DNA from: Microbulbifer taiwanensis
Lineage (GTDB): Bacteria; Pseudomonadota; Gammaproteobacteria; Pseudomonadales; Cellvibrionaceae
Reading direction: 5' to 3'
DNA length: 64,000 bases
Assembly: GCF_014904815.1 (NCBI RefSeq)
Contig: NZ_JACZFR010000025.1
Span: 248,001 to 312,000, forward strand
Position 1 is the first letter of the stretch. Every line of letters begins with the position of its first letter. This document shows, piece by piece, positions 1 to 64,000 of this stretch. The translations under genes were made by a program, and so were the position numbers. Below the pieces are notes generated by a model that made no database searches, had not been told where the DNA came from, and was given only the letters and a program-made list of their open reading frames with translations.

Positions 1-933
1 CAGTTGCGCGGTGCGGATACTCAGCGCCTGCGCCAGGGCCAGGGCCACCAGGTAGAAGATGGAGCCGATATTCAGGCCTATCTGGTGCGCCGCGACGATG
101 GTGGCGCCGTAGGAGGCCAGCAGTACCGTCAGGCTGGCGAAAAAGGTCACCTCGCTGGCGGCACCGATACAGATTGGCAGGCCCACTGCCAGCAGATGGC
201 GCTGGGTCGGCCAGTGGGGTCTGGGCGGCAGTGCCTTCAGTTTCAGCATCCGGTAGGCGGGATCGTTGCCCGCGTGCCAGAAGAGCGCTGCGGCGATGGA
301 CCAGCTCACCAGGGCAGTGGCCCAGCCGCAGCCGGCGCCGCCCATGGCCGGGATGGGTCCGGCGCCGAACACAAAGAGGATATCCAGCGGAATATTCAGT
401 ACCGCTGCGGCCAGGTAGATACGCATCACCGGGCGCACCTGGCCCATACCCTCGCAATAGCCCCGCGCCGCCGTGCCCATCGCAAAGGGCAGGGTGCCGG
501 TGGCCAGCGCCAGCAGATACTGCTGCATGACCTGGCGCACCGGTTCCTCTGTGTCTATCCACTGGCTCCACACGGGCACTGCCAGCAGTGCCCCCACGAT
601 GATCAGGCCGCCGATCAGCGCTATCCACAGCGCCTGCTGCAGTTGCTGCGCACAACCCCGCTCATCCCTCGCGCCGCGCAGGTGCGCCACTATCGGCGAC
701 ACCGCGGCCAGCAGCCCCATCAGGGTCACGGCGCACACCGCCCAGATGCTCGAGCCCAGGGCCAAACCGGCCAGGTCCACCTCGCCGGCGCGACCGGCAA
801 CTATGGTGTCGGTCACACTCATGCTGATCACGGCCAGGTTGCTCACCACCAGCGGTCCGCCGAGGGTGGTCAGGTGCGAGAGTTCGGTAGCGGTTGTACG
901 CCGGTAAAAGGCGCGCCGGTAGAGTCTGGGCAT
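1..933 (-). CDS. MATE-family multidrug/Na+ efflux transporter, C-terminus cut by window edge
   Basis: The complementary strand is open from an ATG at 933 to base 1 (311 codons, no stop), so the C-terminal third lies outside the window. The protein starts MPRLYRRAFYRRTTATELSH and continues with alternating hydrophobic helices. It carries the MATE-like stretch VTDTIVAGRAGEVDLAGLAL in the first paired helices and later PLDILFVFGAGPIPAMGGAG, which resembles NorM/MdtK in order and spacing. Family members are inner-membrane 12-helix antiporters that export cationic drugs using Na+ or H+. It is transcribed divergently from the DoxX gene across a 71-bp gap. The long plus-strand frame over the same bases is its antisense shadow. 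The substrate cannot be read from sequence. Confidence 0.85.
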   Translation of the reverse strand, partial: MPRLYRRAFYRRTTATELSHLTTLGGPLVVSNLAVISMSVTDTIVAGRAGEVDLAGLALGSSIWAVCAVTLMGLLAAVSPIVAHLRGARDERGCAQQLQQALWIALIGGLIIVGALLAVPVWSQWIDTEEPVRQVMQQYLLALATGTLPFAMGTAARGYCEGMGQVRPVMRIYLAAAVLNIPLDILFVFGAGPIPAMGGAGCGWATALVSWSIAAALFWHAGNDPAYRMLKLKALPPRPHWPTQRHLLAVGLPICIGAASEVTFFASLTVLLASYGATIVAAHQIGLNIGSIFYLVALALAQALSIRTAQL

Positions 934-1004
934 AAGAGGATGTGTAACAGCTGGAGGAGCTCGTCGACTAAAGTGAAAACGAGCGCAAGCAAAGAGGCGG
1001 AATT

Positions 1005-1634
1005 ATGGATGGCGCATTGGCGGGTATCAATCGGCTTTACGGAGTTTTTCTGCGTTGCCTGCGCGGGCTGGACTGGCTGGGTCCACTGGCCCTGCGCATC
1101 TACCTGGCACCGATATTCATCCTCTCCGGCATGAACAAGGTAGGGAGTATCGACGATGTGGCCGCCTGGTTCGGCAATCCCGACTGGGGCCTTGGCCTGC
1201 CGGCGCCGATGCTGATGGCCTGGCTGGCCACTCTCACCGAGCTGCTTGGTGGCATAGCGCTGCTGGTTGGTCTGGGGGTGCGCCTGGTGGCGATTCCGCT
1301 GATGATTGTGATGGCCGTGGCTGCAATTGCGGTGCACTGGCAGTACGGCTGGTCCGCGCTGCCGGACCAGACGCTGGAGATGCCCTGGGAATGGCGCAGA
1401 GACCTGATTGCCGAGGCGGTTGTACGCAAGGAGAAAGCGGTGGAGCTGTTGAAGGAGTACGGTCACTATGACTGGCTGACCGAGGCCGGCAACTTCACGG
1501 TGCTGAAGAACGGCATAGAGTTCGCCGCCACCTACTTCATTATGCTGCTGTCGCTGCTGTTTACCGGCGCCGGCCGGTTTGCCAGCCTGGACTATTGGGT
1601 CTGCCGCCACTGTGGCGGGCGAGATTCCCACTAG
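1005..1634 (+). CDS. DoxX-family integral membrane protein
   Basis: A 209-residue protein with about four hydrophobic segments. It has the DoxX pattern: LALRIYLAPIFILSGMNKVG in the first helix, AWFG shortly after, then LTELLGGIALLVGLGVRL in the second or third helix. Many DoxX proteins are four-helix membrane proteins linked to quinone or redox processes, and their exact role is often unknown. An insert of about 55 polar residues (roughly 115-170, rich in Glu and Lys) separates the third and fourth helices and is longer than in the shortest family members. It is divergent from the MATE gene and is followed 118 bp later by rhlB. The family call is firm and the function is not. Confidence 0.75.
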   Translation: MDGALAGINRLYGVFLRCLRGLDWLGPLALRIYLAPIFILSGMNKVGSIDDVAAWFGNPDWGLGLPAPMLMAWLATLTELLGGIALLVGLGVRLVAIPLMIVMAVAAIAVHWQYGWSALPDQTLEMPWEWRRDLIAEAVVRKEKAVELLKEYGHYDWLTEAGNFTVLKNGIEFAATYFIMLLSLLFTGAGRFASLDYWVCRHCGGRDSH

Positions 1635-1642
1635 CTATAGAT

Positions 1643-1650
1643 GGTATACT
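1643..1650 (+). promoter_or_regulatory. Candidate extended -10 promoter for rhlB
   Basis: TGGTATACT fits an extended -10 (TGn then TATACT at 1645-1650). It lies about 100 bases upstream of the chosen rhlB start. No good -35 is seen, as is usual for extended -10 promoters. The call is by eye. Confidence 0.4.
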
Positions 1651-1752
1651 CGCCGATTAATTAACCGACGCCGTATATGACGCCCCAGCGGGTGCCTGCG
1701 GCGATCAAGTTCGCATCCTGCGAATTTGTGCACATATGAGCGAGTAATCCAC

Positions 1753-3318
1753 TTGATAGGAAAGTTGTTCCGCCGTTCCGGGTCCAAAGACGAGAAGAGC
1801 CTTCAGCGCGAAGAGAAGAGCTCTCAGCGCGCAGAGAAGAGCCCTCAGCGCAATGAAGCGGACCCCCAGCGCGAAAAAGCCAGCCAGAAACCGGAGAGAG
1901 GCCCCGAGTCCAAGGGGGAGAAGGGATCCCGGGGCAAGTCGGCCGGCGCTGACAGGGGCAGGTCCCGCCGGGACGATGGCAGGGGCTCCCGCCGCGGCGG
2001 CAAGAGCCCGAAAGCCAGGGGCGCCGGGAGTGCGCCCTGGTCCCTGGACGATTTCCCGGTGCCGGAGCAGGAGGGCAAGGTGCGCTTTCACGACCTGGGC
2101 CTGCCACTGGAAGTGATGCACGCGGTCCACGATCTGGGCTTCCAGTACTGCTCGCCGATCCAGGGCCGCTCCCTGCCGCACACCCTCAACGGCCACGACC
2201 TGGTGGGCAAGGCCCAGACAGGCACCGGCAAGACCGCCGCTTTCCTGATCACCATCATCGACGACCTGCTCAAGAACCCCTTCGAGGGTGAGCGCTACGC
2301 CGGGGAGGCGCGCACGCTGATCATAGCGCCGACGCGCGAGCTGGTAATGCAGATCGCCGACGACGCCAAGGCCCTGTGCAAATACACCGATCTGGAAATC
2401 CACACCCTGGTGGGGGGCATGGACTACCAGAAGCAGCAGCGCAACCTGAACGAGCGCCTGGTGGATATCCTCGTCGCCACCCCTGGCCGCCTGCTGGATT
2501 TCGCCAGCAACCGCGACTGCTACCTGGACCAGGTGGAGGTGCTGGTGATCGATGAGGCCGACCGCATGCTGGATATGGGCTTTATTCCCCAGGTGCGCCG
2601 CATCGTCCGCCAGACGCCGCGCAAGACCCACCGCCAGACCATGTTCTTCTCGGCCACCTTCACCCCGGAAGTGGATTCCCTGGTGGAGCAGTGGACCGAC
2701 GACCCGACCATCGTCGAGATAGAGCCGGAGCGGGTGGCCACCGACACGGTGGAGCAGCATGTGTACCTGGCGGCCAGCGAGGAAAAGTACACGCTTCTGT
2801 ACAATATCCTGCAGAGCGAGGAAGTGGACAGCCTGATCGTCTTCGCCAACCGCCGCGACCAGTGCCGCCGCCTGCACGAAAACCTGCTCGCCCACGGTAT
2901 CTCCGCCGGCCTGCTGTCCGGTGAAATCGCACAGAATAAGCGCGTGCGCACCCTGGAGGACTTCAAGTCCGGTGCGACCAAGGTGCTGGTGGCCACCGAC
3001 GTGGCCGGCCGCGGTATCCATATCGACGGTATCAGTCACGTGGTCAATTTCACCCTGCCGGAAGAGCCGGAGGATTATGTGCACCGCATTGGGCGCACCG
3101 GCCGCGCCGGTAAAACCGGCACCTCCATCAGCTTTGCCTGTGAAGACGATGCCATGCGCCTGGAACCCATACAGCAGCTGCTGGGGCAGAAACTGAAATG
3201 CGAAGTGCCACCGGAGGAACTGCTGGTTGAGCCGCCGAAAGTCAGGGTGCAACGCAGCAGTGGCGACAGGGACAGCCGCGGCGGTCGCCGCGGAGGCGGG
3301 CGCAGGCCACGCCACTAA
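1753..3318 (+). CDS. rhlB: DEAD-box ATP-dependent RNA helicase RhlB
   Basis: All superfamily-2 helicase motifs are in order: the Q motif near YCSPIQ, motif I AQTGTGKT, Ia PTRELV, Ib TPGRL, II DEAD (near residue 267), III SAT, then in the second RecA domain [19 protein letters not shown] and [10 protein letters not shown]. RhlB unwinds RNA, and in gammaproteobacteria it assists RNase E-driven mRNA decay. The N-terminal ~100 residues are a low-complexity tract of repeated S-Q-R-x-E-K units and Arg/Gly runs. The C-terminus is also Arg/Gly-rich, typical of RNA-binding tails. I chose TTG 1753 (MIGKLFRR..), which resembles Pseudomonas RhlB N-termini. The frame is open back to TTG 1726. Length is about 521 residues because of the long basic leader. 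Confidence 0.9.
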
Positions 3319-3334
3319 GATCGTGTAAAGAGAG

Positions 3335-3359
3335 CGCGGGCAATTGCCCGCGTTTTTTT
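3335..3359 (+). terminator. Rho-independent terminator of rhlB
   Basis: The stem CGCGGGC (3335-3341) pairs with GCCCGCG (3346-3352) around an AATT loop and is followed by seven T. It starts 17 bases after the rhlB stop. Confidence 0.9.
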
Positions 3360-3501
3360 GCCGTGCCTGAACGCGGAAGAAGATGTTTGAAATGGAAGTT
3401 CTCGGGACACAAAAAAGATACTAATAAACGAATAAATACCAACAGCGGTTTACTGCGGCCGTTTTCTCCAGTTGGTGTTGGTTCAAAATGATACAGACAT
3501 C
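3360..3501. other. AT-richer spacer between rhlB and the sulfotransferase-like gene
   Basis: After the rhlB terminator the DNA is clearly richer in A and T than its surroundings, for example around 3405-3440. It holds no gene. A promoter for the next gene is likely here but no convincing pair of boxes stands out. The compositional dip is compatible with an insertion point. Confidence 0.4.
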
Positions 3502-4659
3502 ATGCGCACTCTCTTCCTGCATATAGGATTCCACAAAACGGGCTCCAGCTCGCTGCAGCTGGCCCTGAAAAGCCACAGTGATCGCCTGCTGGAAAAAGGG
3601 TTTGAGTTTGTTTCGCTGGGCAAGAAAGGCAACTCTTCGTCGTCGATAAAAGTCAGTAAGCGCGATGGTCGGCTCGCATTCAGAATAAGCCCACGATACG
3701 AACAGCTATTGGCTGCCAGCCGCGAAGAGCGTGTGATCGTCTCGGGCGAGCACTTCGCTTTCCTGCACTCGGCGACGGATATAGAGCAGTTGCGGACCCT
3801 GTGCGGCAAATATTTCGACGAAACCGTCATTGTCGCCTATCTGCGCCGGCAGGACCGACAGGCGATGTCCTTCAAGCAGCAGGCAGCCCGGGCCTGCGAG
3901 CGCGACTGGAGCTCCTCCAGCAAATTGATGGGCCACAGCGATGGCGCCTTCCCAGCCCTCAGCGAGGATGTCAAAACCTACTACGACTACTTCGCCAAGT
4001 TGCAGTTGTGGGAGCGGTACTTTGGTCGGCACGCCCTCAGGGTACGGGAGTTTGAGCCCGGAAGCCTCGACGGCAGCGATATAGTGACGGACTTCGCCCA
4101 CCTGCTTGGCGGGAGCGTTGAGATACCACCTTGCCGTATCAATGAGAGTATTTGCCGCAAGCAGTTTCTGTTGACGCACAAGTTGATAGATCTGGGGGTG
4201 GCGCGGCGCGAGATCGAAAAACTCAGGCCGCTGATGGCAACAGACAGTGCCCGCCTGATGCCGAGCCGCTCATCTGCGCTGGCGTTTTTCCTCCAGTTCG
4301 AGGACTCCAACCGCCAGCTGAACGATCGCTATCTGCCCCGCGAATCCGGGCTGGCATTCAGCGATGACTTCAGTGTCTATCCCGACGAGGGCAACGACCG
4401 GATTTCCGTGTCAGACCTGGTGCGCTGGGCACCGGACCTGTTCACCGCCGGGTTGACTGGCCCGGCCGGGCTCAGGGATGCGCTGCTGGTCGACAGGCTC
4501 GAGGCCCTGCTGGCAGAGCAGTCGGAGGGCGGTGAAGACAATAGCCTGTTGGGAGAGCTCGGAGCGCTCAGGCAGTGCCTTTTGCGAACGGCCACTACAG
4601 TCCCGCAGCGGCGGCCCTGGTATCGGCGGTTGGGGATAGGAAAGAGTTCGGGCCGGTAA
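3502..4659 (+). CDS. Sulfotransferase-like protein
   Basis: The protein begins MRTLFLHIGFHKTGSSSLQL. This is a beta strand followed by a GFHKTGSSSLQ loop near residues 9-19, which resembles the 5'-phosphosulfate-binding loop of PAPS-dependent sulfotransferases. Farther on, VIVAYLRRQDRQAMSFKQQA (near residue 110) looks like the family's 3'-phosphate-binding R-x-Q/P region. This predicts transfer of sulfate from PAPS to an unknown acceptor, perhaps a surface glycan or small molecule. The remaining ~200 residues are not recognised. ATG 3502 is preferred over the TTG at 3472 because the conserved strand follows immediately. It stands alone between two terminators, next to AT-rich DNA, so lateral acquisition is plausible. 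Confidence 0.6.
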   Translation: MRTLFLHIGFHKTGSSSLQLALKSHSDRLLEKGFEFVSLGKKGNSSSSIKVSKRDGRLAFRISPRYEQLLAASREERVIVSGEHFAFLHSATDIEQLRTLCGKYFDETVIVAYLRRQDRQAMSFKQQAARACERDWSSSSKLMGHSDGAFPALSEDVKTYYDYFAKLQLWERYFGRHALRVREFEPGSLDGSDIVTDFAHLLGGSVEIPPCRINESICRKQFLLTHKLIDLGVARREIEKLRPLMATDSARLMPSRSSALAFFLQFEDSNRQLNDRYLPRESGLAFSDDFSVYPDEGNDRISVSDLVRWAPDLFTAGLTGPAGLRDALLVDRLEALLAEQSEGGEDNSLLGELGALRQCLLRTATTVPQRRPWYRRLGIGKSSGR

Positions 4660-4706
4660 CTATTTGCTGGTTCCGCTGGTCCTGCGGGTAAAGGATTCTG
4701 TGACGA

Positions 4707-4731
4707 AAACGCGGGCCCGGGGCCCGCGTTT
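4707..4731. terminator. Bidirectional terminator between convergent genes
   Basis: A 12-bp perfect stem (AAACGCGGGCCC at 4707-4718 with its complement at 4720-4731) around one G. It lies between the convergent stops of the sulfotransferase-like gene and cysZ, with T-rich bases on both outer sides. Confidence 0.85.
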
Positions 4732-4732
4732 G

Positions 4733-5566
4733 CTATTGCTCGGAGGGTAAATTTTCCGTACCCGGATCGCCGTCCTGACGCAGGCGCTCTATCCACAGTG
4801 CGGTACCGCCGGCCACTGCCGCCGGCATCACGAAGATATTCAGGATCGGCACCATCTTCGCGAGCATTACCGTGCCGCCAAAGCTAAGCGAAGTCAGTTT
4901 GCGCCGCAGCAGTACACTTTTCAATTCATCGAAGGGGCGCTGGTGGTTGTCCAGCGGATAGTCGACATACTGGATTGCCATGCACCAGGCACCCCAGAGC
5001 GCGCCCAGTACTGCGGGCACAAACACTGTCCAGCTGGTAAACAGGGCGATAACCAGAATCACCAGGCCCCAGCCGATAAAATATCCGAGCTTGCGCAGTT
5101 CGCGCCCGAGGGTGCGCCAGACCATTTTGCCGAGGGGTTCCGACGGCGGTGCCCTGCCGGTCAGCATCTCCTCGACCTTTTCCGCGAGAAAACCGTTAAA
5201 GGGCGCGGCGATGATATTGGTGATAATGCCGAACAGATAGCCGTAGACAAAAAAGAAGAGCAGCAGCACCGCCAGCGCAATGATCCAGGCGAGCCAGCGG
5301 AAGGCGTCGGCGGCCCAGGCGGCACCCTTGGCCATGACGGCCTCCCACCAGGACATGTTTTCCGTATTTACCGGTGTATGCGAGAGGAGGCTGCCGAGAT
5401 AATCGGCGAGGCCGCCGAGCTGTGTCAGCATCACCGCCGTAACGGCGAAAAACAGCACCAGGTTGATCAGCAGCGGGATGATGATAAAAGGTCGCAGCTC
5501 GCGCCGGGTCAGCAGGCGGGCGCCGCGCATCAGGGCATCGACGCCGTGCATCGGGTTGGAGGTCAT
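4733..5566 (-). CDS. cysZ: Sulfate transporter CysZ
   Basis: A 277-residue membrane protein of the CysZ/EI24 family. The N-terminal GVDALMRGARLLTRRELRPF precedes a first long helix. The stretch IIAAPFNGFLAEKVEE is the conserved loop of CysZ, and AWCMAIQYVDYPLDNH is the conserved region near the sixth helix. CysZ is an inner-membrane sulfate channel that feeds assimilatory sulfate reduction. A Sat-type ATP sulfurylase is encoded about 32 kb away in this window, so two steps of sulfate assimilation are present but not adjacent. It is followed upstream on the same strand by the PA4642-like gene (31-bp gap). The C-terminal tail after the last helix is short, polar and variable, ending LPSEQ. Confidence 0.9.
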   Translation of the reverse strand: MTSNPMHGVDALMRGARLLTRRELRPFIIIPLLINLVLFFAVTAVMLTQLGGLADYLGSLLSHTPVNTENMSWWEAVMAKGAAWAADAFRWLAWIIALAVLLLFFFVYGYLFGIITNIIAAPFNGFLAEKVEEMLTGRAPPSEPLGKMVWRTLGRELRKLGYFIGWGLVILVIALFTSWTVFVPAVLGALWGAWCMAIQYVDYPLDNHQRPFDELKSVLLRRKLTSLSFGGTVMLAKMVPILNIFVMPAAVAGGTALWIERLRQDGDPGTENLPSEQ

Positions 5567-5597
5567 GGGCTGTTCTCTTAAACGGGGCTGGCAGTTG

Positions 5598-5897
5598 TCA
5601 GGACTTTGCGCCCGCCGCCTTTAGAATCCCGGCATAGTCTTCGCTCTGGCGGTGCTCCTGGATGCGCGCGAGCAGGGTTTTGCCGTCGGGGCCGGGGCTG
5701 TCCAGATCCAGTTTCTGAGCCTGAAACAGGCGCACGAAGGTTTCGAAGTTTTCCGCCTTCATGCTACGGTAGGCGCGCTCCAGCAGGTGGAAGTCGCGCT
5801 CAACGCCCTCCGGTGCCTCGCCGATCAGGAAGCCGGCGATGCGCTCCTCGTCGAAGGTTTCACCGAGGACTTTCTGTTTGTCTTTTTTCAGGCTCAC
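5598..5897 (-). CDS. PA4642-family small conserved protein
   Basis: A 99-residue soluble protein (MSLKKDKQKVLGETFDEERI..) matching the small PA4642 family by its N-terminal KVLGETFDEERIAGFL, the GVERDFHLLERAYRSMK centre and the SPGPDGKTLLARIQEH region. The function of the family is unknown. It lies between gatB and cysZ on the same strand and is separated from gatB by a short inverted repeat. No motif for catalysis is visible. It is probably cytoplasmic and mostly helical. Confidence 0.7.
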   Translation of the reverse strand: MSLKKDKQKVLGETFDEERIAGFLIGEAPEGVERDFHLLERAYRSMKAENFETFVRLFQAQKLDLDSPGPDGKTLLARIQEHRQSEDYAGILKAAGAKS

Positions 5898-5921
5898 ATT
5901 TTTTTCCTTTACTCGTTGTCG

Positions 5922-5959
5922 CCTGTAGGAACGGCAGGGCGGCCCTCCGCTCCTACAGG
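5922..5959. repeat. REP-like short inverted repeat (CCTGTAGGA type)
   Basis: CCTGTAGGAACGG opens and CCGCTCCTACAGG closes an imperfect 38-base palindrome between gatB and the PA4642-like gene. A relative with the same TGTAGGAGCGG arm lies at 21052-21086. Such elements are common in pseudomonad-type genomes. Confidence 0.8.
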
Positions 5960-5986
5960 GTAGTGTTCAGCGGTGCATAAGCCCGG

Positions 5987-7450
5987 TTACAGCAATGCGT
6001 CCAGCTTTTCCTTCAGGATCTTGTTGATCATCTGCGGATTGGCCTGGCCTTTGGACGCCTTCATGATCTGGCCGACGAAGTAGCCCATCATTTTCGGCCG
6101 CTTGGACTCGTCGGCATTGCGGTAGTTTTCCACCTGGGCACCGCTCGCGGCAATGACCTCGTCGACCATCTTCTCGATGGAGCCTGTGTCGGAGACCTGT
6201 TTCAGGCCGCGCTTCTCGATCACCTGGTCCGCGTCACCCTCGCCCATGGCCATGGCCTCGAACACCTGTTTGGCGATTTTGCTGGATATGGTGTTGTCTA
6301 CGACGCGCGCAATCAGGCCGGCCAGTTGTTCGGCGGAGACCGGCGACTCTCCTATGGACAGTTCCTCGCGGTTCAGCAGGGCGGCCAGTTCACCGCCTAT
6401 CCAGTTGGCAGCCAGCTTGGGCTCCCCGGACTGTTTCGCCACCGTCTCGAAAAAGTCGGCGGAGGCGCGCTCCTGGGTCAGTAGATCGGCGTCGTAGGCG
6501 GACAGCTTGTAGTCGCTCTGGAAGCGCGCCGCTTTGGCATCCGGCAGTTCCGGAAGTGCACTGCGCAGCTGCTCCACATAGTCGTCGTCCAGTATCACCG
6601 GCAGCAGGTCCGGGCAGGGGAAGTAGCGGTAGTCGTTGGCCACTTCCTTGCTGCGCATGGAGCGGGTTTCGTTCTTGTCGGAATCGTATAGGCGCGTCTC
6701 CTGCACTATGCTGCCGCCGTCTTCGAGGATATCGATCTGGCGCTCGGCCTCTACCTTGATGGCGCGCTCGACGAAGCGAAAGGAGTTGATGTTTTTCAGC
6801 TCGGTGCGGGTGCCGAGTTTCTGCTCGCCCTTCAGGCGCACCGAGACGTTGGCATCGCAGCGCAGGGAACCCTGGGACATATCGCCGTCGGAAATACCCA
6901 GGTAGGTCACTATGCTGTGGATCTTCTTCAGGTAGGCCACCGCCTCGGCGGCGCTGCGCATATCCGGCTCGGAAACGATTTCGATCAGCGGCGTGCCGGC
7001 GCGGTTCAGGTCTATGCCGGACATGCCGTGGCCACTTTCAAAAACAGCTTCGTGCAGTGACTTGCCGGCATCCTCTTCCAGGTGTGCGTGGTGCAGGCGC
7101 ACCTTTTTGCTGCTGCCGTCCTCCAGGTGTATTTCTATTTCACCGGAGCCGACGATGGGCTCCGCCAGCTGGGTGGTCTGGTAGCCCTTGGGCAGGTCCG
7201 GGTAGAAGTAGTTCTTGCGCTCAAATACAGAGCGCCGGCCGATTTCGGCGTTCATCGCCAGGCCGAACATGGTCGCGTAGCGGAAGGCTTCCTCATTGGG
7301 CACCGGCAGTGTACCCGGCATGGCCAGATCAATGGCGCAGGCCTGGGTGTTGGGGGGCGCACCGAAGCGGGTGCTGGCGCCGGAGAAGAGTTTCGACTTG
7401 GTGGAGAGTTGGACGTGTACTTCCAGCCCGATAACGATTTCCCATTCCAC
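5987..7450 (-). CDS. gatB: Aspartyl/glutamyl-tRNA amidotransferase subunit B
   Basis: 487 residues, full length for GatB. It begins [15 protein letters not shown], followed by [11 protein letters not shown] and the cradle-domain motifs DLPKGYQ and [19 protein letters not shown]. The C-terminal helical and YqeY-like domain ends near [15 protein letters not shown]. In the GatCAB complex it activates Glu-tRNA(Gln) or Asp-tRNA(Asn) and accepts ammonia from GatA to make the correct Gln/Asn-tRNA. Its start lies 2 bases after the gatA stop, so the two are surely co-translated. Normal operon order is C-A-B. Confidence 0.97.
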
Positions 7451-7452
7451 GG

Positions 7453-8931
<1,479 letters not shown>

Positions 8932-8962
8932 TTTCTTCCCTTAGAGCTTCCTGCGACCGCGG

Positions 8963-9250
8963 TCAGTCAATTACTTTTGGAACCAGGTAGAGGCCGGCTT
9001 CCGACTGGGGCGCCAGCTGCAGGAATTCCTCGCGGCGATCGGCTTCGGTGACCTGGTCTGCGCGCAGCACCTGTACCTCGTCGAGCGGGTGGGCCATGGG
9101 GGCCACGCCCTCTGTGTGAACCGCCTGCAGCTGGTCCACCAGTTGCAGGACATCGCCCAGGCGATTGCTGACTTCGTCGATGGTCTCTGCAGAGATGGCG
9201 ATGCGGGCCAGCTCCGCCAGTTTTTCTACGGTTTGCGAATCCACGGCCAT
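8963..9250 (-). CDS. gatC: Aspartyl/glutamyl-tRNA amidotransferase subunit C
   Basis: 95 residues from ATG 9250 (MAVDSQTVEKLAELARIAI), the normal size of GatC. Conserved features are the N-terminal KLAELARI helix, the LVDQLQAVHTEGVAPMAHPL linker and the C-terminal FLQLAPQSEAGLYLVPKVI strand, which wraps around GatA/GatB. It stabilises the GatAB complex. A longer in-frame reading back to 9331 adds unconserved residues and was not used. It is the first gene of the operon and is divergent from mreB across about 370 bp. Confidence 0.95.
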   Translation of the reverse strand: MAVDSQTVEKLAELARIAISAETIDEVSNRLGDVLQLVDQLQAVHTEGVAPMAHPLDEVQVLRADQVTEADRREEFLQLAPQSEAGLYLVPKVID

Positions 9251-10653
<1,403 letters not shown>

Positions 10654-10704
10654 GAATTTGCTTTGTTGGTGCCCTCGGTGGTTCCGGGGTGCTAGTAGAT
10701 AGTC

Positions 10705-10827
10705 CGTGGCGGCCCTGCTGCCGGTACTCCCTTGCGAGACACGCCGTGAATACATCCCTGTAGGCTTGTCCGCGAGGTCCCTCTCGCAGACAGTCTCGCA
10801 AGGGAGTACCGGCATCAGGGCCTTCGC
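10705..10827 (+). repeat. Palindromic element A1 (family A)
   Basis: The left arm at 10711-10740 pairs with the right arm at 10793-10822 at 29 of 30 positions; the one mismatch is CTGCTG against CTGATG. The outer 15 bases of each arm (GGCCCTGCTGCCGGT type) are shared with the other copies. The inner 15 (ACTCCCTTGCGAGAC) are unique to this copy. The loop holds a conserved segment starting ACGCCGTGAATACATCCCTG and a second hairpin TGTCCGCGAG..CTCGCAGACA. The right outer end is CAGGGCCTTCGCAT. Confidence 0.9.
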
Positions 10828-10892
10828 ATTTGACCCTGGCTTTTTTTCCCATCAACCTCTCATGCGGAGGTGGGTAGAATTCATGGGCTAAA

Positions 10893-11016
10893 TACGAAGG
10901 CGCTGATACCGGTGGCCCTTTGCGGGACCGTATGAGACAGGGATGTCGATTACGAGCGTACAGGGATGTATTCACAGCGTGTCCCGCAAAGGGCCACCGG
11001 TAGCAGCGCCGCCACG
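10893..11016 (-). repeat. Palindromic element A2 (family A, inverted to A1)
   Basis: The arm 10899-10928 pairs with 10981-11010 at 29 of 30 positions. The variable inner part is TGGCCCTTTGCGGGAC. It is read on the opposite strand to A1, with the CCTTCG end on the left and the GCCGCCAC end on the right. Its loop keeps the TGAATACATCCCTGTA segment but lacks the internal CTCGCAGACA hairpin. A1 and A2 face each other across 65 bases. Confidence 0.9.
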
Positions 11017-11111
11017 GAGCTAACTACGTAGCTCCCATGGAGGCGCCATGAACCGGCCACGGGACCCGATAACAACAACACACTGACTGACCTGTAGACG
11101 GGGGTCTACCC

Positions 11112-11954
11112 ATCAAACCGCTATTTACCCGCGGCCCCTCGCCTGAGTCCCGCATTCTCGTGCTGGGCCTGGTGGCGGCGGCGCTGATCGCGATCAGCCT
11201 CTACACCGACTGGCTGCAGCCGCTGCGCGAGCGTGTCGCCGGTTTTGTGGCCCCCTTCTACTGGATTACCGGTGCCCCCGAGCGCGTCGGCGACTGGGCC
11301 GGCGAACAGTTGCGCACCCGCGAGGAGCTGCTGGAAGAGAACAGCCGCCTCAAGCGCCAACTGCTGCTGCTGGAGCAGCGCAGCCAGTTGCTGGCAGCGG
11401 TCAAGGCCGAGAACACCCAGCTCAAGGAACTGATGAACTCCGCCGAAATGGTGGATGAGCGGGTATTGGTGGCACAGATTATCGGCGTATCGCCGGATCC
11501 TCTCGAACACGTTCTGCTGATCGACAAGGGCCGCGACGACGGTGTCGACCTGGGCACGCCGATCATGGATGCCAGCGGCCTGCTGGGTCAGGTGATCGAG
11601 GCCGGCGACTCCTCCAGTCGCGTATTGCTGATCACCGACGCCAGTCACGCCATCCCGGTACAGGTGCTGCGCAACAGCGTGCGCGCCGTGGCCGAGGGTA
11701 CCGGCGATCTCTACCGTCTCAAGCTGCGTCACCTGGCCAATACCAGCGATATTCGCGAGGGGGACCTGCTGCTCAGCTCCGGCCTTGGCGGCCGTTTCCC
11801 GGCGGGCTACCCGGTCGGAGAGGTGATCTCGGTGCAGCGCGACCCGGGTCGGGCCTTCGCCGAAGCCGAGGTGCAGCCCCGTGGACGCATGAACCGCAGC
11901 CGCTTTGTGCTGGCGGTCATCGCTGAAAGGGACGACGGCCTTGGAACCGAATAA
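11112..11954 (+). CDS. mreC: Rod-shape determining protein MreC, non-standard start
   Basis: The frame encodes the conserved MreC N-terminus IKPLFTRGPSPESRILVLGL, a membrane helix (LVAAALIAISLYTDW), a coiled coil (EELLEENSRLKRQLLLLEQR) and the periplasmic beta domain with SSRVLLITDASHAIPV and GLGGRFPAGYPVGEV. There is no ATG, GTG or TTG before the conserved IKPLF. The frame reads TGA-CCT-GTA-GAC-GGG-GGT-CTA-CCC-ATC-AAA, with a purine-rich GGGGG shortly before ATC (11112). The first ordinary start is GTG 11160, which would remove 16 conserved residues and put the membrane helix at the extreme N-terminus. I give the extended frame. MreC bridges MreB to periplasmic wall enzymes. mreD overlaps its end. 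Confidence 0.85.
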   Translation: MKPLFTRGPSPESRILVLGLVAAALIAISLYTDWLQPLRERVAGFVAPFYWITGAPERVGDWAGEQLRTREELLEENSRLKRQLLLLEQRSQLLAAVKAENTQLKELMNSAEMVDERVLVAQIIGVSPDPLEHVLLIDKGRDDGVDLGTPIMDASGLLGQVIEAGDSSSRVLLITDASHAIPVQVLRNSVRAVAEGTGDLYRLKLRHLANTSDIREGDLLLSSGLGGRFPAGYPVGEVISVQRDPGRAFAEAEVQPRGRMNRSRFVLAVIAERDDGLGTE

Positions 11955-12420
11955 TCGCTGGTTTATCGCGGCAACCGTCGCGGTGGCACTGTTGTTGGCG
12001 GTGATGCCACTGCCACACCAGTGGCTGTGGTTCCGCCCCGCCTTTACCGCGCTGCTGGTCATTTTCTGGATCACCCGCATGCCGCAGAGCCTGGGGGTCG
12101 GTTTCGCCTGGATGGTGGGCTTCCTGGAGGACCTGGTGACCGGCGCCACCCTCGGCACCCACGCGCTGGCACTGGCGGTGCTGGCCTATTTCAGCCTGCT
12201 GACCTACCAGCGCACCCGCGCTTTCAACCCGGCGCAGCAGCTGATGTGGGTGTTTATTCTGGTGGGTATCAACCAGGTGGTGGGCAACTGGGTGCACAGT
12301 CTGGCGGGCAAGCCGGTGCCGGGCCTGACTTTCCTGTGGCCGGCGCTGACCAGCGCATTGCTGTGGCCCTGGGTAGCGCCCTGGTTGAGTGTGGTGGCCG
12401 GGCGCTTGCAGGTGCGCTGA
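11941..12420 (+). CDS. mreD: Rod-shape determining membrane protein MreD
   Basis: 159 residues from TTG 11941 (MEPNNRWFIAATVAVALLLA), overlapping mreC by 14 bases, with GAAAGGGA upstream as ribosome site. There are five or so membrane helices. The family pattern is seen in RPAFTALLVIFWITRMPQS near residue 35, and in GFLEDLVTGATLGTHALAL and VGNWVHSL. MreD is an inner-membrane partner of MreC in the elongasome. Upstream in-frame codons to 11905 are not conserved. Confidence 0.93.
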   Translation: MEPNNRWFIAATVAVALLLAVMPLPHQWLWFRPAFTALLVIFWITRMPQSLGVGFAWMVGFLEDLVTGATLGTHALALAVLAYFSLLTYQRTRAFNPAQQLMWVFILVGINQVVGNWVHSLAGKPVPGLTFLWPALTSALLWPWVAPWLSVVAGRLQVR

Positions 12421-12481
12421 ATCGCCGGTCACTAAAAGGTTAAACACTGTAAAATGCCGATCATTTTTCGAGCGATACGGC

Positions 12482-12487
12482 TATAAT
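12482..12487 (+). promoter_or_regulatory. Candidate -10 box before maf
   Basis: A perfect TATAAT lies 32 bases upstream of the maf GTG, in the only gap (99 bp) between mreD and maf. The -35 region is poor, so the site may be fortuitous. Confidence 0.35.
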
Positions 12488-12519
12488 CAGCCGCTGATTC
12501 ACTAACAATAAGTAGTAGA

Positions 12520-13143
12520 GTGTCAAATACCTCCGCCGACAGCCGACTCCTTCTCGCCTCCGGCTCCCCGCGCCGCGCTGAGCTGCTGGCACAGATCGCC
12601 GTGCCCTTCTCACAGATCACTCCCTCCGTGCCGGAACAGCAGCAACCCGGCGAGAGCCCGCAGGACTATATCCGGCGCCTGGCCCACGACAAGGCGGAGG
12701 CCGGACTGCGTCTGGCCGGTGATGCGGACACCAATCTCTGGGCCCTGGGGGCCGACACAATTGTGTTGGCCGGTGATCGGGTGCTGGAGAAACCGCGGGA
12801 CTTTGCCGATTTCGAAACCATGATGCACGCCCTGTCGGGCTGCGAGCACTCGGTGTTCACCGCCCTGTGCCTGCGTTCCAGCGAGCGCCAGTTTGAGCGC
12901 CTGGTGGAAACCCGGGTGCGCTTCCGCCATCTGAACAACAAAATCATCGAGGCCTATTGGCGCACCGGCGAGCCCGCCGACAAGGCAGGCGGCTACGGCA
13001 TCCAGGGGCTGGGAGCGGCACTGGTGGAGACCATCAGTGGCAGCTACAGCAACGTGGTGGGGTTGCCACTGGAGGCGCTGGTACCGATGCTGGAGCACGC
13101 CGCCATTCCCTACTGGAATGAACTGTCGAAGGAGCGCCCGTGA
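12520..13143 (+). CDS. maf: Maf-like nucleotide pyrophosphatase (YhdE type)
   Basis: 207 residues starting at GTG 12520. The Maf signature [14 protein letters not shown] is at residues 9-22, with [20 protein letters not shown] at the second conserved block and [31 protein letters not shown] at the third. Maf proteins hydrolyse the diphosphate bond of dTTP/UTP and modified nucleotides. The stop overlaps the rng start by 4 bases (GTGA), so the two are translationally coupled. The order mreBCD-maf-rng is the standard one in pseudomonads. Confidence 0.95.
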
Positions 13144-14630
13144 GCGAGGAACTGCTGATCAATGTCGCCCCCACCGAGACCCGCGTGGCGTTGGTGGAGA
13201 ACGGCGTGCTGCAGGAAGTCTACCTGGAGCGCAGCGCCCGCCGCGGAATCGTCGGCAATATCTACAAGGGCAAGGTGGTGCGGGTACTGCCGGGCATGCA
13301 GGCGGCCTTCGTGGATATCGGCCTCGAGCGAGCCGGTTTTATCCACGCCTCGGATATAGCGCCGCTGGACGAGGAGGGTATGGAATCCCGCGATTCCACT
13401 GAAGTCGCGGATATCCGCGCCTTGGTGCGCGAGGGCCAGTCGCTGGTGGTGCAGGTGGTCAAGGATCCCATCAGCAGCAAGGGTGCGCGCCTGACCACTC
13501 ACCTGTCGGTGTCGGCGCGCTACCTGGTGTATATGCCCCAGACCCGCCATATCGGCATCTCCAACCGTATTGAGGATGAGAGTGAGCGCGAACGCTTGCG
13601 CGAGCTGGTGGACCTGGCGTCGACCAAGCTGGCGGAAGAGGGCCTGTCCGGCGACGGCGGCTTTATCCTGCGCACCGTGGCCGAGGGGGTCAGCGAGGAG
13701 GACCTTCTGCGCGACATCCCCTTCCTGTACAAGTTGTGGCGGGAGCTGGAGCAGCGTATCAAGGATCGCCCCGTACCCTCGGTCATCTACGAAGACCTGC
13801 CGCTGTTTATGCGCGCGCTGCGCGACCTGGCGCGCCCCTATACGGAAAAAATTCGCATCGATTCCCGCGAGGCCCACGGCCGCGCGGCGGAGTTTGCCGG
13901 CAAGTACGCGCCGGAGATCGCCGGGCGCCTGGAGCACTATCCGGGGGAGAGACCCCTGTTCGACCTCTACGGTGTCGAGGAGGAAATCCGCAAGGCGCTG
14001 CAGAACAAGGTGACACTCAAGTCCGGCGGCTACCTGATCATCGAGCAGACGGAGGCGATGAGCACCATCGACGTCAATACCGGTGCTTTCGTCGGCCACC
14101 GCAATCTGGAAGAGACCATCTTCAAGACCAACCTGGAGGCGGCCACCGCCATAGCACGGCAGCTGCGCCTGCGCAATCTGGGCGGCATCATCATCATCGA
14201 CTTTATCGATATGAAGGATCCGGAACACCAGCGCCAGGTGCTGCGCACCCTGGAGAAGACCCTGGAGCGGGATCACGCCAAGTCCAGCATCACCGGTGTA
14301 TCCGAGCTGGGCCTGGTGGAGATGACACGCAAGCGCACCCGCGAGTCCTTGGGCCAGATACTCTGCGAATCCTGCCCGGTGTGTGAGGGGCGCGGTAGCC
14401 TGAAGAGTGCCGAGACGGTGTGCTACGAGATTTTCCGCGAGATTATCCGCGAAGCCCGCGCCTACGACAGCGAGAAGATTATGGTGCTGGCGAGCCAGAT
14501 GGTCATCGATCTGCTGCTGGACGAGGAGTCCGCCAACGTCGCCGACCTGGAGGAGTTTATCCGCCGCCCGATACAGTTCCAGGTGGAGCCCATATACAAC
14601 CAGGAGCAGTACGACATTGTTCTGGTCTGA
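13140..14630 (+). CDS. rng: Ribonuclease G
   Basis: 496 residues, RNase E/G family without the long RNase E tail. The S1-like domain spans about 37-120 ([26 protein letters not shown]). Catalytic carboxylates lie in [10 protein letters not shown] and IIIIDFIDM. The Zn-link region shows [11 protein letters not shown] with paired Cys. RNase G processes the 5' end of 16S rRNA and decays some mRNAs. GTG start overlaps maf. In many genomes rng is followed directly by yhdP, as here (78 bp). Confidence 0.96.
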
Positions 14631-14708
14631 TCCGCGCCTTTCCGCTCAGCGAATCCTCCGCGCCCCGATGGCGCGGAGCGCATCGCCGTGCGCGCGAGGG
14701 GGCGAATC

Positions 14709-17700
14709 GTGATCATCCTGCTGCGCTGGCTGGCGCGCAAGTTCTGGCTGCTGAGCGTCAGCCTGGTGATAGCACTGGCGATACTGGTGCAGACCGGGCG
14801 CATTCTGTCGCCGCAGGTGGAGGAGTATCGGCCGCAGATCAGCGCCTGGCTGTCCGACAGTCTCGGCGTGCCGGTGCAGTTGGAGCGGATGTCCCTGCGC
14901 TGGCAGGCACTGGAAGTGGCCCTGCAGCTGGACGGCCTGCGATTGGGGGAAAAGGGCGAGGTGCAGATGGGCTACGGCCTCTTCCACCTGGACCTGTTGG
15001 CCAGTCTGTGGAACCGCGAGCTGGTGTGGAAGAACCTGCAGGTACACGACTTCAATGCGGGGCTCAGCCGTGGCGACGATGGCCGCTGGCATATCGACGG
15101 CTTTCCAGCGGCACCGGCGGAGCCGGGTGAGGATGCCGGGGAAGCGGCCATGCGCCTCGGTGACCCGGCGCGCATCTTCCAACTGGGGCCGAAGGTGGAG
15201 GTGCGCAACGCCAGCATCACCCTGCGCCTGGCGGACGGCCAGCTGGCACAGATGCAACTGCCGCAGATACAGCTGGAAAACAGCGGTTACTTCCACCGCC
15301 TCAGCGCCAGGGCCCATGTATCAAGGGGAGGCACCGGCGAAGGCGATGCCCAGCTGGATGGGGAAACCCTGCGCCTGGTTCTCGAGGGCCGCGGCAAGCC
15401 GCGCGACAGGGCCAGTTTTTCCCTCAGCGGCTATGTACAGCTGAATGAACTTTTGCTGGACGAAGATATTGTCACGTTGCTGCACCAGCTGACGCCGCTG
15501 CCGCAAGAGTACCACTGGAATGGGCGCAAGCTGGCGCGGGGCAAACTCTGGCTGCAGAGTGATGCCCAAAGCGGCTATCGCCTGCTGGGTCGTCTCAGCC
15601 TCGAGCAGCTGGCCTCAGAAGATTCCGCACCGCTGGATAGCGCCGTTGCCAATCCCGAAGGCGGAGCTCAATTGCCGGTACTGGCGCCGCTGCAATCCCT
15701 GTCCGGCGATATTTCCGGGCGCTGGCTGCCCGGTCAGGAGTGGCGCCTGGCGCTGCAGGATATCCAACTGGGCTGGCGCGATCTGCAGATGCCGCCGCTG
15801 AACCTGCAGGCGAGCAGCAGTGGGCAGGAGGGACTGCGGCTGGCCGCAGATGTGGTCGACCTGCGCGGCTGGAGCCTTATCCTCAAACAGCTGCAGTTGC
15901 TGCGGGGGCCGGCGGACGAGTGGCTGCACGCCCTCGAGCCCAGCGGCCAGCTGCAGAATATCCAGCTCTCCCGCGCCGTAGACGGGCAGATAGCGCTGAG
16001 CGCCAACCTGCGCGACGTCAGTGCCGAGGCCCACCGGGGTGCGCCGGCGGTGCAAGGGTTGAACGGCTACCTGCACCTTCAGGGCACAGACGGCCGTGTG
16101 GAGCTGGACGGCGGCGCCTTCAGTGTCCACTTTCCGAACCTGTACGGCCAGGCTTTCCAGTTCGAGCAGGCCAGCGGCACCGTCACCTGGGCGGTGGATC
16201 GGGAGGCCAATTCGGTGCAGGTACTGTCCGGCCCGTTGCAGCTGGACGGCGCCCTGGGTGATATCAGTGGCCAGTTCCTGCTTGAATTACCCTACTTTGC
16301 CCACACCCGCGCGGCGGAATTCACCCTGGCACTGGGACTGCGCGACGCGCCTGTCTCGGCCCAGGAGCAGCTGGTGCCCATCACCGTCAGCGACGACCTG
16401 CGCAGCTGGCTGAATGCTGGATTGGGCGGGAAAAATCCCGGTCGCGTCGCCAGCGCCGGATTTGTCTACCGCGGTAGCAGTTACCGGGACGGCGAGGACG
16501 CGCAGCTGCTGGCGCTGGGGGATCACCCGCAGCGGCAGACGGTGCAACTGGCCGCGGATCTGCTGGATGCCGACCTGGATTATGCCCCCGGCTGGCCGGC
16601 CGCCCGCGACGTGGCCGCCCGGTTGCTGGTCGATGACGGCAATGTGCTGGTCAATGCCAGTGCGGCGAAACTCTGGAATATCGACGCGCGGAATATCGAG
16701 GTGGGCGTGAGCCCGAATCCGGCCGGGCGCGGCTCCCTGCTCGGGGTGCGCGCGCAGTTGTCCGGCCCGGCGGCGGATGGCCTCAAGCTGCTGCAGCGGT
16801 CGCCACTGCGTCGGCAGCTGGGCAGTGCCTTTGACGACTGGCGACTGAGCGGCCAGATGCGCGGCGACCTGACCCTGTCCCAGCCCCTGGGCGGTGCCGA
16901 TCTGCCCGCGCGCCAGACGGTGCAGCTGGATCTGCAGGGCGGCGCATTGCAGCTGCAGGACCTGCGCCTGCAGATCGACGGACTTAACGGCAAGGTGGAC
17001 TACGACAGCGAGCGGGGTCTCGCCGGAACCCGCCTCGAGGGCAGCCTCTGGGGTCAGCCCCTGCAGGCGCAGATCCGACACCTCGGTGAAGGGAAAGAGC
17101 GGGATACCCAGGTGGTTGTGGACGGCAGCGCCAGAACTGAATCGGTGCATAGTTGGAGCGGTCGCCCCGAGCTGCAGTGGCTGGATGGTATCTTCGATTA
17201 CCGGGCCCTGGTCACCATCCCCGCGAAAGCCAAGGAAAAACCCTATTCGGCGATTTTCGAGCTGACATCGGAGTTGGCCGGCGTCGCGGTAAATCTGCCG
17301 GCACCGCTGGGCAAGCTGGCCGAGGACAAGGCTGATCTCGTGCTGCGGGTGCCCATCGGTGAGCAGGGCAGTCTCTTCCACCTGAATTACGGCGAGCACC
17401 TGCAGGGCCAGTTCTGGAAGGTGCAGGGGGAGCTGGAGCGCGCCGTGCTGGCGCTGAATGCCGAGGCCAGGCTGCCCTCCGAGCGCGGCCTGGCGATCAC
17501 CGGTGACCTGTCGCAGATAGACCTGTCGCGCTGGCTGGAGCTGCTGGAGGTGTACGACACAGAGCAGCCGGGTGACGACAATACCGGTAAAAGCCAGAGT
17601 CCGCTGCCCGTCGCACTGGACCTGAGTACTGACCGCCTGCTGCTGGGCGCGACGGAAATCGAGCATATCCATGTGCGCGGCCGCGGCCTGGGGGCCGACT

Positions 17701-18860
17701 GGCGACTGCAATTCGACAGCGAGACGGCCGCGGGTGTATTGAGTGGCGTGATGAATGGCGAAACGCCACTGCAGCTGGACCTGAGCCACCTGCGGCTGCC
17801 GGCGCCGGCACAGCCCGAAAATGGTACGGAAGCCGAAGAGGCGCGGGAAGTGCCGGATCCCTGGGCCGGATACGACTTCACCAAGCTGCCCCGGGTGGAC
17901 TTCAGCACTGAGCAGCTGCGCATTGGCGACGAGGATCTGGGCCGCTGGTCATTCCAGTTGCGGCCATCCAGGGACCGGCTGGTGTTGAGCGATATCCACG
18001 GCGCTGCGCGCGGCGTGCGACTCGAGGGGCGCGGCGAGGGTGAACAGAAGCTGGGTGCGCAGCTGATGTGGCTGCGCGATGCCGACGGGAGCGAGTCGTC
18101 ACAGTTTATCGGCCGCCTGGTGGCGGGCGATCTGGCGGATGTGCAGCGGGCCTGGGGCCAGGAGCCGTTGATCGAGAGCAGGTCCGCCATCTTCGCAACG
18201 GCACTGCGCTGGGACGGATCGCCGGCGCGGGTCGCCGGTAATCTCTTGTCCGGCGAACTGACGATCGATATCCGCGACGGCCGCTTCCTGCGCGCCACCG
18301 ACAGCGCCGGTCCGGCGCTGCTGCGCCTCCTGTCCCTGTTCAACTTCGATACCTGGGCGCGGCGCCTGCGGCTGGACTTCTCCGATCTCTACCAGAGCGG
18401 CATGGCCTTCGATCGTGTGCGCGGTGAAGTGGTGTTCGAGGGAGATGGGCAACTGCTGATTGCGGTGCCCATTCAGGTGGAGGGGCCGACCAGCGAACTG
18501 CAGATGGCCGGGCGGGTCAACCTGGAGCGCGAGGACCTGAACCTGACCCTGGTGGCGACACTGCCGGTGGGTAACAACCTGGCCCTGGTGGCGGCGCTGG
18601 CGGGTGGCCTGCCGGCGGCGGCGGGGGTCTACCTGATCAGCAAGGCGTTCAAGAAGCAGGTCAACAAGATGGCCAGCGTCAGCTACCGCATCAGCGGTGA
18701 CTGGGATGAGCCTGACGTTCGCTTTGACAAGCTATTTGACGGCGACGGTGCCCAACGCCAGGGTGCGGCTGTGGAATACGAGGAGCGACGTCGCCAGGAG
18801 GTCGGGGGGGAGGAAGCGCCCGCGCCGGCAACCCCGTCACCACTGGCTCCGGCTATTTGA
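14709..18860 (+). CDS. yhdP: Large AsmA/TamB-like envelope protein YhdP
   Basis: 1383 residues from GTG 14709, which is preceded by AGGGGG at a 6-base spacing; the GTG at 14688 lacks this. One N-terminal membrane helix (WLLSVSLVIALAILVQTGRIL) is followed by a very long periplasmic beta-rich region. The C-terminus carries the DUF3971/AsmA-like signature LSLFNFDTWARRLRLDFSDLY and TLPVGNNLALVAALAGGLPA. YhdP is one of the bridge-like proteins thought to carry phospholipids between inner and outer membrane. E. coli YhdP is about 1266 residues, so this one is somewhat longer. The gene overlaps nothing and ends just before msrB. Confidence 0.93.
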   Translation: MIILLRWLARKFWLLSVSLVIALAILVQTGRILSPQVEEYRPQISAWLSDSLGVPVQLERMSLRWQALEVALQLDGLRLGEKGEVQMGYGLFHLDLLASLWNRELVWKNLQVHDFNAGLSRGDDGRWHIDGFPAAPAEPGEDAGEAAMRLGDPARIFQLGPKVEVRNASITLRLADGQLAQMQLPQIQLENSGYFHRLSARAHVSRGGTGEGDAQLDGETLRLVLEGRGKPRDRASFSLSGYVQLNELLLDEDIVTLLHQLTPLPQEYHWNGRKLARGKLWLQSDAQSGYRLLGRLSLEQLASEDSAPLDSAVANPEGGAQLPVLAPLQSLSGDISGRWLPGQEWRLALQDIQLGWRDLQMPPLNLQASSSGQEGLRLAADVVDLRGWSLILKQLQLLRGPADEWLHALEPSGQLQNIQLSRAVDGQIALSANLRDVSAEAHRGAPAVQGLNGYLHLQGTDGRVELDGGAFSVHFPNLYGQAFQFEQASGTVTWAVDREANSVQVLSGPLQLDGALGDISGQFLLELPYFAHTRAAEFTLALGLRDAPVSAQEQLVPITVSDDLRSWLNAGLGGKNPGRVASAGFVYRGSSYRDGEDAQLLALGDHPQRQTVQLAADLLDADLDYAPGWPAARDVAARLLVDDGNVLVNASAAKLWNIDARNIEVGVSPNPAGRGSLLGVRAQLSGPAADGLKLLQRSPLRRQLGSAFDDWRLSGQMRGDLTLSQPLGGADLPARQTVQLDLQGGALQLQDLRLQIDGLNGKVDYDSERGLAGTRLEGSLWGQPLQAQIRHLGEGKERDTQVVVDGSARTESVHSWSGRPELQWLDGIFDYRALVTIPAKAKEKPYSAIFELTSELAGVAVNLPAPLGKLAEDKADLVLRVPIGEQGSLFHLNYGEHLQGQFWKVQGELERAVLALNAEARLPSERGLAITGDLSQIDLSRWLELLEVYDTEQPGDDNTGKSQSPLPVALDLSTDRLLLGATEIEHIHVRGRGLGADWRLQFDSETAAGVLSGVMNGETPLQLDLSHLRLPAPAQPENGTEAEEAREVPDPWAGYDFTKLPRVDFSTEQLRIGDEDLGRWSFQLRPSRDRLVLSDIHGAARGVRLEGRGEGEQKLGAQLMWLRDADGSESSQFIGRLVAGDLADVQRAWGQEPLIESRSAIFATALRWDGSPARVAGNLLSGELTIDIRDGRFLRATDSAGPALLRLLSLFNFDTWARRLRLDFSDLYQSGMAFDRVRGEVVFEGDGQLLIAVPIQVEGPTSELQMAGRVNLEREDLNLTLVATLPVGNNLALVAALAGGLPAAAGVYLISKAFKKQVNKMASVSYRISGDWDEPDVRFDKLFDGDGAQRQGAAVEYEERRRQEVGGEEAPAPATPSPLAPAI

Positions 18861-18928
18861 ACCGCGGCGCCCACCGGGACTCTAATATCAGAGTGACAGG
18901 AAAATACACCGGTGGGAGGCGGTTCGAA

Positions 18929-19465
18929 GTGAAAAAATCCCTGTGTCTGGTTTCCCTGCTGCTGGCGGTATTTGCGTTGCCCGCCTGTACCGAGGCGGAG
19001 GATCCGGGCCGCGACCAGTCCATGACAGTCGCGGAGGCGAAGGCCCATATTGCCGCCGGTACTGACTTGTCGGCCATCCCGAAATCCGTGTGGAAGCAGT
19101 TGCTGCCTGAGGACCAGTACCGTGTCCTGTGGGAGGCGGACACCGAGCGCGCCTTCAGCGGCAAGTGGCTGCACAACGAGGCCGAGGGCGTCTATGTGAC
19201 TGCCGGTTGTCGCCTTCCAGTGTTCAGTTCCGAGCACAAGTTCGAGTCCGGCACCGGCTGGCCCAGCTTCTGGGAAGTCGCCTACCCGGAAAACGTGGTG
19301 CTGAAAGAGGACTACAGCTGGGGTATGAAGCGCACCGAGGTACTGTCCGCCTGCGGCGAGCATCTCGGCCATGTGTTCAAAGATGGCCCCGAGCCCACAG
19401 GCCTGCGCTACTGTCTCAATTCCCTCGCCCTGGATTTTGTACCGGGTATTGCAAAAACCGAATAA
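18929..19465 (+). CDS. msrB: Lipoprotein-type peptide methionine-(R)-sulfoxide reductase MsrB
   Basis: 178 residues from GTG 18929, which has GGGAGG upstream and opens a lipoprotein signal KKSLCLVSLLLAVFALPAC (lipobox LPAC). The MsrB fold is clear: GVYVTAGCRLPVFSS, KFESGTGWPSFWE, CGEHLGHVFKDGP and the catalytic-Cys motif TGLRYCLNS. MsrB reduces methionine-R-sulfoxide in proteins; the lipid anchor places it in the envelope. The two CxxC zinc pairs of many MsrBs are broken here (TAGC and SAC in place of CxxC), so this is a zinc-free form. A longer reading from 18857 overlaps yhdP and is unlikely. Confidence 0.88.
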   Translation: MKKSLCLVSLLLAVFALPACTEAEDPGRDQSMTVAEAKAHIAAGTDLSAIPKSVWKQLLPEDQYRVLWEADTERAFSGKWLHNEAEGVYVTAGCRLPVFSSEHKFESGTGWPSFWEVAYPENVVLKEDYSWGMKRTEVLSACGEHLGHVFKDGPEPTGLRYCLNSLALDFVPGIAKTE

Positions 19466-19542
19466 TTATTCGATATTATCACCTGCGGCCGTCCGCGGCC
19501 GCAGTGAAGAGGTAAAACAATAATCAATAGAGGTTGGAGCTG

Positions 19543-20379
19543 ATGTCCGAGGTGGCCACGGTGCGTTTACCGAATAACCGCTACACGCTTTTCCGGGTGT
19601 TCAAATACACCGTCTACCTGCTACTCGCCTATAACGTCTACGCCTTCTTCCTGGAAAACCACGCCGCCGCCGGCGCCGTCTTCGCCGATGGCCTGCAGCT
19701 GGGCAAGGTGATCGAGGCCTACAACGACTCCATCGATACCCTGGCCTGGGTGCTGTTGCTACTGGTCTTTGAACTGGAGACCTATGTACTGGCGGACGAA
19801 AAAATCCGTGGTTGGGTCAAGTGGTCATTGAATGCGGTTTCGTCCTGCTGTTATCTCTTCATCGTCTACTCCTTCTACGGCTATGTAGCGGAATTGGCCT
19901 ATCTGACCGATCTGTTGCCAGTGGCAGCGTCGGCCTGTGAACTGGCCCAGCAGGGCGGTTGGCAGTTGGTGCTGGAGCAGGACGAGTATGTGCAATTGGG
20001 TGCGGCCAACTGCGGAGCGCTGGCGGATGGGCAGCTGCTGCGTCTGCCGGATGTGCAGATTGTAGGCAGTGCGGCGACCTGGAGTGGGATCGAGTGGCTG
20101 GCCTGGACCGATGTGGTCAACGCCGGCGCCTGGCTGCTGGTGGTCGGTATTCTCGGGTTCGAGGTGTGGCTGCAACTGCGCCACGAGCTCTCCGGCCGGA
20201 TAATGCGTTACTCGCAGTGGATCAAGGGAATCCTGTATTCAACCCTGTTCCTGTGCGCCATTTACTGGGGTTATTCCGGCAGCCTGCTGGAATTCTGGGA
20301 CGCCTTCCTGTGGCTGGTGGCCTTCTTCTTTATCGAGATGAACCTGTTCCAGTGGCAGGCTGAAACTAATGCGGAATGA
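19543..20379 (+). CDS. Multi-pass membrane protein of unknown function
   Basis: 278 residues from ATG 19543, with AGGTTGGAG just upstream. Six or so hydrophobic stretches are seen: YTVYLLLAYNVYAFFL, LAWVLLLLVFELETYVLA, CYLFIVYSFYGYVAELAYL, AGAWLLVVGILGFEVWLQL, GILYSTLFLCAIYWGYSG and FLWLVAFFFIEMNLFQW. A polar domain of about 60 residues (near 140-200) holds two cysteines (SACELAQQ, AANCGALA). I do not recognise a family. In Pseudomonas, tldD and nit genes occupy this part of the map. The last four residues TNAE and the stop come from a repeat copy (20368-20385), suggesting that the 3' end was remodelled. Confidence 0.7.
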   Translation: MSEVATVRLPNNRYTLFRVFKYTVYLLLAYNVYAFFLENHAAAGAVFADGLQLGKVIEAYNDSIDTLAWVLLLLVFELETYVLADEKIRGWVKWSLNAVSSCCYLFIVYSFYGYVAELAYLTDLLPVAASACELAQQGGWQLVLEQDEYVQLGAANCGALADGQLLRLPDVQIVGSAATWSGIEWLAWTDVVNAGAWLLVVGILGFEVWLQLRHELSGRIMRYSQWIKGILYSTLFLCAIYWGYSGSLLEFWDAFLWLVAFFFIEMNLFQWQAETNAE

Positions 20380-20528
20380 TGAATGTGGAATGCGCGATTT
20401 GATGTCGTGCTGGCTGGCAGTGCGTATGGGCCGCGCCTAAGCTCTTGGGATAGGCGGTTTGACGATTAAGCGTTGCAGGCCGTACATCCTGTTGCGCATT
20501 CCGCATTCCGCATTCATCATTCCGCATT
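20368..20528. repeat. Family B inverted pair (AATGCGGAATGATGAATG) between convergent genes
   Basis: The 18-base unit at 20368-20385 recurs as an exact reverse complement at 20511-20528. The unit supplies the final NAE-stop codons of the upstream gene on the plus strand and of yjgA on the minus strand. The 125 bases between hold GC-rich material without a gene. The structure could fold in either transcript and may act as a bidirectional terminator, though it has no T run. Confidence 0.85.
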
Positions 20529-21029
20529 CATAAAGAAATCCCGCAGATAGCGGAACAGTTTGCGCTGGTTGGTCGGCGGTTTGCTGTTCTTGATTTCCCG
20601 GTTCGAGTCGCGCACCAGCTGGCGCAGCTGCTGGTGATCCGCCTGCGGATAGCGGTCGAAGAATTCGCTCTGCGCGGTATTACCCTCCTCGAGCAGGCGC
20701 TTGCGCCAGTCCTCGGCCATCTTGTCGAAGCGCAGGTGTTGCTGGTCGCGCTCCTTGAATCGGTTCAGCACTTCCTCGATAGCCTCGGCGTCGGCGCTGC
20801 GCATCAGCTTGCCGATGTACTGCAACTGGCGACGGCGCGCCTCGTTGGACTTGATACGGTGCAGCGTATCGATGGCCTCGCGCAGGTCCTCGTCCAGTGG
20901 CACCTCCGCCAGTTGGGCCTTGCCCAGTTCGGTCAGCTGCTTGCCCAGGTCCTGCAGTTCGTGCATCTCCTGCTTGACCCTGGTCTTGCTCTTCGGCAGC
21001 TCGTCTTCGTAGTCGTCGAATTCCTGCAT
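20517..21029 (-). CDS. yjgA: Ribosome-associated protein YjgA (DarP, DUF615)
   Basis: 170 residues from ATG 21029 (MQEFDDYEDELPKSKTRVKQEMHEL). This is the DUF615 pattern with an acidic start, the SKTRVKQEMHELQDLGKQL helix, RRRQLQYIGKLMR in the middle and TNQRKLFRYLRDFF near the end. The family helps late assembly of the 50S ribosomal subunit. The upstream frame to 21095 runs through a REP-like repeat and is not conserved. The C-terminal MNAE and stop are encoded by the family B repeat. Confidence 0.9.
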   Translation of the reverse strand: MQEFDDYEDELPKSKTRVKQEMHELQDLGKQLTELGKAQLAEVPLDEDLREAIDTLHRIKSNEARRRQLQYIGKLMRSADAEAIEEVLNRFKERDQQHLRFDKMAEDWRKRLLEEGNTAQSEFFDRYPQADHQQLRQLVRDSNREIKNSKPPTNQRKLFRYLRDFFMNAE

Positions 21030-21051
21030 TCTGTGTTTCCGTATCTTTTCC

Positions 21052-21086
21052 TGTAGGAGCGGCGGAGGCCGCCCCGCCGCTCCTGC
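21052..21086. repeat. REP-like inverted repeat (TGTAGGAGCGG type)
   Basis: TGTAGGAGCGGCGG pairs with CCGCCGCTCCTGCA (one mismatch). It lies between yjgA and mgtE and resembles the copy at 5922-5959. Confidence 0.8.
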
Positions 21087-21109
21087 AAAGTGCATATTAA
21101 TCTTAGCGG

Positions 21110-22492
21110 TCAGCCAAAATACCAGGTGGCCAGGCCGAGAAAGGACATAAAGCCCACCACGTCGGTGACAGTGGTCAGTGCCACGCCGCCGGCCAGGGCC
21201 GGGTCTATACGCATGGCGCGCAATGCGACCGGCAGTATGGCGCCGGCGAAGGCGGCGGTGACCAGGTTGATCACCATGGCGGCGACGATAATCAGCGCTA
21301 TGCGGTCGTCGCCGAACCAGAGGCCGGCGATCAGGCCCATGACCATGGACCAGAGCAGCGCATTCAAAATACCGGAGCCCAACTCACGGGAGAGCAGCCA
21401 GCTCAGGTTGCTCCTGCCTATCTGGCCGAGTGCCATACCGCGGATGACCACCGTCAGTGTCTGGCTGCCGGCGACGCCGCCCATGCTGGCGACAATCGGC
21501 ATCAGTACCGCCAGCGCCACCACCTTGTCCAGGGTACCCTGGAACAGGCTGATGACCCAGGAGGCCAGCAGGGCGGTGAGCAGGTTGATGCCGAGCCACA
21601 GGGCGCGGCGGCGCGCGGTGCGCCTTACCGGCGCGAAGGTGTCTTCTTCTTCGTCCAGGCCGGCCAGGCTCATCAGTGAGTGGTCGGCGTCCTCGCGGAT
21701 CACGTCCACCACGTCATCGATGGTGATGCGGCCCAGCAGCCGGTTGTTCTCGTCCACCACCGGCGCGGTGATCCAGTCGTACTTCTGGAACAGGCGCGCG
21801 ACCTCGGTGTCGGGCATATCCGCGGGAATCGGTTCCACGTCGGTGTTCACCACCTCGCGCACCGTTACCGACGGGTCGGTGGTGAGCAGCTTGGACAGCG
21901 GCAGCAGGCCTATGTACTGGCCCTTGCGGTTGACCACAAAGAGGCTGTCAGTGGATTCGGGCAGCTGTTCGTGGCGGCGCAGGTAGCGCAGTACCACGTC
22001 CAGGCTCAGGTTGGGGCGCACGGAGATGGTGTCCGTGTCCATCAGGCCGCCGGCGGTCTCCTCGTCGTAGGCGAGGACGCCCTCCACCCTGGAGCGGTCC
22101 GTTTCGCTCATGGCAGAGAGGACTTCCGCCATCACCCGCTCGGGCAGGTCCTGGAGTATGTCGGCGACGTCGTCGGCGTCGAGCCCCTCCATCACGGCCA
22201 CCATCTCCTCGGTGTCCATGGTGGCGAGTATCTGGCTGCGCACCTCGTCGGTGAGTTCCTGCAGTACCTCTCCCTCGACCTCTTTGTCGATCAGGTTCCA
22301 CAGCACCTGGCGGATGCGCGGCGGCGAGCTCTCCAGCAGCTGGGCGATACTCTGCGGTGTCAGGGTGCTGAGCATGCGCCGGACTTCGCGCCCGGTACCG
22401 CTGTCGAGCGCGGCAAAGAGTTCACCCAGCTGATTCTGTGTGCGGAACTTGATCTCGGCTGGGGGCGGGTTGGGCAAGGGGGCCTCTCTCAA
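21110..22492 (-). CDS. mgtE: Magnesium transporter MgtE
   Basis: 460 residues if started at TTG 22492. The order is an N-terminal MgtE domain (LGELFAALDSGTGREVRRML.. to about 130), two CBS domains (about 130-260, with TDSLFVVNRKGQYIGLLPLS and APVVDENNRLLGRITIDDVV) and five C-terminal helices. The pore helix has PIVASMGGVAGSQTLTVVIRGMALG and the last helices AGGVALTTVTDVVGF. MgtE is a Mg2+-gated Mg2+ channel of the inner membrane. The frame stays open upstream to 22576 through repeat DNA. The likely start sits exactly at the edge of a family B repeat, so the repeat may have replaced the original 5' end. Confidence 0.93.
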   Translation of the reverse strand: MREAPLPNPPPAEIKFRTQNQLGELFAALDSGTGREVRRMLSTLTPQSIAQLLESSPPRIRQVLWNLIDKEVEGEVLQELTDEVRSQILATMDTEEMVAVMEGLDADDVADILQDLPERVMAEVLSAMSETDRSRVEGVLAYDEETAGGLMDTDTISVRPNLSLDVVLRYLRRHEQLPESTDSLFVVNRKGQYIGLLPLSKLLTTDPSVTVREVVNTDVEPIPADMPDTEVARLFQKYDWITAPVVDENNRLLGRITIDDVVDVIREDADHSLMSLAGLDEEEDTFAPVRRTARRRALWLGINLLTALLASWVISLFQGTLDKVVALAVLMPIVASMGGVAGSQTLTVVIRGMALGQIGRSNLSWLLSRELGSGILNALLWSMVMGLIAGLWFGDDRIALIIVAAMVINLVTAAFAGAILPVALRAMRIDPALAGGVALTTVTDVVGFMSFLGLATWYFG

Positions 22493-22520
22493 TGCGGAAT
22501 GCGGACAAATTTGGCTGGAA
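22491..22520 (-). repeat. Family B arm, 30-bp perfect inverted partner of 22770-22799
   Basis: The 30 bases here are the exact reverse complement of 22770-22799. Together they bound a ~310-bp interval between mgtE and ptsO. They contain the AATGCGGAATGCGGACAAAT unit. Confidence 0.9.
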
Positions 22521-22700
22521 AAAATCTGGACGCCAAAGGCGCCCGTAGGGCAAGCGCCATGGACGGCGCGAGTCAATCGCGATCCGGCTTCTCAGCCGCA
22601 GTAGCGGCGGGGCGGCCATTCGTCGGTGGTCGCGATCATACTATCAGCCGGCTCCGAAATCGATTGTGGTTGAAGGTGGCTGACGTGATACTGCGAGGTA

Positions 22701-22792
22701 TTCCGCATTGATGAGGCACATCCCTGTGCCTCACCCGCTTCGCGGGCAGCCTTCGGCTGTCCAAATTTGTTCCAGCCAAATTTGTCCGCATT
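22701..22792 (+). repeat. Family B element, 92-base form (copy 1)
   Basis: 92 bases that recur at 26890-26981 with six differences. It contains a GAGGCAC/GTGCCTC hairpin, a CCCGC-TTC-GCGGG hairpin and two CAAATTTG boxes. It ends just before the ptsO stop codon (22803-22805). Confidence 0.9.
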
Positions 22793-22802
22793 CCGCATTA
22801 TG

Positions 22803-23072
22803 TTATTCCGCTTCGCCAAAGCGATCCGCCATCAGTTCGCTGATGGCGGCGAGGGCGGCGTCCTCATCGCGGCCGTCGACTTCCAGTTCCAGTTCGGTGC
22901 CCTTGCCGGCGGCGAGCAGCATCAGTGACATGACGCTCTTGCCGTCCACGCATTTACCGTTGCAGTGCACCTTGATATTCGCGGAGAAGCGCGCCGAAGT
23001 CTGCGCGAACTTGCTCGCCGCGCGGGCGTGAAGGCCGAGCTTGTTGATGATCAGGAGGCGGCTTTTCTGCAT
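22803..23072 (-). CDS. ptsO: Nitrogen-PTS phosphocarrier protein NPr (HPr-like)
   Basis: 89 residues from ATG 23072 (MQKSRLLIINKLGLHARAAS). The active-site His is in NKLGLHARAA near residue 16, and the regulatory-Ser region is GKSVMSLMLLAAGKGTELEL. NPr carries phosphate from PtsP to PtsN in the nitrogen-related PTS. It lies downstream of rapZ in the classical rpoN cluster. The upstream frame to 23129 overlaps rapZ and is not used. Confidence 0.95.
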   Translation of the reverse strand: MQKSRLLIINKLGLHARAASKFAQTSARFSANIKVHCNGKCVDGKSVMSLMLLAAGKGTELELEVDGRDEDAALAAISELMADRFGEAE

Positions 23073-23094
23073 GGTGCGTCGTTTGTGTGTAGGC

Positions 23095-23997
23095 CTATTT
23101 CTGCTGTTCGCGGTGGCGAATCTGCACATTGTCGAACTGGCTGGCGAAGGTTTTCGCCAGCTGCTCCACCATATACACGGAGCGATGGCGGCCGCCGGTA
23201 CAGCCTACCGAAATACAGGTATAGCTGCGGTTGCTCTTCTGGTAAGAGGGCAGCCAGCGCTCGAGGAATTGGGTGATGTCCCGCTCCATATCGTCGGTCT
23301 CGGGGTGGGTGCGCAGGAACTCGACTACCTCCGGATCCAGGCCGGTCTTCTGGCGCAATTCCGCGACCCAGTAGGGGTTGGGCAGGCAGCGCAGGTCGAA
23401 CACCAGGTCCGCATCCACCGGCACGCCGTGCTTGAATCCGAAAGACTGGAAGAGTATCGCCATGCCGTCGGAGCTGTTGCCAACCACACGGGTTTTCACC
23501 AGGTCGCGCAACTGGTGCAGGCTGAGGCTGCTGGTATCAATCACCAGGTCGGCCATGGCGGACAGGGGGGCCAGCAGTTCTTTCTCCCGGTTCAGGGCCT
23601 CGAGCAGGTGGGTGCGGTTGTCGCTGAGCGGGTGCTTGCGGCGTGTCTCGCTGAAGCGCTGCACCAGCACCGGCGAGCGCGCATCCAAGTAGATCACATC
23701 GCACTTTACGCCGCTGGCACGCAGGGATTCGATCACCCGCGGCGCCTGCTGCACGTCCTGCCAAAGATTGCGCGCGTCAATGCCCAGCGCCAGGCGGGGA
23801 CCGCCCAGAGCGGATTGAGAGCTGCCCAGCGCGTTTTGGGAATTGTCGACTGGTGGCTGTTCGCGCACACGGCGGACCAGCTCGGGCAGCAGGCTGGCGG
23901 GCAGGTTGTCGATGCAGTTGTAGCCGACATCCTCCAGCAATTGCAGGGCAGAGCTTTTTCCGGAGCCGGAACGACCGCTGATTATCACCAGGCGCAT
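23095..23997 (-). CDS. rapZ: RNase adapter / nucleotide-binding protein RapZ
   Basis: 300 residues, slightly longer than E. coli RapZ (284). The P-loop GRSGSGKSSAL is at 8-18, with YLDARSPVLVQRFSETRRKHPL near 105 and the C-terminal domain with SVGCTGGRHRSVYMVEQLA near 265. RapZ senses the amino-sugar precursor GlcN6P and directs RNase E to small RNAs in enterics; in pseudomonad-type genomes it sits between ptsO and ptsN. An extra Ser/Ala/Leu/Gly-rich segment (NSQNALGSSQSALGGPRLALG, roughly residues 52-72) repeats an ALG pattern three times and explains the added length. Confidence 0.95.
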   Translation of the reverse strand: MRLVIISGRSGSGKSSALQLLEDVGYNCIDNLPASLLPELVRRVREQPPVDNSQNALGSSQSALGGPRLALGIDARNLWQDVQQAPRVIESLRASGVKCDVIYLDARSPVLVQRFSETRRKHPLSDNRTHLLEALNREKELLAPLSAMADLVIDTSSLSLHQLRDLVKTRVVGNSSDGMAILFQSFGFKHGVPVDADLVFDLRCLPNPYWVAELRQKTGLDPEVVEFLRTHPETDDMERDITQFLERWLPSYQKSNRSYTCISVGCTGGRHRSVYMVEQLAKTFASQFDNVQIRHREQQK

Positions 23998-24109
23998 GGG
24001 GAGATCCTTTCGTCTTCAGCGCTTTATATTCGGACAGTGACAGGTCACCCTGGTGAAACGCGGCCCCCGGGGGCGGCCCCATCCGGATAACTTGTTGATC
24101 TAGTGCAGA

Positions 24110-24571
24110 TTATGCAGCGGCGGCACTGTCTATGGCCAGTGCGTAAAGTTCGTCTCCGCTCCGGGCCTGGCGCAGTTTTTCCCTTACCCGGCTGTCGGAG
24201 AAGAGCGCGGCGATTTCCGCCAGGGTTTCCAGGTGTTCCTGCTCGGCATCTTCCGGTACCAGCAGGGCAAACAGCAGGTCTACCGGCTGTCGGTCTGCGG
24301 CGTCAAAGTCAATGGCGGGCTCGGTGGTGCAGAGCACACCAATGGGGCGTTCGCAGCCGGGCAGTCGACAGTGGGGAATCGCCACGCCATCACCGATGCC
24401 GGTTGAGCCGAGGCGCTCGCGGGCGATCAGTTGGTTGAAGATGGTGTCGGCGTCGTGTTGTGGATACTGTTCGGCGATGGCCTGGGCAATATTGAGCAGC
24501 AATTTTTTTTTGCTGCTCCCCGCCAGGTGGCAAAGGCTCAGGCGGGGAGAGAGTAAAGCTTCCAATGTCAT
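24110..24571 (-). CDS. ptsN: Nitrogen-regulatory PTS enzyme IIA
   Basis: 153 residues of the EIIA-fructose/Ntr family. The phosphorylated His lies in GIGDGVAIPHCRLPG near residue 66, with conserved RERLGSTGIG just before and VDLLFALLVPEDAEQEHL later. PtsN accepts phosphate from NPr and regulates potassium uptake, sigma-54 targets and other processes. It is separated by 3 bases from hpf and by 112 bases from rapZ. Confidence 0.95.
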   Translation of the reverse strand: MTLEALLSPRLSLCHLAGSSKKKLLLNIAQAIAEQYPQHDADTIFNQLIARERLGSTGIGDGVAIPHCRLPGCERPIGVLCTTEPAIDFDAADRQPVDLLFALLVPEDAEQEHLETLAEIAALFSDSRVREKLRQARSGDELYALAIDSAAAA

Positions 24572-24574
24572 AGT

Positions 24575-24865
24575 TCAGCGGTGATTCTGCAGCTTCTCTT
24601 TGTGTTTTTTCAGTTGGCGATCCAGCTTGTCGGTCAGTGCGTCTATGGCAGCGTACATGTCTTTGTCTTCGGAGCCGGCGCAGAGGTCGTGCCCATTGAT
24701 ATGCACCCTGGCTTCGGCTTTCTGGATCAGTTTTTCGACGGATAGGATTACCTGGGCATTGGTAATGTTGTCGTAGTGTCGGGAGAGTTTTTCCAGCTTG
24801 GTTTCGCAGTAATCGCGGATGGGCGGAGTTACATCTACGTGGTGACCACTAATGTTGATCTGCAT
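24575..24865 (-). CDS. hpf: Ribosome hibernation promoting factor (short form)
   Basis: 96 residues from ATG 24865, preceded by AAGGAGAAATCC on the minus strand, an excellent ribosome site. It has the short HPF/YfiA fold: MQINISGHHVDVTPPIRDYC, KLEKLSRHYDNITNAQVIL, ARVHINGHDLCAGSEDKDMYAAIDALTDKLDRQL. It binds the 30S decoding centre in stationary phase. It lies between rpoN and ptsN, the usual place. Confidence 0.96.
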   Translation of the reverse strand: MQINISGHHVDVTPPIRDYCETKLEKLSRHYDNITNAQVILSVEKLIQKAEARVHINGHDLCAGSEDKDMYAAIDALTDKLDRQLKKHKEKLQNHR

Positions 24866-25189
24866 GGATTTCTCCTTATCGAGTGCATCGCATACTGGCG
24901 CTACCCCCCGTCTGGGCGGCAACCCTACTAGGAAGTTAGCCAGAATGGAAGGATACACTCAAAGTTTGGCCGTTGGTCGCGGTCTGGGTGGTCTGGGGCG
25001 CCTGCCGATTTGTGACCAGTTGGTCTCGGGTGGTCGGGAATTGATGTGGCCGCGGGGCATTCGGTATTCCTCTGTGCCCCGATCGTAGGGTGCGCCGTGC
25101 GCTCCGTAGAGCGGTTGGTGCGCACGGCGTACCCTACCGGGAGTCCCGAGTGGTTTGCGGGTACCTTCGGCGTCGAAACTTGTTCCGGG
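24866..25189. other. rpoN-hpf intergenic region
   Basis: 324 bases without a gene between two minus-strand genes. It contains the hpf ribosome site and a strong hairpin at 25085-25137, described separately. A promoter for hpf probably lies in the remaining part but none was resolved. Confidence 0.6.
25085..25137. repeat. GTAGGGTGCGCCGTGCG inverted repeat
   Basis: The 17-base arm at 25085-25101 pairs with 25121-25137 with one mismatch. The motif GTAGGGTGCGCCGTGCG is a short repeat seen in many bacterial genomes. It lies inside the rpoN-hpf gap. Confidence 0.85.
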
Positions 25190-26638
25190 TCAGACCAGCC
25201 GCTTGCGCTCGCTGGAAGAGGGGATGCCCATGGACTCGCGGTACTTGGCCACGGTGCGCCGCGCCACCTTGATGCCCTGCTGGTCCAATTCCTGGGTGAT
25301 CTTGTTGTCCGACAGCGGCTTGCGCGGTAGCTCGGCGTCGATCAGTTTGCGAATCATGGCGCGGATGGCAGTGGAGGAGGCGTCCTCGCCGGAGTCGGTG
25401 CTGACGTGGCTGGAGAAGAAGTACTTGAGTTCGAAGACGCCGCGCGGGGTGAACATGTACTTCTGGGTGGTTACCCGGGAGATGGTGGATTCGTGCATGC
25501 CTATGGTCTCGGCGATATCCGCCAGCACCATGGGTTTCATCGCCTCGGGTCCCTGTTCGAAGAAGCCCTGCTGCTTCTCGACGATACTGGAGGCCACCTT
25601 GAGCAGGGTTTCGTTGCGGCTCTGCAGGCTTTTCAGGAACCAGCGTGCTTCCTGTAGATTATCGCGCAGGAAATTGTTATCGCCGGAGTTGTCGGCGCGC
25701 CTGATCAGCGAGGCGTAGTCGCTGTTGATGCGCAATTTGGGTGTCGTCTCCGGATTCAGTTCGACGACCCAGCGCTGCTCCCGGCGCCGGACGATGATAT
25801 CCGGCACCACGTATTGCGGCTCCTCGCCACCGAACGCCTCGCCGGGGTAGGGGGTCAGGGTCTGGATCAGGCGCACGACTTCGCCCAGTTGCGCCTCGTT
25901 CAGGCGGGTGCGGCGGCTGAGGCTGCGGAAATCGCGTTTGCCGAGCAGGTCCAGGTGGTGCTCTACCACCGTCTTTGCCTGCTCCAGCCATGGGGTGCCG
26001 GCCGGCAGCTGACGGAGCTGCAGCATCAGGCACTCGCGCAGGTCGCGGGCGCCGCAGCCGGCCGGTTCGAACTGCTGGATAGTCTTGAGTACGGCGAGAA
26101 CCTCGTCTTCATCCGTCTCCAGCGCTGTGGCGACCTCGCACAGTGGCGTTTCCAGAAAGCCGCTCGGGGTTATGCCGTCGATCAGGTTCTCGCCGATCTG
26201 CTTGTCGTGTTCGGACAGAGTGGTCAGGTTGAGTTGCCACAGCAGGTGGTCCTGCAGGCTGTCCGGCGCTGAGTTGCGCTGCTCCAGGGCGAGTTCATCG
26301 CCGTCGCCAGCGCTGTAGCTGCCACCGCTGTAGATATCGTCCCAGTGGGTATCGACCGGCAGTTCATCGGGGATATCCTGGCTCCATTCGCTCTCGCTGT
26401 CCCGCTCGCCGGCGCTCGCACTCTCTTCGCTGGCCAGCTCCGGTGATTGCTGGTTCTGGGGTGTCTCGGTCGGAGGGAGTTCCTCGCCGTCCATTTCCAG
26501 CAGCGGGTTGCTGTCCAGCGCCGACTGCACTTCCTGTTGCAGGTCCAGTGTCGACAGTTGCAGCAGGCGGATGGCCTGCTGCAGTTGTGGCGTCATGGTC
26601 AGCTGGGTGCCGAGCTTTATCTGGAGAGACTGCTTCAT
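25190..26638 (-). CDS. rpoN: RNA polymerase sigma-54 factor
   Basis: 482 residues. Region I is Gln/Leu-rich ([28 protein letters not shown]), followed by an acidic region II (about 60-130), a core-binding domain, and the DNA-binding HTH with [27 protein letters not shown]. The C-terminal RpoN box [10 protein letters not shown] is near residue 465. It directs transcription from -24/-12 promoters with ATP-driven activators. It heads the block rpoN-hpf-ptsN-rapZ-ptsO and follows lptB, as in Pseudomonas. Confidence 0.97.
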
Positions 26639-26752
26639 AGTGGGGAACTGCAGACCGATGCGGCGGATGATTCGTCTAAATATCCAAGACGCAGCAGACT
26701 AACCCTCTGATCGGCGGATTACAAGCAATAACTGTGCCGGTTTTGAATGGTG

Positions 26753-26898
26753 AATGCGGAATGATGAATGATGAATGCGCGGTCGGGGTCCCCGCAGGCG
26801 GAGAATGATCCGGCCGCACCGGGGTCTGGGGGGATCGAGCAGGCTAATTTCATGATGATTTCAAAATTGCGGGATGACTCTGTTCATCATTCCGCATT
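26753..26898. repeat. Family B inverted pair between lptB and rpoN
   Basis: The 18-base unit AATGCGGAATGATGAATG at 26753-26770 has a 15-base reverse complement at 26884-26898. The bases between contain no gene. With the element at 26890-26981 this fills almost the whole 341-bp lptB-rpoN gap. Confidence 0.8.
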
Positions 26899-26979
26899 GA
26901 TGAGGCACGTCCCTGTGCCTCACCCGCTTCGCGGGCAGCCTTCGGTCGTCCAAATTTGCTCCCGGCAAATTTGTCCGCA

Positions 26980-26981
<2 letters not shown>
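26890..26981 (+). repeat. Family B element, 92-base form (copy 2)
   Basis: Matches 22701-22792 at 86 of 92 positions. Its last T is the first base of the complement of the lptB stop codon (26980-26982), so it abuts the gene exactly as copy 1 abuts ptsO. Confidence 0.9.
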
Positions 26982-27705
<724 letters not shown>

Positions 27706-27790
27706 AGGGGTGTTCCGAATTCTGTCAGTGCGGCCGCGGTGAATCTGCGGGGTACCGCTTTAGCTTTTGTCTGCAGTGATCTGCCCGGCG

Positions 27791-28351
27791 CTATTGATTC
27801 TGTGTTTCGTCAGGCTGCTGGCCGTCCGGTTTTTTCTCCGGCTTCCAGATCATTTCCACGCGGCCATCGCCGGACTGACCCTGGGCCTGCATCTGCTCGC
27901 TGTTCAGGTCGTAGTCGATTTTTTCGGCGGTCAGGGTATTGCCGTCGCGGTCCACGTGGGCGTCGCCGGTCAGGTGCAGTTCGTCGGAGCTGACGGTGAA
28001 TTCGATGCGCCGGGCGCGGGCCTTGACCGGGTTCTGGCTCTGCTGCACCTGCTGCTGGAAGTGGGCGGGCTTGCCGGTGGCCACCACGCGGCTGATCTCG
28101 CCGCTGGCGTTGCCGTGCACTTCCACGCGATCGGCGCGAATCTGCAGCGAGCCCTGGGTGATGACGACGTTGCCGCTGTAGACAGACAGGTTCTTGCCGC
28201 GGTCGGCTTTGAGGTTCTTGGCCTGCACCTTGATCGGCTGTTCGCGGTCGTCCGGCAGCGCCAGGGCCTGGGTTCCCAGCAGCAGTAGGACAGTGGCGGC
28301 GATGGGCTGCAGGAGGCGGCTCAGTTGGCCGCTTGAGTTACTCGGTTTCAT
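27791..28351 (-). CDS. lptA: LPS transport periplasmic protein LptA
   Basis: 186 residues with a signal peptide (LLQPIAATVLLLLGTQALALPDD). It then has the OstA-like beta-jellyroll with PIKVQAKNLKADRGKNLSVYSGNVVITQGSLQIRADRVEVH and RRIEFTVSSDELHLTGDAHVDRDGNTLTAEKIDYDL. LptA forms the periplasmic bridge for LPS. The tail after about residue 170 is polar and Gln-rich. The start overlaps the lptC end by 14 bases, indicating coupling. Confidence 0.94.
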   Translation of the reverse strand: MKPSNSSGQLSRLLQPIAATVLLLLGTQALALPDDREQPIKVQAKNLKADRGKNLSVYSGNVVITQGSLQIRADRVEVHGNASGEISRVVATGKPAHFQQQVQQSQNPVKARARRIEFTVSSDELHLTGDAHVDRDGNTLTAEKIDYDLNSEQMQAQGQSGDGRVEMIWKPEKKPDGQQPDETQNQ

Positions 28352-28904
28352 AGCTGCTCTTTACGTCAGAGAGGATTTCCACCCGGTCTTCTTTCAGGTA
28401 GGCGCGCAGGCCTTTGCCGGTGGTGCTGTTGGGGCCGGCGGTAATCTTAACAACTTTGTCCGTCTCGGCGTATTCCTCGCGGGGCTTGATGGAAATGGCC
28501 TGGGTGTCCAGTTGGATGCCGCCAGGGCCCGGCAGTTCATTGATCTGCACGTCGCCGCGCAGCACCACCCGCTCGCCGTTGTTGTGGGCGACTCCGTTTC
28601 TGGATTCGGTGCGCCACTTGGGCTGGTGTTCCTGGTAGAAGAGTATACGCGGCTCTGTCAGGTCGGCGCGGTCGCGGCGCTCGAACTGGAAGAAGGTGAT
28701 CTGTTCGGCGTCTACGCGATAGGCGAGGGTGCCTTCCCGATTGAAATGCCGGGTCCTGGCGTCGCGGATCACCAGGTCGGCGGCCTTCCGTTTCTGCTGC
28801 GGTGTGGGCTTTTTGCCGAGCAGCTGCGGCGGCGGACTCTCGGCGAACCAGAGCCCGGCGCTGATCAGCAGTACGACGATAACCAGGGGCAGCCAGGTGC
28901 GCAT
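28338..28904 (-). CDS. lptC: LPS export system protein LptC
   Basis: 188 residues from ATG 28904 (MRTWLPLVIVVLLISAGLWF): one N-terminal membrane helix and a periplasmic beta-jellyroll (about 40-185, with NGERVVLRGDVQINELPG). LptC links the LptB2FG transporter to LptA. The start overlaps the kdsC stop by one base, and the end overlaps lptA. The longer frame to 29030 is antisense-like sequence inside kdsC and was rejected. Confidence 0.92.
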   Translation of the reverse strand: MRTWLPLVIVVLLISAGLWFAESPPPQLLGKKPTPQQKRKAADLVIRDARTRHFNREGTLAYRVDAEQITFFQFERRDRADLTEPRILFYQEHQPKWRTESRNGVAHNNGERVVLRGDVQINELPGPGGIQLDTQAISIKPREEYAETDKVVKITAGPNSTTGKGLRAYLKEDRVEILSDVKSSYETE

Positions 28905-29479
28905 CAATCTTCTCCCGAGCTGGGGGGAAGGTAGGGGGCCAGGGCCGTGTCGAAGGTGCCCTGGGCCTGCATGATGCGATCGCAGACTTCGCGCACCGCG
29001 CCCTCGCCGCCGCGGGCTTCGGTAATCCACAGGGCGCGCTCACGCACCGGCGGCGCGGCGTTGGGGACGGATATGGGGCAACCGATACGGGTCATTACCA
29101 GCAGGTCCGGGTAGTCGTCGCCGACATAGGCGATGTCCTCGAGGCGGCAGGGTTCGTCGGCGAACAGTTCCTGCAGCGCGGCGAACTTGTCCTCGCGCCC
29201 CTGGATCAGCTTGCTGATTCCCAGGTCGTGGGTGCGGCGCTCCACCACGGCGCTGCGCCGGCCGGTGATGATGGCCACGCGCACGCCGGACTTCTGCAGC
29301 ATCTTGATGCCGTGGCCGTCCAGGGTGTTGAAGGTCTTGAGCTCGTTGCCGTTGTTGTCAAAGTAAAGCTTGCCGTCGGTCAGTACGCCGTCCACGTCCA
29401 GTAGCAGCCAGCGGACTTTTTTCAGGGCTTCGTTGAGTTGATCTTCTGTTGGGGGCACAGGTATTCCTTCAATATTCAT
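28904..29479 (-). CDS. kdsC: 3-deoxy-D-manno-octulosonate-8-phosphate phosphatase KdsC
   Basis: 191 residues of the C0 HAD family. The nucleophile motif VRWLLLDVDGVLTDG is near residues 22-36, motif II is AIITGRRSAVVERR, and motif IV is YVGDDYPDLLVM. KdsC removes phosphate from Kdo8P to yield Kdo for LPS core. It is followed by lptC with a one-base overlap, and preceded on the same strand by kdsD after 245 bases that hold element C. Confidence 0.95.
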   Translation of the reverse strand: MNIEGIPVPPTEDQLNEALKKVRWLLLDVDGVLTDGKLYFDNNGNELKTFNTLDGHGIKMLQKSGVRVAIITGRRSAVVERRTHDLGISKLIQGREDKFAALQELFADEPCRLEDIAYVGDDYPDLLVMTRIGCPISVPNAAPPVRERALWITEARGGEGAVREVCDRIMQAQGTFDTALAPYLPPSSGED

Positions 29480-29509
29480 TCGGGGCTCGGGCGCCGCTAA
29501 GCGGGCACC

Positions 29510-29682
29510 TGGACGGCACTGCTGCCGGGGGCTTTTTACGGGACGCGGGCTAGGCGCCCCCCTTAATCCATCCTTGGAGGCTTGTCTGCGAGGTGGCCCG
29601 GCCGCTCCAGGTATTCACGGCGCCTTCGGCCCCTCTCGCAGACAGTCCCGTAAAAAGCCCCCGGCATCAGCGCCTTCGCATC
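29510..29682 (-). repeat. Palindromic element C (family A, with longer loop)
   Basis: The arm 29515-29544 pairs with 29645-29674 with two mismatches in the outer part. The variable inner segment GGGCTTTTTACGGGAC and its partner are perfect. The loop is longer than in A1: the internal hairpin arms TGTCTGCGAG and CTCGCAGACA are separated by about 47 bases containing a second TATTCACGGCG-like segment. The right end is CAGCGCCTTCGCATC. It lies between kdsD and kdsC. Confidence 0.88.
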
Positions 29683-29724
29683 AAAACTCGGTGTACTTTT
29701 CGGGTCCGCAGTCCAGGTCTCGAA

Positions 29725-30696
29725 TCAGATCACCCCGGCGCGAAGTATATCGTGCATATGCAGTACGCCGACCGGGTGGTGCGCCTCGTCCTCCACCACC
29801 AGGGCGGTGATCTTGTGGTCCTCCATGATGCGCAGTGCCTCGGCGGCCAGGGTCTCGGAGGAGACGGTCTTGGGGCGACGGCTCATCACTTCTTCCATGG
29901 TGGCCCTGTCCAGTTCCACCTTGTGGTCGATCACGCGGCGCAGGTCGCCGTCGGTGAAGACGCCCAGCAGGGTGCCCTTGTGGTCGACGACAGTGGTCAT
30001 GCCGAAGCCTTTGCTGGTCATTTCCAGCAGTGCCTTGGACAGGAGGGTTTCCGGGAAGACCTGTGGCAGCTCATCGCCGGCGTGCATCACGTCCTCGACC
30101 TTGAGTAACAGTCGTCGGCCGAGGGCGCCGCCGGGGTGGGAAAAGGCGAAGTCCTCGGCGGTAAAGCCGCGCGCTTCCAGCAGTGCCACCGCCAGGGCGT
30201 CGCCCATTACCAGGGTCACGGTGGTGGAGGAGGTGGGGGCCAGGTTCAGCGGGCAGGCCTCGGTGTCCACGGCGATATCCAGGTTTACGTCCGCCGCCTG
30301 GGCCAGTGGCGAATCCGCCTTGCCGGCCATGCTGATCATCGGGATGCCGAGGCGTTTCAGCAGTGGCAGCAGTGTCAGCACTTCCGCGGAGGAGCCGGAG
30401 TTGGAGATGGCGATGACCAGGTCGTCGCGGGTGATCATGCCCAGGTCGCCGTGACTGGCCTCACCCGGGTGCACAAAGAAGCTGGGGGTGCCGGTGCTGG
30501 CCAGAGTGGCGGCGATCTTGCGGCCGATATGTCCGGATTTGCCCATGCCGGTGACGATGGCGCGGCCGCGACACTGCAGGATCAGCTCGCAGGCGCGCTT
30601 GAATTCGTCATTGATTCTGTTCTCCAGCGCGGCCACGGCCTCTGTTTCCATCAGTACGGTGCGGCGCCCCGCTTGCAAAATCAGGTCCTGAGTCAT
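29725..30696 (-). CDS. kdsD: Arabinose-5-phosphate isomerase KdsD
   Basis: 323 residues: a SIS domain (about 40-175, with GRAIVTGMGKSGHIGRKIAATLASTGTPSFFVHPGEASHGDLGM) and two CBS domains (about 205-320). It interconverts ribulose-5-phosphate and arabinose-5-phosphate, the first step to Kdo. The catalytic His and Lys region SGHIGRK is intact. The start faces mlaC across a 371-bp divergent region. Confidence 0.95.
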   Translation of the reverse strand: MTQDLILQAGRRTVLMETEAVAALENRINDEFKRACELILQCRGRAIVTGMGKSGHIGRKIAATLASTGTPSFFVHPGEASHGDLGMITRDDLVIAISNSGSSAEVLTLLPLLKRLGIPMISMAGKADSPLAQAADVNLDIAVDTEACPLNLAPTSSTTVTLVMGDALAVALLEARGFTAEDFAFSHPGGALGRRLLLKVEDVMHAGDELPQVFPETLLSKALLEMTSKGFGMTTVVDHKGTLLGVFTDGDLRRVIDHKVELDRATMEEVMSRRPKTVSSETLAAEALRIMEDHKITALVVEDEAHHPVGVLHMHDILRAGVI

Positions 30697-31067
30697 TGGG
30701 TATCTCTGGTTTTCGCTTCTGTTGAGTGTAGGAATTTCCCAAAAAGTGCCGCCGGGGGGCTACATGGCGCCAGCGATGGCTGGCAGGCGCGCTTGAGAGC
30801 GGGCCCGGCCGTAAATCCGGCGTGCTAACCTTTATATAGGTCGAATAATGCGGTGGTCGGCGCGATGAATCACAGTGCGATTGCGACGCTTGGCCACATC
30901 ATTGGGCGCGGCCATGGTATAGTTTGCCGCCGTTTCTGTCAGCTATGCCGCTCAGTGGATGATCGGAATGCCGCGGAAAACCGGCGGGAAGCCAGAAAAC
31001 GGCGTCGCAATGGCACTAAATTGCACCATATGCGTCCAAGGATCGATTTGCCAACGGGAGATATTTT
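30697..31067. other. kdsD-mlaC divergent intergenic region
   Basis: 371 bases. In Pseudomonas the genes mlaF, mlaE and mlaD lie between kdsD and mlaC. Here there is no room for them, and no remnant of an ABC ATPase or permease could be read in any frame. A promoter candidate for mlaC is listed separately. A 72-codon plus-strand frame here looks fortuitous. Confidence 0.7.
30915..30923 (+). promoter_or_regulatory. Candidate extended -10 promoter of mlaC
   Basis: TGGTATAGT (extended -10 with TATAGT at 30918-30923) lies about 145 bases before the mlaC start. No -35 at the right distance was seen. Confidence 0.35.
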
Positions 31068-31721
31068 GTGAACGTATCGTCAATGAATGTTTGGGCAGGT
31101 TTCGCCACCTGGGTGAAAGTCGCCCTCTGCGCCCTGCTGGTGTCCGCCTGGGCCCCCGCTGCCAGCGCTGCCCAGAACCCCTACACCATGATCGAGGGGG
31201 TTTCCCAGAACCTTCTGGGAGTGATTCGCGCCAATTCCCAGTACATGAATTCGGACCCGCAGCGCTACTACAGCGCCGTGGACAGCGTGCTCACCCCGGT
31301 GGTGGATTTTGACTTTATCGCCCGCGGCGTCATGGGCCGCTATGCCAAGCAGGCCACCGCCGCGCAGCGTTCGCGATTCGCCAGCGCCTTCCGTCGCGAC
31401 CTGGTGGCGACCTTCGCCCGCGGCGTGGCTACGTTTGGCGACATGGATGTGCGGGTGGTCAACCCGGGCTCCACGCCCAGCGGCAATCGCGTCAATGTGC
31501 TGCAGGAAGTGCGCAGTAAAGAGGGCATCACCAAGGTCTCCTACACGCTGGTGCGCAATCGCGCCGGGCAGTGGAAGCTGATCAACGTGATTCTGAATGG
31601 TGTCAATCTGGGCAAGACTTTCCGCAGCCAATTTGCCCAGTCCATGCAGACCCACGGCGATATCGACAAGGTGATCGCCAATTGGTCTGCGGCCGAGGAT
31701 GTCGCCGACAAGGTGAGCTGA
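31068..31721 (+). CDS. mlaC: Periplasmic phospholipid-binding protein MlaC
   Basis: 217 residues from GTG 31068, or ATG 31083. A signal peptide (VALCALLVSAWAPAASA) is followed by the MlaC/Ttg2D domain: NPYTMIEGVSQNLLGVI, VDSVLTPVVDFDFIARGVMGRYAKQATAAQ, then SYTLVRNRAGQWKLINVILNGVNLGKTFRSQF. MlaC shuttles phospholipid between the outer-membrane MlaA complex and the inner-membrane MlaFEDB complex. Its usual partners mlaF, mlaE, mlaD (before) and mlaB (after) are absent here, so it must act with a transporter encoded elsewhere or in a changed role. Confidence 0.93.
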   Translation: MNVSSMNVWAGFATWVKVALCALLVSAWAPAASAAQNPYTMIEGVSQNLLGVIRANSQYMNSDPQRYYSAVDSVLTPVVDFDFIARGVMGRYAKQATAAQRSRFASAFRRDLVATFARGVATFGDMDVRVVNPGSTPSGNRVNVLQEVRSKEGITKVSYTLVRNRAGQWKLINVILNGVNLGKTFRSQFAQSMQTHGDIDKVIANWSAAEDVADKVS

Positions 31722-31978
31722 CAGCTCCCGACCCGGATCGCGCAGCTGCGGCTGCGCGACCGGCCGGTTTCCAGTACACTTGCGCGCTGGCCAACCTGAA
31801 TCCGTGACTTCAGGGCGGATGCAGAGCACAAGGTATTGGCGTCACAGTGGATTTTCCGAAGAAGTGACGTATCCGCGATTACGGCCGACTGAGAAAAATT
31901 CGCTGTGGCGTCAAGAGCTTGTGCTCGGCGCCGCCATGGAGTCACGGATTCAGCTTCAAATCAACGCAATTCCCGCCT
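31722..31978. other. mlaC-ibaG gap where mlaB would be expected
   Basis: 257 bases without a recognisable gene. A STAS-domain mlaB normally sits here. A GC-rich hairpin (GCGCAGCTGCGGCTGCGC near 31740) may end the mlaC transcript, but it has no T run. Confidence 0.55.
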
Positions 31979-32212
31979 ATGCAACCCGAAGAAATCAAGG
32001 CCCTGATCGAAGGGCAAATTCCCGACAGCCGCGCCGATGTCGCTTTCGAGGGCAGCCACGTGATGGTTACCGTCGTCAGTCCGGCCTTTGACGGCCTCAG
32101 CCGGCTGAAGAAACAGCAACTGGTCTACGCGGCGCTGGGCGAGAAGATCGCCGACGGCACCCTGCACGCGGTACAGATGCAGACGCTCACCCCGGAAGAA
32201 GCCGGCCAATAA
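31979..32212 (+). CDS. ibaG: BolA-family iron-sulfur/acid-response protein IbaG
   Basis: 77 residues from ATG 31979 (MQPEEIKALIEGQIPDSRAD), the right size for IbaG/YrbA. The BolA core is GSHVMVTVVSPAFDGLSRLKKQQLVYAALGEKIADGTLHAVQMQTLTPEE. The family binds monothiol glutaredoxins and Fe-S clusters. It sits 28 bases before murA, as in most gammaproteobacteria. Confidence 0.95.
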   Translation: MQPEEIKALIEGQIPDSRADVAFEGSHVMVTVVSPAFDGLSRLKKQQLVYAALGEKIADGTLHAVQMQTLTPEEAGQ

Positions 32213-32240
32213 GGCTGCGCCTATCACTACGCGAGACTGA

Positions 32241-33503
<1,263 letters not shown>

Positions 33504-33533
33504 CGGGACTCGGAAAAGAACACCGAAGGTCAA

Positions 33534-33620
33534 AGCGAAGGCCCTGATGCCGGTAGCCGTTTGAGAAACGATTGCCGATGAGGCTGTTGAACAAACGGCT
33601 ACCGGCAGCAGGGCCGCCAC
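33534..33620 (-). repeat. Palindromic element E (family A, short form)
   Basis: The arm 33540-33563 pairs with 33592-33615, 23 of 24 bases. The outer part GGCCCTGATGCCGGTA is shared with the other copies; the inner AGCCGTTTG is copy-specific and matched by CAAACGGCT. The loop is only about 28 bases and lacks the conserved TGAATACATCCC segment. Flanks are AAGCGAA on the left and GCCAC on the right. It lies between murA and hisG. Confidence 0.85.
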
Positions 33621-33678
33621 CGGCTCTGCCTACAGAGCCTTGGCATTGGCCAACCAAAGCGATAAAACGATAACCGCC

Positions 33679-34308
33679 ATGCAAATCACCATCGCCCTCA
33701 CCAAAGGAAGAATCCTGCAGGAGACCCTGCCGCTGCTCGAATCTGCCGGGCTCGAGCCGCTGGAGGATATTTCCAAAAGCCGCAAACTGATTTTCCCCAC
33801 CAACCAGGAGGGCGTGCGCCTGCTGATATTGCGCGGTGTGGACGTGCCCACCTATGTGCAGCACGGCGCAGCGGATATAGGGGTCGCCGGCAAGGACACG
33901 CTGCTCGAGCACGGCAGTGAGGGCATTTACGAACCCCTGGACCTGGGTATCGCCCGCTGTCGGCTGATGACCGCCGGTATCAAGGGCGCGGAGCTGCCGC
34001 GCGGGCGCATCAAGGTGGCGACCAAATTTGTGCAGAGCGCCAAGCGCTACTATGCCGCTCAGGGTCGCCAGGCGGATATCATCAAGCTGTACGGGGCCAT
34101 GGAACTGGCGCCGCTGATGGACCTGGCCGATGAGATTGTCGATATCGTCGATACCGGCAACACCCTGAAAGCCAACGGCCTCGAGGCCCGCGACAGTATC
34201 GCGCATATCAGCAGCCGCCTGATCGTCAACAAGGCGTCGATGAAAATGAAGTACCAGCCCATCAGCGCTCTGATCGAAAAGCTCGCCGCCGCCGTAAAGA
34301 CAGACTGA
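33679..34308 (+). CDS. hisG: ATP phosphoribosyltransferase, short form
   Basis: 209 residues from ATG 33679 ([20 protein letters not shown]). Family blocks are [30 protein letters not shown] and [21 protein letters not shown] near 155-175. The short form lacks the C-terminal regulatory domain and needs HisZ, which is not in this window. First step of histidine synthesis. The upstream frame to 33640 overlaps the end of the intergenic region and was not used. hisD follows after 23 bases. Confidence 0.95.
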
Positions 34309-34331
34309 ACCAACTTCTGCATTGGAACACC

Positions 34332-35639
34332 ATGATCACCGACAGCATTCGCCGGCTGAACGCCGCAGACAGGGATTTCGACGCGCAACTGGAACAGCTG
34401 CTGGCATGGGAATCGGTTGCTGATAACCAGGTTGAGGCCACCGTCGCGGAAATTCTGCAACAGGTGCGTGAGCGCGGCGATGCCGCAGTGATCGAATACA
34501 CCAATCGCTTCGATCGACGCCAGCTCGGAAGTGGGGGCGATTTCTGCCTGCCGCAGGCGGACCTGGCCGCAGCACTGGAGCGTATCCCTGTCGCGGAGCG
34601 CGAAGCCCTCGAGCAGGCCGCCGAGCGGGTACGCGACTACCACCGCCGCCAGCTGCAGGAATCCTGGCGCTACACGGAGGCCGACGGCACTGTACTCGGC
34701 CAGCAGATAACGCCGATGGAGCGCGTCGGTATCTATGTGCCCGGCGGCAAGGCCAGCTACCCCTCTTCGGTGCTGATGAATGCGATTCCGGCCAAAGTGG
34801 CCGGCGTCGACTGCGTGAGCATGGTGGTGCCGGCGCCGGACGACCAGCTGAATGACCTGGTGCTGGCCGCAGCGGCCATCGCCGGTGTGGACCAGCTCTA
34901 CACCATCGGCGGCGCCCAGGCGGTGGCGGCACTGGCCTACGGAACGGAATCCATTGGCAAGGTGGACAAGATTGTCGGGCCCGGCAATATCTTTGTCGCC
35001 GCCGCCAAGCGTGCCGTATTCGGCCGCGTCGCCATCGATATGATTGCCGGACCGTCGGAAATCCTGGTGATCTGCGACGGCAAAACGGATCCGGACTGGA
35101 TTGCCATGGACCTGCTGTCCCAGGCCGAGCACGACCAGCAGGCGCAGTCGATACTGCTGAGTCCGGATGCGGATTTCTTGAGTGCGGTGCAAAATTCCCT
35201 GCAGAAACTGCTGGCGGAACTGCCGCGCCGGGATATCGCCGCCCAGTCCCTGGCGGATCGGGGTGCGCTGATTCGGGTGGCTTCCATCGACGAGGCCATC
35301 GCCTTGTCCAACCGCATAGCACCGGAGCACCTGGAAGTCTCGGTGGAGGACCCGGAGCAGTACCTGCCGCAGATCCGCCACGCCGGCGCCATTTTCCTCG
35401 GTCGATACACCGCCGAAGCCCTGGGTGACTACTGTGCCGGCCCCAATCACGTGCTGCCTACCAGTGGCACGGCCCGCTTCTCGTCTCCGCTCGGCGTCTA
35501 CGATTTCCAGAAGCGCAGCTCGATTATTTACTGCTCACCCGAGGGGGCCGACAAGCTCGGTCGCGTCGCCAGCACCCTGGCGCGCGGCGAGGGGCTGGAG
35601 GCGCATGCGCGCTCGGCCGAATACCGAGTCGAGGATTGA
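34332..35639 (+). CDS. hisD: Histidinol dehydrogenase
   Basis: 435 residues. Blocks are [98 protein letters not shown] (Zn-binding Gln/His) and [12 protein letters not shown] then [32 protein letters not shown]. It performs the last two oxidations to histidine using NAD+ and Zn2+. In Pseudomonas hisC follows; here an unrelated convergent gene is next. Confidence 0.97.
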
Positions 35640-35656
35640 GGCAGCAGAGCTGGCGA

Positions 35657-36091
35657 TTATTCGTCTTCCGGGATTTTCGTCGCCTGCCAGGCGACTGCAC
35701 GCCACTCGCCGTCGCGCTTCACGAAGGTGCCGGTGTTGAAGTAATGACTGACCACCGGCGCCTCGCCGGCCCTGTCTTCCCCCACCAGTTTGAAGACGAC
35801 TACCGCGCTGTCACCGTACAGGCGAATGTCGACGTCCTCCGCACTGTAGCTTGAAGTGACCGGCTGCGCCTGGGACTCTTGCAGTCCCCGCATGATCACC
35901 TCTTTGCCGAAGCGCTTGCCCGAGGAACTGGTATAGACCAGGTCGTCTGCCCAGAAGCGTGAGTGTACTTTCGCATCACCGGCGGCACCCTCGAGGAAGT
36001 CATTCAGCAAGTTGCGCAGATCTTCCCTGTCGCCGGCAATCGCCGGCGCGCTCGACAGGGCAATGATGAAGGCAAGGGTCAGGGCGCGCAT
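35657..36091 (-). CDS. Secreted NTF2-like (SnoaL/DUF4440-type) protein
   Basis: 144 residues with a signal peptide (MRALTLAFIIALSSAPAIAG). The single domain has a cone-like NTF2 pattern: LRNLLNDFLEGAAGDAKVHSRFWADDLVYTSSSGKRFGKEVIMRGL, then DVDIRLYGDSAVVVFKLVG and GTFVKRDGEWRAVAWQATKI. Members bind small hydrophobic ligands or act as enzymes; no specific reaction can be read. Predicted periplasmic. It lies between hisD (convergent) and algW (same strand, 29-bp gap). Confidence 0.75.
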   Translation of the reverse strand: MRALTLAFIIALSSAPAIAGDREDLRNLLNDFLEGAAGDAKVHSRFWADDLVYTSSSGKRFGKEVIMRGLQESQAQPVTSSYSAEDVDIRLYGDSAVVVFKLVGEDRAGEAPVVSHYFNTGTFVKRDGEWRAVAWQATKIPEDE

Positions 36092-36120
36092 GGGATTATC
36101 CTCTTCTCATTCTGCCTATT

Positions 36121-37269
36121 TCAGCTGCGGCGCTGGGTCTTGGGCTTTTCCGAAACCGTGGCCTCGACGGTATTGATGGCGCCATTGCGGATAAAGGTGA
36201 TGGATACGGTGTCGCCGGGGCGCAGTGTCGCCATAGCGGCAATGCCGCGACGGCCGTCATTGATTGGCTGGCCGTCGATATGGGTGATGACATCGCCGGG
36301 CTTGAGGCCCGCTTCATGTGCCGGGCCCTGGTTGTAGATGGCGGTGATGATGACACCGTTGGTGGAATTCAATTTGAACGCGCGGGCGAGTTGCGGTGTC
36401 ACCGCGCTTGCTTCAATACCCAGCCAGCCGGGTACCACGCGGCCGTACTCGATGATGTCCTGCATCACCTTGAAGGCGATATTGGCCGGAATCGCAAAGC
36501 TGATACCGCCGGAATAGCCGGACTGGTTCAATATGGACGTGTTGATGCCCAGCAGGCGCCCGCGCGCGTCGACCAGGGCGCCGCCGGAATTGCCGGGGTT
36601 TACCGCCGCGTCTGTCTGCAGGAAATTCTGCAGGTAGCCGCCGGCGCCGGTGGCGGCCAGGTTGAGGTTGCGCTCGCCGGTGGCGCTGATGATGCCCTGG
36701 GTGACCGTCTGCCCGACGCCAAAGGGGTTGCCGATGGCCAGCACTACATCGCCCACCTGGGCCTTCTCCGGCTCGCCCACTTCGATGGAAGTGAGCTTGC
36801 CCAGCTCGACCTTCAGCACCGCCAGATCGAAATCCGCATCGCTGCCCACCAGCTGCGCCTGGGCCTCGCGGCCGTCTGCGAGCAGGACCACAATCGCATC
36901 TGCCTGGTCGACCACGTGGTGATTGGTGAGGATATAGCCGTCGTCGCTGACGATCACGCCGGAACCCAGGTTGGACTGCATGCGCTCGCGCTGCGGCAGG
37001 TTCATGCTGTCGAACAGGCGGCGGAACAGCGGGTCGTTGAACAGCGGGTGCTGTCGCTGGGGGACCGCCTTGCGCGTGTAGATATTGACCACCGCCGGGC
37101 CCGCCAGGCTGACCGCCCGCGAGTAGGAAACCGGGCCCTGCCATTCGTCCGCGGCGGGCGTGGGCGCACCGTCGCGCAGTTGTGGGAAAAGTAGCAGCAG
37201 AGCCGCCGCCACGGCCAGGCCGATACCGGTGGGCACTGCCCACTCCTGTAGAAAACGTTGTAGGGACAC
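36121..37269 (-). CDS. algW: Periplasmic serine endoprotease AlgW/DegS
   Basis: 382 residues: an N-terminal membrane anchor (WAVPTGIGLAVAAALLLLFPQL), a trypsin-like domain and one PDZ domain (about 275-370). The triad is His in YILTNHHVVDQ, Asp in DADFDLAVLKVE and Ser in NPGNSGGALVDARG. DegS/AlgW cleaves the anti-sigma factor RseA/MucA when misfolded porins bind the PDZ domain. The single PDZ domain and anchor separate it from DegP. It is divergent from sat. Pseudomonas has algW at the same map position. Confidence 0.92.
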   Translation of the reverse strand: MSLQRFLQEWAVPTGIGLAVAAALLLLFPQLRDGAPTPAADEWQGPVSYSRAVSLAGPAVVNIYTRKAVPQRQHPLFNDPLFRRLFDSMNLPQRERMQSNLGSGVIVSDDGYILTNHHVVDQADAIVVLLADGREAQAQLVGSDADFDLAVLKVELGKLTSIEVGEPEKAQVGDVVLAIGNPFGVGQTVTQGIISATGERNLNLAATGAGGYLQNFLQTDAAVNPGNSGGALVDARGRLLGINTSILNQSGYSGGISFAIPANIAFKVMQDIIEYGRVVPGWLGIEASAVTPQLARAFKLNSTNGVIITAIYNQGPAHEAGLKPGDVITHIDGQPINDGRRGIAAMATLRPGDTVSITFIRNGAINTVEATVSEKPKTQRRS

Positions 37270-37334
37270 TCTCGACTCCTCGATTTGCGGCCATTATACG
37301 CGTGATACGCGCCTGGCGCGCCCACCGCCGCCCA

Positions 37335-37362
37335 TTGGTTAGCCGTCATAGATCCGTATAAT
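37335..37362 (+). promoter_or_regulatory. Candidate sigma-70 promoter of sat
   Basis: TTGGTT (37335-37340), a 16-base spacer and TATAAT (37357-37362) lie about 45 bases before the sat ATG. A good match with a short leader. Confidence 0.6.
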
Positions 37363-37406
37363 GGCGGCTCCAAAATTCCGAGAATCACCATAATCTGGAG
37401 ATCTAA

Positions 37407-38597
37407 ATGTCCCTGGTTCGCCCTCACGGCAGCGTCGAGCTGCAGCCCCGTTTTGTGTACGACAGTGAAAGGCATCACCAGCTGATGCACGAAGCGGAGT
37501 CCCTGCCTTCGATTGTGGTCAGTTCCGCCGCCGCGGCCAACGCGGTAATGCTGGGCGCCGGCTACTTCAACCCGCTGCACGGCTATATGAAGCTGGCGGA
37601 CGCGCTGAGTGTGGCCGAGTCCCTGCGCACCGTTGACGGTCTCTTCTGGCCGGTGCCGGTACTGAATATGGTGAAGGACACCAGTGCCATCGAGGGTGCC
37701 TCCCGCATCGCCCTGCGCGACCCCAATGTCGAGGGCAACCCGGTGCTGGCGATCATGGACGTGGAGGCGATCGAGACTGTCTCCGACGAACAGGTCGACA
37801 CCATGGCCGGGCATGTGTTCGGTACCCTGGACGAGAAGCACCCGGGCGTGGCCACCTTCAAATCCGCCGGCCGCCAGCTGATCTCCGGCTCTATCGAGGT
37901 ACTGAACTTCAGCTACTTCCAGAACGACTTCCCGGATACCTTCCGCACCGCGGTGGAAATCCGCAACGAGTTCACCGAACGCGGCTGGAACAAGGTGGTG
38001 GCCTTCCAGACCCGCAACCCGATGCACCGAGCCCACGAGGAATTGTGCAAAATGGCGCTGGACGGCGTCGACGCGGACGGCGTGCTGATTCATATGCTGC
38101 TGGGCCAGCTGAAGCCGGGCGATATCCCCGCGCCGGTGCGCGATGCCTCCATCCGCAAGATGGTGGAGCTCTACTTCCCGGCCAATACCGTGATGGTGAC
38201 CGGCTACGGTTTCGATATGCTTTACGCCGGCCCGCGCGAGGCCGTACTGCACGCGGTCTTCCGCCAGAATTGCGGCTGCAGCCACCTGATCGTCGGCCGC
38301 GACCACGCTGGGGTAGGGGACTACTACGGTGCCTTTGATGCGCAGACCGTCTTCGACGACAAGGTGCCGGAGGGAGCCCTGGAGATCGAGATATTCCGCG
38401 CCGACCACACGGCCTACTCAAAAAAGCTGAATAAGGTGGTGATGATGCGCGATGTGCCGGATCACTCCAAAGAGGACTTTATCCTGCTGTCCGGCACCAA
38501 GGTGCGCGAGATGCTGGGCGACGGCATTGCACCGCCGCCGGAATTCTCCCGCCCAGAGGTGGCGCAGATCCTGATGGATTACTACCAGAATCTGTGA
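37407..38597 (+). CDS. sat: Sulfate adenylyltransferase, single-subunit Sat type
   Basis: 396 residues of the Sat/MET3-type ATP sulfurylase, not the CysD/CysN heterodimer. The nucleotide-binding motif FQTRNPMHRAHEEL is near residue 197, GRDHAGVGDYYG near 297 and FILLSGTKVREML near the end. It makes APS and pyrophosphate from sulfate and ATP. No APS kinase domain is attached. In Pseudomonas this map interval holds cysD-cysN (from memory), so a different ATP sulfurylase appears to have taken the place. The gene has its own promoter and terminator. Confidence 0.93.
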   Translation: MSLVRPHGSVELQPRFVYDSERHHQLMHEAESLPSIVVSSAAAANAVMLGAGYFNPLHGYMKLADALSVAESLRTVDGLFWPVPVLNMVKDTSAIEGASRIALRDPNVEGNPVLAIMDVEAIETVSDEQVDTMAGHVFGTLDEKHPGVATFKSAGRQLISGSIEVLNFSYFQNDFPDTFRTAVEIRNEFTERGWNKVVAFQTRNPMHRAHEELCKMALDGVDADGVLIHMLLGQLKPGDIPAPVRDASIRKMVELYFPANTVMVTGYGFDMLYAGPREAVLHAVFRQNCGCSHLIVGRDHAGVGDYYGAFDAQTVFDDKVPEGALEIEIFRADHTAYSKKLNKVVMMRDVPDHSKEDFILLSGTKVREMLGDGIAPPPEFSRPEVAQILMDYYQNL

Positions 38598-38603
38598 TCT
38601 GGC

Positions 38604-38626
38604 GTAGGTGGGCGCAGCCCACCTAT
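38604..38626. repeat. Short GTAGGTGGGC inverted repeat
   Basis: GTAGGTGGGC (38604-38613) and GCCCACCTAT (38617-38626) flank a three-base loop just after sat and before its terminator. It resembles the REP-like elements elsewhere in the window. Confidence 0.6.
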
Positions 38627-38636
38627 CCGGAATTAA

Positions 38637-38662
38637 AAAGGGCGGGTTGAATCCCGCCCTTT
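38637..38662. terminator. Bidirectional terminator between sat and zapG
   Basis: AAAGGGCGGG (38637-38646) pairs with CCCGCCCTTT (38653-38662). It has A-rich bases before and T-rich bases after, and lies between convergent genes. Confidence 0.88.
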
Positions 38663-38682
38663 CTGTCTGTGCCCGCTGCCGG

Positions 38683-39141
38683 TCAGCGACTGGCGGCGCT
38701 CTCGGTGCCGCCGTGGGGCTCCTTCTCCAGGCCGAAGTCCTCGTCCAGGGTGCCCTTGGCGCCCGGCTCTTTCGGCGCCCAATCCCGCGGCGGCGCGACA
38801 CTCTGCAGGTTTTCGTCGTTTTCGCTCAGTTTGCCGCTGCCGGCTTCCAGCATCTGCCGGCCTATATCCTGGCTGGACAGGCGCAGGGCGCTGTTGGCCA
38901 GGTACTCGTGCACTTCCCTATAGCTTTCGGTGAGGTTGTGAACCAGCTGGGAGGTCTGGTCAAAATGTTCGTTTACCTGCAGCTGGAAGTCCTCCAGCTT
39001 GCTGTTGGCCTCGCGCAGGCGTAGCTCCAGCTCCTGGGTGCGGTCCAGGCTGCCGCGGCCGCGCACGGCGAGAAACGCCAGCAGGGCGCCCAGGGCCAGA
39101 CCTAGGATACCTACCAGAATCAATACCGATGTAGAGTGCAC
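38683..39141 (-). CDS. zapG: Z-ring/cell-division associated membrane protein ZapG (YhcB, DUF1043)
   Basis: 152 residues: an N-terminal helix (VLILVGILGLALGALLAFLAVRG), then a long coiled coil (TQELELRLREANSKLEDFQLQVNEHFDQTSQLVHNLTESYREVHEYLA) typical of DUF1043, and an acidic variable tail. YhcB/ZapG links cell division with envelope growth. Divergent from zapE, which also acts in division. Confidence 0.88.
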   Translation of the reverse strand: MHSTSVLILVGILGLALGALLAFLAVRGRGSLDRTQELELRLREANSKLEDFQLQVNEHFDQTSQLVHNLTESYREVHEYLANSALRLSSQDIGRQMLEAGSGKLSENDENLQSVAPPRDWAPKEPGAKGTLDEDFGLEKEPHGGTESAASR

Positions 39142-39321
39142 TAATACTTCCTCCTCAAATAAATGACAGCTGTAGCCATCCTTGACTTAGAGCACCGGCC
39201 GAAAGCCGGCGCTGGGTTTAGAGTATACGCGAATAGTGCCGTTCCGTCGGCTAGGCGGTCACTCGGAGAATTTGGTAGAGTGGCGCCCCTCGCAACAAGG
39301 CAGTCCATTCCCACATCAGCC

Positions 39322-40446
39322 ATGTCCCCAGCCAGCTCATCACTTCTGTCGCCGCTCGAGCGCTACCAGCGCGACCTACAGCGCCCCGATTTCGTCGCCG
39401 ACCCGGCGCAGGCCGCCGCGGTGCAGGAACTGCAGCATCTCTATTCGCGCCTGCTCGAGAAAGAAGGGCGGGGCGGCCTGTTCGGGCGTTTGCGCAAGCT
39501 GTGGCGGGATCAGTCGGAGCCGGAACGCGGCCTCTACTTTTGGGGTGGGGTGGGCCGCGGTAAGACCTACCTGATGGACGCCTTCTTCGAGTCGCTGCCC
39601 TTTGCACAGAAGCAGCGCACCCACTTCCACCGCTTTATGCGCGAGGCGCACCGGGAGCTGAAGGCGCTGGCGGGGGAGAAGAATCCGCTGGAGAAGGTCG
39701 CTGACAGGGTGGCGGCGCGGGCGCGGGTGCTGTGTTTCGACGAATTCTTCGTCTCCGATATCGCCGATGCGATGATCCTCGCCGGCCTGCTCGACGCGCT
39801 CTTCCGCCGCGGCGTGACCCTGGTGGCCACGTCCAATATCGAACCCGAGGGGCTGTACAGGGATGGGCTGCAGCGGGCGCGCTTCCTGCCTGCCATAGCC
39901 CTGTTGAAGCAGTACACCAGGGTGGTCAATGTGGATGGCGGCACCGATTACCGGCTGCGGGCGCTGGAGGTGGCCGAGTTGTACCACTCGCCGCTGGACT
40001 CTGCGGCGGATGCCAGCCTGGCGCGCAGCTTCGCCAGCCTGAGCGTCGAGGGCTGCGAGGTGCGCGAGAAGGTGGACCTGGATATAGAGGGGAGGCGAAT
40101 TCGCGCGCTGAAAGTGGCGGACGACGTGGCCTGGTTCGATTTCAGCGATCTCTGCGACGGCCCGCGCTCGCAGAACGACTATATAGAGCTGGCGCGGGAG
40201 TTCCACACGGTGCTGTTGGCGGAGGTACCGCGTTTCAACGAGCGCACCGAGGCCCAGGCGCGGCGCTTTATCAACCTGGTAGACGAGTTCTACGACCGCT
40301 GCGTCAAACTGGTAATCTCCGCCGAGGTGCCGGCGGAACGGCTCTACGGCGGCAAGCACCTGGTGTTCGAGTTTGAGCGGACGGTCAGCCGGCTGCTGGA
40401 GATGCAGTCCCACGATTACCTGGCGCGGCCGCACCGGCCGGATTGA
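39322..40446 (+). CDS. zapE: Cell-division ATPase ZapE (AFG1-like)
   Basis: 374 residues from ATG 39322 (MSPASSSLLSPLERYQRDLQ). Walker A is GLYFWGGVGRGKTYLMD near residue 80, Walker B RVLCFDEFFVSDIADAMIL, followed by GVTLVATSNIEPEGLYRDGLQRARFLPAI. ZapE binds FtsZ and is required under stress. The upstream frame to 39163 is unconserved. In Pseudomonas it lies a few genes before rplM; here a 6-kb accessory cluster is inserted between them. Confidence 0.95.
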   Translation: MSPASSSLLSPLERYQRDLQRPDFVADPAQAAAVQELQHLYSRLLEKEGRGGLFGRLRKLWRDQSEPERGLYFWGGVGRGKTYLMDAFFESLPFAQKQRTHFHRFMREAHRELKALAGEKNPLEKVADRVAARARVLCFDEFFVSDIADAMILAGLLDALFRRGVTLVATSNIEPEGLYRDGLQRARFLPAIALLKQYTRVVNVDGGTDYRLRALEVAELYHSPLDSAADASLARSFASLSVEGCEVREKVDLDIEGRRIRALKVADDVAWFDFSDLCDGPRSQNDYIELAREFHTVLLAEVPRFNERTEAQARRFINLVDEFYDRCVKLVISAEVPAERLYGGKHLVFEFERTVSRLLEMQSHDYLARPHRPD

Positions 40447-40472
40447 GTTGCCCCACAGTCGACCCGCACCGT

Positions 40473-40489
40473 TTCACATCCGCTTGACG
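40473..40489 (+). promoter_or_regulatory. Candidate response-regulator site upstream of the ABC genes
   Basis: TTCACA (40473-40478) and TTGACG (40484-40489) are direct repeats with an 11-base period, 54 bases before the ABC ATPase start. The same arrangement (TTCACA-N5-TTCACA) is at 43731-43747 before the DJ-1-like gene. Tandem half-sites at 10-11 base spacing are typical of OmpR-family regulators, and one is encoded in this cluster. The second repeat may double as a -35 box. Confidence 0.55.
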
Positions 40490-40542
40490 CCCGCCGATCC
40501 ACACTGGCGCAGATTCCCTGTTGACTGCCACGGAAATCTGCC

Positions 40543-41214
40543 ATGGATCATATTGAACTTCGCGCCCTCGGACACTGGTTCGAGGGCCGCTCGCAGGGCG
40601 GTGAGCCCGAGACCATTTACCTGTTCGACAACCTGAACCTGACCGTCCGCGCCGGGCGCAGCCACGCCATACTGGGGCCATCCGGCGCGGGCAAGTCCAG
40701 CCTGCTGTCGCTGATCGCCGCGCTGGAGCGGCCCAGGTCCGGCGAGGTGGCGATTCACCTGGACGGAAGAGCGGCGGATGCTCCGTCCCTGCGTCGCCGC
40801 TCCGGCTTCGTGTTCCAGCAGTTTCACCTGCTGCCGGAGCTGGACGCCCTGGGCAATGTCGCCCTGCCGCTGCGCCTGCGCGGCGACGGCCAAGCCCGCG
40901 AGAAGGCGCGCCACTGGCTCGAGCGCGTGGGGTTGTCCGCGCGCGCCGCCCACAAGCCCAATCAGTTGAGTGGGGGCGAGCAGCAGCGCCTGGCCATAGC
41001 CCGCGCCTTTGTCGCCGAGCCGGCCTTTGTGTTCGCCGATGAGCCCACCGGCAACCTGGATCAGCACACCGCCGCCTATATCGGCGAACTGCTGTTCGGC
41101 TGTGTACAGGAGCAGGGCAGTGCCCTGGTGCTGGTGACCCACAGCGACACCTTAAGTCGTATGGCGGATTGCCGCTATCGACTCTCCGGTGGTCATCTGG
41201 AGCTGCTGGCATGA
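40543..41214 (+). CDS. ABC transporter ATPase, LolD/MacB-like subfamily
   Basis: 223 residues with Walker [16 protein letters not shown] (near 42), Q-loop [23 protein letters not shown], signature [19 protein letters not shown], Walker [13 protein letters not shown] and H-loop [12 protein letters not shown]. The [10 protein letters not shown] and EPTGNLD patterns place it with the LolD/MacB/FtsE group, which drives mechanotransmission rather than direct transport. Its ATGA overlap with the permease gene shows they work together. Substrate unknown. Confidence 0.9.
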
Positions 41215-43730
41215 ACTTTCTCACACTGGCCTGGCAGGAGTTCCGCAGCGACCTGGGGCAGGCGGATACCCGGCTGCAATTGCTCGCCCAGATACTGCTG
41301 GCTTTTTTCCTGCTGCTGCTGAGCCTGAGCGGCGCCTCCCTGCAGAGTGCCCTGCAGCAAAACCTGAGCGACATGCTGGGGGCGGACCTGGTGCTCGAGC
41401 GCCACCGGCCGCTGAGCGAGGCACAGAGGTCCGCGCTGGCCGAACTGAGCGCGGACCTGAGCGAAACCCGATTGCTGGATATCACCTTGAGCCACGCCGG
41501 GCGACACCAGCAGGTGCAGCTGAAACTGGTGGATCGCCACTATCCGCTGCAGGGGCAGCTGGCCGTGGGTCGCTCGCGGGCCTCGGAACACGAGTCCGCC
41601 GGGCGCGGCCCCGGCGCCGGGGAGATCTGGCTGGACACCCGGGCTTTAGTGGGACTCGGGCTGGCCACCGGCGAGTCGCTGCATCTGGGCGGCAGAGAAT
41701 ACCTTGTCAGCCGCGCGCTCTTTCACGAGCCGGACCGGCTGCTGGAAGGCCATTCGGTGGCGGTGCGGGCCATGGCGGCGCTGCCGGCGGGAGCGGCTGG
41801 ACCGCCCCTTGCCGGCGACACCCGCTATCGCTACCTGCTGAATGCGGACGCCTCCCAGGAGGCCGTGATTGTCGCCTGGGTGCAGCGAGAACTGCCGGAC
41901 GCGCGTCTGGTCCGCAAGCGCGGCGGGCAGCACCCGCTGGCCGGTTTCTGGCAGCGGGTGGAAAATTTCTTCGGCCTGAGCGCCTTGGTACTGTTTGTGC
42001 TGGGCGGCGTGGCCATGGACCTGATCGGCCGTCGCCTGCTGCGCCGCGAGGCCTATCGCCAGGCGGTGTACCAGAGCCTGGGGCTGTCGCCGGCGCGGGG
42101 CCTGTGCCTCTACGGCGCAAAGTGGATGCTCGGGATCGCGCTGTCGTTCCTGCTGGCCGGGCTGCTGGCGCTGGCCGGGCAGCAATGGGTGCTGAAGTTG
42201 TTGCAGGGCCATCTCGCCGGTGCCCTCGGTGCAGACATCGGCGCGGAGATCGGTGCGGAATTGGAAGCCGCCTGGCATCCGGGCGTGCTGGCGAGGACCT
42301 TGGGTCTCCTGTGGCTGCTGTTACTCTGCCTGCAGTTGCCGACCCTGATCGGCGTCGGGCGCGCCAGCGTGCTCGAACTGTTGCGGCCGCAGCAGCGCTT
42401 GCCGGCGTTGGCGCTACGCCTGGCCTGGATGTTGACCTGCTTCAGCCTGCTGGTGGCGGCCTATTCGGACAATAGCCGCCTGACCCTGCTGATGATCGGC
42501 ACCCTGCTGGTCACACTGCTGCTGATAGCATCCCTGACCTTTGCGCTGCTGACACTGGTCGAGCGCCTCACCCGGCGGCGGGGTGGCCTGCTGGCTTTCT
42601 GCCTCTTCACCATGCGGCAGCGGCTGCTGGGCAAATCCGCCCAGGTGATGGGGCTGGGCCTGTGCGCCACCCTGTTGCTCTTCACCTTTATGCTGCTGCG
42701 GGACCTGGGCCAGGCCATGGAGGCGAATAGCCGCGCGGTGGACGGCAACCTGCTGATCGTCCGCGCCACCTCGGCGCAAATGGCGGATATCGAAGCCTGG
42801 AACCGGCGCACCGGCAGCGTCCTGCGCCAGTCGCGGCCCTATGTGCGCGCGCAGCTGGTGCGCATCAACGGCCTGGCGCCAGAGGCGTTCAGCGGCCAGC
42901 CCAGCGAGAGCCTGAGCCGCATCGCCAGGCCCATCCGGTTGAGCTGGTCCGCGGAGCTGCCGGCCAACAACCGTTTGGCGGCGGGGCGCTGGTGGCAGGC
43001 GGGGGATGAGAACAGGCGACAGATCTCCGTCGAGGACGAGGTGATGGCGGACCTGGGCCTGTCCCTGGGGGATGCCCTGGCGTTCGCCATCGGCGGGCAG
43101 CTGGTGGAATTTACCCTGGTCGCCGGGCACGCCTATCGGCCCGGCGCGGGTTCCATCACCTTCTGGTTCCAGGTGCCGCCCGGGGCAGTGGAATCGCTCG
43201 GTGTGGAGCTGCTGCAGATGGGTAGCATGGAGCTGCCCCAGCGCGCCTGGTCCCAGCTGGGTGAACTCTGGCGGCGACATCCGGGGCTGGAACTCCTGCC
43301 GGTAAAACAGCTGAGCGAGCGCTTCGACGCCACCCTGGCCCTGGTGACCCGGGTGGTGGCCGGCTACAGCCTGCTGCTGGGCCTGATGGCCCTGTTGCTG
43401 GTGGCGGCCTGCGTGCGCGGATTCGAGCGGGACGACCGGCGCAAGAACGGCCTGCTGCTGAGCCTGGGGCTGAGGCGGCGCCACTGCCTGCGGTTGAATC
43501 TCTACGAGTGGCTGATCACCGCGGCCATTGCCGGTGGCGGCGCCGTCGCCGGCACCAGCCTGGCGGGGCAGCTTATCTACCGCTCCCAGTTCCACCTCAA
43601 TTACCGTCCGGACGCGCTCTATCTGTTGGGCACGCTGGCGATCATGGCCGCCGTGCTCTGCCTGCTGGGGCTCTGGTGCTGCCGGCACAGCCTCAAGGCG
43701 TCGGTGGGCGAATTGATGGCCGAATCCTGA
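41211..43730 (+). CDS. ABC transporter permease, FtsX/YbbP-like
   Basis: 839 residues from ATG 41211, overlapping the ATPase gene by 4 bases. One N-terminal helix (LLAQILLAFFLLLLSLSGASL) precedes a periplasmic domain (about 40-240), then a four- to six-helix block, a second periplasmic region (about 510-690) and three C-terminal helices with an FtsX-like pattern (LVTRVVAGYSLLLGLMALLLVAACVRGFERDDRRKNGLLLSLGLRRR). This two-FtsX-domain design resembles E. coli YbbP, partner of YbbA. Such permeases move lipids, lipoproteins or peptides, or sense envelope stress. The regulators downstream suggest an envelope-stress role. Confidence 0.82.
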   Translation: MNFLTLAWQEFRSDLGQADTRLQLLAQILLAFFLLLLSLSGASLQSALQQNLSDMLGADLVLERHRPLSEAQRSALAELSADLSETRLLDITLSHAGRHQQVQLKLVDRHYPLQGQLAVGRSRASEHESAGRGPGAGEIWLDTRALVGLGLATGESLHLGGREYLVSRALFHEPDRLLEGHSVAVRAMAALPAGAAGPPLAGDTRYRYLLNADASQEAVIVAWVQRELPDARLVRKRGGQHPLAGFWQRVENFFGLSALVLFVLGGVAMDLIGRRLLRREAYRQAVYQSLGLSPARGLCLYGAKWMLGIALSFLLAGLLALAGQQWVLKLLQGHLAGALGADIGAEIGAELEAAWHPGVLARTLGLLWLLLLCLQLPTLIGVGRASVLELLRPQQRLPALALRLAWMLTCFSLLVAAYSDNSRLTLLMIGTLLVTLLLIASLTFALLTLVERLTRRRGGLLAFCLFTMRQRLLGKSAQVMGLGLCATLLLFTFMLLRDLGQAMEANSRAVDGNLLIVRATSAQMADIEAWNRRTGSVLRQSRPYVRAQLVRINGLAPEAFSGQPSESLSRIARPIRLSWSAELPANNRLAAGRWWQAGDENRRQISVEDEVMADLGLSLGDALAFAIGGQLVEFTLVAGHAYRPGAGSITFWFQVPPGAVESLGVELLQMGSMELPQRAWSQLGELWRRHPGLELLPVKQLSERFDATLALVTRVVAGYSLLLGLMALLLVAACVRGFERDDRRKNGLLLSLGLRRRHCLRLNLYEWLITAAIAGGGAVAGTSLAGQLIYRSQFHLNYRPDALYLLGTLAIMAAVLCLLGLWCCRHSLKASVGELMAES

Positions 43731-43747
43731 TTCACATCCATTTCACA
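43731..43747 (+). promoter_or_regulatory. Candidate response-regulator site upstream of the DJ-1-like gene
   Basis: TTCACA at 43731-43736 and TTCACA at 43742-43747, a perfect direct repeat at an 11-base period, directly after the permease stop and 51 bases before the DJ-1-like start. It matches the arrangement at 40473-40489. Confidence 0.55.
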
Positions 43748-43797
43748 GCGGCGGCGATAGCCTGGCAGCGCCCATTAATGAAAAGGAGTCAATTTCC

Positions 43798-44901
43798 ATG
43801 AAGCGACTGATCGCAGTGCTGAGTCTGTGTCTGTGCACCCTGTCACCGGCACTGGCCGGCGAGGCCCCGCGGGTGCTGATGGTTCTGAGCGGCTACGGCC
43901 TGGACCGGGGCGAGGAGCGGCCGGGTTACGAGTTCGATGAATTCGCCCAGGCCTACCTGATCTTCAGGCAAAACGGCCTGGCGGTAGATATCGCCAGTCC
44001 CCGGGGCGGCGCCGTGGAGGCGGATCAATACAACCCGGACAAGCCTTTCGTAAAGGTCGTCACCGAGGATGCGGCGGCTGTAGCCAAACTCGAAAACACC
44101 CTGGCCCTGGACGGGCTGAAGGCCGAGGATTACGCGGCCGTGTTTGTGGTGGGTGGCAAGGGCGCCATGTTTGATCTGCCCGGGGACCGGAACCTGCAGC
44201 GCCTGATCGCCGGCGTCTATGAAAACGGCGGTGTGGTGGCGGCCGTGTGCCACGGCCCGGCGGCGCTGGTGAACGTAAAACTCAGCGATGGCAGCTACCT
44301 GGTGTCGGGCAGGGCGGTGAACGGTTTTACCAATGCCGAGGAGCGGGCGTTTGGCAAAAAGTGGATAGAGCACTTTCCCTTTCTGCTGCAGGACAAGCTG
44401 ATCGAGCGCGGTGGCCGCTTCCAGCACAGCGACCTGATGCTGGGCCATGTGGCCGCAGACGGGCGCCTGCTCACCGGCCAGAACCCGTCGTCCACACCGA
44501 AGCTGGCCGAAGCCCTGGTCGAGTCCCTGGGTATTGTGCCCAAACCCCGCGAGCCCTTTGTGGAGGAGCGCACCATGGATATGATCGCCCAGGTGTGGGA
44601 TGGCAACGTGGAGGCCGGCGAGTCTTTCCGCCGGAATGCCGCGGGCTATGAGCCCAAGTTGGTGTCGCTCTATGGCTTCTATCAGCTGCAATTCAGTCGG
44701 GATGACCGGCAGTGGCAAAAGGCGGTGGCCCTGATGGAGTTGGGCAGCGTTCACTTCCAGCACCCCACTGTCGAACTGGCCATGGCCCGCGGCCACGCGC
44801 AGTTGGGTAATCGGGACAAGGCCAGGGCACTGCTGATCCGCCTGCTGGAGGAGCACCCGGATATGCAGGAGGCCCGGGCCGTGTTAAAAGAACTTCAGTG
44901 A
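43798..44901 (+). CDS. Secreted DJ-1/PfpI-family protein with helical C-terminal extension
   Basis: 367 residues. A signal peptide (MKRLIAVLSLCLCTLSPALAG) is followed by a DJ-1/PfpI domain (about 24-235): VLMVLSGYG, GYEFDEFAQAYLIFRQNGLAVDIASPRGG, YAAVFVVGGKGAMFDLP, nucleophile elbow AAVCHGPAALVNV with Cys151. The C-terminal ~130 residues end in two TPR-like helices (AKALMELGS-like VALMELGSVHFQHPTVELAMARGHAQLGNRDKARALLIRLLEEHP). The glutamine-amidotransferase-like Cys suggests glyoxalase, protease or chaperone activity; which one cannot be read. Predicted periplasmic. It lies between the ABC exporter and the two-component genes. Confidence 0.8.
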   Translation: MKRLIAVLSLCLCTLSPALAGEAPRVLMVLSGYGLDRGEERPGYEFDEFAQAYLIFRQNGLAVDIASPRGGAVEADQYNPDKPFVKVVTEDAAAVAKLENTLALDGLKAEDYAAVFVVGGKGAMFDLPGDRNLQRLIAGVYENGGVVAAVCHGPAALVNVKLSDGSYLVSGRAVNGFTNAEERAFGKKWIEHFPFLLQDKLIERGGRFQHSDLMLGHVAADGRLLTGQNPSSTPKLAEALVESLGIVPKPREPFVEERTMDMIAQVWDGNVEAGESFRRNAAGYEPKLVSLYGFYQLQFSRDDRQWQKAVALMELGSVHFQHPTVELAMARGHAQLGNRDKARALLIRLLEEHPDMQEARAVLKELQ

Positions 44902-44920
44902 CGGGTGACGGTAATTCGGC

Positions 44921-45601
44921 ATGACGAACGCCTTGCACATACTGGTGGTTGAAGACCAGGCGGCTATCCGGGCGAATATCGCCACTTACCTGGAGGGACG
45001 CGGCCATGTGCTGGATTTTGCCGGCGACGGCGCCCAGGGGTTGGCACTGGCCCTGGCGCAGCCCTACGACCTGGTGGTGCTGGACCTGATGTTGCCGGGC
45101 ATGGATGGCCTGTCGGTGTGCCGCGCGCTGCGCGCCAGGGCCAGCCGGCATATCCCGGTCCTGATGCTGACTGCCCGGGACAGCCTGGCGGACAAGGTGG
45201 AGGGATTCGGCACCGGCGCCGACGACTACCTGACCAAACCCTTCGCCCTGGAGGAGTTGGAACTGCGCGCCCTGGCGCTGGCCCGCCGCCATCTGCTCAA
45301 CACCGAGCAGGTGTTGGAATTGGGGGCGCTGCAGGTCGACCGCCAGCGTAGGGAGGTCAGGCGCGACGATCGCTCCATCAAACTTAATGCCATCGACTAC
45401 CGCATCGTCGAGGCCCTGGCCGAGGCCTACCCGCAGGTGATGACCCGCAGCGAACTGGTGTGGAAGATCTGGGGCGATGAGCCCACCGAATCCGACGCGC
45501 TGCGCACCCATATCTACCAGATACGCCGCGTGCTGGATAAACCCTTCGACCGCCCGCTGCTGAAGACGGTGCACGGCGTCGGCTTCGTGCTGGAGGTTTG
45601 A
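44921..45601 (+). CDS. OmpR-family response regulator
   Basis: 226 residues. The receiver domain has acidic pocket VVEDQAAI, phospho-acceptor Asp55 in LVVLDLMLPGMDG, VLMLTARDSL and the Lys of DDYLTKPFAL. The C-terminal winged-helix domain runs from about 130 to 225 and ends in TLKTVHGVGFVLEV-like LLKTVHGVGFVLEV. Its stop is followed without spacing by the TTG start of the sensor kinase gene. The likely targets are the two TTCACA repeat sites in this cluster, which would make the ABC exporter and the DJ-1-like gene part of its own regulon. Confidence 0.92.
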   Translation: MTNALHILVVEDQAAIRANIATYLEGRGHVLDFAGDGAQGLALALAQPYDLVVLDLMLPGMDGLSVCRALRARASRHIPVLMLTARDSLADKVEGFGTGADDYLTKPFALEELELRALALARRHLLNTEQVLELGALQVDRQRREVRRDDRSIKLNAIDYRIVEALAEAYPQVMTRSELVWKIWGDEPTESDALRTHIYQIRRVLDKPFDRPLLKTVHGVGFVLEV

Positions 45602-46861
45602 TTGACGCTCAGGTTCCGCTTCGTCGTATTTTTCTGCGCCTTCGCTCTGCTGCTCGGCGCCCTGTTCAGTGCCGTGAACTTCCTGCTGGCCTACACCCTG
45701 GAAGACCGGGTGTTCGAGCGCGAGCTGGCGCGGGAGGCGGACTACCTGGCGGCGCACTTCCGGCGTCACGGGCAGTGGCCGGAACCGCGCCGCGAAAACT
45801 ACAGCCTGCACCTGACCACGGCATCCCTGCCGGTATTGGTGCGGGAAACGCTGGCGGCCGAAACCGGGCGCACCGAGTTTTTCGGTGAAGGCGGCCGGCA
45901 CTATCATCTGCGCCGCCTGGCCGACCGGGACGCCGTGCTGCTGGCGGAAGTCAGCGCCGACCTGCTGGTGCGCCCCCGCGCCAGGGCCATGCTGGTCGCC
46001 CTCGGGCTGCTCACGCTGGCGATGATGGCGGTGGGCTGCGTCCTCGCCTATGCCTTTGCCCGCGGGGCGCTCGCACCCCTGTCCAGGCTGACCCGGCAGG
46101 TGGAGCTGCGGGCCCCGGAAGCTATCCCCGGGGGATTCGCTTCCGGCTGTCCCGACAATGAGATAGGCGTGCTGGCGCGGGCGCTGGACGACGCCTTCGG
46201 CCAGGTTGGGGAGTATGTGGAGCGCGAAGTGCAGTTCACCCGCGACGCCAGCCACGAGTTGCGCACGCCCATCTCCGCGGTGAGCGGCGCCGCGGAACTG
46301 CTGGCGGGCAGGGGCGACCTGGATCCCGAGGCGCGGATACTGGTGGAGCGCATACGGCGCGCCAACCGCGATATGGTGCAAACGGTGCAGACCCTGCTGA
46401 CCCTGGCCCGGGATGAGGGCGATCAGTTGCCGGTGGAGCGCCTGTCCCTGTTGGCGGCGGTGGAAAAGGTGGTGGTGAGCCAGGCCCGGTTGCTGGAAGG
46501 CAAGGATGTGGCGGTGAGGATAGATATCGACCCGGGCCAGACCATCGAGATGCCCGCGGCCGTGCTGGACATACTCCTGACCAACCTGATCGCCAATGCG
46601 TTCCAGTACACCGCCGAGGGCGAGGTATCCATTGCCTCCGGCGCAGATACCCTGGTGATCGCCGATACGGGCGGGGGCATAGCGCCGGAATTGCAGCCGT
46701 ATGTCACCCGGCCCCTGGTCAAGGGGCACGCCAGTCGGGGCTTCGGCATCGGGCTGTCCATAGTGCAGCGGCTGTGCGACAGGTATCGGCTGAAGCTCGC
46801 GATCGATGACTGCGGTCAGGGGTGTCGGGTGCGTGTTTTCTGGTCTGGCGGGGCGGAATAG
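45602..46861 (+). CDS. Sensor histidine kinase
   Basis: 419 residues from TTG 45602. Two membrane helices ([26 protein letters not shown] and [27 protein letters not shown]) flank a periplasmic sensor of about 100 residues. A HAMP linker follows, then the dimerisation helix with phospho-His218 in [15 protein letters not shown], the N box [12 protein letters not shown]1 VIADTGGGI and G2 [12 protein letters not shown]. It pairs with the adjacent response regulator. Its signal is unknown; the periplasmic domain and neighbours point to envelope or metabolite stress. Confidence 0.92.
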
Positions 46862-46878
46862 ATCCCACTCAAAATCGC

Positions 46879-46907
46879 TTGAAAAGCATACACTCCTTAT
46901 GTACTAT
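46879..46907 (+). promoter_or_regulatory. Sigma-70 promoter of rplM-rpsI
   Basis: TTGAAA (46879-46884), a 17-base spacer and TACTAT (46902-46907), a strong promoter, lies just after the kinase stop. The leader (to 46964) holds a small hairpin GGCCCC-ATTTTC-GGGGTC near 46926-46943, a possible site for ribosomal-protein feedback (inference). Confidence 0.65.
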
Positions 46908-46964
46908 CCGCGCTCTTTCGTGGGATGGCCCCATTTTCGGGGTCTTATTACAGGTGTTTATAAC

Positions 46965-47393
46965 ATGAAGACATACAGTGCCAAGCCGGAAGCGGTCAAA
47001 CGCGACTGGTACATTGTCGACGCTGCGGACAAGACTCTCGGCCGTATTTCCGCCGAGATCGCTCACCGTCTGCGCGGCAAGCACAAGCCTGAGTATACGC
47101 CCCACGTGGACACTGGCGATTACATCGTTGTAATCAATGCCGAGAAGGTCCGCGTGACCGGCAACAAGGCCAAAGACAAGATCTACCACAGCCACTCCGG
47201 CTACCCCGGTGGTCTCAAGTCCATCAGCTTCGAGAAGCTGATCGAGAAAGCGCCCGAGCGCACCATTCAAAGCGCCGTAAAAGGTATGCTGCCGAAGGGT
47301 CCGTTGGGTCGCGCCATGTTCAAGAAGCTGAAAGTGTACAGCGGCAGCGAACATCCTCACGCGGCACAACAGCCGATTGAACTGGCGATCTAA
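46965..47393 (+). CDS. rplM: 50S ribosomal protein L13
   Basis: 142 residues from ATG 46965 ([20 protein letters not shown]), full length for L13. Family blocks are [41 protein letters not shown] and [31 protein letters not shown]. Cotranscribed with rpsI (14-bp gap), the standard pair. The longer upstream frame overlaps the kinase gene and was rejected. Confidence 0.98.
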
Positions 47394-47407
47394 GGGGGAA
47401 GACTCAG

Positions 47408-47800
47408 ATGGCAACTACGCAATATTACGGCACTGGCCGCCGCAAGACCTCCACCGCTCGCGTATTCATCGAGCAGGGTGAAGGCAAAATCACCGTGAAT
47501 GGCCGCACTCTGGACGAATACTTCGGCCGCGAAGTGGCGCGCATGATCGTGCGTCAGCCGCTCGAGCAGGTCGACATGGTGGAAAAATTCGATATCAACG
47601 TCACTGTTAAAGGTGGTGGTTCTTTCGGTCAGGCGGGTGCTATCCGTCACGGCCTGACCCGCGCCCTGATGCAGTATGACGAAGCGCTGCGCCAGCCGCT
47701 GCGCGCCGCGGGCTATGTAACCCGCGACGCCCGTGCGGTGGAGCGGAAGAAAGTGGGTCTGCGCAAAGCGCGCAAGAAGCCGCAATTCTCCAAGCGTTAA
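47408..47800 (+). CDS. rpsI: 30S ribosomal protein S9
   Basis: 130 residues, canonical. N-terminal [16 protein letters not shown], central [42 protein letters not shown] and the highly basic C-terminal tail [17 protein letters not shown] that reaches the P site. It is followed by a strong terminator. Confidence 0.98.
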
Positions 47801-47810
47801 GCTACTTTCA

Positions 47811-47835
47811 AGCCCGGCCATTGCCGGGCTTTTTT
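47811..47835 (+). terminator. Rho-independent terminator of rplM-rpsI
   Basis: AGCCCGGC (47811-47818), loop CATT and GCCGGGCT (47823-47830) followed by further T (47831-47835). Confidence 0.93.
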
Positions 47836-48104
47836 CTGTCTCCCGATTCGTCTGGCGCCGAACGCTTCTTGTCATTTCTGGTTATTTTCTCGCCAGTTCG
47901 CTGCGGTATTCCCGACGTTCCCCGCCGCATCGCCTTGTATCAAATTGGCATTTTCTTTAACATTGCGCGAATTTGTATCCGCTCGATTTATGGGGTTTAT
48001 TCGCACCGGCACAACCGGGGGCGAAATTTCCTTTAAGGATTTTTTTGGGTTTGGGCCAGCCGATCTCGCATAGATGGGAGACGCTGTGATGGGAGAACTA
48101 CGTC

Positions 48105-48704
48105 ATGAGTGATGACGGTGTAAATGTAGGACGGCGCCGCTTCCTGACCGCCGCTACCTCGGTTGTTGGTGGCGCGGGTGCGGTGGGTGTAGCCGTACCT
48201 TTCGTCGCATCCTGGAATCCGAGTGCCAAGGCCAAGGCCGCCGGCGCGCCGGTCAAATACAATATCAGCAAGCTCGAACCGGGCCAGATGGTCACCGTGG
48301 AGTGGCGTGGCAAGCCGGTTTACGTGGTGCGACGCACCGAGCAGGTACTGCAGGACCTGGAGAAAGTAGAGCCGCTGCTGCGCGACCCCAACTCCGAAGA
48401 GTCCATTCAACCACCCTACGTGGATCCGGAAAACCGCTCCATCAAACCGCAGATGCTGGTGCTGGTCGGTCTCTGTACCCACCTGGGCTGCGCGCCCATG
48501 TACCGCCCGGAGGTGGGCGCCGCCGATCTCGGTGGCAGTGAGTGGATGGGCGGCTTCTTCTGCCCCTGCCACGGTTCCAAGTACGATATGGCCGGCCGCG
48601 TGTACAAGGGGGTTCCCGCACCCACCAATCTGGATGTGCCGTCTTATTCCTATGAGAGCGATGACGTGATTGTGATTGGCGTGGATCAGGAGGGCAGCGC
48701 ATGA
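48105..48704 (+). CDS. petA: Ubiquinol-cytochrome c reductase Rieske iron-sulfur subunit
   Basis: 199 residues. A twin-arginine signal anchor (RRRFLTAATSVVGGAGAVGVAVPFVASW) is followed by the Rieske domain with the 2Fe-2S ligands in CTHLGCAP and CPCHGSKYD. It hands electrons from ubiquinol to cytochrome c1 in complex III. ATG 48105 has GGGAGA upstream. Its stop overlaps the start of the petBC fusion by 4 bases (ATGA). A 270-bp AT-richer leader region precedes it. Confidence 0.97.
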   Translation: MSDDGVNVGRRRFLTAATSVVGGAGAVGVAVPFVASWNPSAKAKAAGAPVKYNISKLEPGQMVTVEWRGKPVYVVRRTEQVLQDLEKVEPLLRDPNSEESIQPPYVDPENRSIKPQMLVLVGLCTHLGCAPMYRPEVGAADLGGSEWMGGFFCPCHGSKYDMAGRVYKGVPAPTNLDVPSYSYESDDVIVIGVDQEGSA

Positions 48705-50902
48705 ACTGGTTAACCGCACTGGGTGACTGGGTGGATCAGCGTCTGCCGATCTACCAGGCCTGGGACAAGCACATGGGCAAGTACTACGCGCCCAAGAATT
48801 TCAATGTCTGGTACTTCTTCGGCGTATTGTCGCTGCTGGTACTGGTCAACCAGCTGCTCACCGGTATCTGGCTGGTGATGAGCTACAACCCCTCCGCCGA
48901 GGGCGCCTTTGCCTCAGTCGAGTACATCATGCGCGATGTGGAATGGGGCTGGCTGATCCGCTACCTGCATTCCACCGGCGCCTCGGCGTTCTTTGTGGTG
49001 GTCTACCTGCATATGTTCCGCGGCCTGATGTACGGCTCCTACAAGCCGCCGCGCGAGCTGGTGTGGATCTTCGGTATGTGCATCTACCTGGTGCTGATGG
49101 CCGAGGCCTTTATGGGCTATGTACTGCCCTGGGGCCAGATGTCCTACTGGGGTGCGCAGGTAATCGTGTCGCTGTTCGGCGCGATACCCGGTATCGGCGA
49201 GGACCTGGTGCAGTGGATTCGCGGTGACTACCTGATCTCCGGCATCACCCTGACGCGCTTCTTCTCCCTGCACGTGATCGCACTGCCGCTGGTACTGGTG
49301 CTGCTGGTGGTGCTGCATATCCTGGCACTGCACGAAGTGGGCTCCAACAACCCCGACGGCATCGAGATCAAGAAGAACAAGGACGAGAACGGTATTCCCA
49401 AAGACGGCGTGCCCTTCCACCCCTACTACACGGTGCACGACCTGGTGGGCGTGGCGGTGTTCCTGTTCATCTTCTGCGTAGTGGTGTTCTTCTTCCCGGA
49501 AATGGGCGGTTTCTTCCTTGAGTACGCCAACTTTGAAGAGGCGAACCCACTGAAGACGCCGGAACATATCGCGCCGGTCTGGTACTTCACGCCCTTCTAT
49601 GCGGTGCTGCGTGCGGTGACCATCGACATTGGCCCGCTGACCGCCAAGTTCCTCGGCCTGGTGGCCATGGGTGCGGCCATCGCGATACTGTTTGTCCTGC
49701 CCTGGCTGGACAAGAGCCCGGTGCGCTCCATCCGCTACAAGGGATTCCTGCCCAAGGCCCTGCTGCTGCTGTTCGCCGCGGTATTCATCATCCTCGGCTA
49801 CCTGGGCGTGAAGTCCCCGACTCCGGGCCGCAACTTCCTGGCCCAGGTGGCGACCCTGTTCTACTTCGCCTACTTCGTGACCATGCCCATCTGGAGCAAC
49901 CCGAAGGAGCGCAAGGGCATGGCCTCCTGGATTGTCAGCGGCGTCTTCGGGGTGTTCTTCCTGTGGATGGCGGTTACCAACTTCAAGGCGAGCCTGTTTG
50001 TCGGTATTGCCTCCCTGCTGCTGGCGGCCTTCTTCGCCGCACTGCCGTGGCTGACAAGCCGCGACGCCGTGCACCCGGAGCCAGAGCGGGTGACCAGCCC
50101 CTCCGGCGAGAAGACCTTCGGCGTACTCTTCTTCGGTATTATCATTGTCGGCTTGTTGGCATTCGTGCCGATCAAGGCGGTGGGCGCCGAGAGCAGTGTT
50201 GAACTGGACCACATCAACATCGATCTGCAGGACAAGCCGTCCCTGCAGCGCGGTGCCAAGTATTACGTCAACTACTGCATGGGCTGTCACAGTGCCAACT
50301 TCTCCCGCTGGGAGCGGGTGGCCACCGACCTGGGTATTCCCAACGAGCTGATGATGCAGAACCTGGTGCTGGGCGACGCCAAGATCGGTCAGTTGATGCA
50401 GATCTCCATGCGCCCGGACGACTCCAAAGTATGGTTCGGCGCCGCGCCGCCGGACCTGACGCTGGTTGCCCGCGCCCGCTCCCCGGAATGGCTCTACACT
50501 TACCTGCGCAGTTTTTACAAGGATGACAGCCGCCCCACCGGTGTGAACAACAAGGTTTTCCCGAGCGTGGCCATGCCCCACGTGCTGCTGGAGCTGCAGG
50601 GCCTGCCCGAGTGTGCGCCCGGTCCGAAGCGCGAGCACGGCCATATAGTGCGCGATGAGCTGGGTAACCCGATCATGGACGCCGACTGCGGCAGCCTGAA
50701 AGTTGGCAATATCAAAGGCACTATGGATGAGGCGCAGTTCGACCAGGCCATGTACGACCTGGTGAACTTCATGGAATACATCGCCGAGCCGATGGCGGAA
50801 GATCGCAAGCGTGTCGGCTTCTATGTACTGGCGTTTATCCTGGTGTTCTTTGTCTTCGCCTGGTTGCTGAACCGCGAATACTGGAAAGACGTGCAGCACT
50901 GA
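48701..50902 (+). CDS. petB/petC: Fused cytochrome b / cytochrome c1 (PetB-PetC fusion) of the bc1 complex
   Basis: One uninterrupted 733-residue frame. Residues ~1-410 are cytochrome b, with haem His pairs His90/His104 (LHSTGASAFFVVVYLH) and His191/His206 and the Qo-site PEH-type TPEHIAPVWYF. Two extra helices follow (about 410-465: ASWIVSGVFGVFFLWMAV and LFVGIASLLLAAFFAALPWL). Next are a PEPERVTS linker and an internal signal peptide (GVLFFGIIIVGLLAFVPIKA). Cytochrome c1 occupies ~500-733, with haem-binding CMGCH at 526-530, an axial Met near SVAMPHVLLELQG and a C-terminal anchor. Pseudomonas encodes b and c1 separately; Bradyrhizobium FbcH is a known b-c1 fusion cleaved after export. Cleavage near AVGA-ES is predicted. 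Confidence 0.95.
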   Translation: MNWLTALGDWVDQRLPIYQAWDKHMGKYYAPKNFNVWYFFGVLSLLVLVNQLLTGIWLVMSYNPSAEGAFASVEYIMRDVEWGWLIRYLHSTGASAFFVVVYLHMFRGLMYGSYKPPRELVWIFGMCIYLVLMAEAFMGYVLPWGQMSYWGAQVIVSLFGAIPGIGEDLVQWIRGDYLISGITLTRFFSLHVIALPLVLVLLVVLHILALHEVGSNNPDGIEIKKNKDENGIPKDGVPFHPYYTVHDLVGVAVFLFIFCVVVFFFPEMGGFFLEYANFEEANPLKTPEHIAPVWYFTPFYAVLRAVTIDIGPLTAKFLGLVAMGAAIAILFVLPWLDKSPVRSIRYKGFLPKALLLLFAAVFIILGYLGVKSPTPGRNFLAQVATLFYFAYFVTMPIWSNPKERKGMASWIVSGVFGVFFLWMAVTNFKASLFVGIASLLLAAFFAALPWLTSRDAVHPEPERVTSPSGEKTFGVLFFGIIIVGLLAFVPIKAVGAESSVELDHINIDLQDKPSLQRGAKYYVNYCMGCHSANFSRWERVATDLGIPNELMMQNLVLGDAKIGQLMQISMRPDDSKVWFGAAPPDLTLVARARSPEWLYTYLRSFYKDDSRPTGVNNKVFPSVAMPHVLLELQGLPECAPGPKREHGHIVRDELGNPIMDADCGSLKVGNIKGTMDEAQFDQAMYDLVNFMEYIAEPMAEDRKRVGFYVLAFILVFFVFAWLLNREYWKDVQH

Positions 50903-50926
50903 GATCTTGGCCGATTTTCCTTTACT

Positions 50927-50956
50927 GGGTGGTGGAGTTACTCCGCCACCCTTTTT
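50927..50956 (+). terminator. Rho-independent terminator of petA-petBC
   Basis: GGGTGGTGGAG (50927-50937) pairs with CTCCGCCACCC (50941-50951), one wobble, followed by TTTTT. Confidence 0.9.
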
Positions 50957-51015
50957 ATGTTTTTGGATCCATGGTCGGCGCAACAGCCGACCAACTAGTT
51001 TGAGGTAGTTAGAAG

Positions 51016-51642
51016 ATGGGTGTGCCGACCAACAAGCGCTCCTCCATGACCTTCTTTTCCGATGGTCGCAGTCATTACAGCCACCGGGTGCGTATAGTGC
51101 TCGCGGAGAAGGGGGTCTCTGTCGATATCATCGATGTGGATCCGGACGATAAGCCTGCGGAGCTCGCCGACCTCAATCCGTACAACTCGCTGCCCACCCT
51201 GGTGGACCGCGACCTGGTGCTGTTCGAGACCAAGGTGATGATGGAGTACCTGGACGAGCGCTTCCCGCACCCGCCGCTGTTGCCGGTCTACCCAGTGGCG
51301 CGGGCCCAGAGCCGCCAGATCATGCACCGCATCGAGCGCGACTGGTGTCCGCTGGTGGACAAGATACTGGCCGGTGGTAAAGACGCCGCTGCGGCGCGCA
51401 AGGACCTGCGCGACAGCTTCGTCGGCATAGCGCCGATGTTCACTGATCTGCCGTACTTCTTCAACGAAGAGTTCTCACTGGTAGACTGCTGTATGGCCCC
51501 GCTGCTGTGGCGCCTGGAGCAGTTCGAGATCAGCCTGCCGAAGACCAAGCAGGCCAAGCCGCTGCTGGACTATATGGACCGGCTCTTCTCCCGCGAGGCC
51601 TTCCAGCAGAGCCTGACCGAATTCGAACGGGAGATGCGCTGA
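51016..51642 (+). CDS. sspA: Stringent starvation protein A (GST-like RNA polymerase factor)
   Basis: 208 residues with a GST fold lacking the catalytic Ser/Cys. N-terminal thioredoxin-like part: [54 protein letters not shown]. Then the helical domain. The conserved PHP-type surface appears as [13 protein letters not shown]. SspA binds sigma-70 RNA polymerase and aids stress survival. It is followed by sspB after 60 bases. Confidence 0.95.
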
Positions 51643-51702
51643 CAGCGCGAGCCTTGAGAGGCCTTTTTTGGGGGAGACAGCCTTGAGCCAGGGGAGAAAT
51701 AG

Positions 51703-52113
51703 GTGAGTAAACCGGCCATGACATCCAATCGCCCGTATATCCTGCGGGCTTTCTATGAGTGGATAACCGATAACCGGTGTACGCCCTACATCCTCGTCGA
51801 TACCCATCTGCCCGGCGTGCTGGTACCGCAGCAGCACGTCAACGAAGATGGGCAGATAGTGCTGAATATCTCCGAGAGCGCGGTAGCCGGCCTTAACATG
51901 GACAACTACGCCATCCGCTTCAATGCGCGTTTCGGCGGCGTGCCCACCGATATCCAGGTGCCGGTGGGGGCGGTAGTCGGTATCTACGCGCGTGAAAACG
52001 GCCAGGGCATGGTATTCGAGGCGGAGGAAACCCCGGAGCCACCGGAGCCGACACCGCCCACCAGCCTGGGGCGCAAGACCGCGAAGAAGCCGGCCCTGCG
52101 CGTCGTCAAATAG
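51703..52113 (+). CDS. sspB: ClpXP adaptor SspB (stringent starvation protein B)
   Basis: 136 residues from GTG 51703, with GGGGAG upstream (ATG 51718 is possible). The substrate-binding domain is TSNRPYILRAFYEWITDNRCTPYILVDT..FNARFGGVPTDIQVPVGAVVGIYARENGQGM. The flexible tail ends in the ClpX-binding PALRVVK. SspB brings ssrA-tagged proteins to ClpXP. It is paired with sspA, as usual. Confidence 0.95.
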   Translation: MSKPAMTSNRPYILRAFYEWITDNRCTPYILVDTHLPGVLVPQQHVNEDGQIVLNISESAVAGLNMDNYAIRFNARFGGVPTDIQVPVGAVVGIYARENGQGMVFEAEETPEPPEPTPPTSLGRKTAKKPALRVVK

Positions 52114-52249
52114 TGGCGAGTGGTCGGTGTTCAGTGGCGAGTGCAAAGCGCCCAAGAGCACCGATCACTTGCAAGATCTGGGATCCATTTCCCCTGCAAT
52201 CCCCACCTAGCACGTATAATCTGCGGCAAATTCCACATTTCGCCTTCGT

Positions 52250-53449
52250 ATGCCGCCCTATATACAGTGGCTGCGTTACAGCTGGCTGCCACTGGTCCTG
52301 CTGGCATGTCTCGCGGCGCAGTATCTCTCCTGGTTTGATTTCCTGTCCCTGCTGACGCCGCGGCTGCCGGCAGTGCTGTTGGGCATATCCCTGGCTCTGG
52401 GGATTTCCTTCAAGTCCAGTCGAATCGCATTTACTTCGGCGCTGCTGCTGGCCGTGTACCTGTCTGCGGAAACCGCGTCCTGGTTACACCGGGGACAATG
52501 GTTTTCGCTCGCCCTGGGCCTGGTCGCCTGCAATTTGGCCGCGATCGCCTTCAGTCGCGACCGCAGTCTGCTGAGCGGTTCTGGCCTGCTATTACTGCTG
52601 GCGGTGTTCGCGCAGATCGGCGCTCTCTACGCACTGCAAACCTGTTGCGAACAGCCGCTAATCGACGCCTGGTCGGCGACAGTGGTGGCAATACCGCTAC
52701 CTGGCAACGAAGTACAGTTCAGTCTGGAAATGGTGGTGTTTCTCGCCGCAGCCCTGTTGACGTTGCTCCAATCGATTTTCCGGCCAGAGCCCACCGGCTT
52801 CGGCTTGCTACTGTGTATCCTGCTGCTCGCCGCCACGGACAGATTCGGGTTGCCTATACAGCAGGCGGCCGCCGCGGCGGGTTTGCTGTTGAACCTGCTG
52901 GTATTGCGCAGCGCCTACGATCTGGCGTTTCGCGATGAATTGACCGGAATCCCCTCGCGCAGGGCATACAGCCGCTATCTGCTGACCCTGGGGCGTCATT
53001 TCTGTATCGCCGTGGTCGATATCGACCACTTCAAGAAACTCAACGACCGCCATGGCCACCAGGTTGGCGACCAGGGGCTGCGCATGGTGGCGGGCAAGAT
53101 TGCCCGCTTCGGTGGCGGCCGCGCCTTCCGTTACGGCGGTGAGGAGTTTGTGGTGGTATTTCGCGGCCGCGACAGGGACAGGGCGCTGCATTCGCTGGAG
53201 CAGATGCGCGAAAAGATAGCCGGCTATCCGCTGCGCCTGCGCTCCAGTGCGCGCGATCCGGCCAATAGCGCCAGGTCCCGCAGTCGGCGCGGACAGGGCG
53301 GCGGCAATGCAATCAAAACCACCGTGAGTGTCGGTGTCGCCAGCAGCGGTGGCAAGTTGAGGTCACCGGAAGAGGTGTTGCGGGCCGCGGATAGCGCGCT
53401 CTACAGGGCCAAGCGCGGCGGGCGAAATCGCGTCTGTGTCCACAGCTGA
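52250..53449 (+). CDS. Membrane diguanylate cyclase (GGDEF domain)
   Basis: 399 residues: six to seven N-terminal helices (about 10-225) and a GGDEF domain (about 225-395). Key parts are FRDELTGIPSRRAYSRYLL, VVDIDHFKKLNDRHGHQVGDQGLRMVA, the active-site loop FRYGGEEFVVVF and SVGVASSGG. The intact GGEEF predicts c-di-GMP synthesis. The inhibitory RxxD site five residues before it is not present. An insert of basic and Ser residues (ARDPANSARSRSRRGQGGG) precedes the last strand. It follows sspB by 136 bases. Confidence 0.9.
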   Translation: MPPYIQWLRYSWLPLVLLACLAAQYLSWFDFLSLLTPRLPAVLLGISLALGISFKSSRIAFTSALLLAVYLSAETASWLHRGQWFSLALGLVACNLAAIAFSRDRSLLSGSGLLLLLAVFAQIGALYALQTCCEQPLIDAWSATVVAIPLPGNEVQFSLEMVVFLAAALLTLLQSIFRPEPTGFGLLLCILLLAATDRFGLPIQQAAAAAGLLLNLLVLRSAYDLAFRDELTGIPSRRAYSRYLLTLGRHFCIAVVDIDHFKKLNDRHGHQVGDQGLRMVAGKIARFGGGRAFRYGGEEFVVVFRGRDRDRALHSLEQMREKIAGYPLRLRSSARDPANSARSRSRRGQGGGNAIKTTVSVGVASSGGKLRSPEEVLRAADSALYRAKRGGRNRVCVHS

Positions 53450-53566
53450 TATGAACCATTCGCCTATAAAATTGGCGCCTTATTCCTGATTTACATTGGT
53501 TAATCTTCCGCCGGACCCCGATACTGCTAAGCAATGCCATGAAGGGAACAACAAGGGAGAAGGCGC

Positions 53567-54181
53567 GTGCGACTACTCAGCCACACCATCGGAATTTTCA
53601 CCCACCCCGACAAAGAGTGGGAGGCCATTCGCGCCGACCGCCACTCCTTCGTTCAGGTATTCCTCAGCCATGTGCCGATACTTGCGCTGATTCCCGCCAT
53701 CGCCGGCTATATCGGTGTCACCCGTGTCGGCTTCGAACTGGGCGGGCACCTGACCAGGCTGACGCCCGAGAGCGCCGCGGTGCTGGCGGTAGTGATCTAT
53801 TTCGCGATACTGGCCGGTGTCTATCTACTCGGCGAGTTCATCAACTGGATGGCCAAGTCCTACGGCGTCGAGGACGACGAATCCACGCGCCACTACGAGG
53901 GTACGGCATTGGCGGTATTCGTCACCACGCCGATTTTTCTCGCCAGTGTTGTCCTGCTGTATCCGCACCTGTGGCTGGCGGTTGCGGTTATCGGTCTCGC
54001 GGGGATCTATTCGGTCTACCTGCTGTTTGAAGGTATCCCGATCCTGATGAATATGAACAAGGAGCGCGCCTTCCTCTATGCTTGCGCGGTGGTCACGGTG
54101 GCGCTGGTGATGATGGTCACGGTGATGATCGGTTCGGTGATTCTGTGGAGTATGGGGGTGGGGCCCGTCTACCAGAGCTAG
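53567..54181 (+). CDS. Yip1-family inner-membrane protein
   Basis: 204 residues from GTG 53567 (MRLLSHTIGIFTHPDKEWEAI), which is the Yip1-domain opening (P-x-x-EW-x-x-I). Five helices follow, with the conserved YEGTALAVFVTTPIFLASVVLL in the third and fourth and a typical LFEGIPILMNMNKERA loop. The function is unknown; members appear as small envelope proteins. It ends in a 4-base convergent overlap with the TetR gene. Confidence 0.78.
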   Translation: MRLLSHTIGIFTHPDKEWEAIRADRHSFVQVFLSHVPILALIPAIAGYIGVTRVGFELGGHLTRLTPESAAVLAVVIYFAILAGVYLLGEFINWMAKSYGVEDDESTRHYEGTALAVFVTTPIFLASVVLLYPHLWLAVAVIGLAGIYSVYLLFEGIPILMNMNKERAFLYACAVVTVALVMMVTVMIGSVILWSMGVGPVYQS

Positions 54182-54807
54182 CTCGTCTCGGGTTGTCGGT
54201 GTTTTTGCAACAGGCTGACCTGCATCGTCTGCAGGTCGCCCAGGGTGCGCTTGGCGAGGCGCGGGCCCTGGGTCATTACCAAGGTCAGGCCGTAGTGGCC
54301 CTGGTTGAGCAGTAACTCGCTGAGCCGCAGTCTTTCCACCCGCGAAGCGCCCACCCCGAGCCGTTTCAGCATCCGCGCCTGAAAAGTCACCACAAAACGG
54401 TCGTGTTCCTCGTCCAGCGCCCTGAGTTCCGGGACCTCCAGAATCGTCTGCAACAACAGCGCCAGCCCGCCCTGGGCCCGGTAGACGCCCGCCATTTTTT
54501 CCAGGAAGCGCTCGACAAAGACCTCCAGTGCCATGGATTCCAGCGTCCAGCGCGCTATCTCTTCCAGCGCCGTGCGATTGGCGGCCAGCCACTGCTCGGC
54601 GAGGGTGTAGAGAATCGACTGTTTGTTGGGGAAATAGCGATACAGGGAGCCGACGGAAATGCCCAGTTTCTCGCTGATATAGGCGGTGTTGAGTTTTTCC
54701 AGTCCCTCTTCCTGCAGTATCTCGATACTGGTATCCAGAATCTGCTGGCGGCGCTGGCGGGCTCTCTCCTGCTGCGGCTGGTTTCTGCGCTTGACGGCTG
54801 CGCTCAT
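54178..54807 (-). CDS. TetR-family transcriptional regulator
   Basis: 209 residues from ATG 54807 (MSAAVKRRNQPQQERARQRR). The HTH lies at about 20-65: ILDTSIEILQEEGLEKLNTAYISEKLGISVGSLYRYFPNKQSILYTLAEQWL, with GSLYRYFPNK as TetR recognition segment. The ligand domain is unrecognised, with a TetR_C pattern (VFVERFLEKMAGVYRAQGG). It is adjacent to the serine hydrolase, amidohydrolase and TonB receptor genes on the same strand, so it may control that cluster. A matching inverted repeat sits upstream of the receptor gene at 60638-60657. Confidence 0.88.
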   Translation of the reverse strand: MSAAVKRRNQPQQERARQRRQQILDTSIEILQEEGLEKLNTAYISEKLGISVGSLYRYFPNKQSILYTLAEQWLAANRTALEEIARWTLESMALEVFVERFLEKMAGVYRAQGGLALLLQTILEVPELRALDEEHDRFVVTFQARMLKRLGVGASRVERLRLSELLLNQGHYGLTLVMTQGPRLAKRTLGDLQTMQVSLLQKHRQPETS

Positions 54808-54894
54808 GTTGCGGCGTCTCGTTGTTGAGTGCGCCGCATTCAAGCAAGTGTGCATCGATTTATCAACTCGGGAGCGGAGAATCCCGGCGCCGGT

Positions 54895-56193
54895 CTACCC
54901 CGACCGGCCCATCAACTGCTCCGCGATCGCGTGCATTATCTGTGGCCCGTCCACTTCGTTGCTCTCACTCTCCGCCTGCGGATGTGAGGACTGCTTGACG
55001 ATGACCACCCTGGCGACCGGATCGATATAGATAAACTGCCCGTGCACGCCGATGGCGCTGACCGCCTTGTGCGGATTGTTAAAGGTCCACCACTGGTCGT
55101 GGTAGGCATAGCCGATCTGCTCGTACCAGGGATCCCGGTAGAGACGATTGAAGGGTTCCGGATCGCCCTTGTCGAGGAGGCGCTCGGCCACCGCCGCAGG
55201 CATGACCTGCTCGCCGTTGAATCGACCGCGCTGCAGTATCATCTGCCCCAGCCGCCCGCCGTCGCGCAGGGTGAGATTGAGCCCGCCGCCGGCCATTTCG
55301 GTGGCCGAGCGGTCCAGCCAGAAAAAGGCATCCCGCTCTGCGCCCAGCCGGGACCAGATGCGCTCGGCAAAAAACTCGGAGAGGTTTTGCCCCGATTGCC
55401 GCCGGACTACCCAGCCCAGTACATCGGTATCCGGCGTCACATAGTGAAATGCCTTCCCGTGCTGGCCGCGCTTTTGCAGGGTGCCGAGATAGTCGTGGAT
55501 ATTCAGCGGCCCGGCGTAATCGCGCGGCTTATTGCCGATGCCAAACACATAGCCGTACTTCCAGATATCCGCATCGGGATCCGTGTAGTCCTCGCTGTAG
55601 CGGATGCCGACGGTCATATCCAGCACCTGCTGCACACTGGCGTCGGCAAAGGCGCTGCCCTTCAGTTCCGGCAGGTAGAAGTCCACGCTCTTTTCCAGAT
55701 CCACCATGCCCTCATCGGCGAGCATCAGCAGCATGGCGCCGGTAAGGGACTTGGTGGCGGAGAACATCTGGTGATGGGTGTCGGCGGTCTGGCCGTTGAA
55801 GTAGCGCTCGTACACCAGCTTGCCGTCGCGCAGCACCAGGAAGCCGTCGGTGTAGGATTCCTGCAGCCAGCGGGATACGCTGAGACGTTTGCCGCTGGCC
55901 AGGGCAACCTCCAGATCGCCCAGCTCTACGTTGTCGCCTTCCAGCGGCGAGACGGCACCCTGCCCGCGGCTTACGGCGCGGGTGGGCACCAGCTCGCGCA
56001 TATGCTGCAGGGCCCAGCGGTTGTAGGGCGCCTGCATAAAATTGCCCTGGTCGACGCGCTTGTCAGCCGGGGGCGGGCTGCCCTGCATCAGCCCCAGTTC
56101 GGCGGCCGTCTTCGGCGCCTCGGTGGCAGCGGCGGCGCAGGCCAGGGCCAGGCAGCCGGCACCCAGGGTCAGGGCGGTTAGTTTGCGCAACAT
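54895..56193 (-). CDS. Secreted serine hydrolase, class C beta-lactamase / 6-aminohexanoate-dimer hydrolase family
   Basis: 432 residues from ATG 56193. A signal peptide (LRKLTALTLGAGCLALACAAAA) is followed by a penicillin-binding-like serine hydrolase fold: SxxK in QMFSATKSLTGAML, Tyr motif in FHYVTPDTDVLGWVVRR and the third-strand box GVHGQFIYIDP. This subfamily includes NylB-type amide hydrolases and esterases as well as beta-lactamases. The substrate cannot be read. The gene follows the amidohydrolase with a 29-bp gap, so a shared catabolic role on an amide or ester is likely. Confidence 0.83.
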   Translation of the reverse strand: MLRKLTALTLGAGCLALACAAAATEAPKTAAELGLMQGSPPPADKRVDQGNFMQAPYNRWALQHMRELVPTRAVSRGQGAVSPLEGDNVELGDLEVALASGKRLSVSRWLQESYTDGFLVLRDGKLVYERYFNGQTADTHHQMFSATKSLTGAMLLMLADEGMVDLEKSVDFYLPELKGSAFADASVQQVLDMTVGIRYSEDYTDPDADIWKYGYVFGIGNKPRDYAGPLNIHDYLGTLQKRGQHGKAFHYVTPDTDVLGWVVRRQSGQNLSEFFAERIWSRLGAERDAFFWLDRSATEMAGGGLNLTLRDGGRLGQMILQRGRFNGEQVMPAAVAERLLDKGDPEPFNRLYRDPWYEQIGYAYHDQWWTFNNPHKAVSAIGVHGQFIYIDPVARVVIVKQSSHPQAESESNEVDGPQIMHAIAEQLMGRSG

Positions 56194-56222
56194 GATTTGC
56201 TCCAATCGATATCTCGCTGTTT

Positions 56223-58211
56223 TTATTCCGCCCGGTAGACGGTCTCGCCGTCAAACCAGGTCTGCAACACCCGGGTTTCGCCGATGCGATCCGCCTGGCC
56301 CTTCTGCGCCAGCGCCACTATATCCCGGTCGACGACGATAAAGTCCGCCTTCTTGCCCGGTTCCAGCGAGCCGGTCAGCGCCTGCTGGTTGAGCAGGCGG
56401 GCGCCGTTGATGGTGTAGCTGTCTATGGCATCCAGGATCGACAGACCCTGATCCGGGTTGAAGGCGCCGGCACCGGCATCGCGGGTCACCGCGCGCTGGA
56501 TATTGAGGAAGGGGCGCGGATCGTCCGTCTCCACTGGTGCATCGGAGCCGGCGGCGACTATGCCGCCCGCCTTCATCAGGGCGCCTGCCGGGTAGACGTT
56601 GCGATAGTAGTAGCTGTCCTTTCGGTACAGTTCTTCAGACGACGCCAGTTTTTCGATAAAGGGCACCACCGTCATGTCGTACCCGGGGCTCTTTACCGCC
56701 CAGGCGAAAGTGAAGGCGACCGGAATTTTCAATTCCGACAGCCGCGCAATATCTTCGTCCGTGGCCAGTTGCAGATGGGAGATGCTGTGGCGATTGACCG
56801 GCTTTTTACCGTCGGATACCGTGGCTACGGCATCGACGGCGGTGCGCACGGCCCGGTCGCCTATCGCGTGGAAATGTACCGCGAAACCGTCTTTATCAGC
56901 CCGTTGCACGAATTCGTTGACCACCGCCCCATCGGCCAATAGTGCACCGCGGCTGCGCTGGCACTGTGACGGATGGAAGCCGTTGTCGCGAATAAACGCC
57001 TGCACCCGAGTGTCATCGGCTGCGGCCTTTTGTTCGGCACGCGCCTGTACACAGGCTTTTGAATCCAGATCCACGTAACCCTGGATTTCCAGGCGCTCAT
57101 CGCCCAACTTGTAGATCGGCTGATGGAAGTCGTGCAGCATGGCCGAATTGGGCAGCGTCGGCGGCGATGCCAGCGGATCGCCCTCGAGCACGCCGTCGAC
57201 AAACAGCTTGAGCGCATCCGCCTTGACGTTGGGTATGGAGCGGTATTTTTCCCGCGTTGCGCGCGCGTCGGCAAACAGCGCCTTGAAGTTCACTGCACCG
57301 CTTTGATCGCGGTAGTGTTCCGGCTTCAATAGCTGCGCCAGGGTGATGCGCAGGGGCACCGAGGGCTGCTTGAACAGCTCGTCGTAAAGCGGCTGCAGTT
57401 CCGGTGCCACGGCCGCGTCCTGGATCGACGTGATGCCGAGGCTGGACAGTTGCGCCGGTATCTGCCCCGCGTGTTTCATATACAGGGGCAGGTCGGCGGT
57501 CAGTATCCAGGGGCCGCCGAGCACTTCGATCACATGCTCATTGATGGCGCCGTTGGGTTCGCCCTGGGCGTCGACACCGACAAACGGCTGCAGGTCGGCG
57601 AAGTCGGACTGCAGTGTCTTGGCGGAAAGCCCGAGCCTGCGCTTGTCGCGCGTAGCAGCGCGAGCCAGGCCCGCGCTGTTGGTCGCATTGTGGTGACCGT
57701 CGTTGCCGAGCAGCACTATCGGGTGCTTAGTAGAGGCGGCGTCCAGCGCCTCGCGCAGGGTCCGCATCTGGGCGCTAGGTAAATTGTTCTCGCTGAAATT
57801 CCACTGCCGCACCGCCAGCCACTCGCCTTCCGCGGGCTTGAAGCGCTCAACGCAACCGCGCACAAACGCGGCGATCTGCGCGAGGTTTTTTCCTTCGCTG
57901 TGCAGGTTACAGCCCTCGTAGGAAATAATCCCCGCCGGGTGCACATGGGTGTCGTGCAGCCCTGGCAGTACCAGCTTGCCGTCCAGGTCGACAACCTCTG
58001 TCTGCGGTCCAATCCATTTCCTGGCGGCATCGCTGCCGCCGGTAAATACCACCCTGTCGCCGCGCACGGCCATGGCCTGCACCAGTGTCTGTTCGGCGTC
58101 GGCGGTGTAGATTTTTCCGTCCAGCAGTACCTTGTCCGCGGGTTCGGCAGCGGACGCCAGGCCGCTCAGCAGGCCGGATACGATTAACCCGGCAATCAGT
58201 TTCCGTTGCAT
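56223..58211 (-). CDS. Secreted amidohydrolase, YtcJ-like
   Basis: 662 residues with a signal peptide (KLIAGLIVSGLLSGLASAAEP). The metal-binding HxH is in LVLPGLHDTHVHPAG near residue 90, with later His in GNDGHHNAT, FHAIGDRAVRTAVDAV and HSISHLQLA, and the catalytic Asp in VAAGSDAPVETDDP. The C-terminal composite beta-sandwich has GSLEPGKKADFIVVDRDIVAL. YtcJ-like enzymes hydrolyse N-acyl or amide bonds of small molecules. It lies 14 bp from the TonB receptor, indicating a receptor-hydrolase operon. Confidence 0.87.
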   Translation of the reverse strand: MQRKLIAGLIVSGLLSGLASAAEPADKVLLDGKIYTADAEQTLVQAMAVRGDRVVFTGGSDAARKWIGPQTEVVDLDGKLVLPGLHDTHVHPAGIISYEGCNLHSEGKNLAQIAAFVRGCVERFKPAEGEWLAVRQWNFSENNLPSAQMRTLREALDAASTKHPIVLLGNDGHHNATNSAGLARAATRDKRRLGLSAKTLQSDFADLQPFVGVDAQGEPNGAINEHVIEVLGGPWILTADLPLYMKHAGQIPAQLSSLGITSIQDAAVAPELQPLYDELFKQPSVPLRITLAQLLKPEHYRDQSGAVNFKALFADARATREKYRSIPNVKADALKLFVDGVLEGDPLASPPTLPNSAMLHDFHQPIYKLGDERLEIQGYVDLDSKACVQARAEQKAAADDTRVQAFIRDNGFHPSQCQRSRGALLADGAVVNEFVQRADKDGFAVHFHAIGDRAVRTAVDAVATVSDGKKPVNRHSISHLQLATDEDIARLSELKIPVAFTFAWAVKSPGYDMTVVPFIEKLASSEELYRKDSYYYRNVYPAGALMKAGGIVAAGSDAPVETDDPRPFLNIQRAVTRDAGAGAFNPDQGLSILDAIDSYTINGARLLNQQALTGSLEPGKKADFIVVDRDIVALAQKGQADRIGETRVLQTWFDGETVYRAE

Positions 58212-58225
58212 AGTCTGTTTCCTCC

Positions 58226-60583
58226 TTATTCCCAGCGGTAGCTGGCTTCTATGGCCCAGCTCAGCGGGCGGGTGGGGATTTCGGTAAAGCTGCCCAGGTC
58301 GTCGCCGGTGACTGTGGCGAAATAGGTCTCGTCGGTGAGGTTCTTGCCTACCAGTGCCAGCTCCCAGCGCTCATCTCCAGGCAACAGGGACAGGCGCGCA
58401 TTGACCACCTGGTAACCGTCGTGGCCGTAGGCGGCGAAGTCGAGATCGCTGTTGTAGGAATCCCGCGAGGAGAGTTCATCCCTCCATGAATAGTTCAGCT
58501 GCAGTGCCGCCAGCAGGTCATTGCCGACGGAAAATTCGTAGCGCGCCTGGGCTGAGCTGCTCCACTCCGGGGCGAAGTTGCGCGGCAGCCCCTCGATGGC
58601 GCCGGGCTGCCCGGCCGGGTCCAGGGCGATGGTGTCGGAGTCGGCGATGGTGGCGTCCAGCCAGGCGGCGCCCAGCTGCAGACTGAGGCCGTCGATCGCC
58701 TGCGGCAGCCAGATCATCTCCAGTTCCGCGCCCAGGTGTTCGGCGTCGCCGAGGTTGCCGAGGCGGGTGATCGGCAGGCCGGTGGTCTCGCTGATGGTCT
58801 GGGTAAAGCCCTGCACATCGCGGTAGTCGTAGTAGAAGAGGGCGCCGTTCAGGCGCAGGCTGCGCGCCATCCAATCCGTCTTGAAGCCCAGTTCGTAGGC
58901 GTGCACCGTCTCCTCGCCGTAGGCCTCCAGCTCGTCGGCGGAGAAGGCGAAGCCGCCGAAGAAGCCGCCGGATTTGAAGCCGCGGGTGGCTTTGGCGTAG
59001 ATCAGCGCGCTGTCGCTGGGCTGCCAGTCGAGGCCGACATGCCCGGAAAAGTTGGCATCGAGGGCGTAGTCCTTGTCGACGCCGGCGATATAGAAGAACT
59101 CGCCCATGCGGTCGTAGTGGAAGGCATCGCGCAGTGTTTTGTCCTCGGCGGTGTAGCGCAGGGAGCTGCTGAAGCGCCAGGCGTCGGAGAGATACTGCTC
59201 CCACTGGCCGTAGACGGCCCAGGATTCACTCTCCTGGGTAAAGCCGCGCTCGGTCATGCCGGGGAACACCAGCAGGTTGTCGCGCAGGTCGACGACGCGG
59301 TACTCGTCGACAGTGTCCCCGGCGACGGTGGCGCCGAGCAGCCAGCTGCTGTCGTCGCTGCCGTTGGATACCAGGCGGAATTCCTGCGACCAGGATTCCA
59401 GTTTGGCACTGCCGTCCTCGTGCATCAGGCGCAGCGGCTGGCCGTCGAAGTCGAACACCTGATCGTTCTGGTATTCCAGGAAGGCGCTGATGGAGGAGAA
59501 GGTGGCGAAACCCAGGTCCCAGTTGATCTGGCCATTGAAGCCGCTCCAGTCGTTGTCGAGGGCGTTGATCGGGTTGGCGAGTACTGTGCTGCCGTCGCGG
59601 TCCTGCTCGGATGGCAGTCGGCCGGGATCTCCCGGGGTCAGTATCCAGGCGTTGGTCAGGTTGGCGAGGGTTGCGCACTGGTCGGAATCGGCGCGGCCGG
59701 CTCGGGCGGAAGCGCAGAAGTCGCCGGTTTCCGGGTCGTAGAGGGCGCGGGTCAGGCTCAGGGTGGTCTCCGACTGGTCGCGGCCGGCCTCTGCCTTCAA
59801 GAGTATTTCCAGCTCCTCCGTCGGTGCCCAGAGCCACTGGGCGCGCAGGGCGCTGAAATCGCGGTCACCGTATTCGTCATCCCCTTCGGTGGCGAGGCTG
59901 TCCTGCCAGCCGCCGCCCTGGTCGGTCATGGCGGCGATGCGAAAGGCACTGGACTCGCCGATGGAGGCGCCCGCGGCCGCTTCCAGGGTGGATCTGCCCC
60001 AGCTGCCGTAGGAGGTGGAAATGGACGCATTGAGGTCGCCGCCCAGCTCGGGGCGCGCCGAGACCACGCGCACAGCACCGCCGCTGGTGTTGCGACCGTA
60101 GAGGCCGCCCTGGGGGCCCTTCAGTACTTCCACCCGCTCGATATCGAACATACCGATACCGCCGAATACGTTGGAGGACAGGTACTGCTCGTCGTAGTAG
60201 ATGGCGGCAGTGGGGGTGTTGTTGGAGTTGAAGTCCGCCAGGCCGACACCGCGGATCACCCAGGTGGGCTGGCCGGCGCCGCGGTCGTCGTACAGTTCGG
60301 CGCCGGCGACATGTTCGGTCAGTTCCTGCAGGTTGGCACCGCCGAGGGATTTCAATTGCTCGCCGCTGAAGGCGGAGATGGCGATGGGAACTTCCTGCAG
60401 GCTCTCCGTGCGCTTCTGCGCGGTAACCGTGACCTCTTCAATCTGCTCGGCGCGGGCGCCGCCGGCTATTGCCGTGGCAACCGCCGCGCCCAGCACCGTT
60501 TTGGATAGTACCGTCCTGGAAAGTACCGCCCTGGAAAGTACCGCCCTGGAAAGTACCGCCCTGGAAAAATTTGTGGCGCGCAT
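58226..60583 (-). CDS. TonB-dependent outer-membrane receptor
   Basis: 785 residues from the second Met at 60583. A signal peptide with the unusual repeat RAVLS-RAVLS-RAVLS-RTVLS-KTVL is followed by a TonB box-like EEVTVTAQKR, plug domain (about 55-180, with RGVGLADFNSNNTPTAAIYYDEQYL and RVEVLKGPQGGLYGRNTSGGAVRVV) and a 22-strand barrel. The last strand ends SWAIEASYRWE. The close match of the plug to siderophore-type or carbohydrate receptors is not enough to name a ligand. It leads the operon with amidohydrolase and serine hydrolase, and has a 20-base palindrome upstream. Confidence 0.9.
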   Translation of the reverse strand: MRATNFSRAVLSRAVLSRAVLSRTVLSKTVLGAAVATAIAGGARAEQIEEVTVTAQKRTESLQEVPIAISAFSGEQLKSLGGANLQELTEHVAGAELYDDRGAGQPTWVIRGVGLADFNSNNTPTAAIYYDEQYLSSNVFGGIGMFDIERVEVLKGPQGGLYGRNTSGGAVRVVSARPELGGDLNASISTSYGSWGRSTLEAAAGASIGESSAFRIAAMTDQGGGWQDSLATEGDDEYGDRDFSALRAQWLWAPTEELEILLKAEAGRDQSETTLSLTRALYDPETGDFCASARAGRADSDQCATLANLTNAWILTPGDPGRLPSEQDRDGSTVLANPINALDNDWSGFNGQINWDLGFATFSSISAFLEYQNDQVFDFDGQPLRLMHEDGSAKLESWSQEFRLVSNGSDDSSWLLGATVAGDTVDEYRVVDLRDNLLVFPGMTERGFTQESESWAVYGQWEQYLSDAWRFSSSLRYTAEDKTLRDAFHYDRMGEFFYIAGVDKDYALDANFSGHVGLDWQPSDSALIYAKATRGFKSGGFFGGFAFSADELEAYGEETVHAYELGFKTDWMARSLRLNGALFYYDYRDVQGFTQTISETTGLPITRLGNLGDAEHLGAELEMIWLPQAIDGLSLQLGAAWLDATIADSDTIALDPAGQPGAIEGLPRNFAPEWSSSAQARYEFSVGNDLLAALQLNYSWRDELSSRDSYNSDLDFAAYGHDGYQVVNARLSLLPGDERWELALVGKNLTDETYFATVTGDDLGSFTEIPTRPLSWAIEASYRWE
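60502..60570. repeat. 15-bp tandem repeat in receptor signal peptide
   Basis: Units TGGATAGTACCGTCC (60502-60516), TGGAAAGTACCGCCC three times (60517-60561) and a partial TGGAAAAAT. Read on the minus strand they encode VLSRA-type pentapeptides inside the signal sequence. Confidence 0.95.
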
Positions 60584-60637
60584 CATCTTGGCCCTCTCTG
60601 GTGGTTGTGATTATTGGATTTATGACAACTGCAGATA

Positions 60638-60657
60638 AACCGAATTTTTATTCGGTT
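60638..60657. promoter_or_regulatory. Candidate operator: AACCGAAT-TTTT-ATTCGGTT palindrome
   Basis: A perfect 8-bp inverted repeat around TTTT, 55 bases before the receptor start, in AT-rich DNA. Its length and symmetry suit a TetR-type dimer. The encoded TetR regulator at 54178-54807 is a natural candidate to bind it (inference). Confidence 0.5.
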
Positions 60658-60746
60658 ATTCCACGATAAGAGCTGACTCGAGGTTAAGTCAACATTAAAA
60701 ATTTGTGAATCTGTATCTATCTGTTTTTACAGTATTTTTTATTTTT

Positions 60747-60768
60747 AAAAAGTGAAATTTTATTCACT
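60747..60768 (-). terminator. Terminator downstream of pcaB
   Basis: On the minus strand AGTGAA-TAAAAT-TTCACT is followed by TTTT. It lies 48 bases after the pcaB stop and ends the pca transcript. The weak AT-rich stem lowers confidence. Confidence 0.5.
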
Positions 60769-60815
60769 TTCCGTGTCTGAGGCCGGCGCGGCGGCGGAAC
60801 CTGAGGCCCTCACCA

Positions 60816-62141
60816 TCAGGCCATCGTTCTCCAATAATCGAGGGTGGCGCGAATAAAATGCCGCGCCGCGCCGAGATAGCATTGCGGTTGTGCCAGGTGT
60901 TCCCAATCCAGTGGAAGCTCGGTGAGGGATCGCAACTGCTCCACCAGGGGCAGGCCCTTCTGCCCGGCGAGTTCGCGGGCCCGCGCAACCAGTTGCTGCG
61001 CGCTGTTGCGGTCGCTGTGTTCGGCGAGGGCGAAGACCAGCGCCTCCGCCATGATGTCGTCCCGGCAGGTCTCCAGGTTTGCCTGAATACGGGCTCTGTC
61101 GAACGTCAATGCGGCGACTGTTTCCGCTGCCCGAGTCAGTGCGCCGGAAGTGGCGCAGACCAGCTGCGGCAGGTTCAGCCACTCGAGTGTCCAGGCAGCG
61201 CCGTCGCGCTCGTTGGCGTGGATTGTGGCGCTGTGCAGGTTGGCGAGCAGTCCCGCGCTGTGGCGCGCCAGGGCGACCAGATGCTCGGGGCTTACGGGAT
61301 TGGCTTTCTGCGGCATGGTGGAGGAGCCGCCGCTGCCGCGCAGCTTTATTTCCCCGACATCGGACTGGGTGAGCAGTATCAGGTCCTGCCCCATCTTGCC
61401 CAGGGCGCCGCAGGTCATCGCCAGCCAGTTGCCCTGTTCGATGAGACTGTCGCGCTGGGTGTGCCAGGGCGCCGGCGGCAGCGCCAGGCCGAGTTCGGCG
61501 GCGAGCGCCGCAGAGACAGCGGGGCCCCTGTCGCCGAGGGCAGCCAGGGTGCCGGCGGCGCCGCCGAACTGCAGTACGAGTAAACGCGGCCTCAGCTGTT
61601 GCAGCCGCTGCCGCTGGCGGGCGAGGGGAGCCAGCCAGTTGGCCACCTTGAGCCCGCCGAGGGTGGGCACCGCCCACTGGGCGCGCGTGCGCGCCACCAT
61701 GACCGTGTCCATTTCCCGCTCGGCCAGGTCCGCCAGGGCGTCGCCCAGGGTTGCGAGAAGTTGTTCGAGCCTGTCGCAGGCGCTGCCGAGGCGCAGTACC
61801 AGGGCGGTATCGACAATATCCTGGCTGGTGGCGCCCCAGTGCAGGTGGGAGGCCGCGTGTTCGGGCAGGGCCGCTCGCAGTTGCTTTACCAGCGCGGGCA
61901 CCACTACGCCGTCCTTGCGGCAGGCCGCCGCCAGCGCGGCTGGTGCGGGTGTCAGCTCGCCCAGTGTCCGGTCTATTGCCCCGGCGGCAGCGGCGGGAAT
62001 CAAGCCGAGCCCGCCCTGTACTCTTGCCAGTGCGCGCTCGACGCGAATCATCGCACGCAGTTCGGCGCCGTCACTGAACAGGTCGGCCACCTCGGTATCG
62101 GCAAAGGCGGCGCCGTAAAGTTCCGAATCGAAACCGAGCAT
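60816..62141 (-). CDS. pcaB: 3-carboxy-cis,cis-muconate cycloisomerase
   Basis: 441 residues of the fumarase/aspartase superfamily. The family loop is RGSGGSSTMPQKANPVSPEHLVALAR near residues 265-290. Other blocks are HLHWGATSQDIVDTALVLRL and MVARTRAQWAVPTLGGLKVA. PcaB lactonises 3-carboxymuconate in protocatechuate breakdown. It lies three bases after pcaF on the same strand and ends before the receptor's upstream region. Gene order pcaJ-pcaF-pcaB is typical. Confidence 0.9.
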   Translation of the reverse strand: MLGFDSELYGAAFADTEVADLFSDGAELRAMIRVERALARVQGGLGLIPAAAAGAIDRTLGELTPAPAALAAACRKDGVVVPALVKQLRAALPEHAASHLHWGATSQDIVDTALVLRLGSACDRLEQLLATLGDALADLAEREMDTVMVARTRAQWAVPTLGGLKVANWLAPLARQRQRLQQLRPRLLVLQFGGAAGTLAALGDRGPAVSAALAAELGLALPPAPWHTQRDSLIEQGNWLAMTCGALGKMGQDLILLTQSDVGEIKLRGSGGSSTMPQKANPVSPEHLVALARHSAGLLANLHSATIHANERDGAAWTLEWLNLPQLVCATSGALTRAAETVAALTFDRARIQANLETCRDDIMAEALVFALAEHSDRNSAQQLVARARELAGQKGLPLVEQLRSLTELPLDWEHLAQPQCYLGAARHFIRATLDYWRTMA

Positions 62142-62144
62142 GGT

Positions 62145-63362
62145 TTAGGCCCTTTCCAGCGCGATGGCGATGCCCTGGCCGACGCCGATACACATGGTGG
62201 CTAGGGCGTATCTGGCGTTGCGCTGGCCCAGTTCCAAGGCCGCAGTGCCGGTGATACGGGCGCCGGAGGCGCCGAGGGGATGGCCCAGGGCGATGGCACC
62301 GCCGTTGGGATTTACGTGTGCGGCATCGTCCTCGAGACCCAGCTGGCGCAGACAGGCGAGGGCCTGACTGGCGAAGGCTTCGTTGAGTTCGACAATATCG
62401 AAATCCGCTACGCGCATATCCAGCTGCCGGCACAGTTTTCTCGTGGCGTTGGCCGGTCCCATGCCCATGATGCGCGGTTCGACGCCGGCGCTGGCGCCGC
62501 CGACTATTCGCGCTATGGGCGTCAGCCCGTAGCGGCGCACGGCATCGTCGGAGGCGACGATCAGCGCGGCGGCGCCGTCGTTGACGCCGGAGGCATTGCC
62601 GGCGGTGACTGTGCCACTTTCCCGGCCATTTCCCAGAAAGGGAGTGGGCAGTTTCGCCAGGGCTTCCAGTGTGGTGGCGGGGCGCGGGTGTTCATCCCGT
62701 TCTACTAGCAGCGGTTCGCCCTTCCTGCGCGCTATAGAGACAGGGGTGATTTCCCGCGCGAGGCGCCCGCTGTCGATGGCGCCGGCGGCGCGCAGCTGGG
62801 AGCGCAGGGCGAAGGCGTCCTGGTCGGCCCGGGATATGGAAAACTGTTCGGCGACATTCTCGCCGGTCTCCGGCATGGCATCGACGCCGTACTGTTTTTC
62901 CATCAGTGGATTCACGAAGCGCCAGCCGATGGTGGTGTCGTGTATCTCGGCCCGGCGCGAATAGGCGATGTCCGCCTTGGGCATCACCAGCGGTGCGCGG
63001 GACATGCTCTCGACGCCGCCGGCCAGGATCAGCTCCGCCTCGCCGCAGCGGATGGCGCGCGCGGCGCTGATCAGCGCGTCCATACCGGAGCCGCACAGGC
63101 GGTTGATGGTGGTGCCGGGCACGGAGGTGGGATAGCCGGCGAGCAGCAGCGACATCCTGGCCACATTGCGGTTGTCCTCCCCGGCCTGGTTGGCGCAACC
63201 GAAAATAACGTCGTCGATGGCTTCCAGGTCCAGTCGCGGATTGCGCTCGGCCAGGGCGCGCAGCGGTACCGCGCCCAGGTCGTCGGCGCGGACCTGGGCC
63301 AGGGCGCCGGCAAAGCGGCCGATCGGGGTGCGGATATAGTCGCAGATCCAGGCGGATTTCAT
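62145..63362 (-). CDS. pcaF: Beta-ketoadipyl-CoA thiolase
   Basis: 405 residues of the thiolase family. Active-site Cys in [14 protein letters not shown] near residue 92, His in [17 protein letters not shown] near 355 and second Cys in [13 protein letters not shown] near 390. Start [21 protein letters not shown] is the typical N-terminus of PcaF (3-oxoadipyl-CoA thiolase). It splits beta-ketoadipyl-CoA into succinyl-CoA and acetyl-CoA. Separated from pcaJ by 239 bases with palindromic element D. Confidence 0.92.
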
Positions 63363-63439
63363 CGTTGTAACCTTTCTCTTTATGTTCTTGCTTTGCTATT
63401 GCTTGCTCATCGGCGGCCAGAAAAGAACGCCGGGGCTAG

Positions 63440-63564
63440 ATGCGAAAGCCCTACTGCCGGGGGAAGTTTGCGGGACTGTCTGCGAGAGGGACCTCGCAGA
63501 CAAGCCTCCAGGGATGGATTCACGGCGTGTCCCGCAAACTTCCCCCGGCAGTAGGGCTGCCACC
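63440..63564 (-). repeat. Palindromic element D (family A)
   Basis: The arm 63447-63476 pairs perfectly with 63529-63558 (30 of 30). The variable inner part is GGGAAGTTTGCGGGAC. The loop carries the internal hairpin TGTCTGCGAG-AGGGAC-CTCGCAGACA and the segment CCAGGGATGGATTCACGGCGT. Ends are TGCGAAAGCCC on the left and GGGCTGCCACC on the right. It is between pcaF and pcaJ. Confidence 0.92.
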
Positions 63565-63601
63565 GCACTCGCTTACAAGGATGAGCGTGCCCCTGTTTAA
63601 T

Positions 63602-64000
63602 TCAGCCTTCCGCCGCGACGGTTTCCTCAAGCGCCACGGTAAATTCGGCCGCGGTTTTTTCTTTTACCTGTTCCAGAGTCGCGCCGGGCATCAGCTTGAC
63701 CAGCTGCATACCGGATTCCCCGAAGCGGAAAACCGCCAGCTCGGTAATCAGCACGTCCACGACCCCGGCGGCCGTCAGCGGCAGGTCGCAGCGGGGCACC
63801 ACCTTGGAGCTGCCGTCCCTGTTGCAGTGGGTCATGGTGATGATCAGCCGGTCGGCGCCGGAGGCGAGATCCATGGCACCGCCGACGCCGAGCAGCGGTT
63901 TGCCGGGCACGGCCCAGTTTGCCAGGTTGCCCCACTCGTCCACCTGCAGGCCGCCCATGATTGCCACGTCCACATGGCCGCCGCGGATCATGGCGAAGGA
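63602..64000 (-). CDS. pcaJ: 3-oxoadipate CoA-transferase subunit B, N-terminus cut by window edge
   Basis: 132 residues are visible; the frame runs past base 64000 without a start (reads [33 protein letters not shown]). The rest shows the CoA-transferase beta-subunit pattern [22 protein letters not shown] and a C-terminal [13 protein letters not shown]. With PcaI it transfers CoA from succinyl-CoA to 3-oxoadipate. The active-site Glu (SENG region) lies outside the window. It begins the visible pca operon. Confidence 0.9.

Follow-up and report, generated by a model that had tools for sequence, protein, structure and literature searches.

Five intergenic palindromes in the window, the whole 64,000-nucleotide stretch of Microbulbifer taiwanensis DNA that was analysed, are members of a large family of folded elements that occurs in many Gammaproteobacteria. 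Covariation establishes the predicted fold, and the fold, its strand specificity, the conservation of its loops, the dispersal of the copies and their turnover between species are all established here. The most informative feature is a pair of hairpins with ANGGAN loops, P2 and P3, which is absent from an earlier sequence-only reading of the palindromes. We favour, with modest confidence, the explanation that these are structured single-strand elements, most likely RNA, whose P2 and P3 loops would dock CsrA/RsmA.

Five palindromes and their wider family

A typical copy consists of a long stem, P1, closing the two small hairpins P2 and P3. All five palindromes lie at the positions given by the sequence-only reading, and an inverted-repeat search delimited the P1 arms of each. 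The first copy (c1, 10697-10836 including its feet) has arms of 30 nt with a 97% match (10711-10740/10793-10822) and lies on the minus strand, antisense to both neighbours, mreB and mreC. The second (c2, 10885-11024 with feet) forms an inverted pair with it and has arms of the same length and match (10899-10928/10981-11010), on the plus strand and sense to both neighbours. Next come c3 in the kdsD-kdsC gap (29501-29688, minus strand; arms of 33 nt, 91% match, 29512-29544/29645-29677, with P1 itself placed at 29515-29544/29645-29674), whose apical part is larger through inserted hairpin modules, and c4 in the murA-hisG gap (33526-33629, plus strand; arms of 24 nt, 96% match, 33540-33563/33592-33615), a short form that lacks both P2 and P3; c3 and c4 are sense to their two neighbours. 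The last, c5 in the pcaJ-pcaF gap (63433-63572 with feet, plus strand), has a fully paired P1 (arms of 30 nt, 100% match, 63447-63476/63529-63558) and is antisense to both neighbours. The gene names are those of the sequence-only reading and are consistent with our own reading of the translations; neighbour orientation comes from heuristic gene calling.

The observation behind that reading is confirmed, with corrections. Once oriented by foot and core, c1 and c3 prove to lie on the minus strand. The inner 9-16 bases of each arm were said to differ in every copy, but only about 5-7 pairs are truly free within the genome; the inner ten of P1 (TTTGCGGGAC-like) and the outer fourteen pairs are mostly common to copies of this genome. 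As for folding in the mRNA of the flanking genes, c2, c3 and c4 are suitably oriented, but c1 and c5 point the opposite way to both of their co-directional neighbours.

The M. taiwanensis genome holds about 64 copies, of which c4 and one other lack both P2 and P3. This and all other copy numbers are lower bounds because only part of the candidates was scored (150 of 3255 first-look candidates in this genome, at most 84 per genome elsewhere, and 150 of 2155 in one further search). The feet in this genome are ATGCGAAG and CGCCAC (flank profile, 63/64 copies), and within the genus both feet and outer stem are conserved. The core is present in many Gammaproteobacteria with unrelated yet paired stems. 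Other genera, picked by an exact P3 match, gave 81 core copies, and by eye it is the middle that is conserved across genera while ends and stems differ.

Covariation and strand asymmetry of the fold

The sequence-only reading had seen in the palindromes the pattern of compensatory change and suggested selection for a hairpin, which our data support within the genome, across genera and at seven orthologous places. Among 12 M. taiwanensis copies (the five and seven others), both partners vary in 22 of 39 pairs, and the covariation score of 0.369, against 0.140 after shuffling, was reached by none of 500 shuffles; controls with slid alignments all scored below 0.09. Of the 81 core copies from other genera, 77 entered the analysis once stretches shorter than 120 nt had been dropped, and 44 of these were kept as non-duplicate stems that scored ≥18, had ≥22 pairs and carried GAC at the junction. 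Per pair, the 44 stems are Watson-Crick in 94% of cases and in 37% when shuffled, a value that holds for good stems because the 44 were chosen by quality. An alignment of 34 sequences, hand-picked for diversity from 55 references and including eight from M. taiwanensis (alignment A4), gave a score of 0.507 against 0.137, again reached by 0/500 shuffles, with all nine P2 pairs changed on both sides. Of the five measures used, one gave a weaker result: pairs changed on both sides numbered 16 against 12.4 (3/500 shuffles). RNAalifold recovered P1, P2 and the tip of P3 from this alignment unaided.

For each orthologous gap, 30 of 41 genomes were read. Seven orthologous pairs, our choice of the cleanest among those available, were compared arm by arm as the sequence-only reading had proposed. 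Twenty of 203 base pairs differ: nine between Watson-Crick and G.U, four by double Watson-Crick replacement, six between Watson-Crick and mismatch and one between G.U and mismatch. The arms thus evolve by point substitution, in many cases by way of G.U. This bears on arm-to-arm copying, the other option of the sequence-only reading, in which template switching or gene conversion in the palindrome would maintain complementarity without selection. Stems that are nearly perfect though different between loci fit such a process, as does the counterpart of c2 in genome G016, which shares its stem while the apical modules differ. Copying is not needed, however, because orthologous copies change by point substitutions, mostly of single bases (16/20 one-sided, 4/20 double). 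It also predicts no excess of G.T over A.C mismatches, contrary to the counts given below, and we regard it as very improbable.

The mismatches in the stems are strongly asymmetric between strands. On one strand, G.T outnumbers A.C by 57:9 in the 64 M. taiwanensis copies and by 51:17 in other genera (65 of the 77 copies, stem score ≥12). With each distinct context counted once, the ratios are 43:9 (p = 2e-6) and 48:17 (p = 2e-4), respectively. The predicted RNA energy is lower on the G.T-rich strand in 59/64 and 54/65 copies. Since the mismatches are strand-specific and G.T greatly exceeds A.C, folding of a single strand is favoured over a symmetric DNA cruciform, which the sequence-only reading had also entertained.

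The G.T excess does not follow gene direction. It is 29:7 in copies antisense to both neighbours and 45:8 in sense copies (Fisher p = 0.77), with other genera represented by 57 of 66 loci (left out were eight with stem score <12 and the locus L194, which resembles L187). Read-through mRNA alone therefore cannot explain the excess, which is equally strong in antisense copies, and a transcription-linked mutation bias is disfavoured on the same grounds. Sense copies are in weak excess relative to the upstream gene in M. taiwanensis (36:26, p = 0.25) and in the unfiltered set from other genera (39:27), and stand at 34:13 (p = 0.003) in a filtered near-gene subset of the latter.

ANGGAN loops and similarity to CsrA-binding RNAs

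In c1, P2 (10767-10792, minus strand) reads as a hairpin with loop AGGGAC, and P2 covaries in the 34-sequence alignment; its P3 (10743-10765, minus strand) reads as UAC-AGGGAU-GUA with a UUCAC bulge and a GCC/GGC base, in keeping with the P3 forms of the family. The P2 of c2 (10929-10954, plus strand; the same P2 as alignment row L035) has the loop AGGGAU on a stem with tandem G.A mismatches. Within its P3 (10956-10978, plus strand), positions 10958-10969, GUACAGGGAUGU, match the CsrA SELEX consensus RUACARGGAUGU at 12/12 positions. The P2 of c5 (63477-63502, plus strand; alignment row L020) again carries AGGGAC, and its P3 (63504-63526, plus strand) reads UCC-AGGGAU-GGA, in which both sides of the stem differ from UAC/GUA while the loop is unchanged.

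Passages of the CsrA literature give as its recognition element this consensus with an ANGGAN hexaloop (PMC3791407), and ANGGAN in a hairpin loop is what the family displays. A P2 hexaloop of this form with at least three flanking pairs was found in 45/64 M. taiwanensis copies and 57/65 others; on the other strand, that stretch shows ANGGAN in 1/64 and 0/65. The loops include AGGGAU, AUGGAU, AUGGAC and AGGGAC; among the M. taiwanensis exceptions, nine of 64 lack GGA, seven have only GGA and three only AGGA. P3 is marked by CANGGANG in 59/64 M. taiwanensis copies and takes the stem forms UAC/GUA, UCC/GGA and CCC/GGG, mostly with AGGGAU loops. Our own tally found ANGGA in 82 of the 86 copies (of 106 in the genus) that the P3 parser read, a count biased by the parser's requirement for GG in the loop, and P3 conservation in other genera is circular because those copies were picked by exact P3 match. 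In the RNAalifold model an A-U pair leaves only four bases unpaired in the P3 loop; a passage of the same source (PMC3791407) describes weak CsrA binding by one hairpin whose loop is 4 nt long. The M. taiwanensis genome has a csrA match, and such a match is lacking in two of 26 core-bearing genomes, G122 (88% complete) and, among the 187 csrA matches listed, G249 (98% complete). With a background of 187/219 genomes, csrA is nearly universal and so its co-occurrence with the core is uninformative.

These loops also bear on the reading of the palindromes as structural mRNA elements (stabiliser, processing or termination hairpins) whose function would lie in the long stem alone, the loops being incidental. 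Long and stable stems, copies close to gene ends and the retention of P1 in the short form c4 all agree with it. On the other hand, the P2 stem changes while ANGGAN is kept in most copies, P3 has three stem forms and a good number of copies run antisense to the neighbouring genes, so we consider it improbable.

No Rfam family matched the window at gathering thresholds. MicroRNA families of animals and plants gave hits, which we discounted as typical of long hairpins in general. On the folding strand the nearest family is TwoAYGGAY (RF01731), listed from Gammaproteobacteria among others (in part of PMC2864571) and proposed to bind CsrA (in passages of PMC4333381). Like our elements, TwoAYGGAY has a poorly conserved outer stem closing two GGA-loop hairpins, and the tandem G.A described for its stem (same passages of PMC4333381) recurs in a subset of the family (in alignment A4, 7/34 rows have G.A at columns 17/33 and 7/34 have A.G at columns 18/32). 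Only one of eight loci, L406, matched it, with an end-to-end alignment of 36.8 bits on the folding strand, below the gathering threshold of 43; a weak search of the M. taiwanensis genome, in which the control was also without a match, found none at E 0.05. Unlike TwoAYGGAY, whose consensus has a long second stem and AYGGAY loops, the family has a short P3 with a UUCAC bulge, loops that are often AGGGAU rather than strict AYGGAY, and a high, dispersed copy number.

The Yersinia sRNA Ysr224 (RF02770) has the same core but is annotated on the strand without GGA loops. The locus L201 aligned with it end to end at 40.2 bits (gathering threshold 70), and weaker matches (22-29 bits, E 0.008-0.56) occurred at six of eight further loci and four of 11 others, all of these, like a match at c1 (E 0.82), opposite the GGA-loop strand. 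Ysr224 is described as multicopy in Y. ruckeri (passages of PMC12112432) and as ranking among the 20 annotated bacterial sRNAs of highest prevalence (passages of PMC9029176); the passages on Ysr224 state no link to CsrA.

CsrB, CsrC, RsmX, RsmY and RsmZ are single-locus sRNAs with many sites. The family differs from them in having two sites per element, many loci and a long closing stem. It shares with them the ANGGA hairpin loops through which they bind CsrA/RsmA, according to passages of PMC3791407 and PMC4333381.

Dispersal, turnover and possible function

The copies are scattered, and they show turnover from one species to another. The contig that holds the window carries 11 copies, and nine of their places are comparable in genome G013 and nine in G024; the R1 model finds no copy at the former, one of which holds a decayed remnant, and one copy at the latter. 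In a comparison aimed at target-site duplications, the flanks at the empty sites listed mostly fail to align up to the element. By our own reading, copies in G012 and G022 lie at different places, and no orthologous pair was taken from these genomes.

Such turnover would be expected of non-autonomous mobile DNA, in which one folded single strand is recognised by a transposase or nuclease, the GGA loops are enzyme contacts and the likeness to CsrA sites is convergent. A strand constraint independent of gene orientation, feet conserved within the genus and 14 close pairs that are all inverted (among at least 137 copies in G021) point the same way. Against this, no transposase is linked to the copies as judged from the four Y1_Tnp genes of M. 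taiwanensis, stems and ends are not common to different genera by eye, and a search of plasmids and phages for the core, at the limits applied, found nothing. Nor is there a replication-strand bias in G021 (75 lagging versus 62 leading, p = 0.31, with the origin placed at 743.7 kb, where the better of two DnaA-family matches lies, and a chromosome assumed to be 4.215 Mb), which speaks against capture of lagging-strand DNA. We judge this reading unlikely.

Known repeats offer only partial parallels. REP/REPIN sequences are likewise dispersed intergenic palindromes, often in inverted pairs; part of PMC3733652 gives REPs as 20-40 bp long, with GTAG at the foot as their criterion, whereas the family is much longer and has no GTAG foot. 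Two of the four Y1_Tnp genes are flanked by GTAG REP pairs, the only R1 matches near these genes (29.8 and 22.7 bits, both weak); in the stretches scanned, the other two have no REP pair (a 16-nt, 81% repeat in L083 and none in L086). No family copy was recognised beside any of the four, and with no GTAG foot either, a RAYT/REP origin is rejected. The sequence-only reading had allowed that the palindromes might be remnants of one recent IS. An IS-derived MITE would show conserved terminal repeats and a variable middle, but across genera the middle is conserved, not the ends, and the stems differ. ERIC and YPAL, described in passages of PMC2759123 and PMC2267715 as intergenic, about 100-170 bp long and forming long hairpins, resemble the family by description rather than by alignment; ERIC is listed for E. 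coli (in part of PMC2267715), whereas the L201 core had no match in E. coli genomes.

In the explanation that we favour, docking of CsrA/RsmA, the folding strand would be transcribed, P1 would act as a scaffold closing P2 and P3, and each hairpin would present an ANGGAN loop as a CsrA/RsmA recognition element. The sequence of P1 would be free as long as pairing is kept, so that point mutations would accumulate in it, passing through G.U intermediates or being offset by compensatory changes. A CsrA dimer could then bind the two loops of one element, resulting in local control of transcripts or in titration of CsrA. A bolder version, which we hold only tentatively and think rather unlikely, is a class-wide mobile family, with tens to more than 100 copies per genome, that spreads pairs of CsrA docking loops through chromosomes, time and again connects unrelated operons to CsrA or collectively buffers the free protein, and is selected as folded RNA regardless of gene direction, for example through its own transcription or through movement in RNA form.

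The stems offer abundant natural material for studying how RNA helices evolve, in which one fold is realised by many unrelated sequences. If CsrA does bind, dispersed repeats would redistribute the targets of a global regulator, and the level of free CsrA would depend on the number of transcribed copies. Ysr224 would then gain a candidate function too, and the question of which of its strands is produced would deserve a second look.

Paired change and anatomy of the palindromes

The five palindromes lie where a sequence-only reading had placed them, as inspection and an inverted-repeat search of the window confirmed, and they have the foot common to the family, ATGCGAAG on the 5' side and CGCCAC on the 3' side. 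Oriented by this foot, c1 (10697..10836, mreB-mreC gap) and c3 (29501..29688, kdsD-kdsC) lie on the minus strand and c2 (10885..11024, mreB-mreC), c4 (33526..33629, murA-hisG) and c5 (63433..63572, pcaJ-pcaF) on the plus strand. The same reading was right that the arms show compensatory change. In 12 copies of M. taiwanensis (c1-c5 and seven more), scored on a 39-pair structure against 500 shuffles, standard pairs made up 95.2% (83.0% shuffled), 22 pairs had changed on both sides (10.0 shuffled) and the covariation score was 0.369 (0.140 shuffled), values that none of the shuffles reached. The pairing pattern is real and not a product of chance.

Read inward, the element consists of one arm of an outer stem of about 22-30 pairs (P1), a hairpin with the loop ANGGAN in most copies (P2), a short hairpin (P3), for instance UAC-AGGGAU-GUA, that has a UUCAC bulge and is GC-rich at its base, and the opposite P1 arm. 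From 34 sequences, RNAalifold recovered P1, P2 and the P3 tip unaided, drawing the P3 loop as four bases closed by an A-U pair. The covariation score of this set with the given structure was 0.507 versus 0.137 shuffled (0/500) and at most 0.102 in slid controls; two-sided change was seen at 9/9 P2 pairs and 6/8 inner P1 pairs, although the plain count of pairs changed on both sides was less striking (16 versus 12.4, 3/500 shuffles). The P3 base is weak, its third pair forming in 3 of 34 rows. Among 44 selected stems from other genera, P1 sequences are mutually unrelated, yet 94% Watson-Crick per pair (37% shuffled), and positions 4-22 show three or four Watson-Crick types. Some copies, c3 for example, have hairpin modules inserted at fixed places, while c4 and one other copy of the genome lack P2 and P3. 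Recurrent modules (GGGGGGCGCCTAGCCC; GGGCCGAAGGCGCC...; AGGGCCGGCCCCGCG...) were observed at fixed places in the apical part of C28:193596, C78:32832, C14:10959 and c3.

Dispersal, turnover and neighbouring repeats

The structured element is real, strong and widespread. A covariance model found at least 64 distinct places in the 4.8 Mb genome (E 0.01), reduced from 111 rows in which palindromes matched both strands, with 150 of 3255 candidates scored. Matches at E 1e-6 occurred in 26/38 genomes, M. taiwanensis included, and 4/14 genera; they ranged from none to at least 84 per genome across 25 genomes of the genus, and one compared genome, G021, has at least 137 copies. A core pattern of 27 fixed bases had at least 113 matches in genomes with a name, which among the matches listed belong to Microbulbifer, Marinobacter, Zobellella, Alishewanella, Pseudomonas, Sedimenticola, Marinobacterium and Aquisalimonas. 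A looser pattern matched 26/219 genomes of the class (reversed control, 0), and the core of one copy (L201) was unmatched in E. coli genomes, plasmids and phages at the limits used. On G021:C1 the copies are uneven, with 32 in the eighth of the chromosome closest to the assumed origin and 1 in the most distant eighth. A Zobellella contig bearing one copy also contains group II intron pieces (L151:3473-5226).

Copies turn over between genomes. For the 11 on the window's contig, the family model matched at 0/9 comparable sites of G013 and 1/9 of G024. At the murA-hisG gap the G024 counterpart of c4 has a different stem, G016 carries a long copy of the ordinary kind, and G013 has a decayed remnant at this one of its nine comparable sites; by eye, across 30/41 genomes, no full copy was seen there in the remaining ones. 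Over the same fraction (30/41), G016 repeats the inverted pair at the mreB-mreC gap with different stems. In G017 (L289) one copy stands alone there, CGCC-type at either end and apparently formed by fusion of the outer halves of an inverted pair, and in G041 (L301) the gap holds a palindrome with GGGCCCTGCCGC outer arms, similar in its ends and different in its middle. The M. taiwanensis copy C78:237339 has symmetric ends like those of L289. All 14 close pairs in G021 are inverted (11 minus-plus, 3 plus-minus) and none is tandem. Inspection of the genome's four Y1_Tnp genes linked no transposase to the family. A block of 5-7 P1 pairs differs much between loci and less between orthologs, which would fit either old loci or renewal at arrival.

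Other repeats were also observed. GTAG-tagged REP pairs unrelated to the present family lie just upstream of two of the four Y1_Tnp (RAYT-type) genes (L084:2252-2319, L085:1637-1711). Some M. taiwanensis copies, such as C28:67521, C7:17476 and C37:2072, are flanked by inverted GTTCGCCC/GGGCGAAC resembling REP pairs, as if the element sat inside a REPIN-like unit. The inverted-repeat search of the window also returned a different palindromic repeat made of inverted AATGCGGAATGATGAATG-like units (20368-20528), nested inverted repeats (26 and 35 nt) that precede the murA region (31793-31956) and a GTAG REP-like GTAGGGTGCGCCGTGCGC hairpin (25085-25137).

Strand asymmetry and base-by-base stem change

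Among P1 mismatches on the strand with the ANGGAN loops (the GGA strand), G.T outnumbers A.C, with 57 G.T and 9 A.C in 64 own copies and 51 and 17 in 65 copies from other genera; counting each distinct context once gives 43:9 and 48:17 (p 2e-6 and 2e-4). Predicted RNA energy is lower for this strand in 59/64 own and 54/65 other copies. The G.T excess on one strand argues against a double-stranded cruciform and against arm-to-arm copying, since neither would prefer a strand. At seven cleanly alignable orthologous places, 20/203 P1 pairs had changed (9 one-sided between Watson-Crick and GU, 4 double between Watson-Crick pairs, 6 Watson-Crick to mismatch, 1 GU to mismatch). Over these few places, the changes run base by base, as in an evolving RNA helix. 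The mechanism first suggested, either hairpin selection or a copying process, was half right. Strand asymmetry and these seven orthologous places favor selection for a hairpin and speak against copying.

Likeness to CsrA sites and a proposed function

On the folding strand, P2 presents an ANGGAN hexaloop flanked by three or more pairs in 45/64 own and 57/65 other copies, compared with 1/64 and 0/65 for ANGGAN in the same stretch of the opposite strand. The own exceptions have AGGA only (3), GGA only (7) or neither (9); AGGA only occurs in 5 copies of other genera, where P3 served as search bait and only P2 is informative. P3 carries CANGGANG in 59/64 own copies. Its stem takes the forms UAC/GUA, UCC/GGA and CCC/GGG in 106 copies from five genomes of the genus (86 readable, by a parser demanding GG in the loop, which biases its loop counts). 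RUACARGGAUGU is the CsrA/RsmA motif obtained by in vitro selection and ANGGAN the recognized loop (PMC3791407), and c2 GUACAGGGAUGU (10958-10969) matches this motif at 12/12. One hairpin with a 4-nt loop is reported to bind weakly (PMC3791407), which is relevant if the P3 loop is as small as RNAalifold predicts. A csrA gene was found in M. taiwanensis and in 24/26 core-bearing genomes versus 187/219 overall, a co-occurrence that says little.

No Rfam family reached threshold in the window. L201 aligned end to end with Ysr224 (RF02770) on the opposite strand at 40.2 bits versus 70 needed, and six of eight further loci aligned more weakly. One of those eight, L406, aligned with TwoAYGGAY (RF01731) on the folding strand (36.8 versus 43 needed); the other seven did not, and TwoAYGGAY had no match in the M. 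taiwanensis genome at E 0.05. With all scores below threshold, the element belongs to neither family by the Rfam criterion. TwoAYGGAY is described as a proposed CsrA binder with tandem G.A pairs (PMC4333381); here neighboring G.A and A.G pairs occur in P2 of 7/34 rows. The element may be a relative of TwoAYGGAY and may work as proposed for that RNA. Ysr224 is tabulated among the 20 most prevalent sRNAs (PMC9029176), and Y. ruckeri has multiple copies of it (PMC12112432). In literature mostly outside subscription journals, we found no description of the family as dispersed CsrA-type elements.

Dispersed, folded on one strand and bearing these loops, the element is most likely a folded RNA presenting two predicted CsrA sites on a rigid stem. 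The stem would display P2 and P3 as docking loops, the folding strand would be transcribed and CsrA would bind; the consequence could be local, through control of the host transcript, or global, through CsrA titration, and the data choose neither. The main difficulty for this RNA reading is that the G.T excess is alike in both orientations (G.T:A.C 29:7 in copies antisense to both neighbors, 45:8 in sense copies), which implies own transcription of many copies, a constraint predating arrival, or single-stranded DNA as the folded strand. Relative to the upstream gene, sense copies are weakly in excess of antisense (36:26 own, 39:27 elsewhere). IS200/IS605-like movement is expected to leave a lagging-strand bias, and none was found among the at least 137 copies of G021 (75 lagging, 62 leading). 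Reading the palindromes as carriers of CsrA sites is a concrete and testable step beyond the sequence-only reading.
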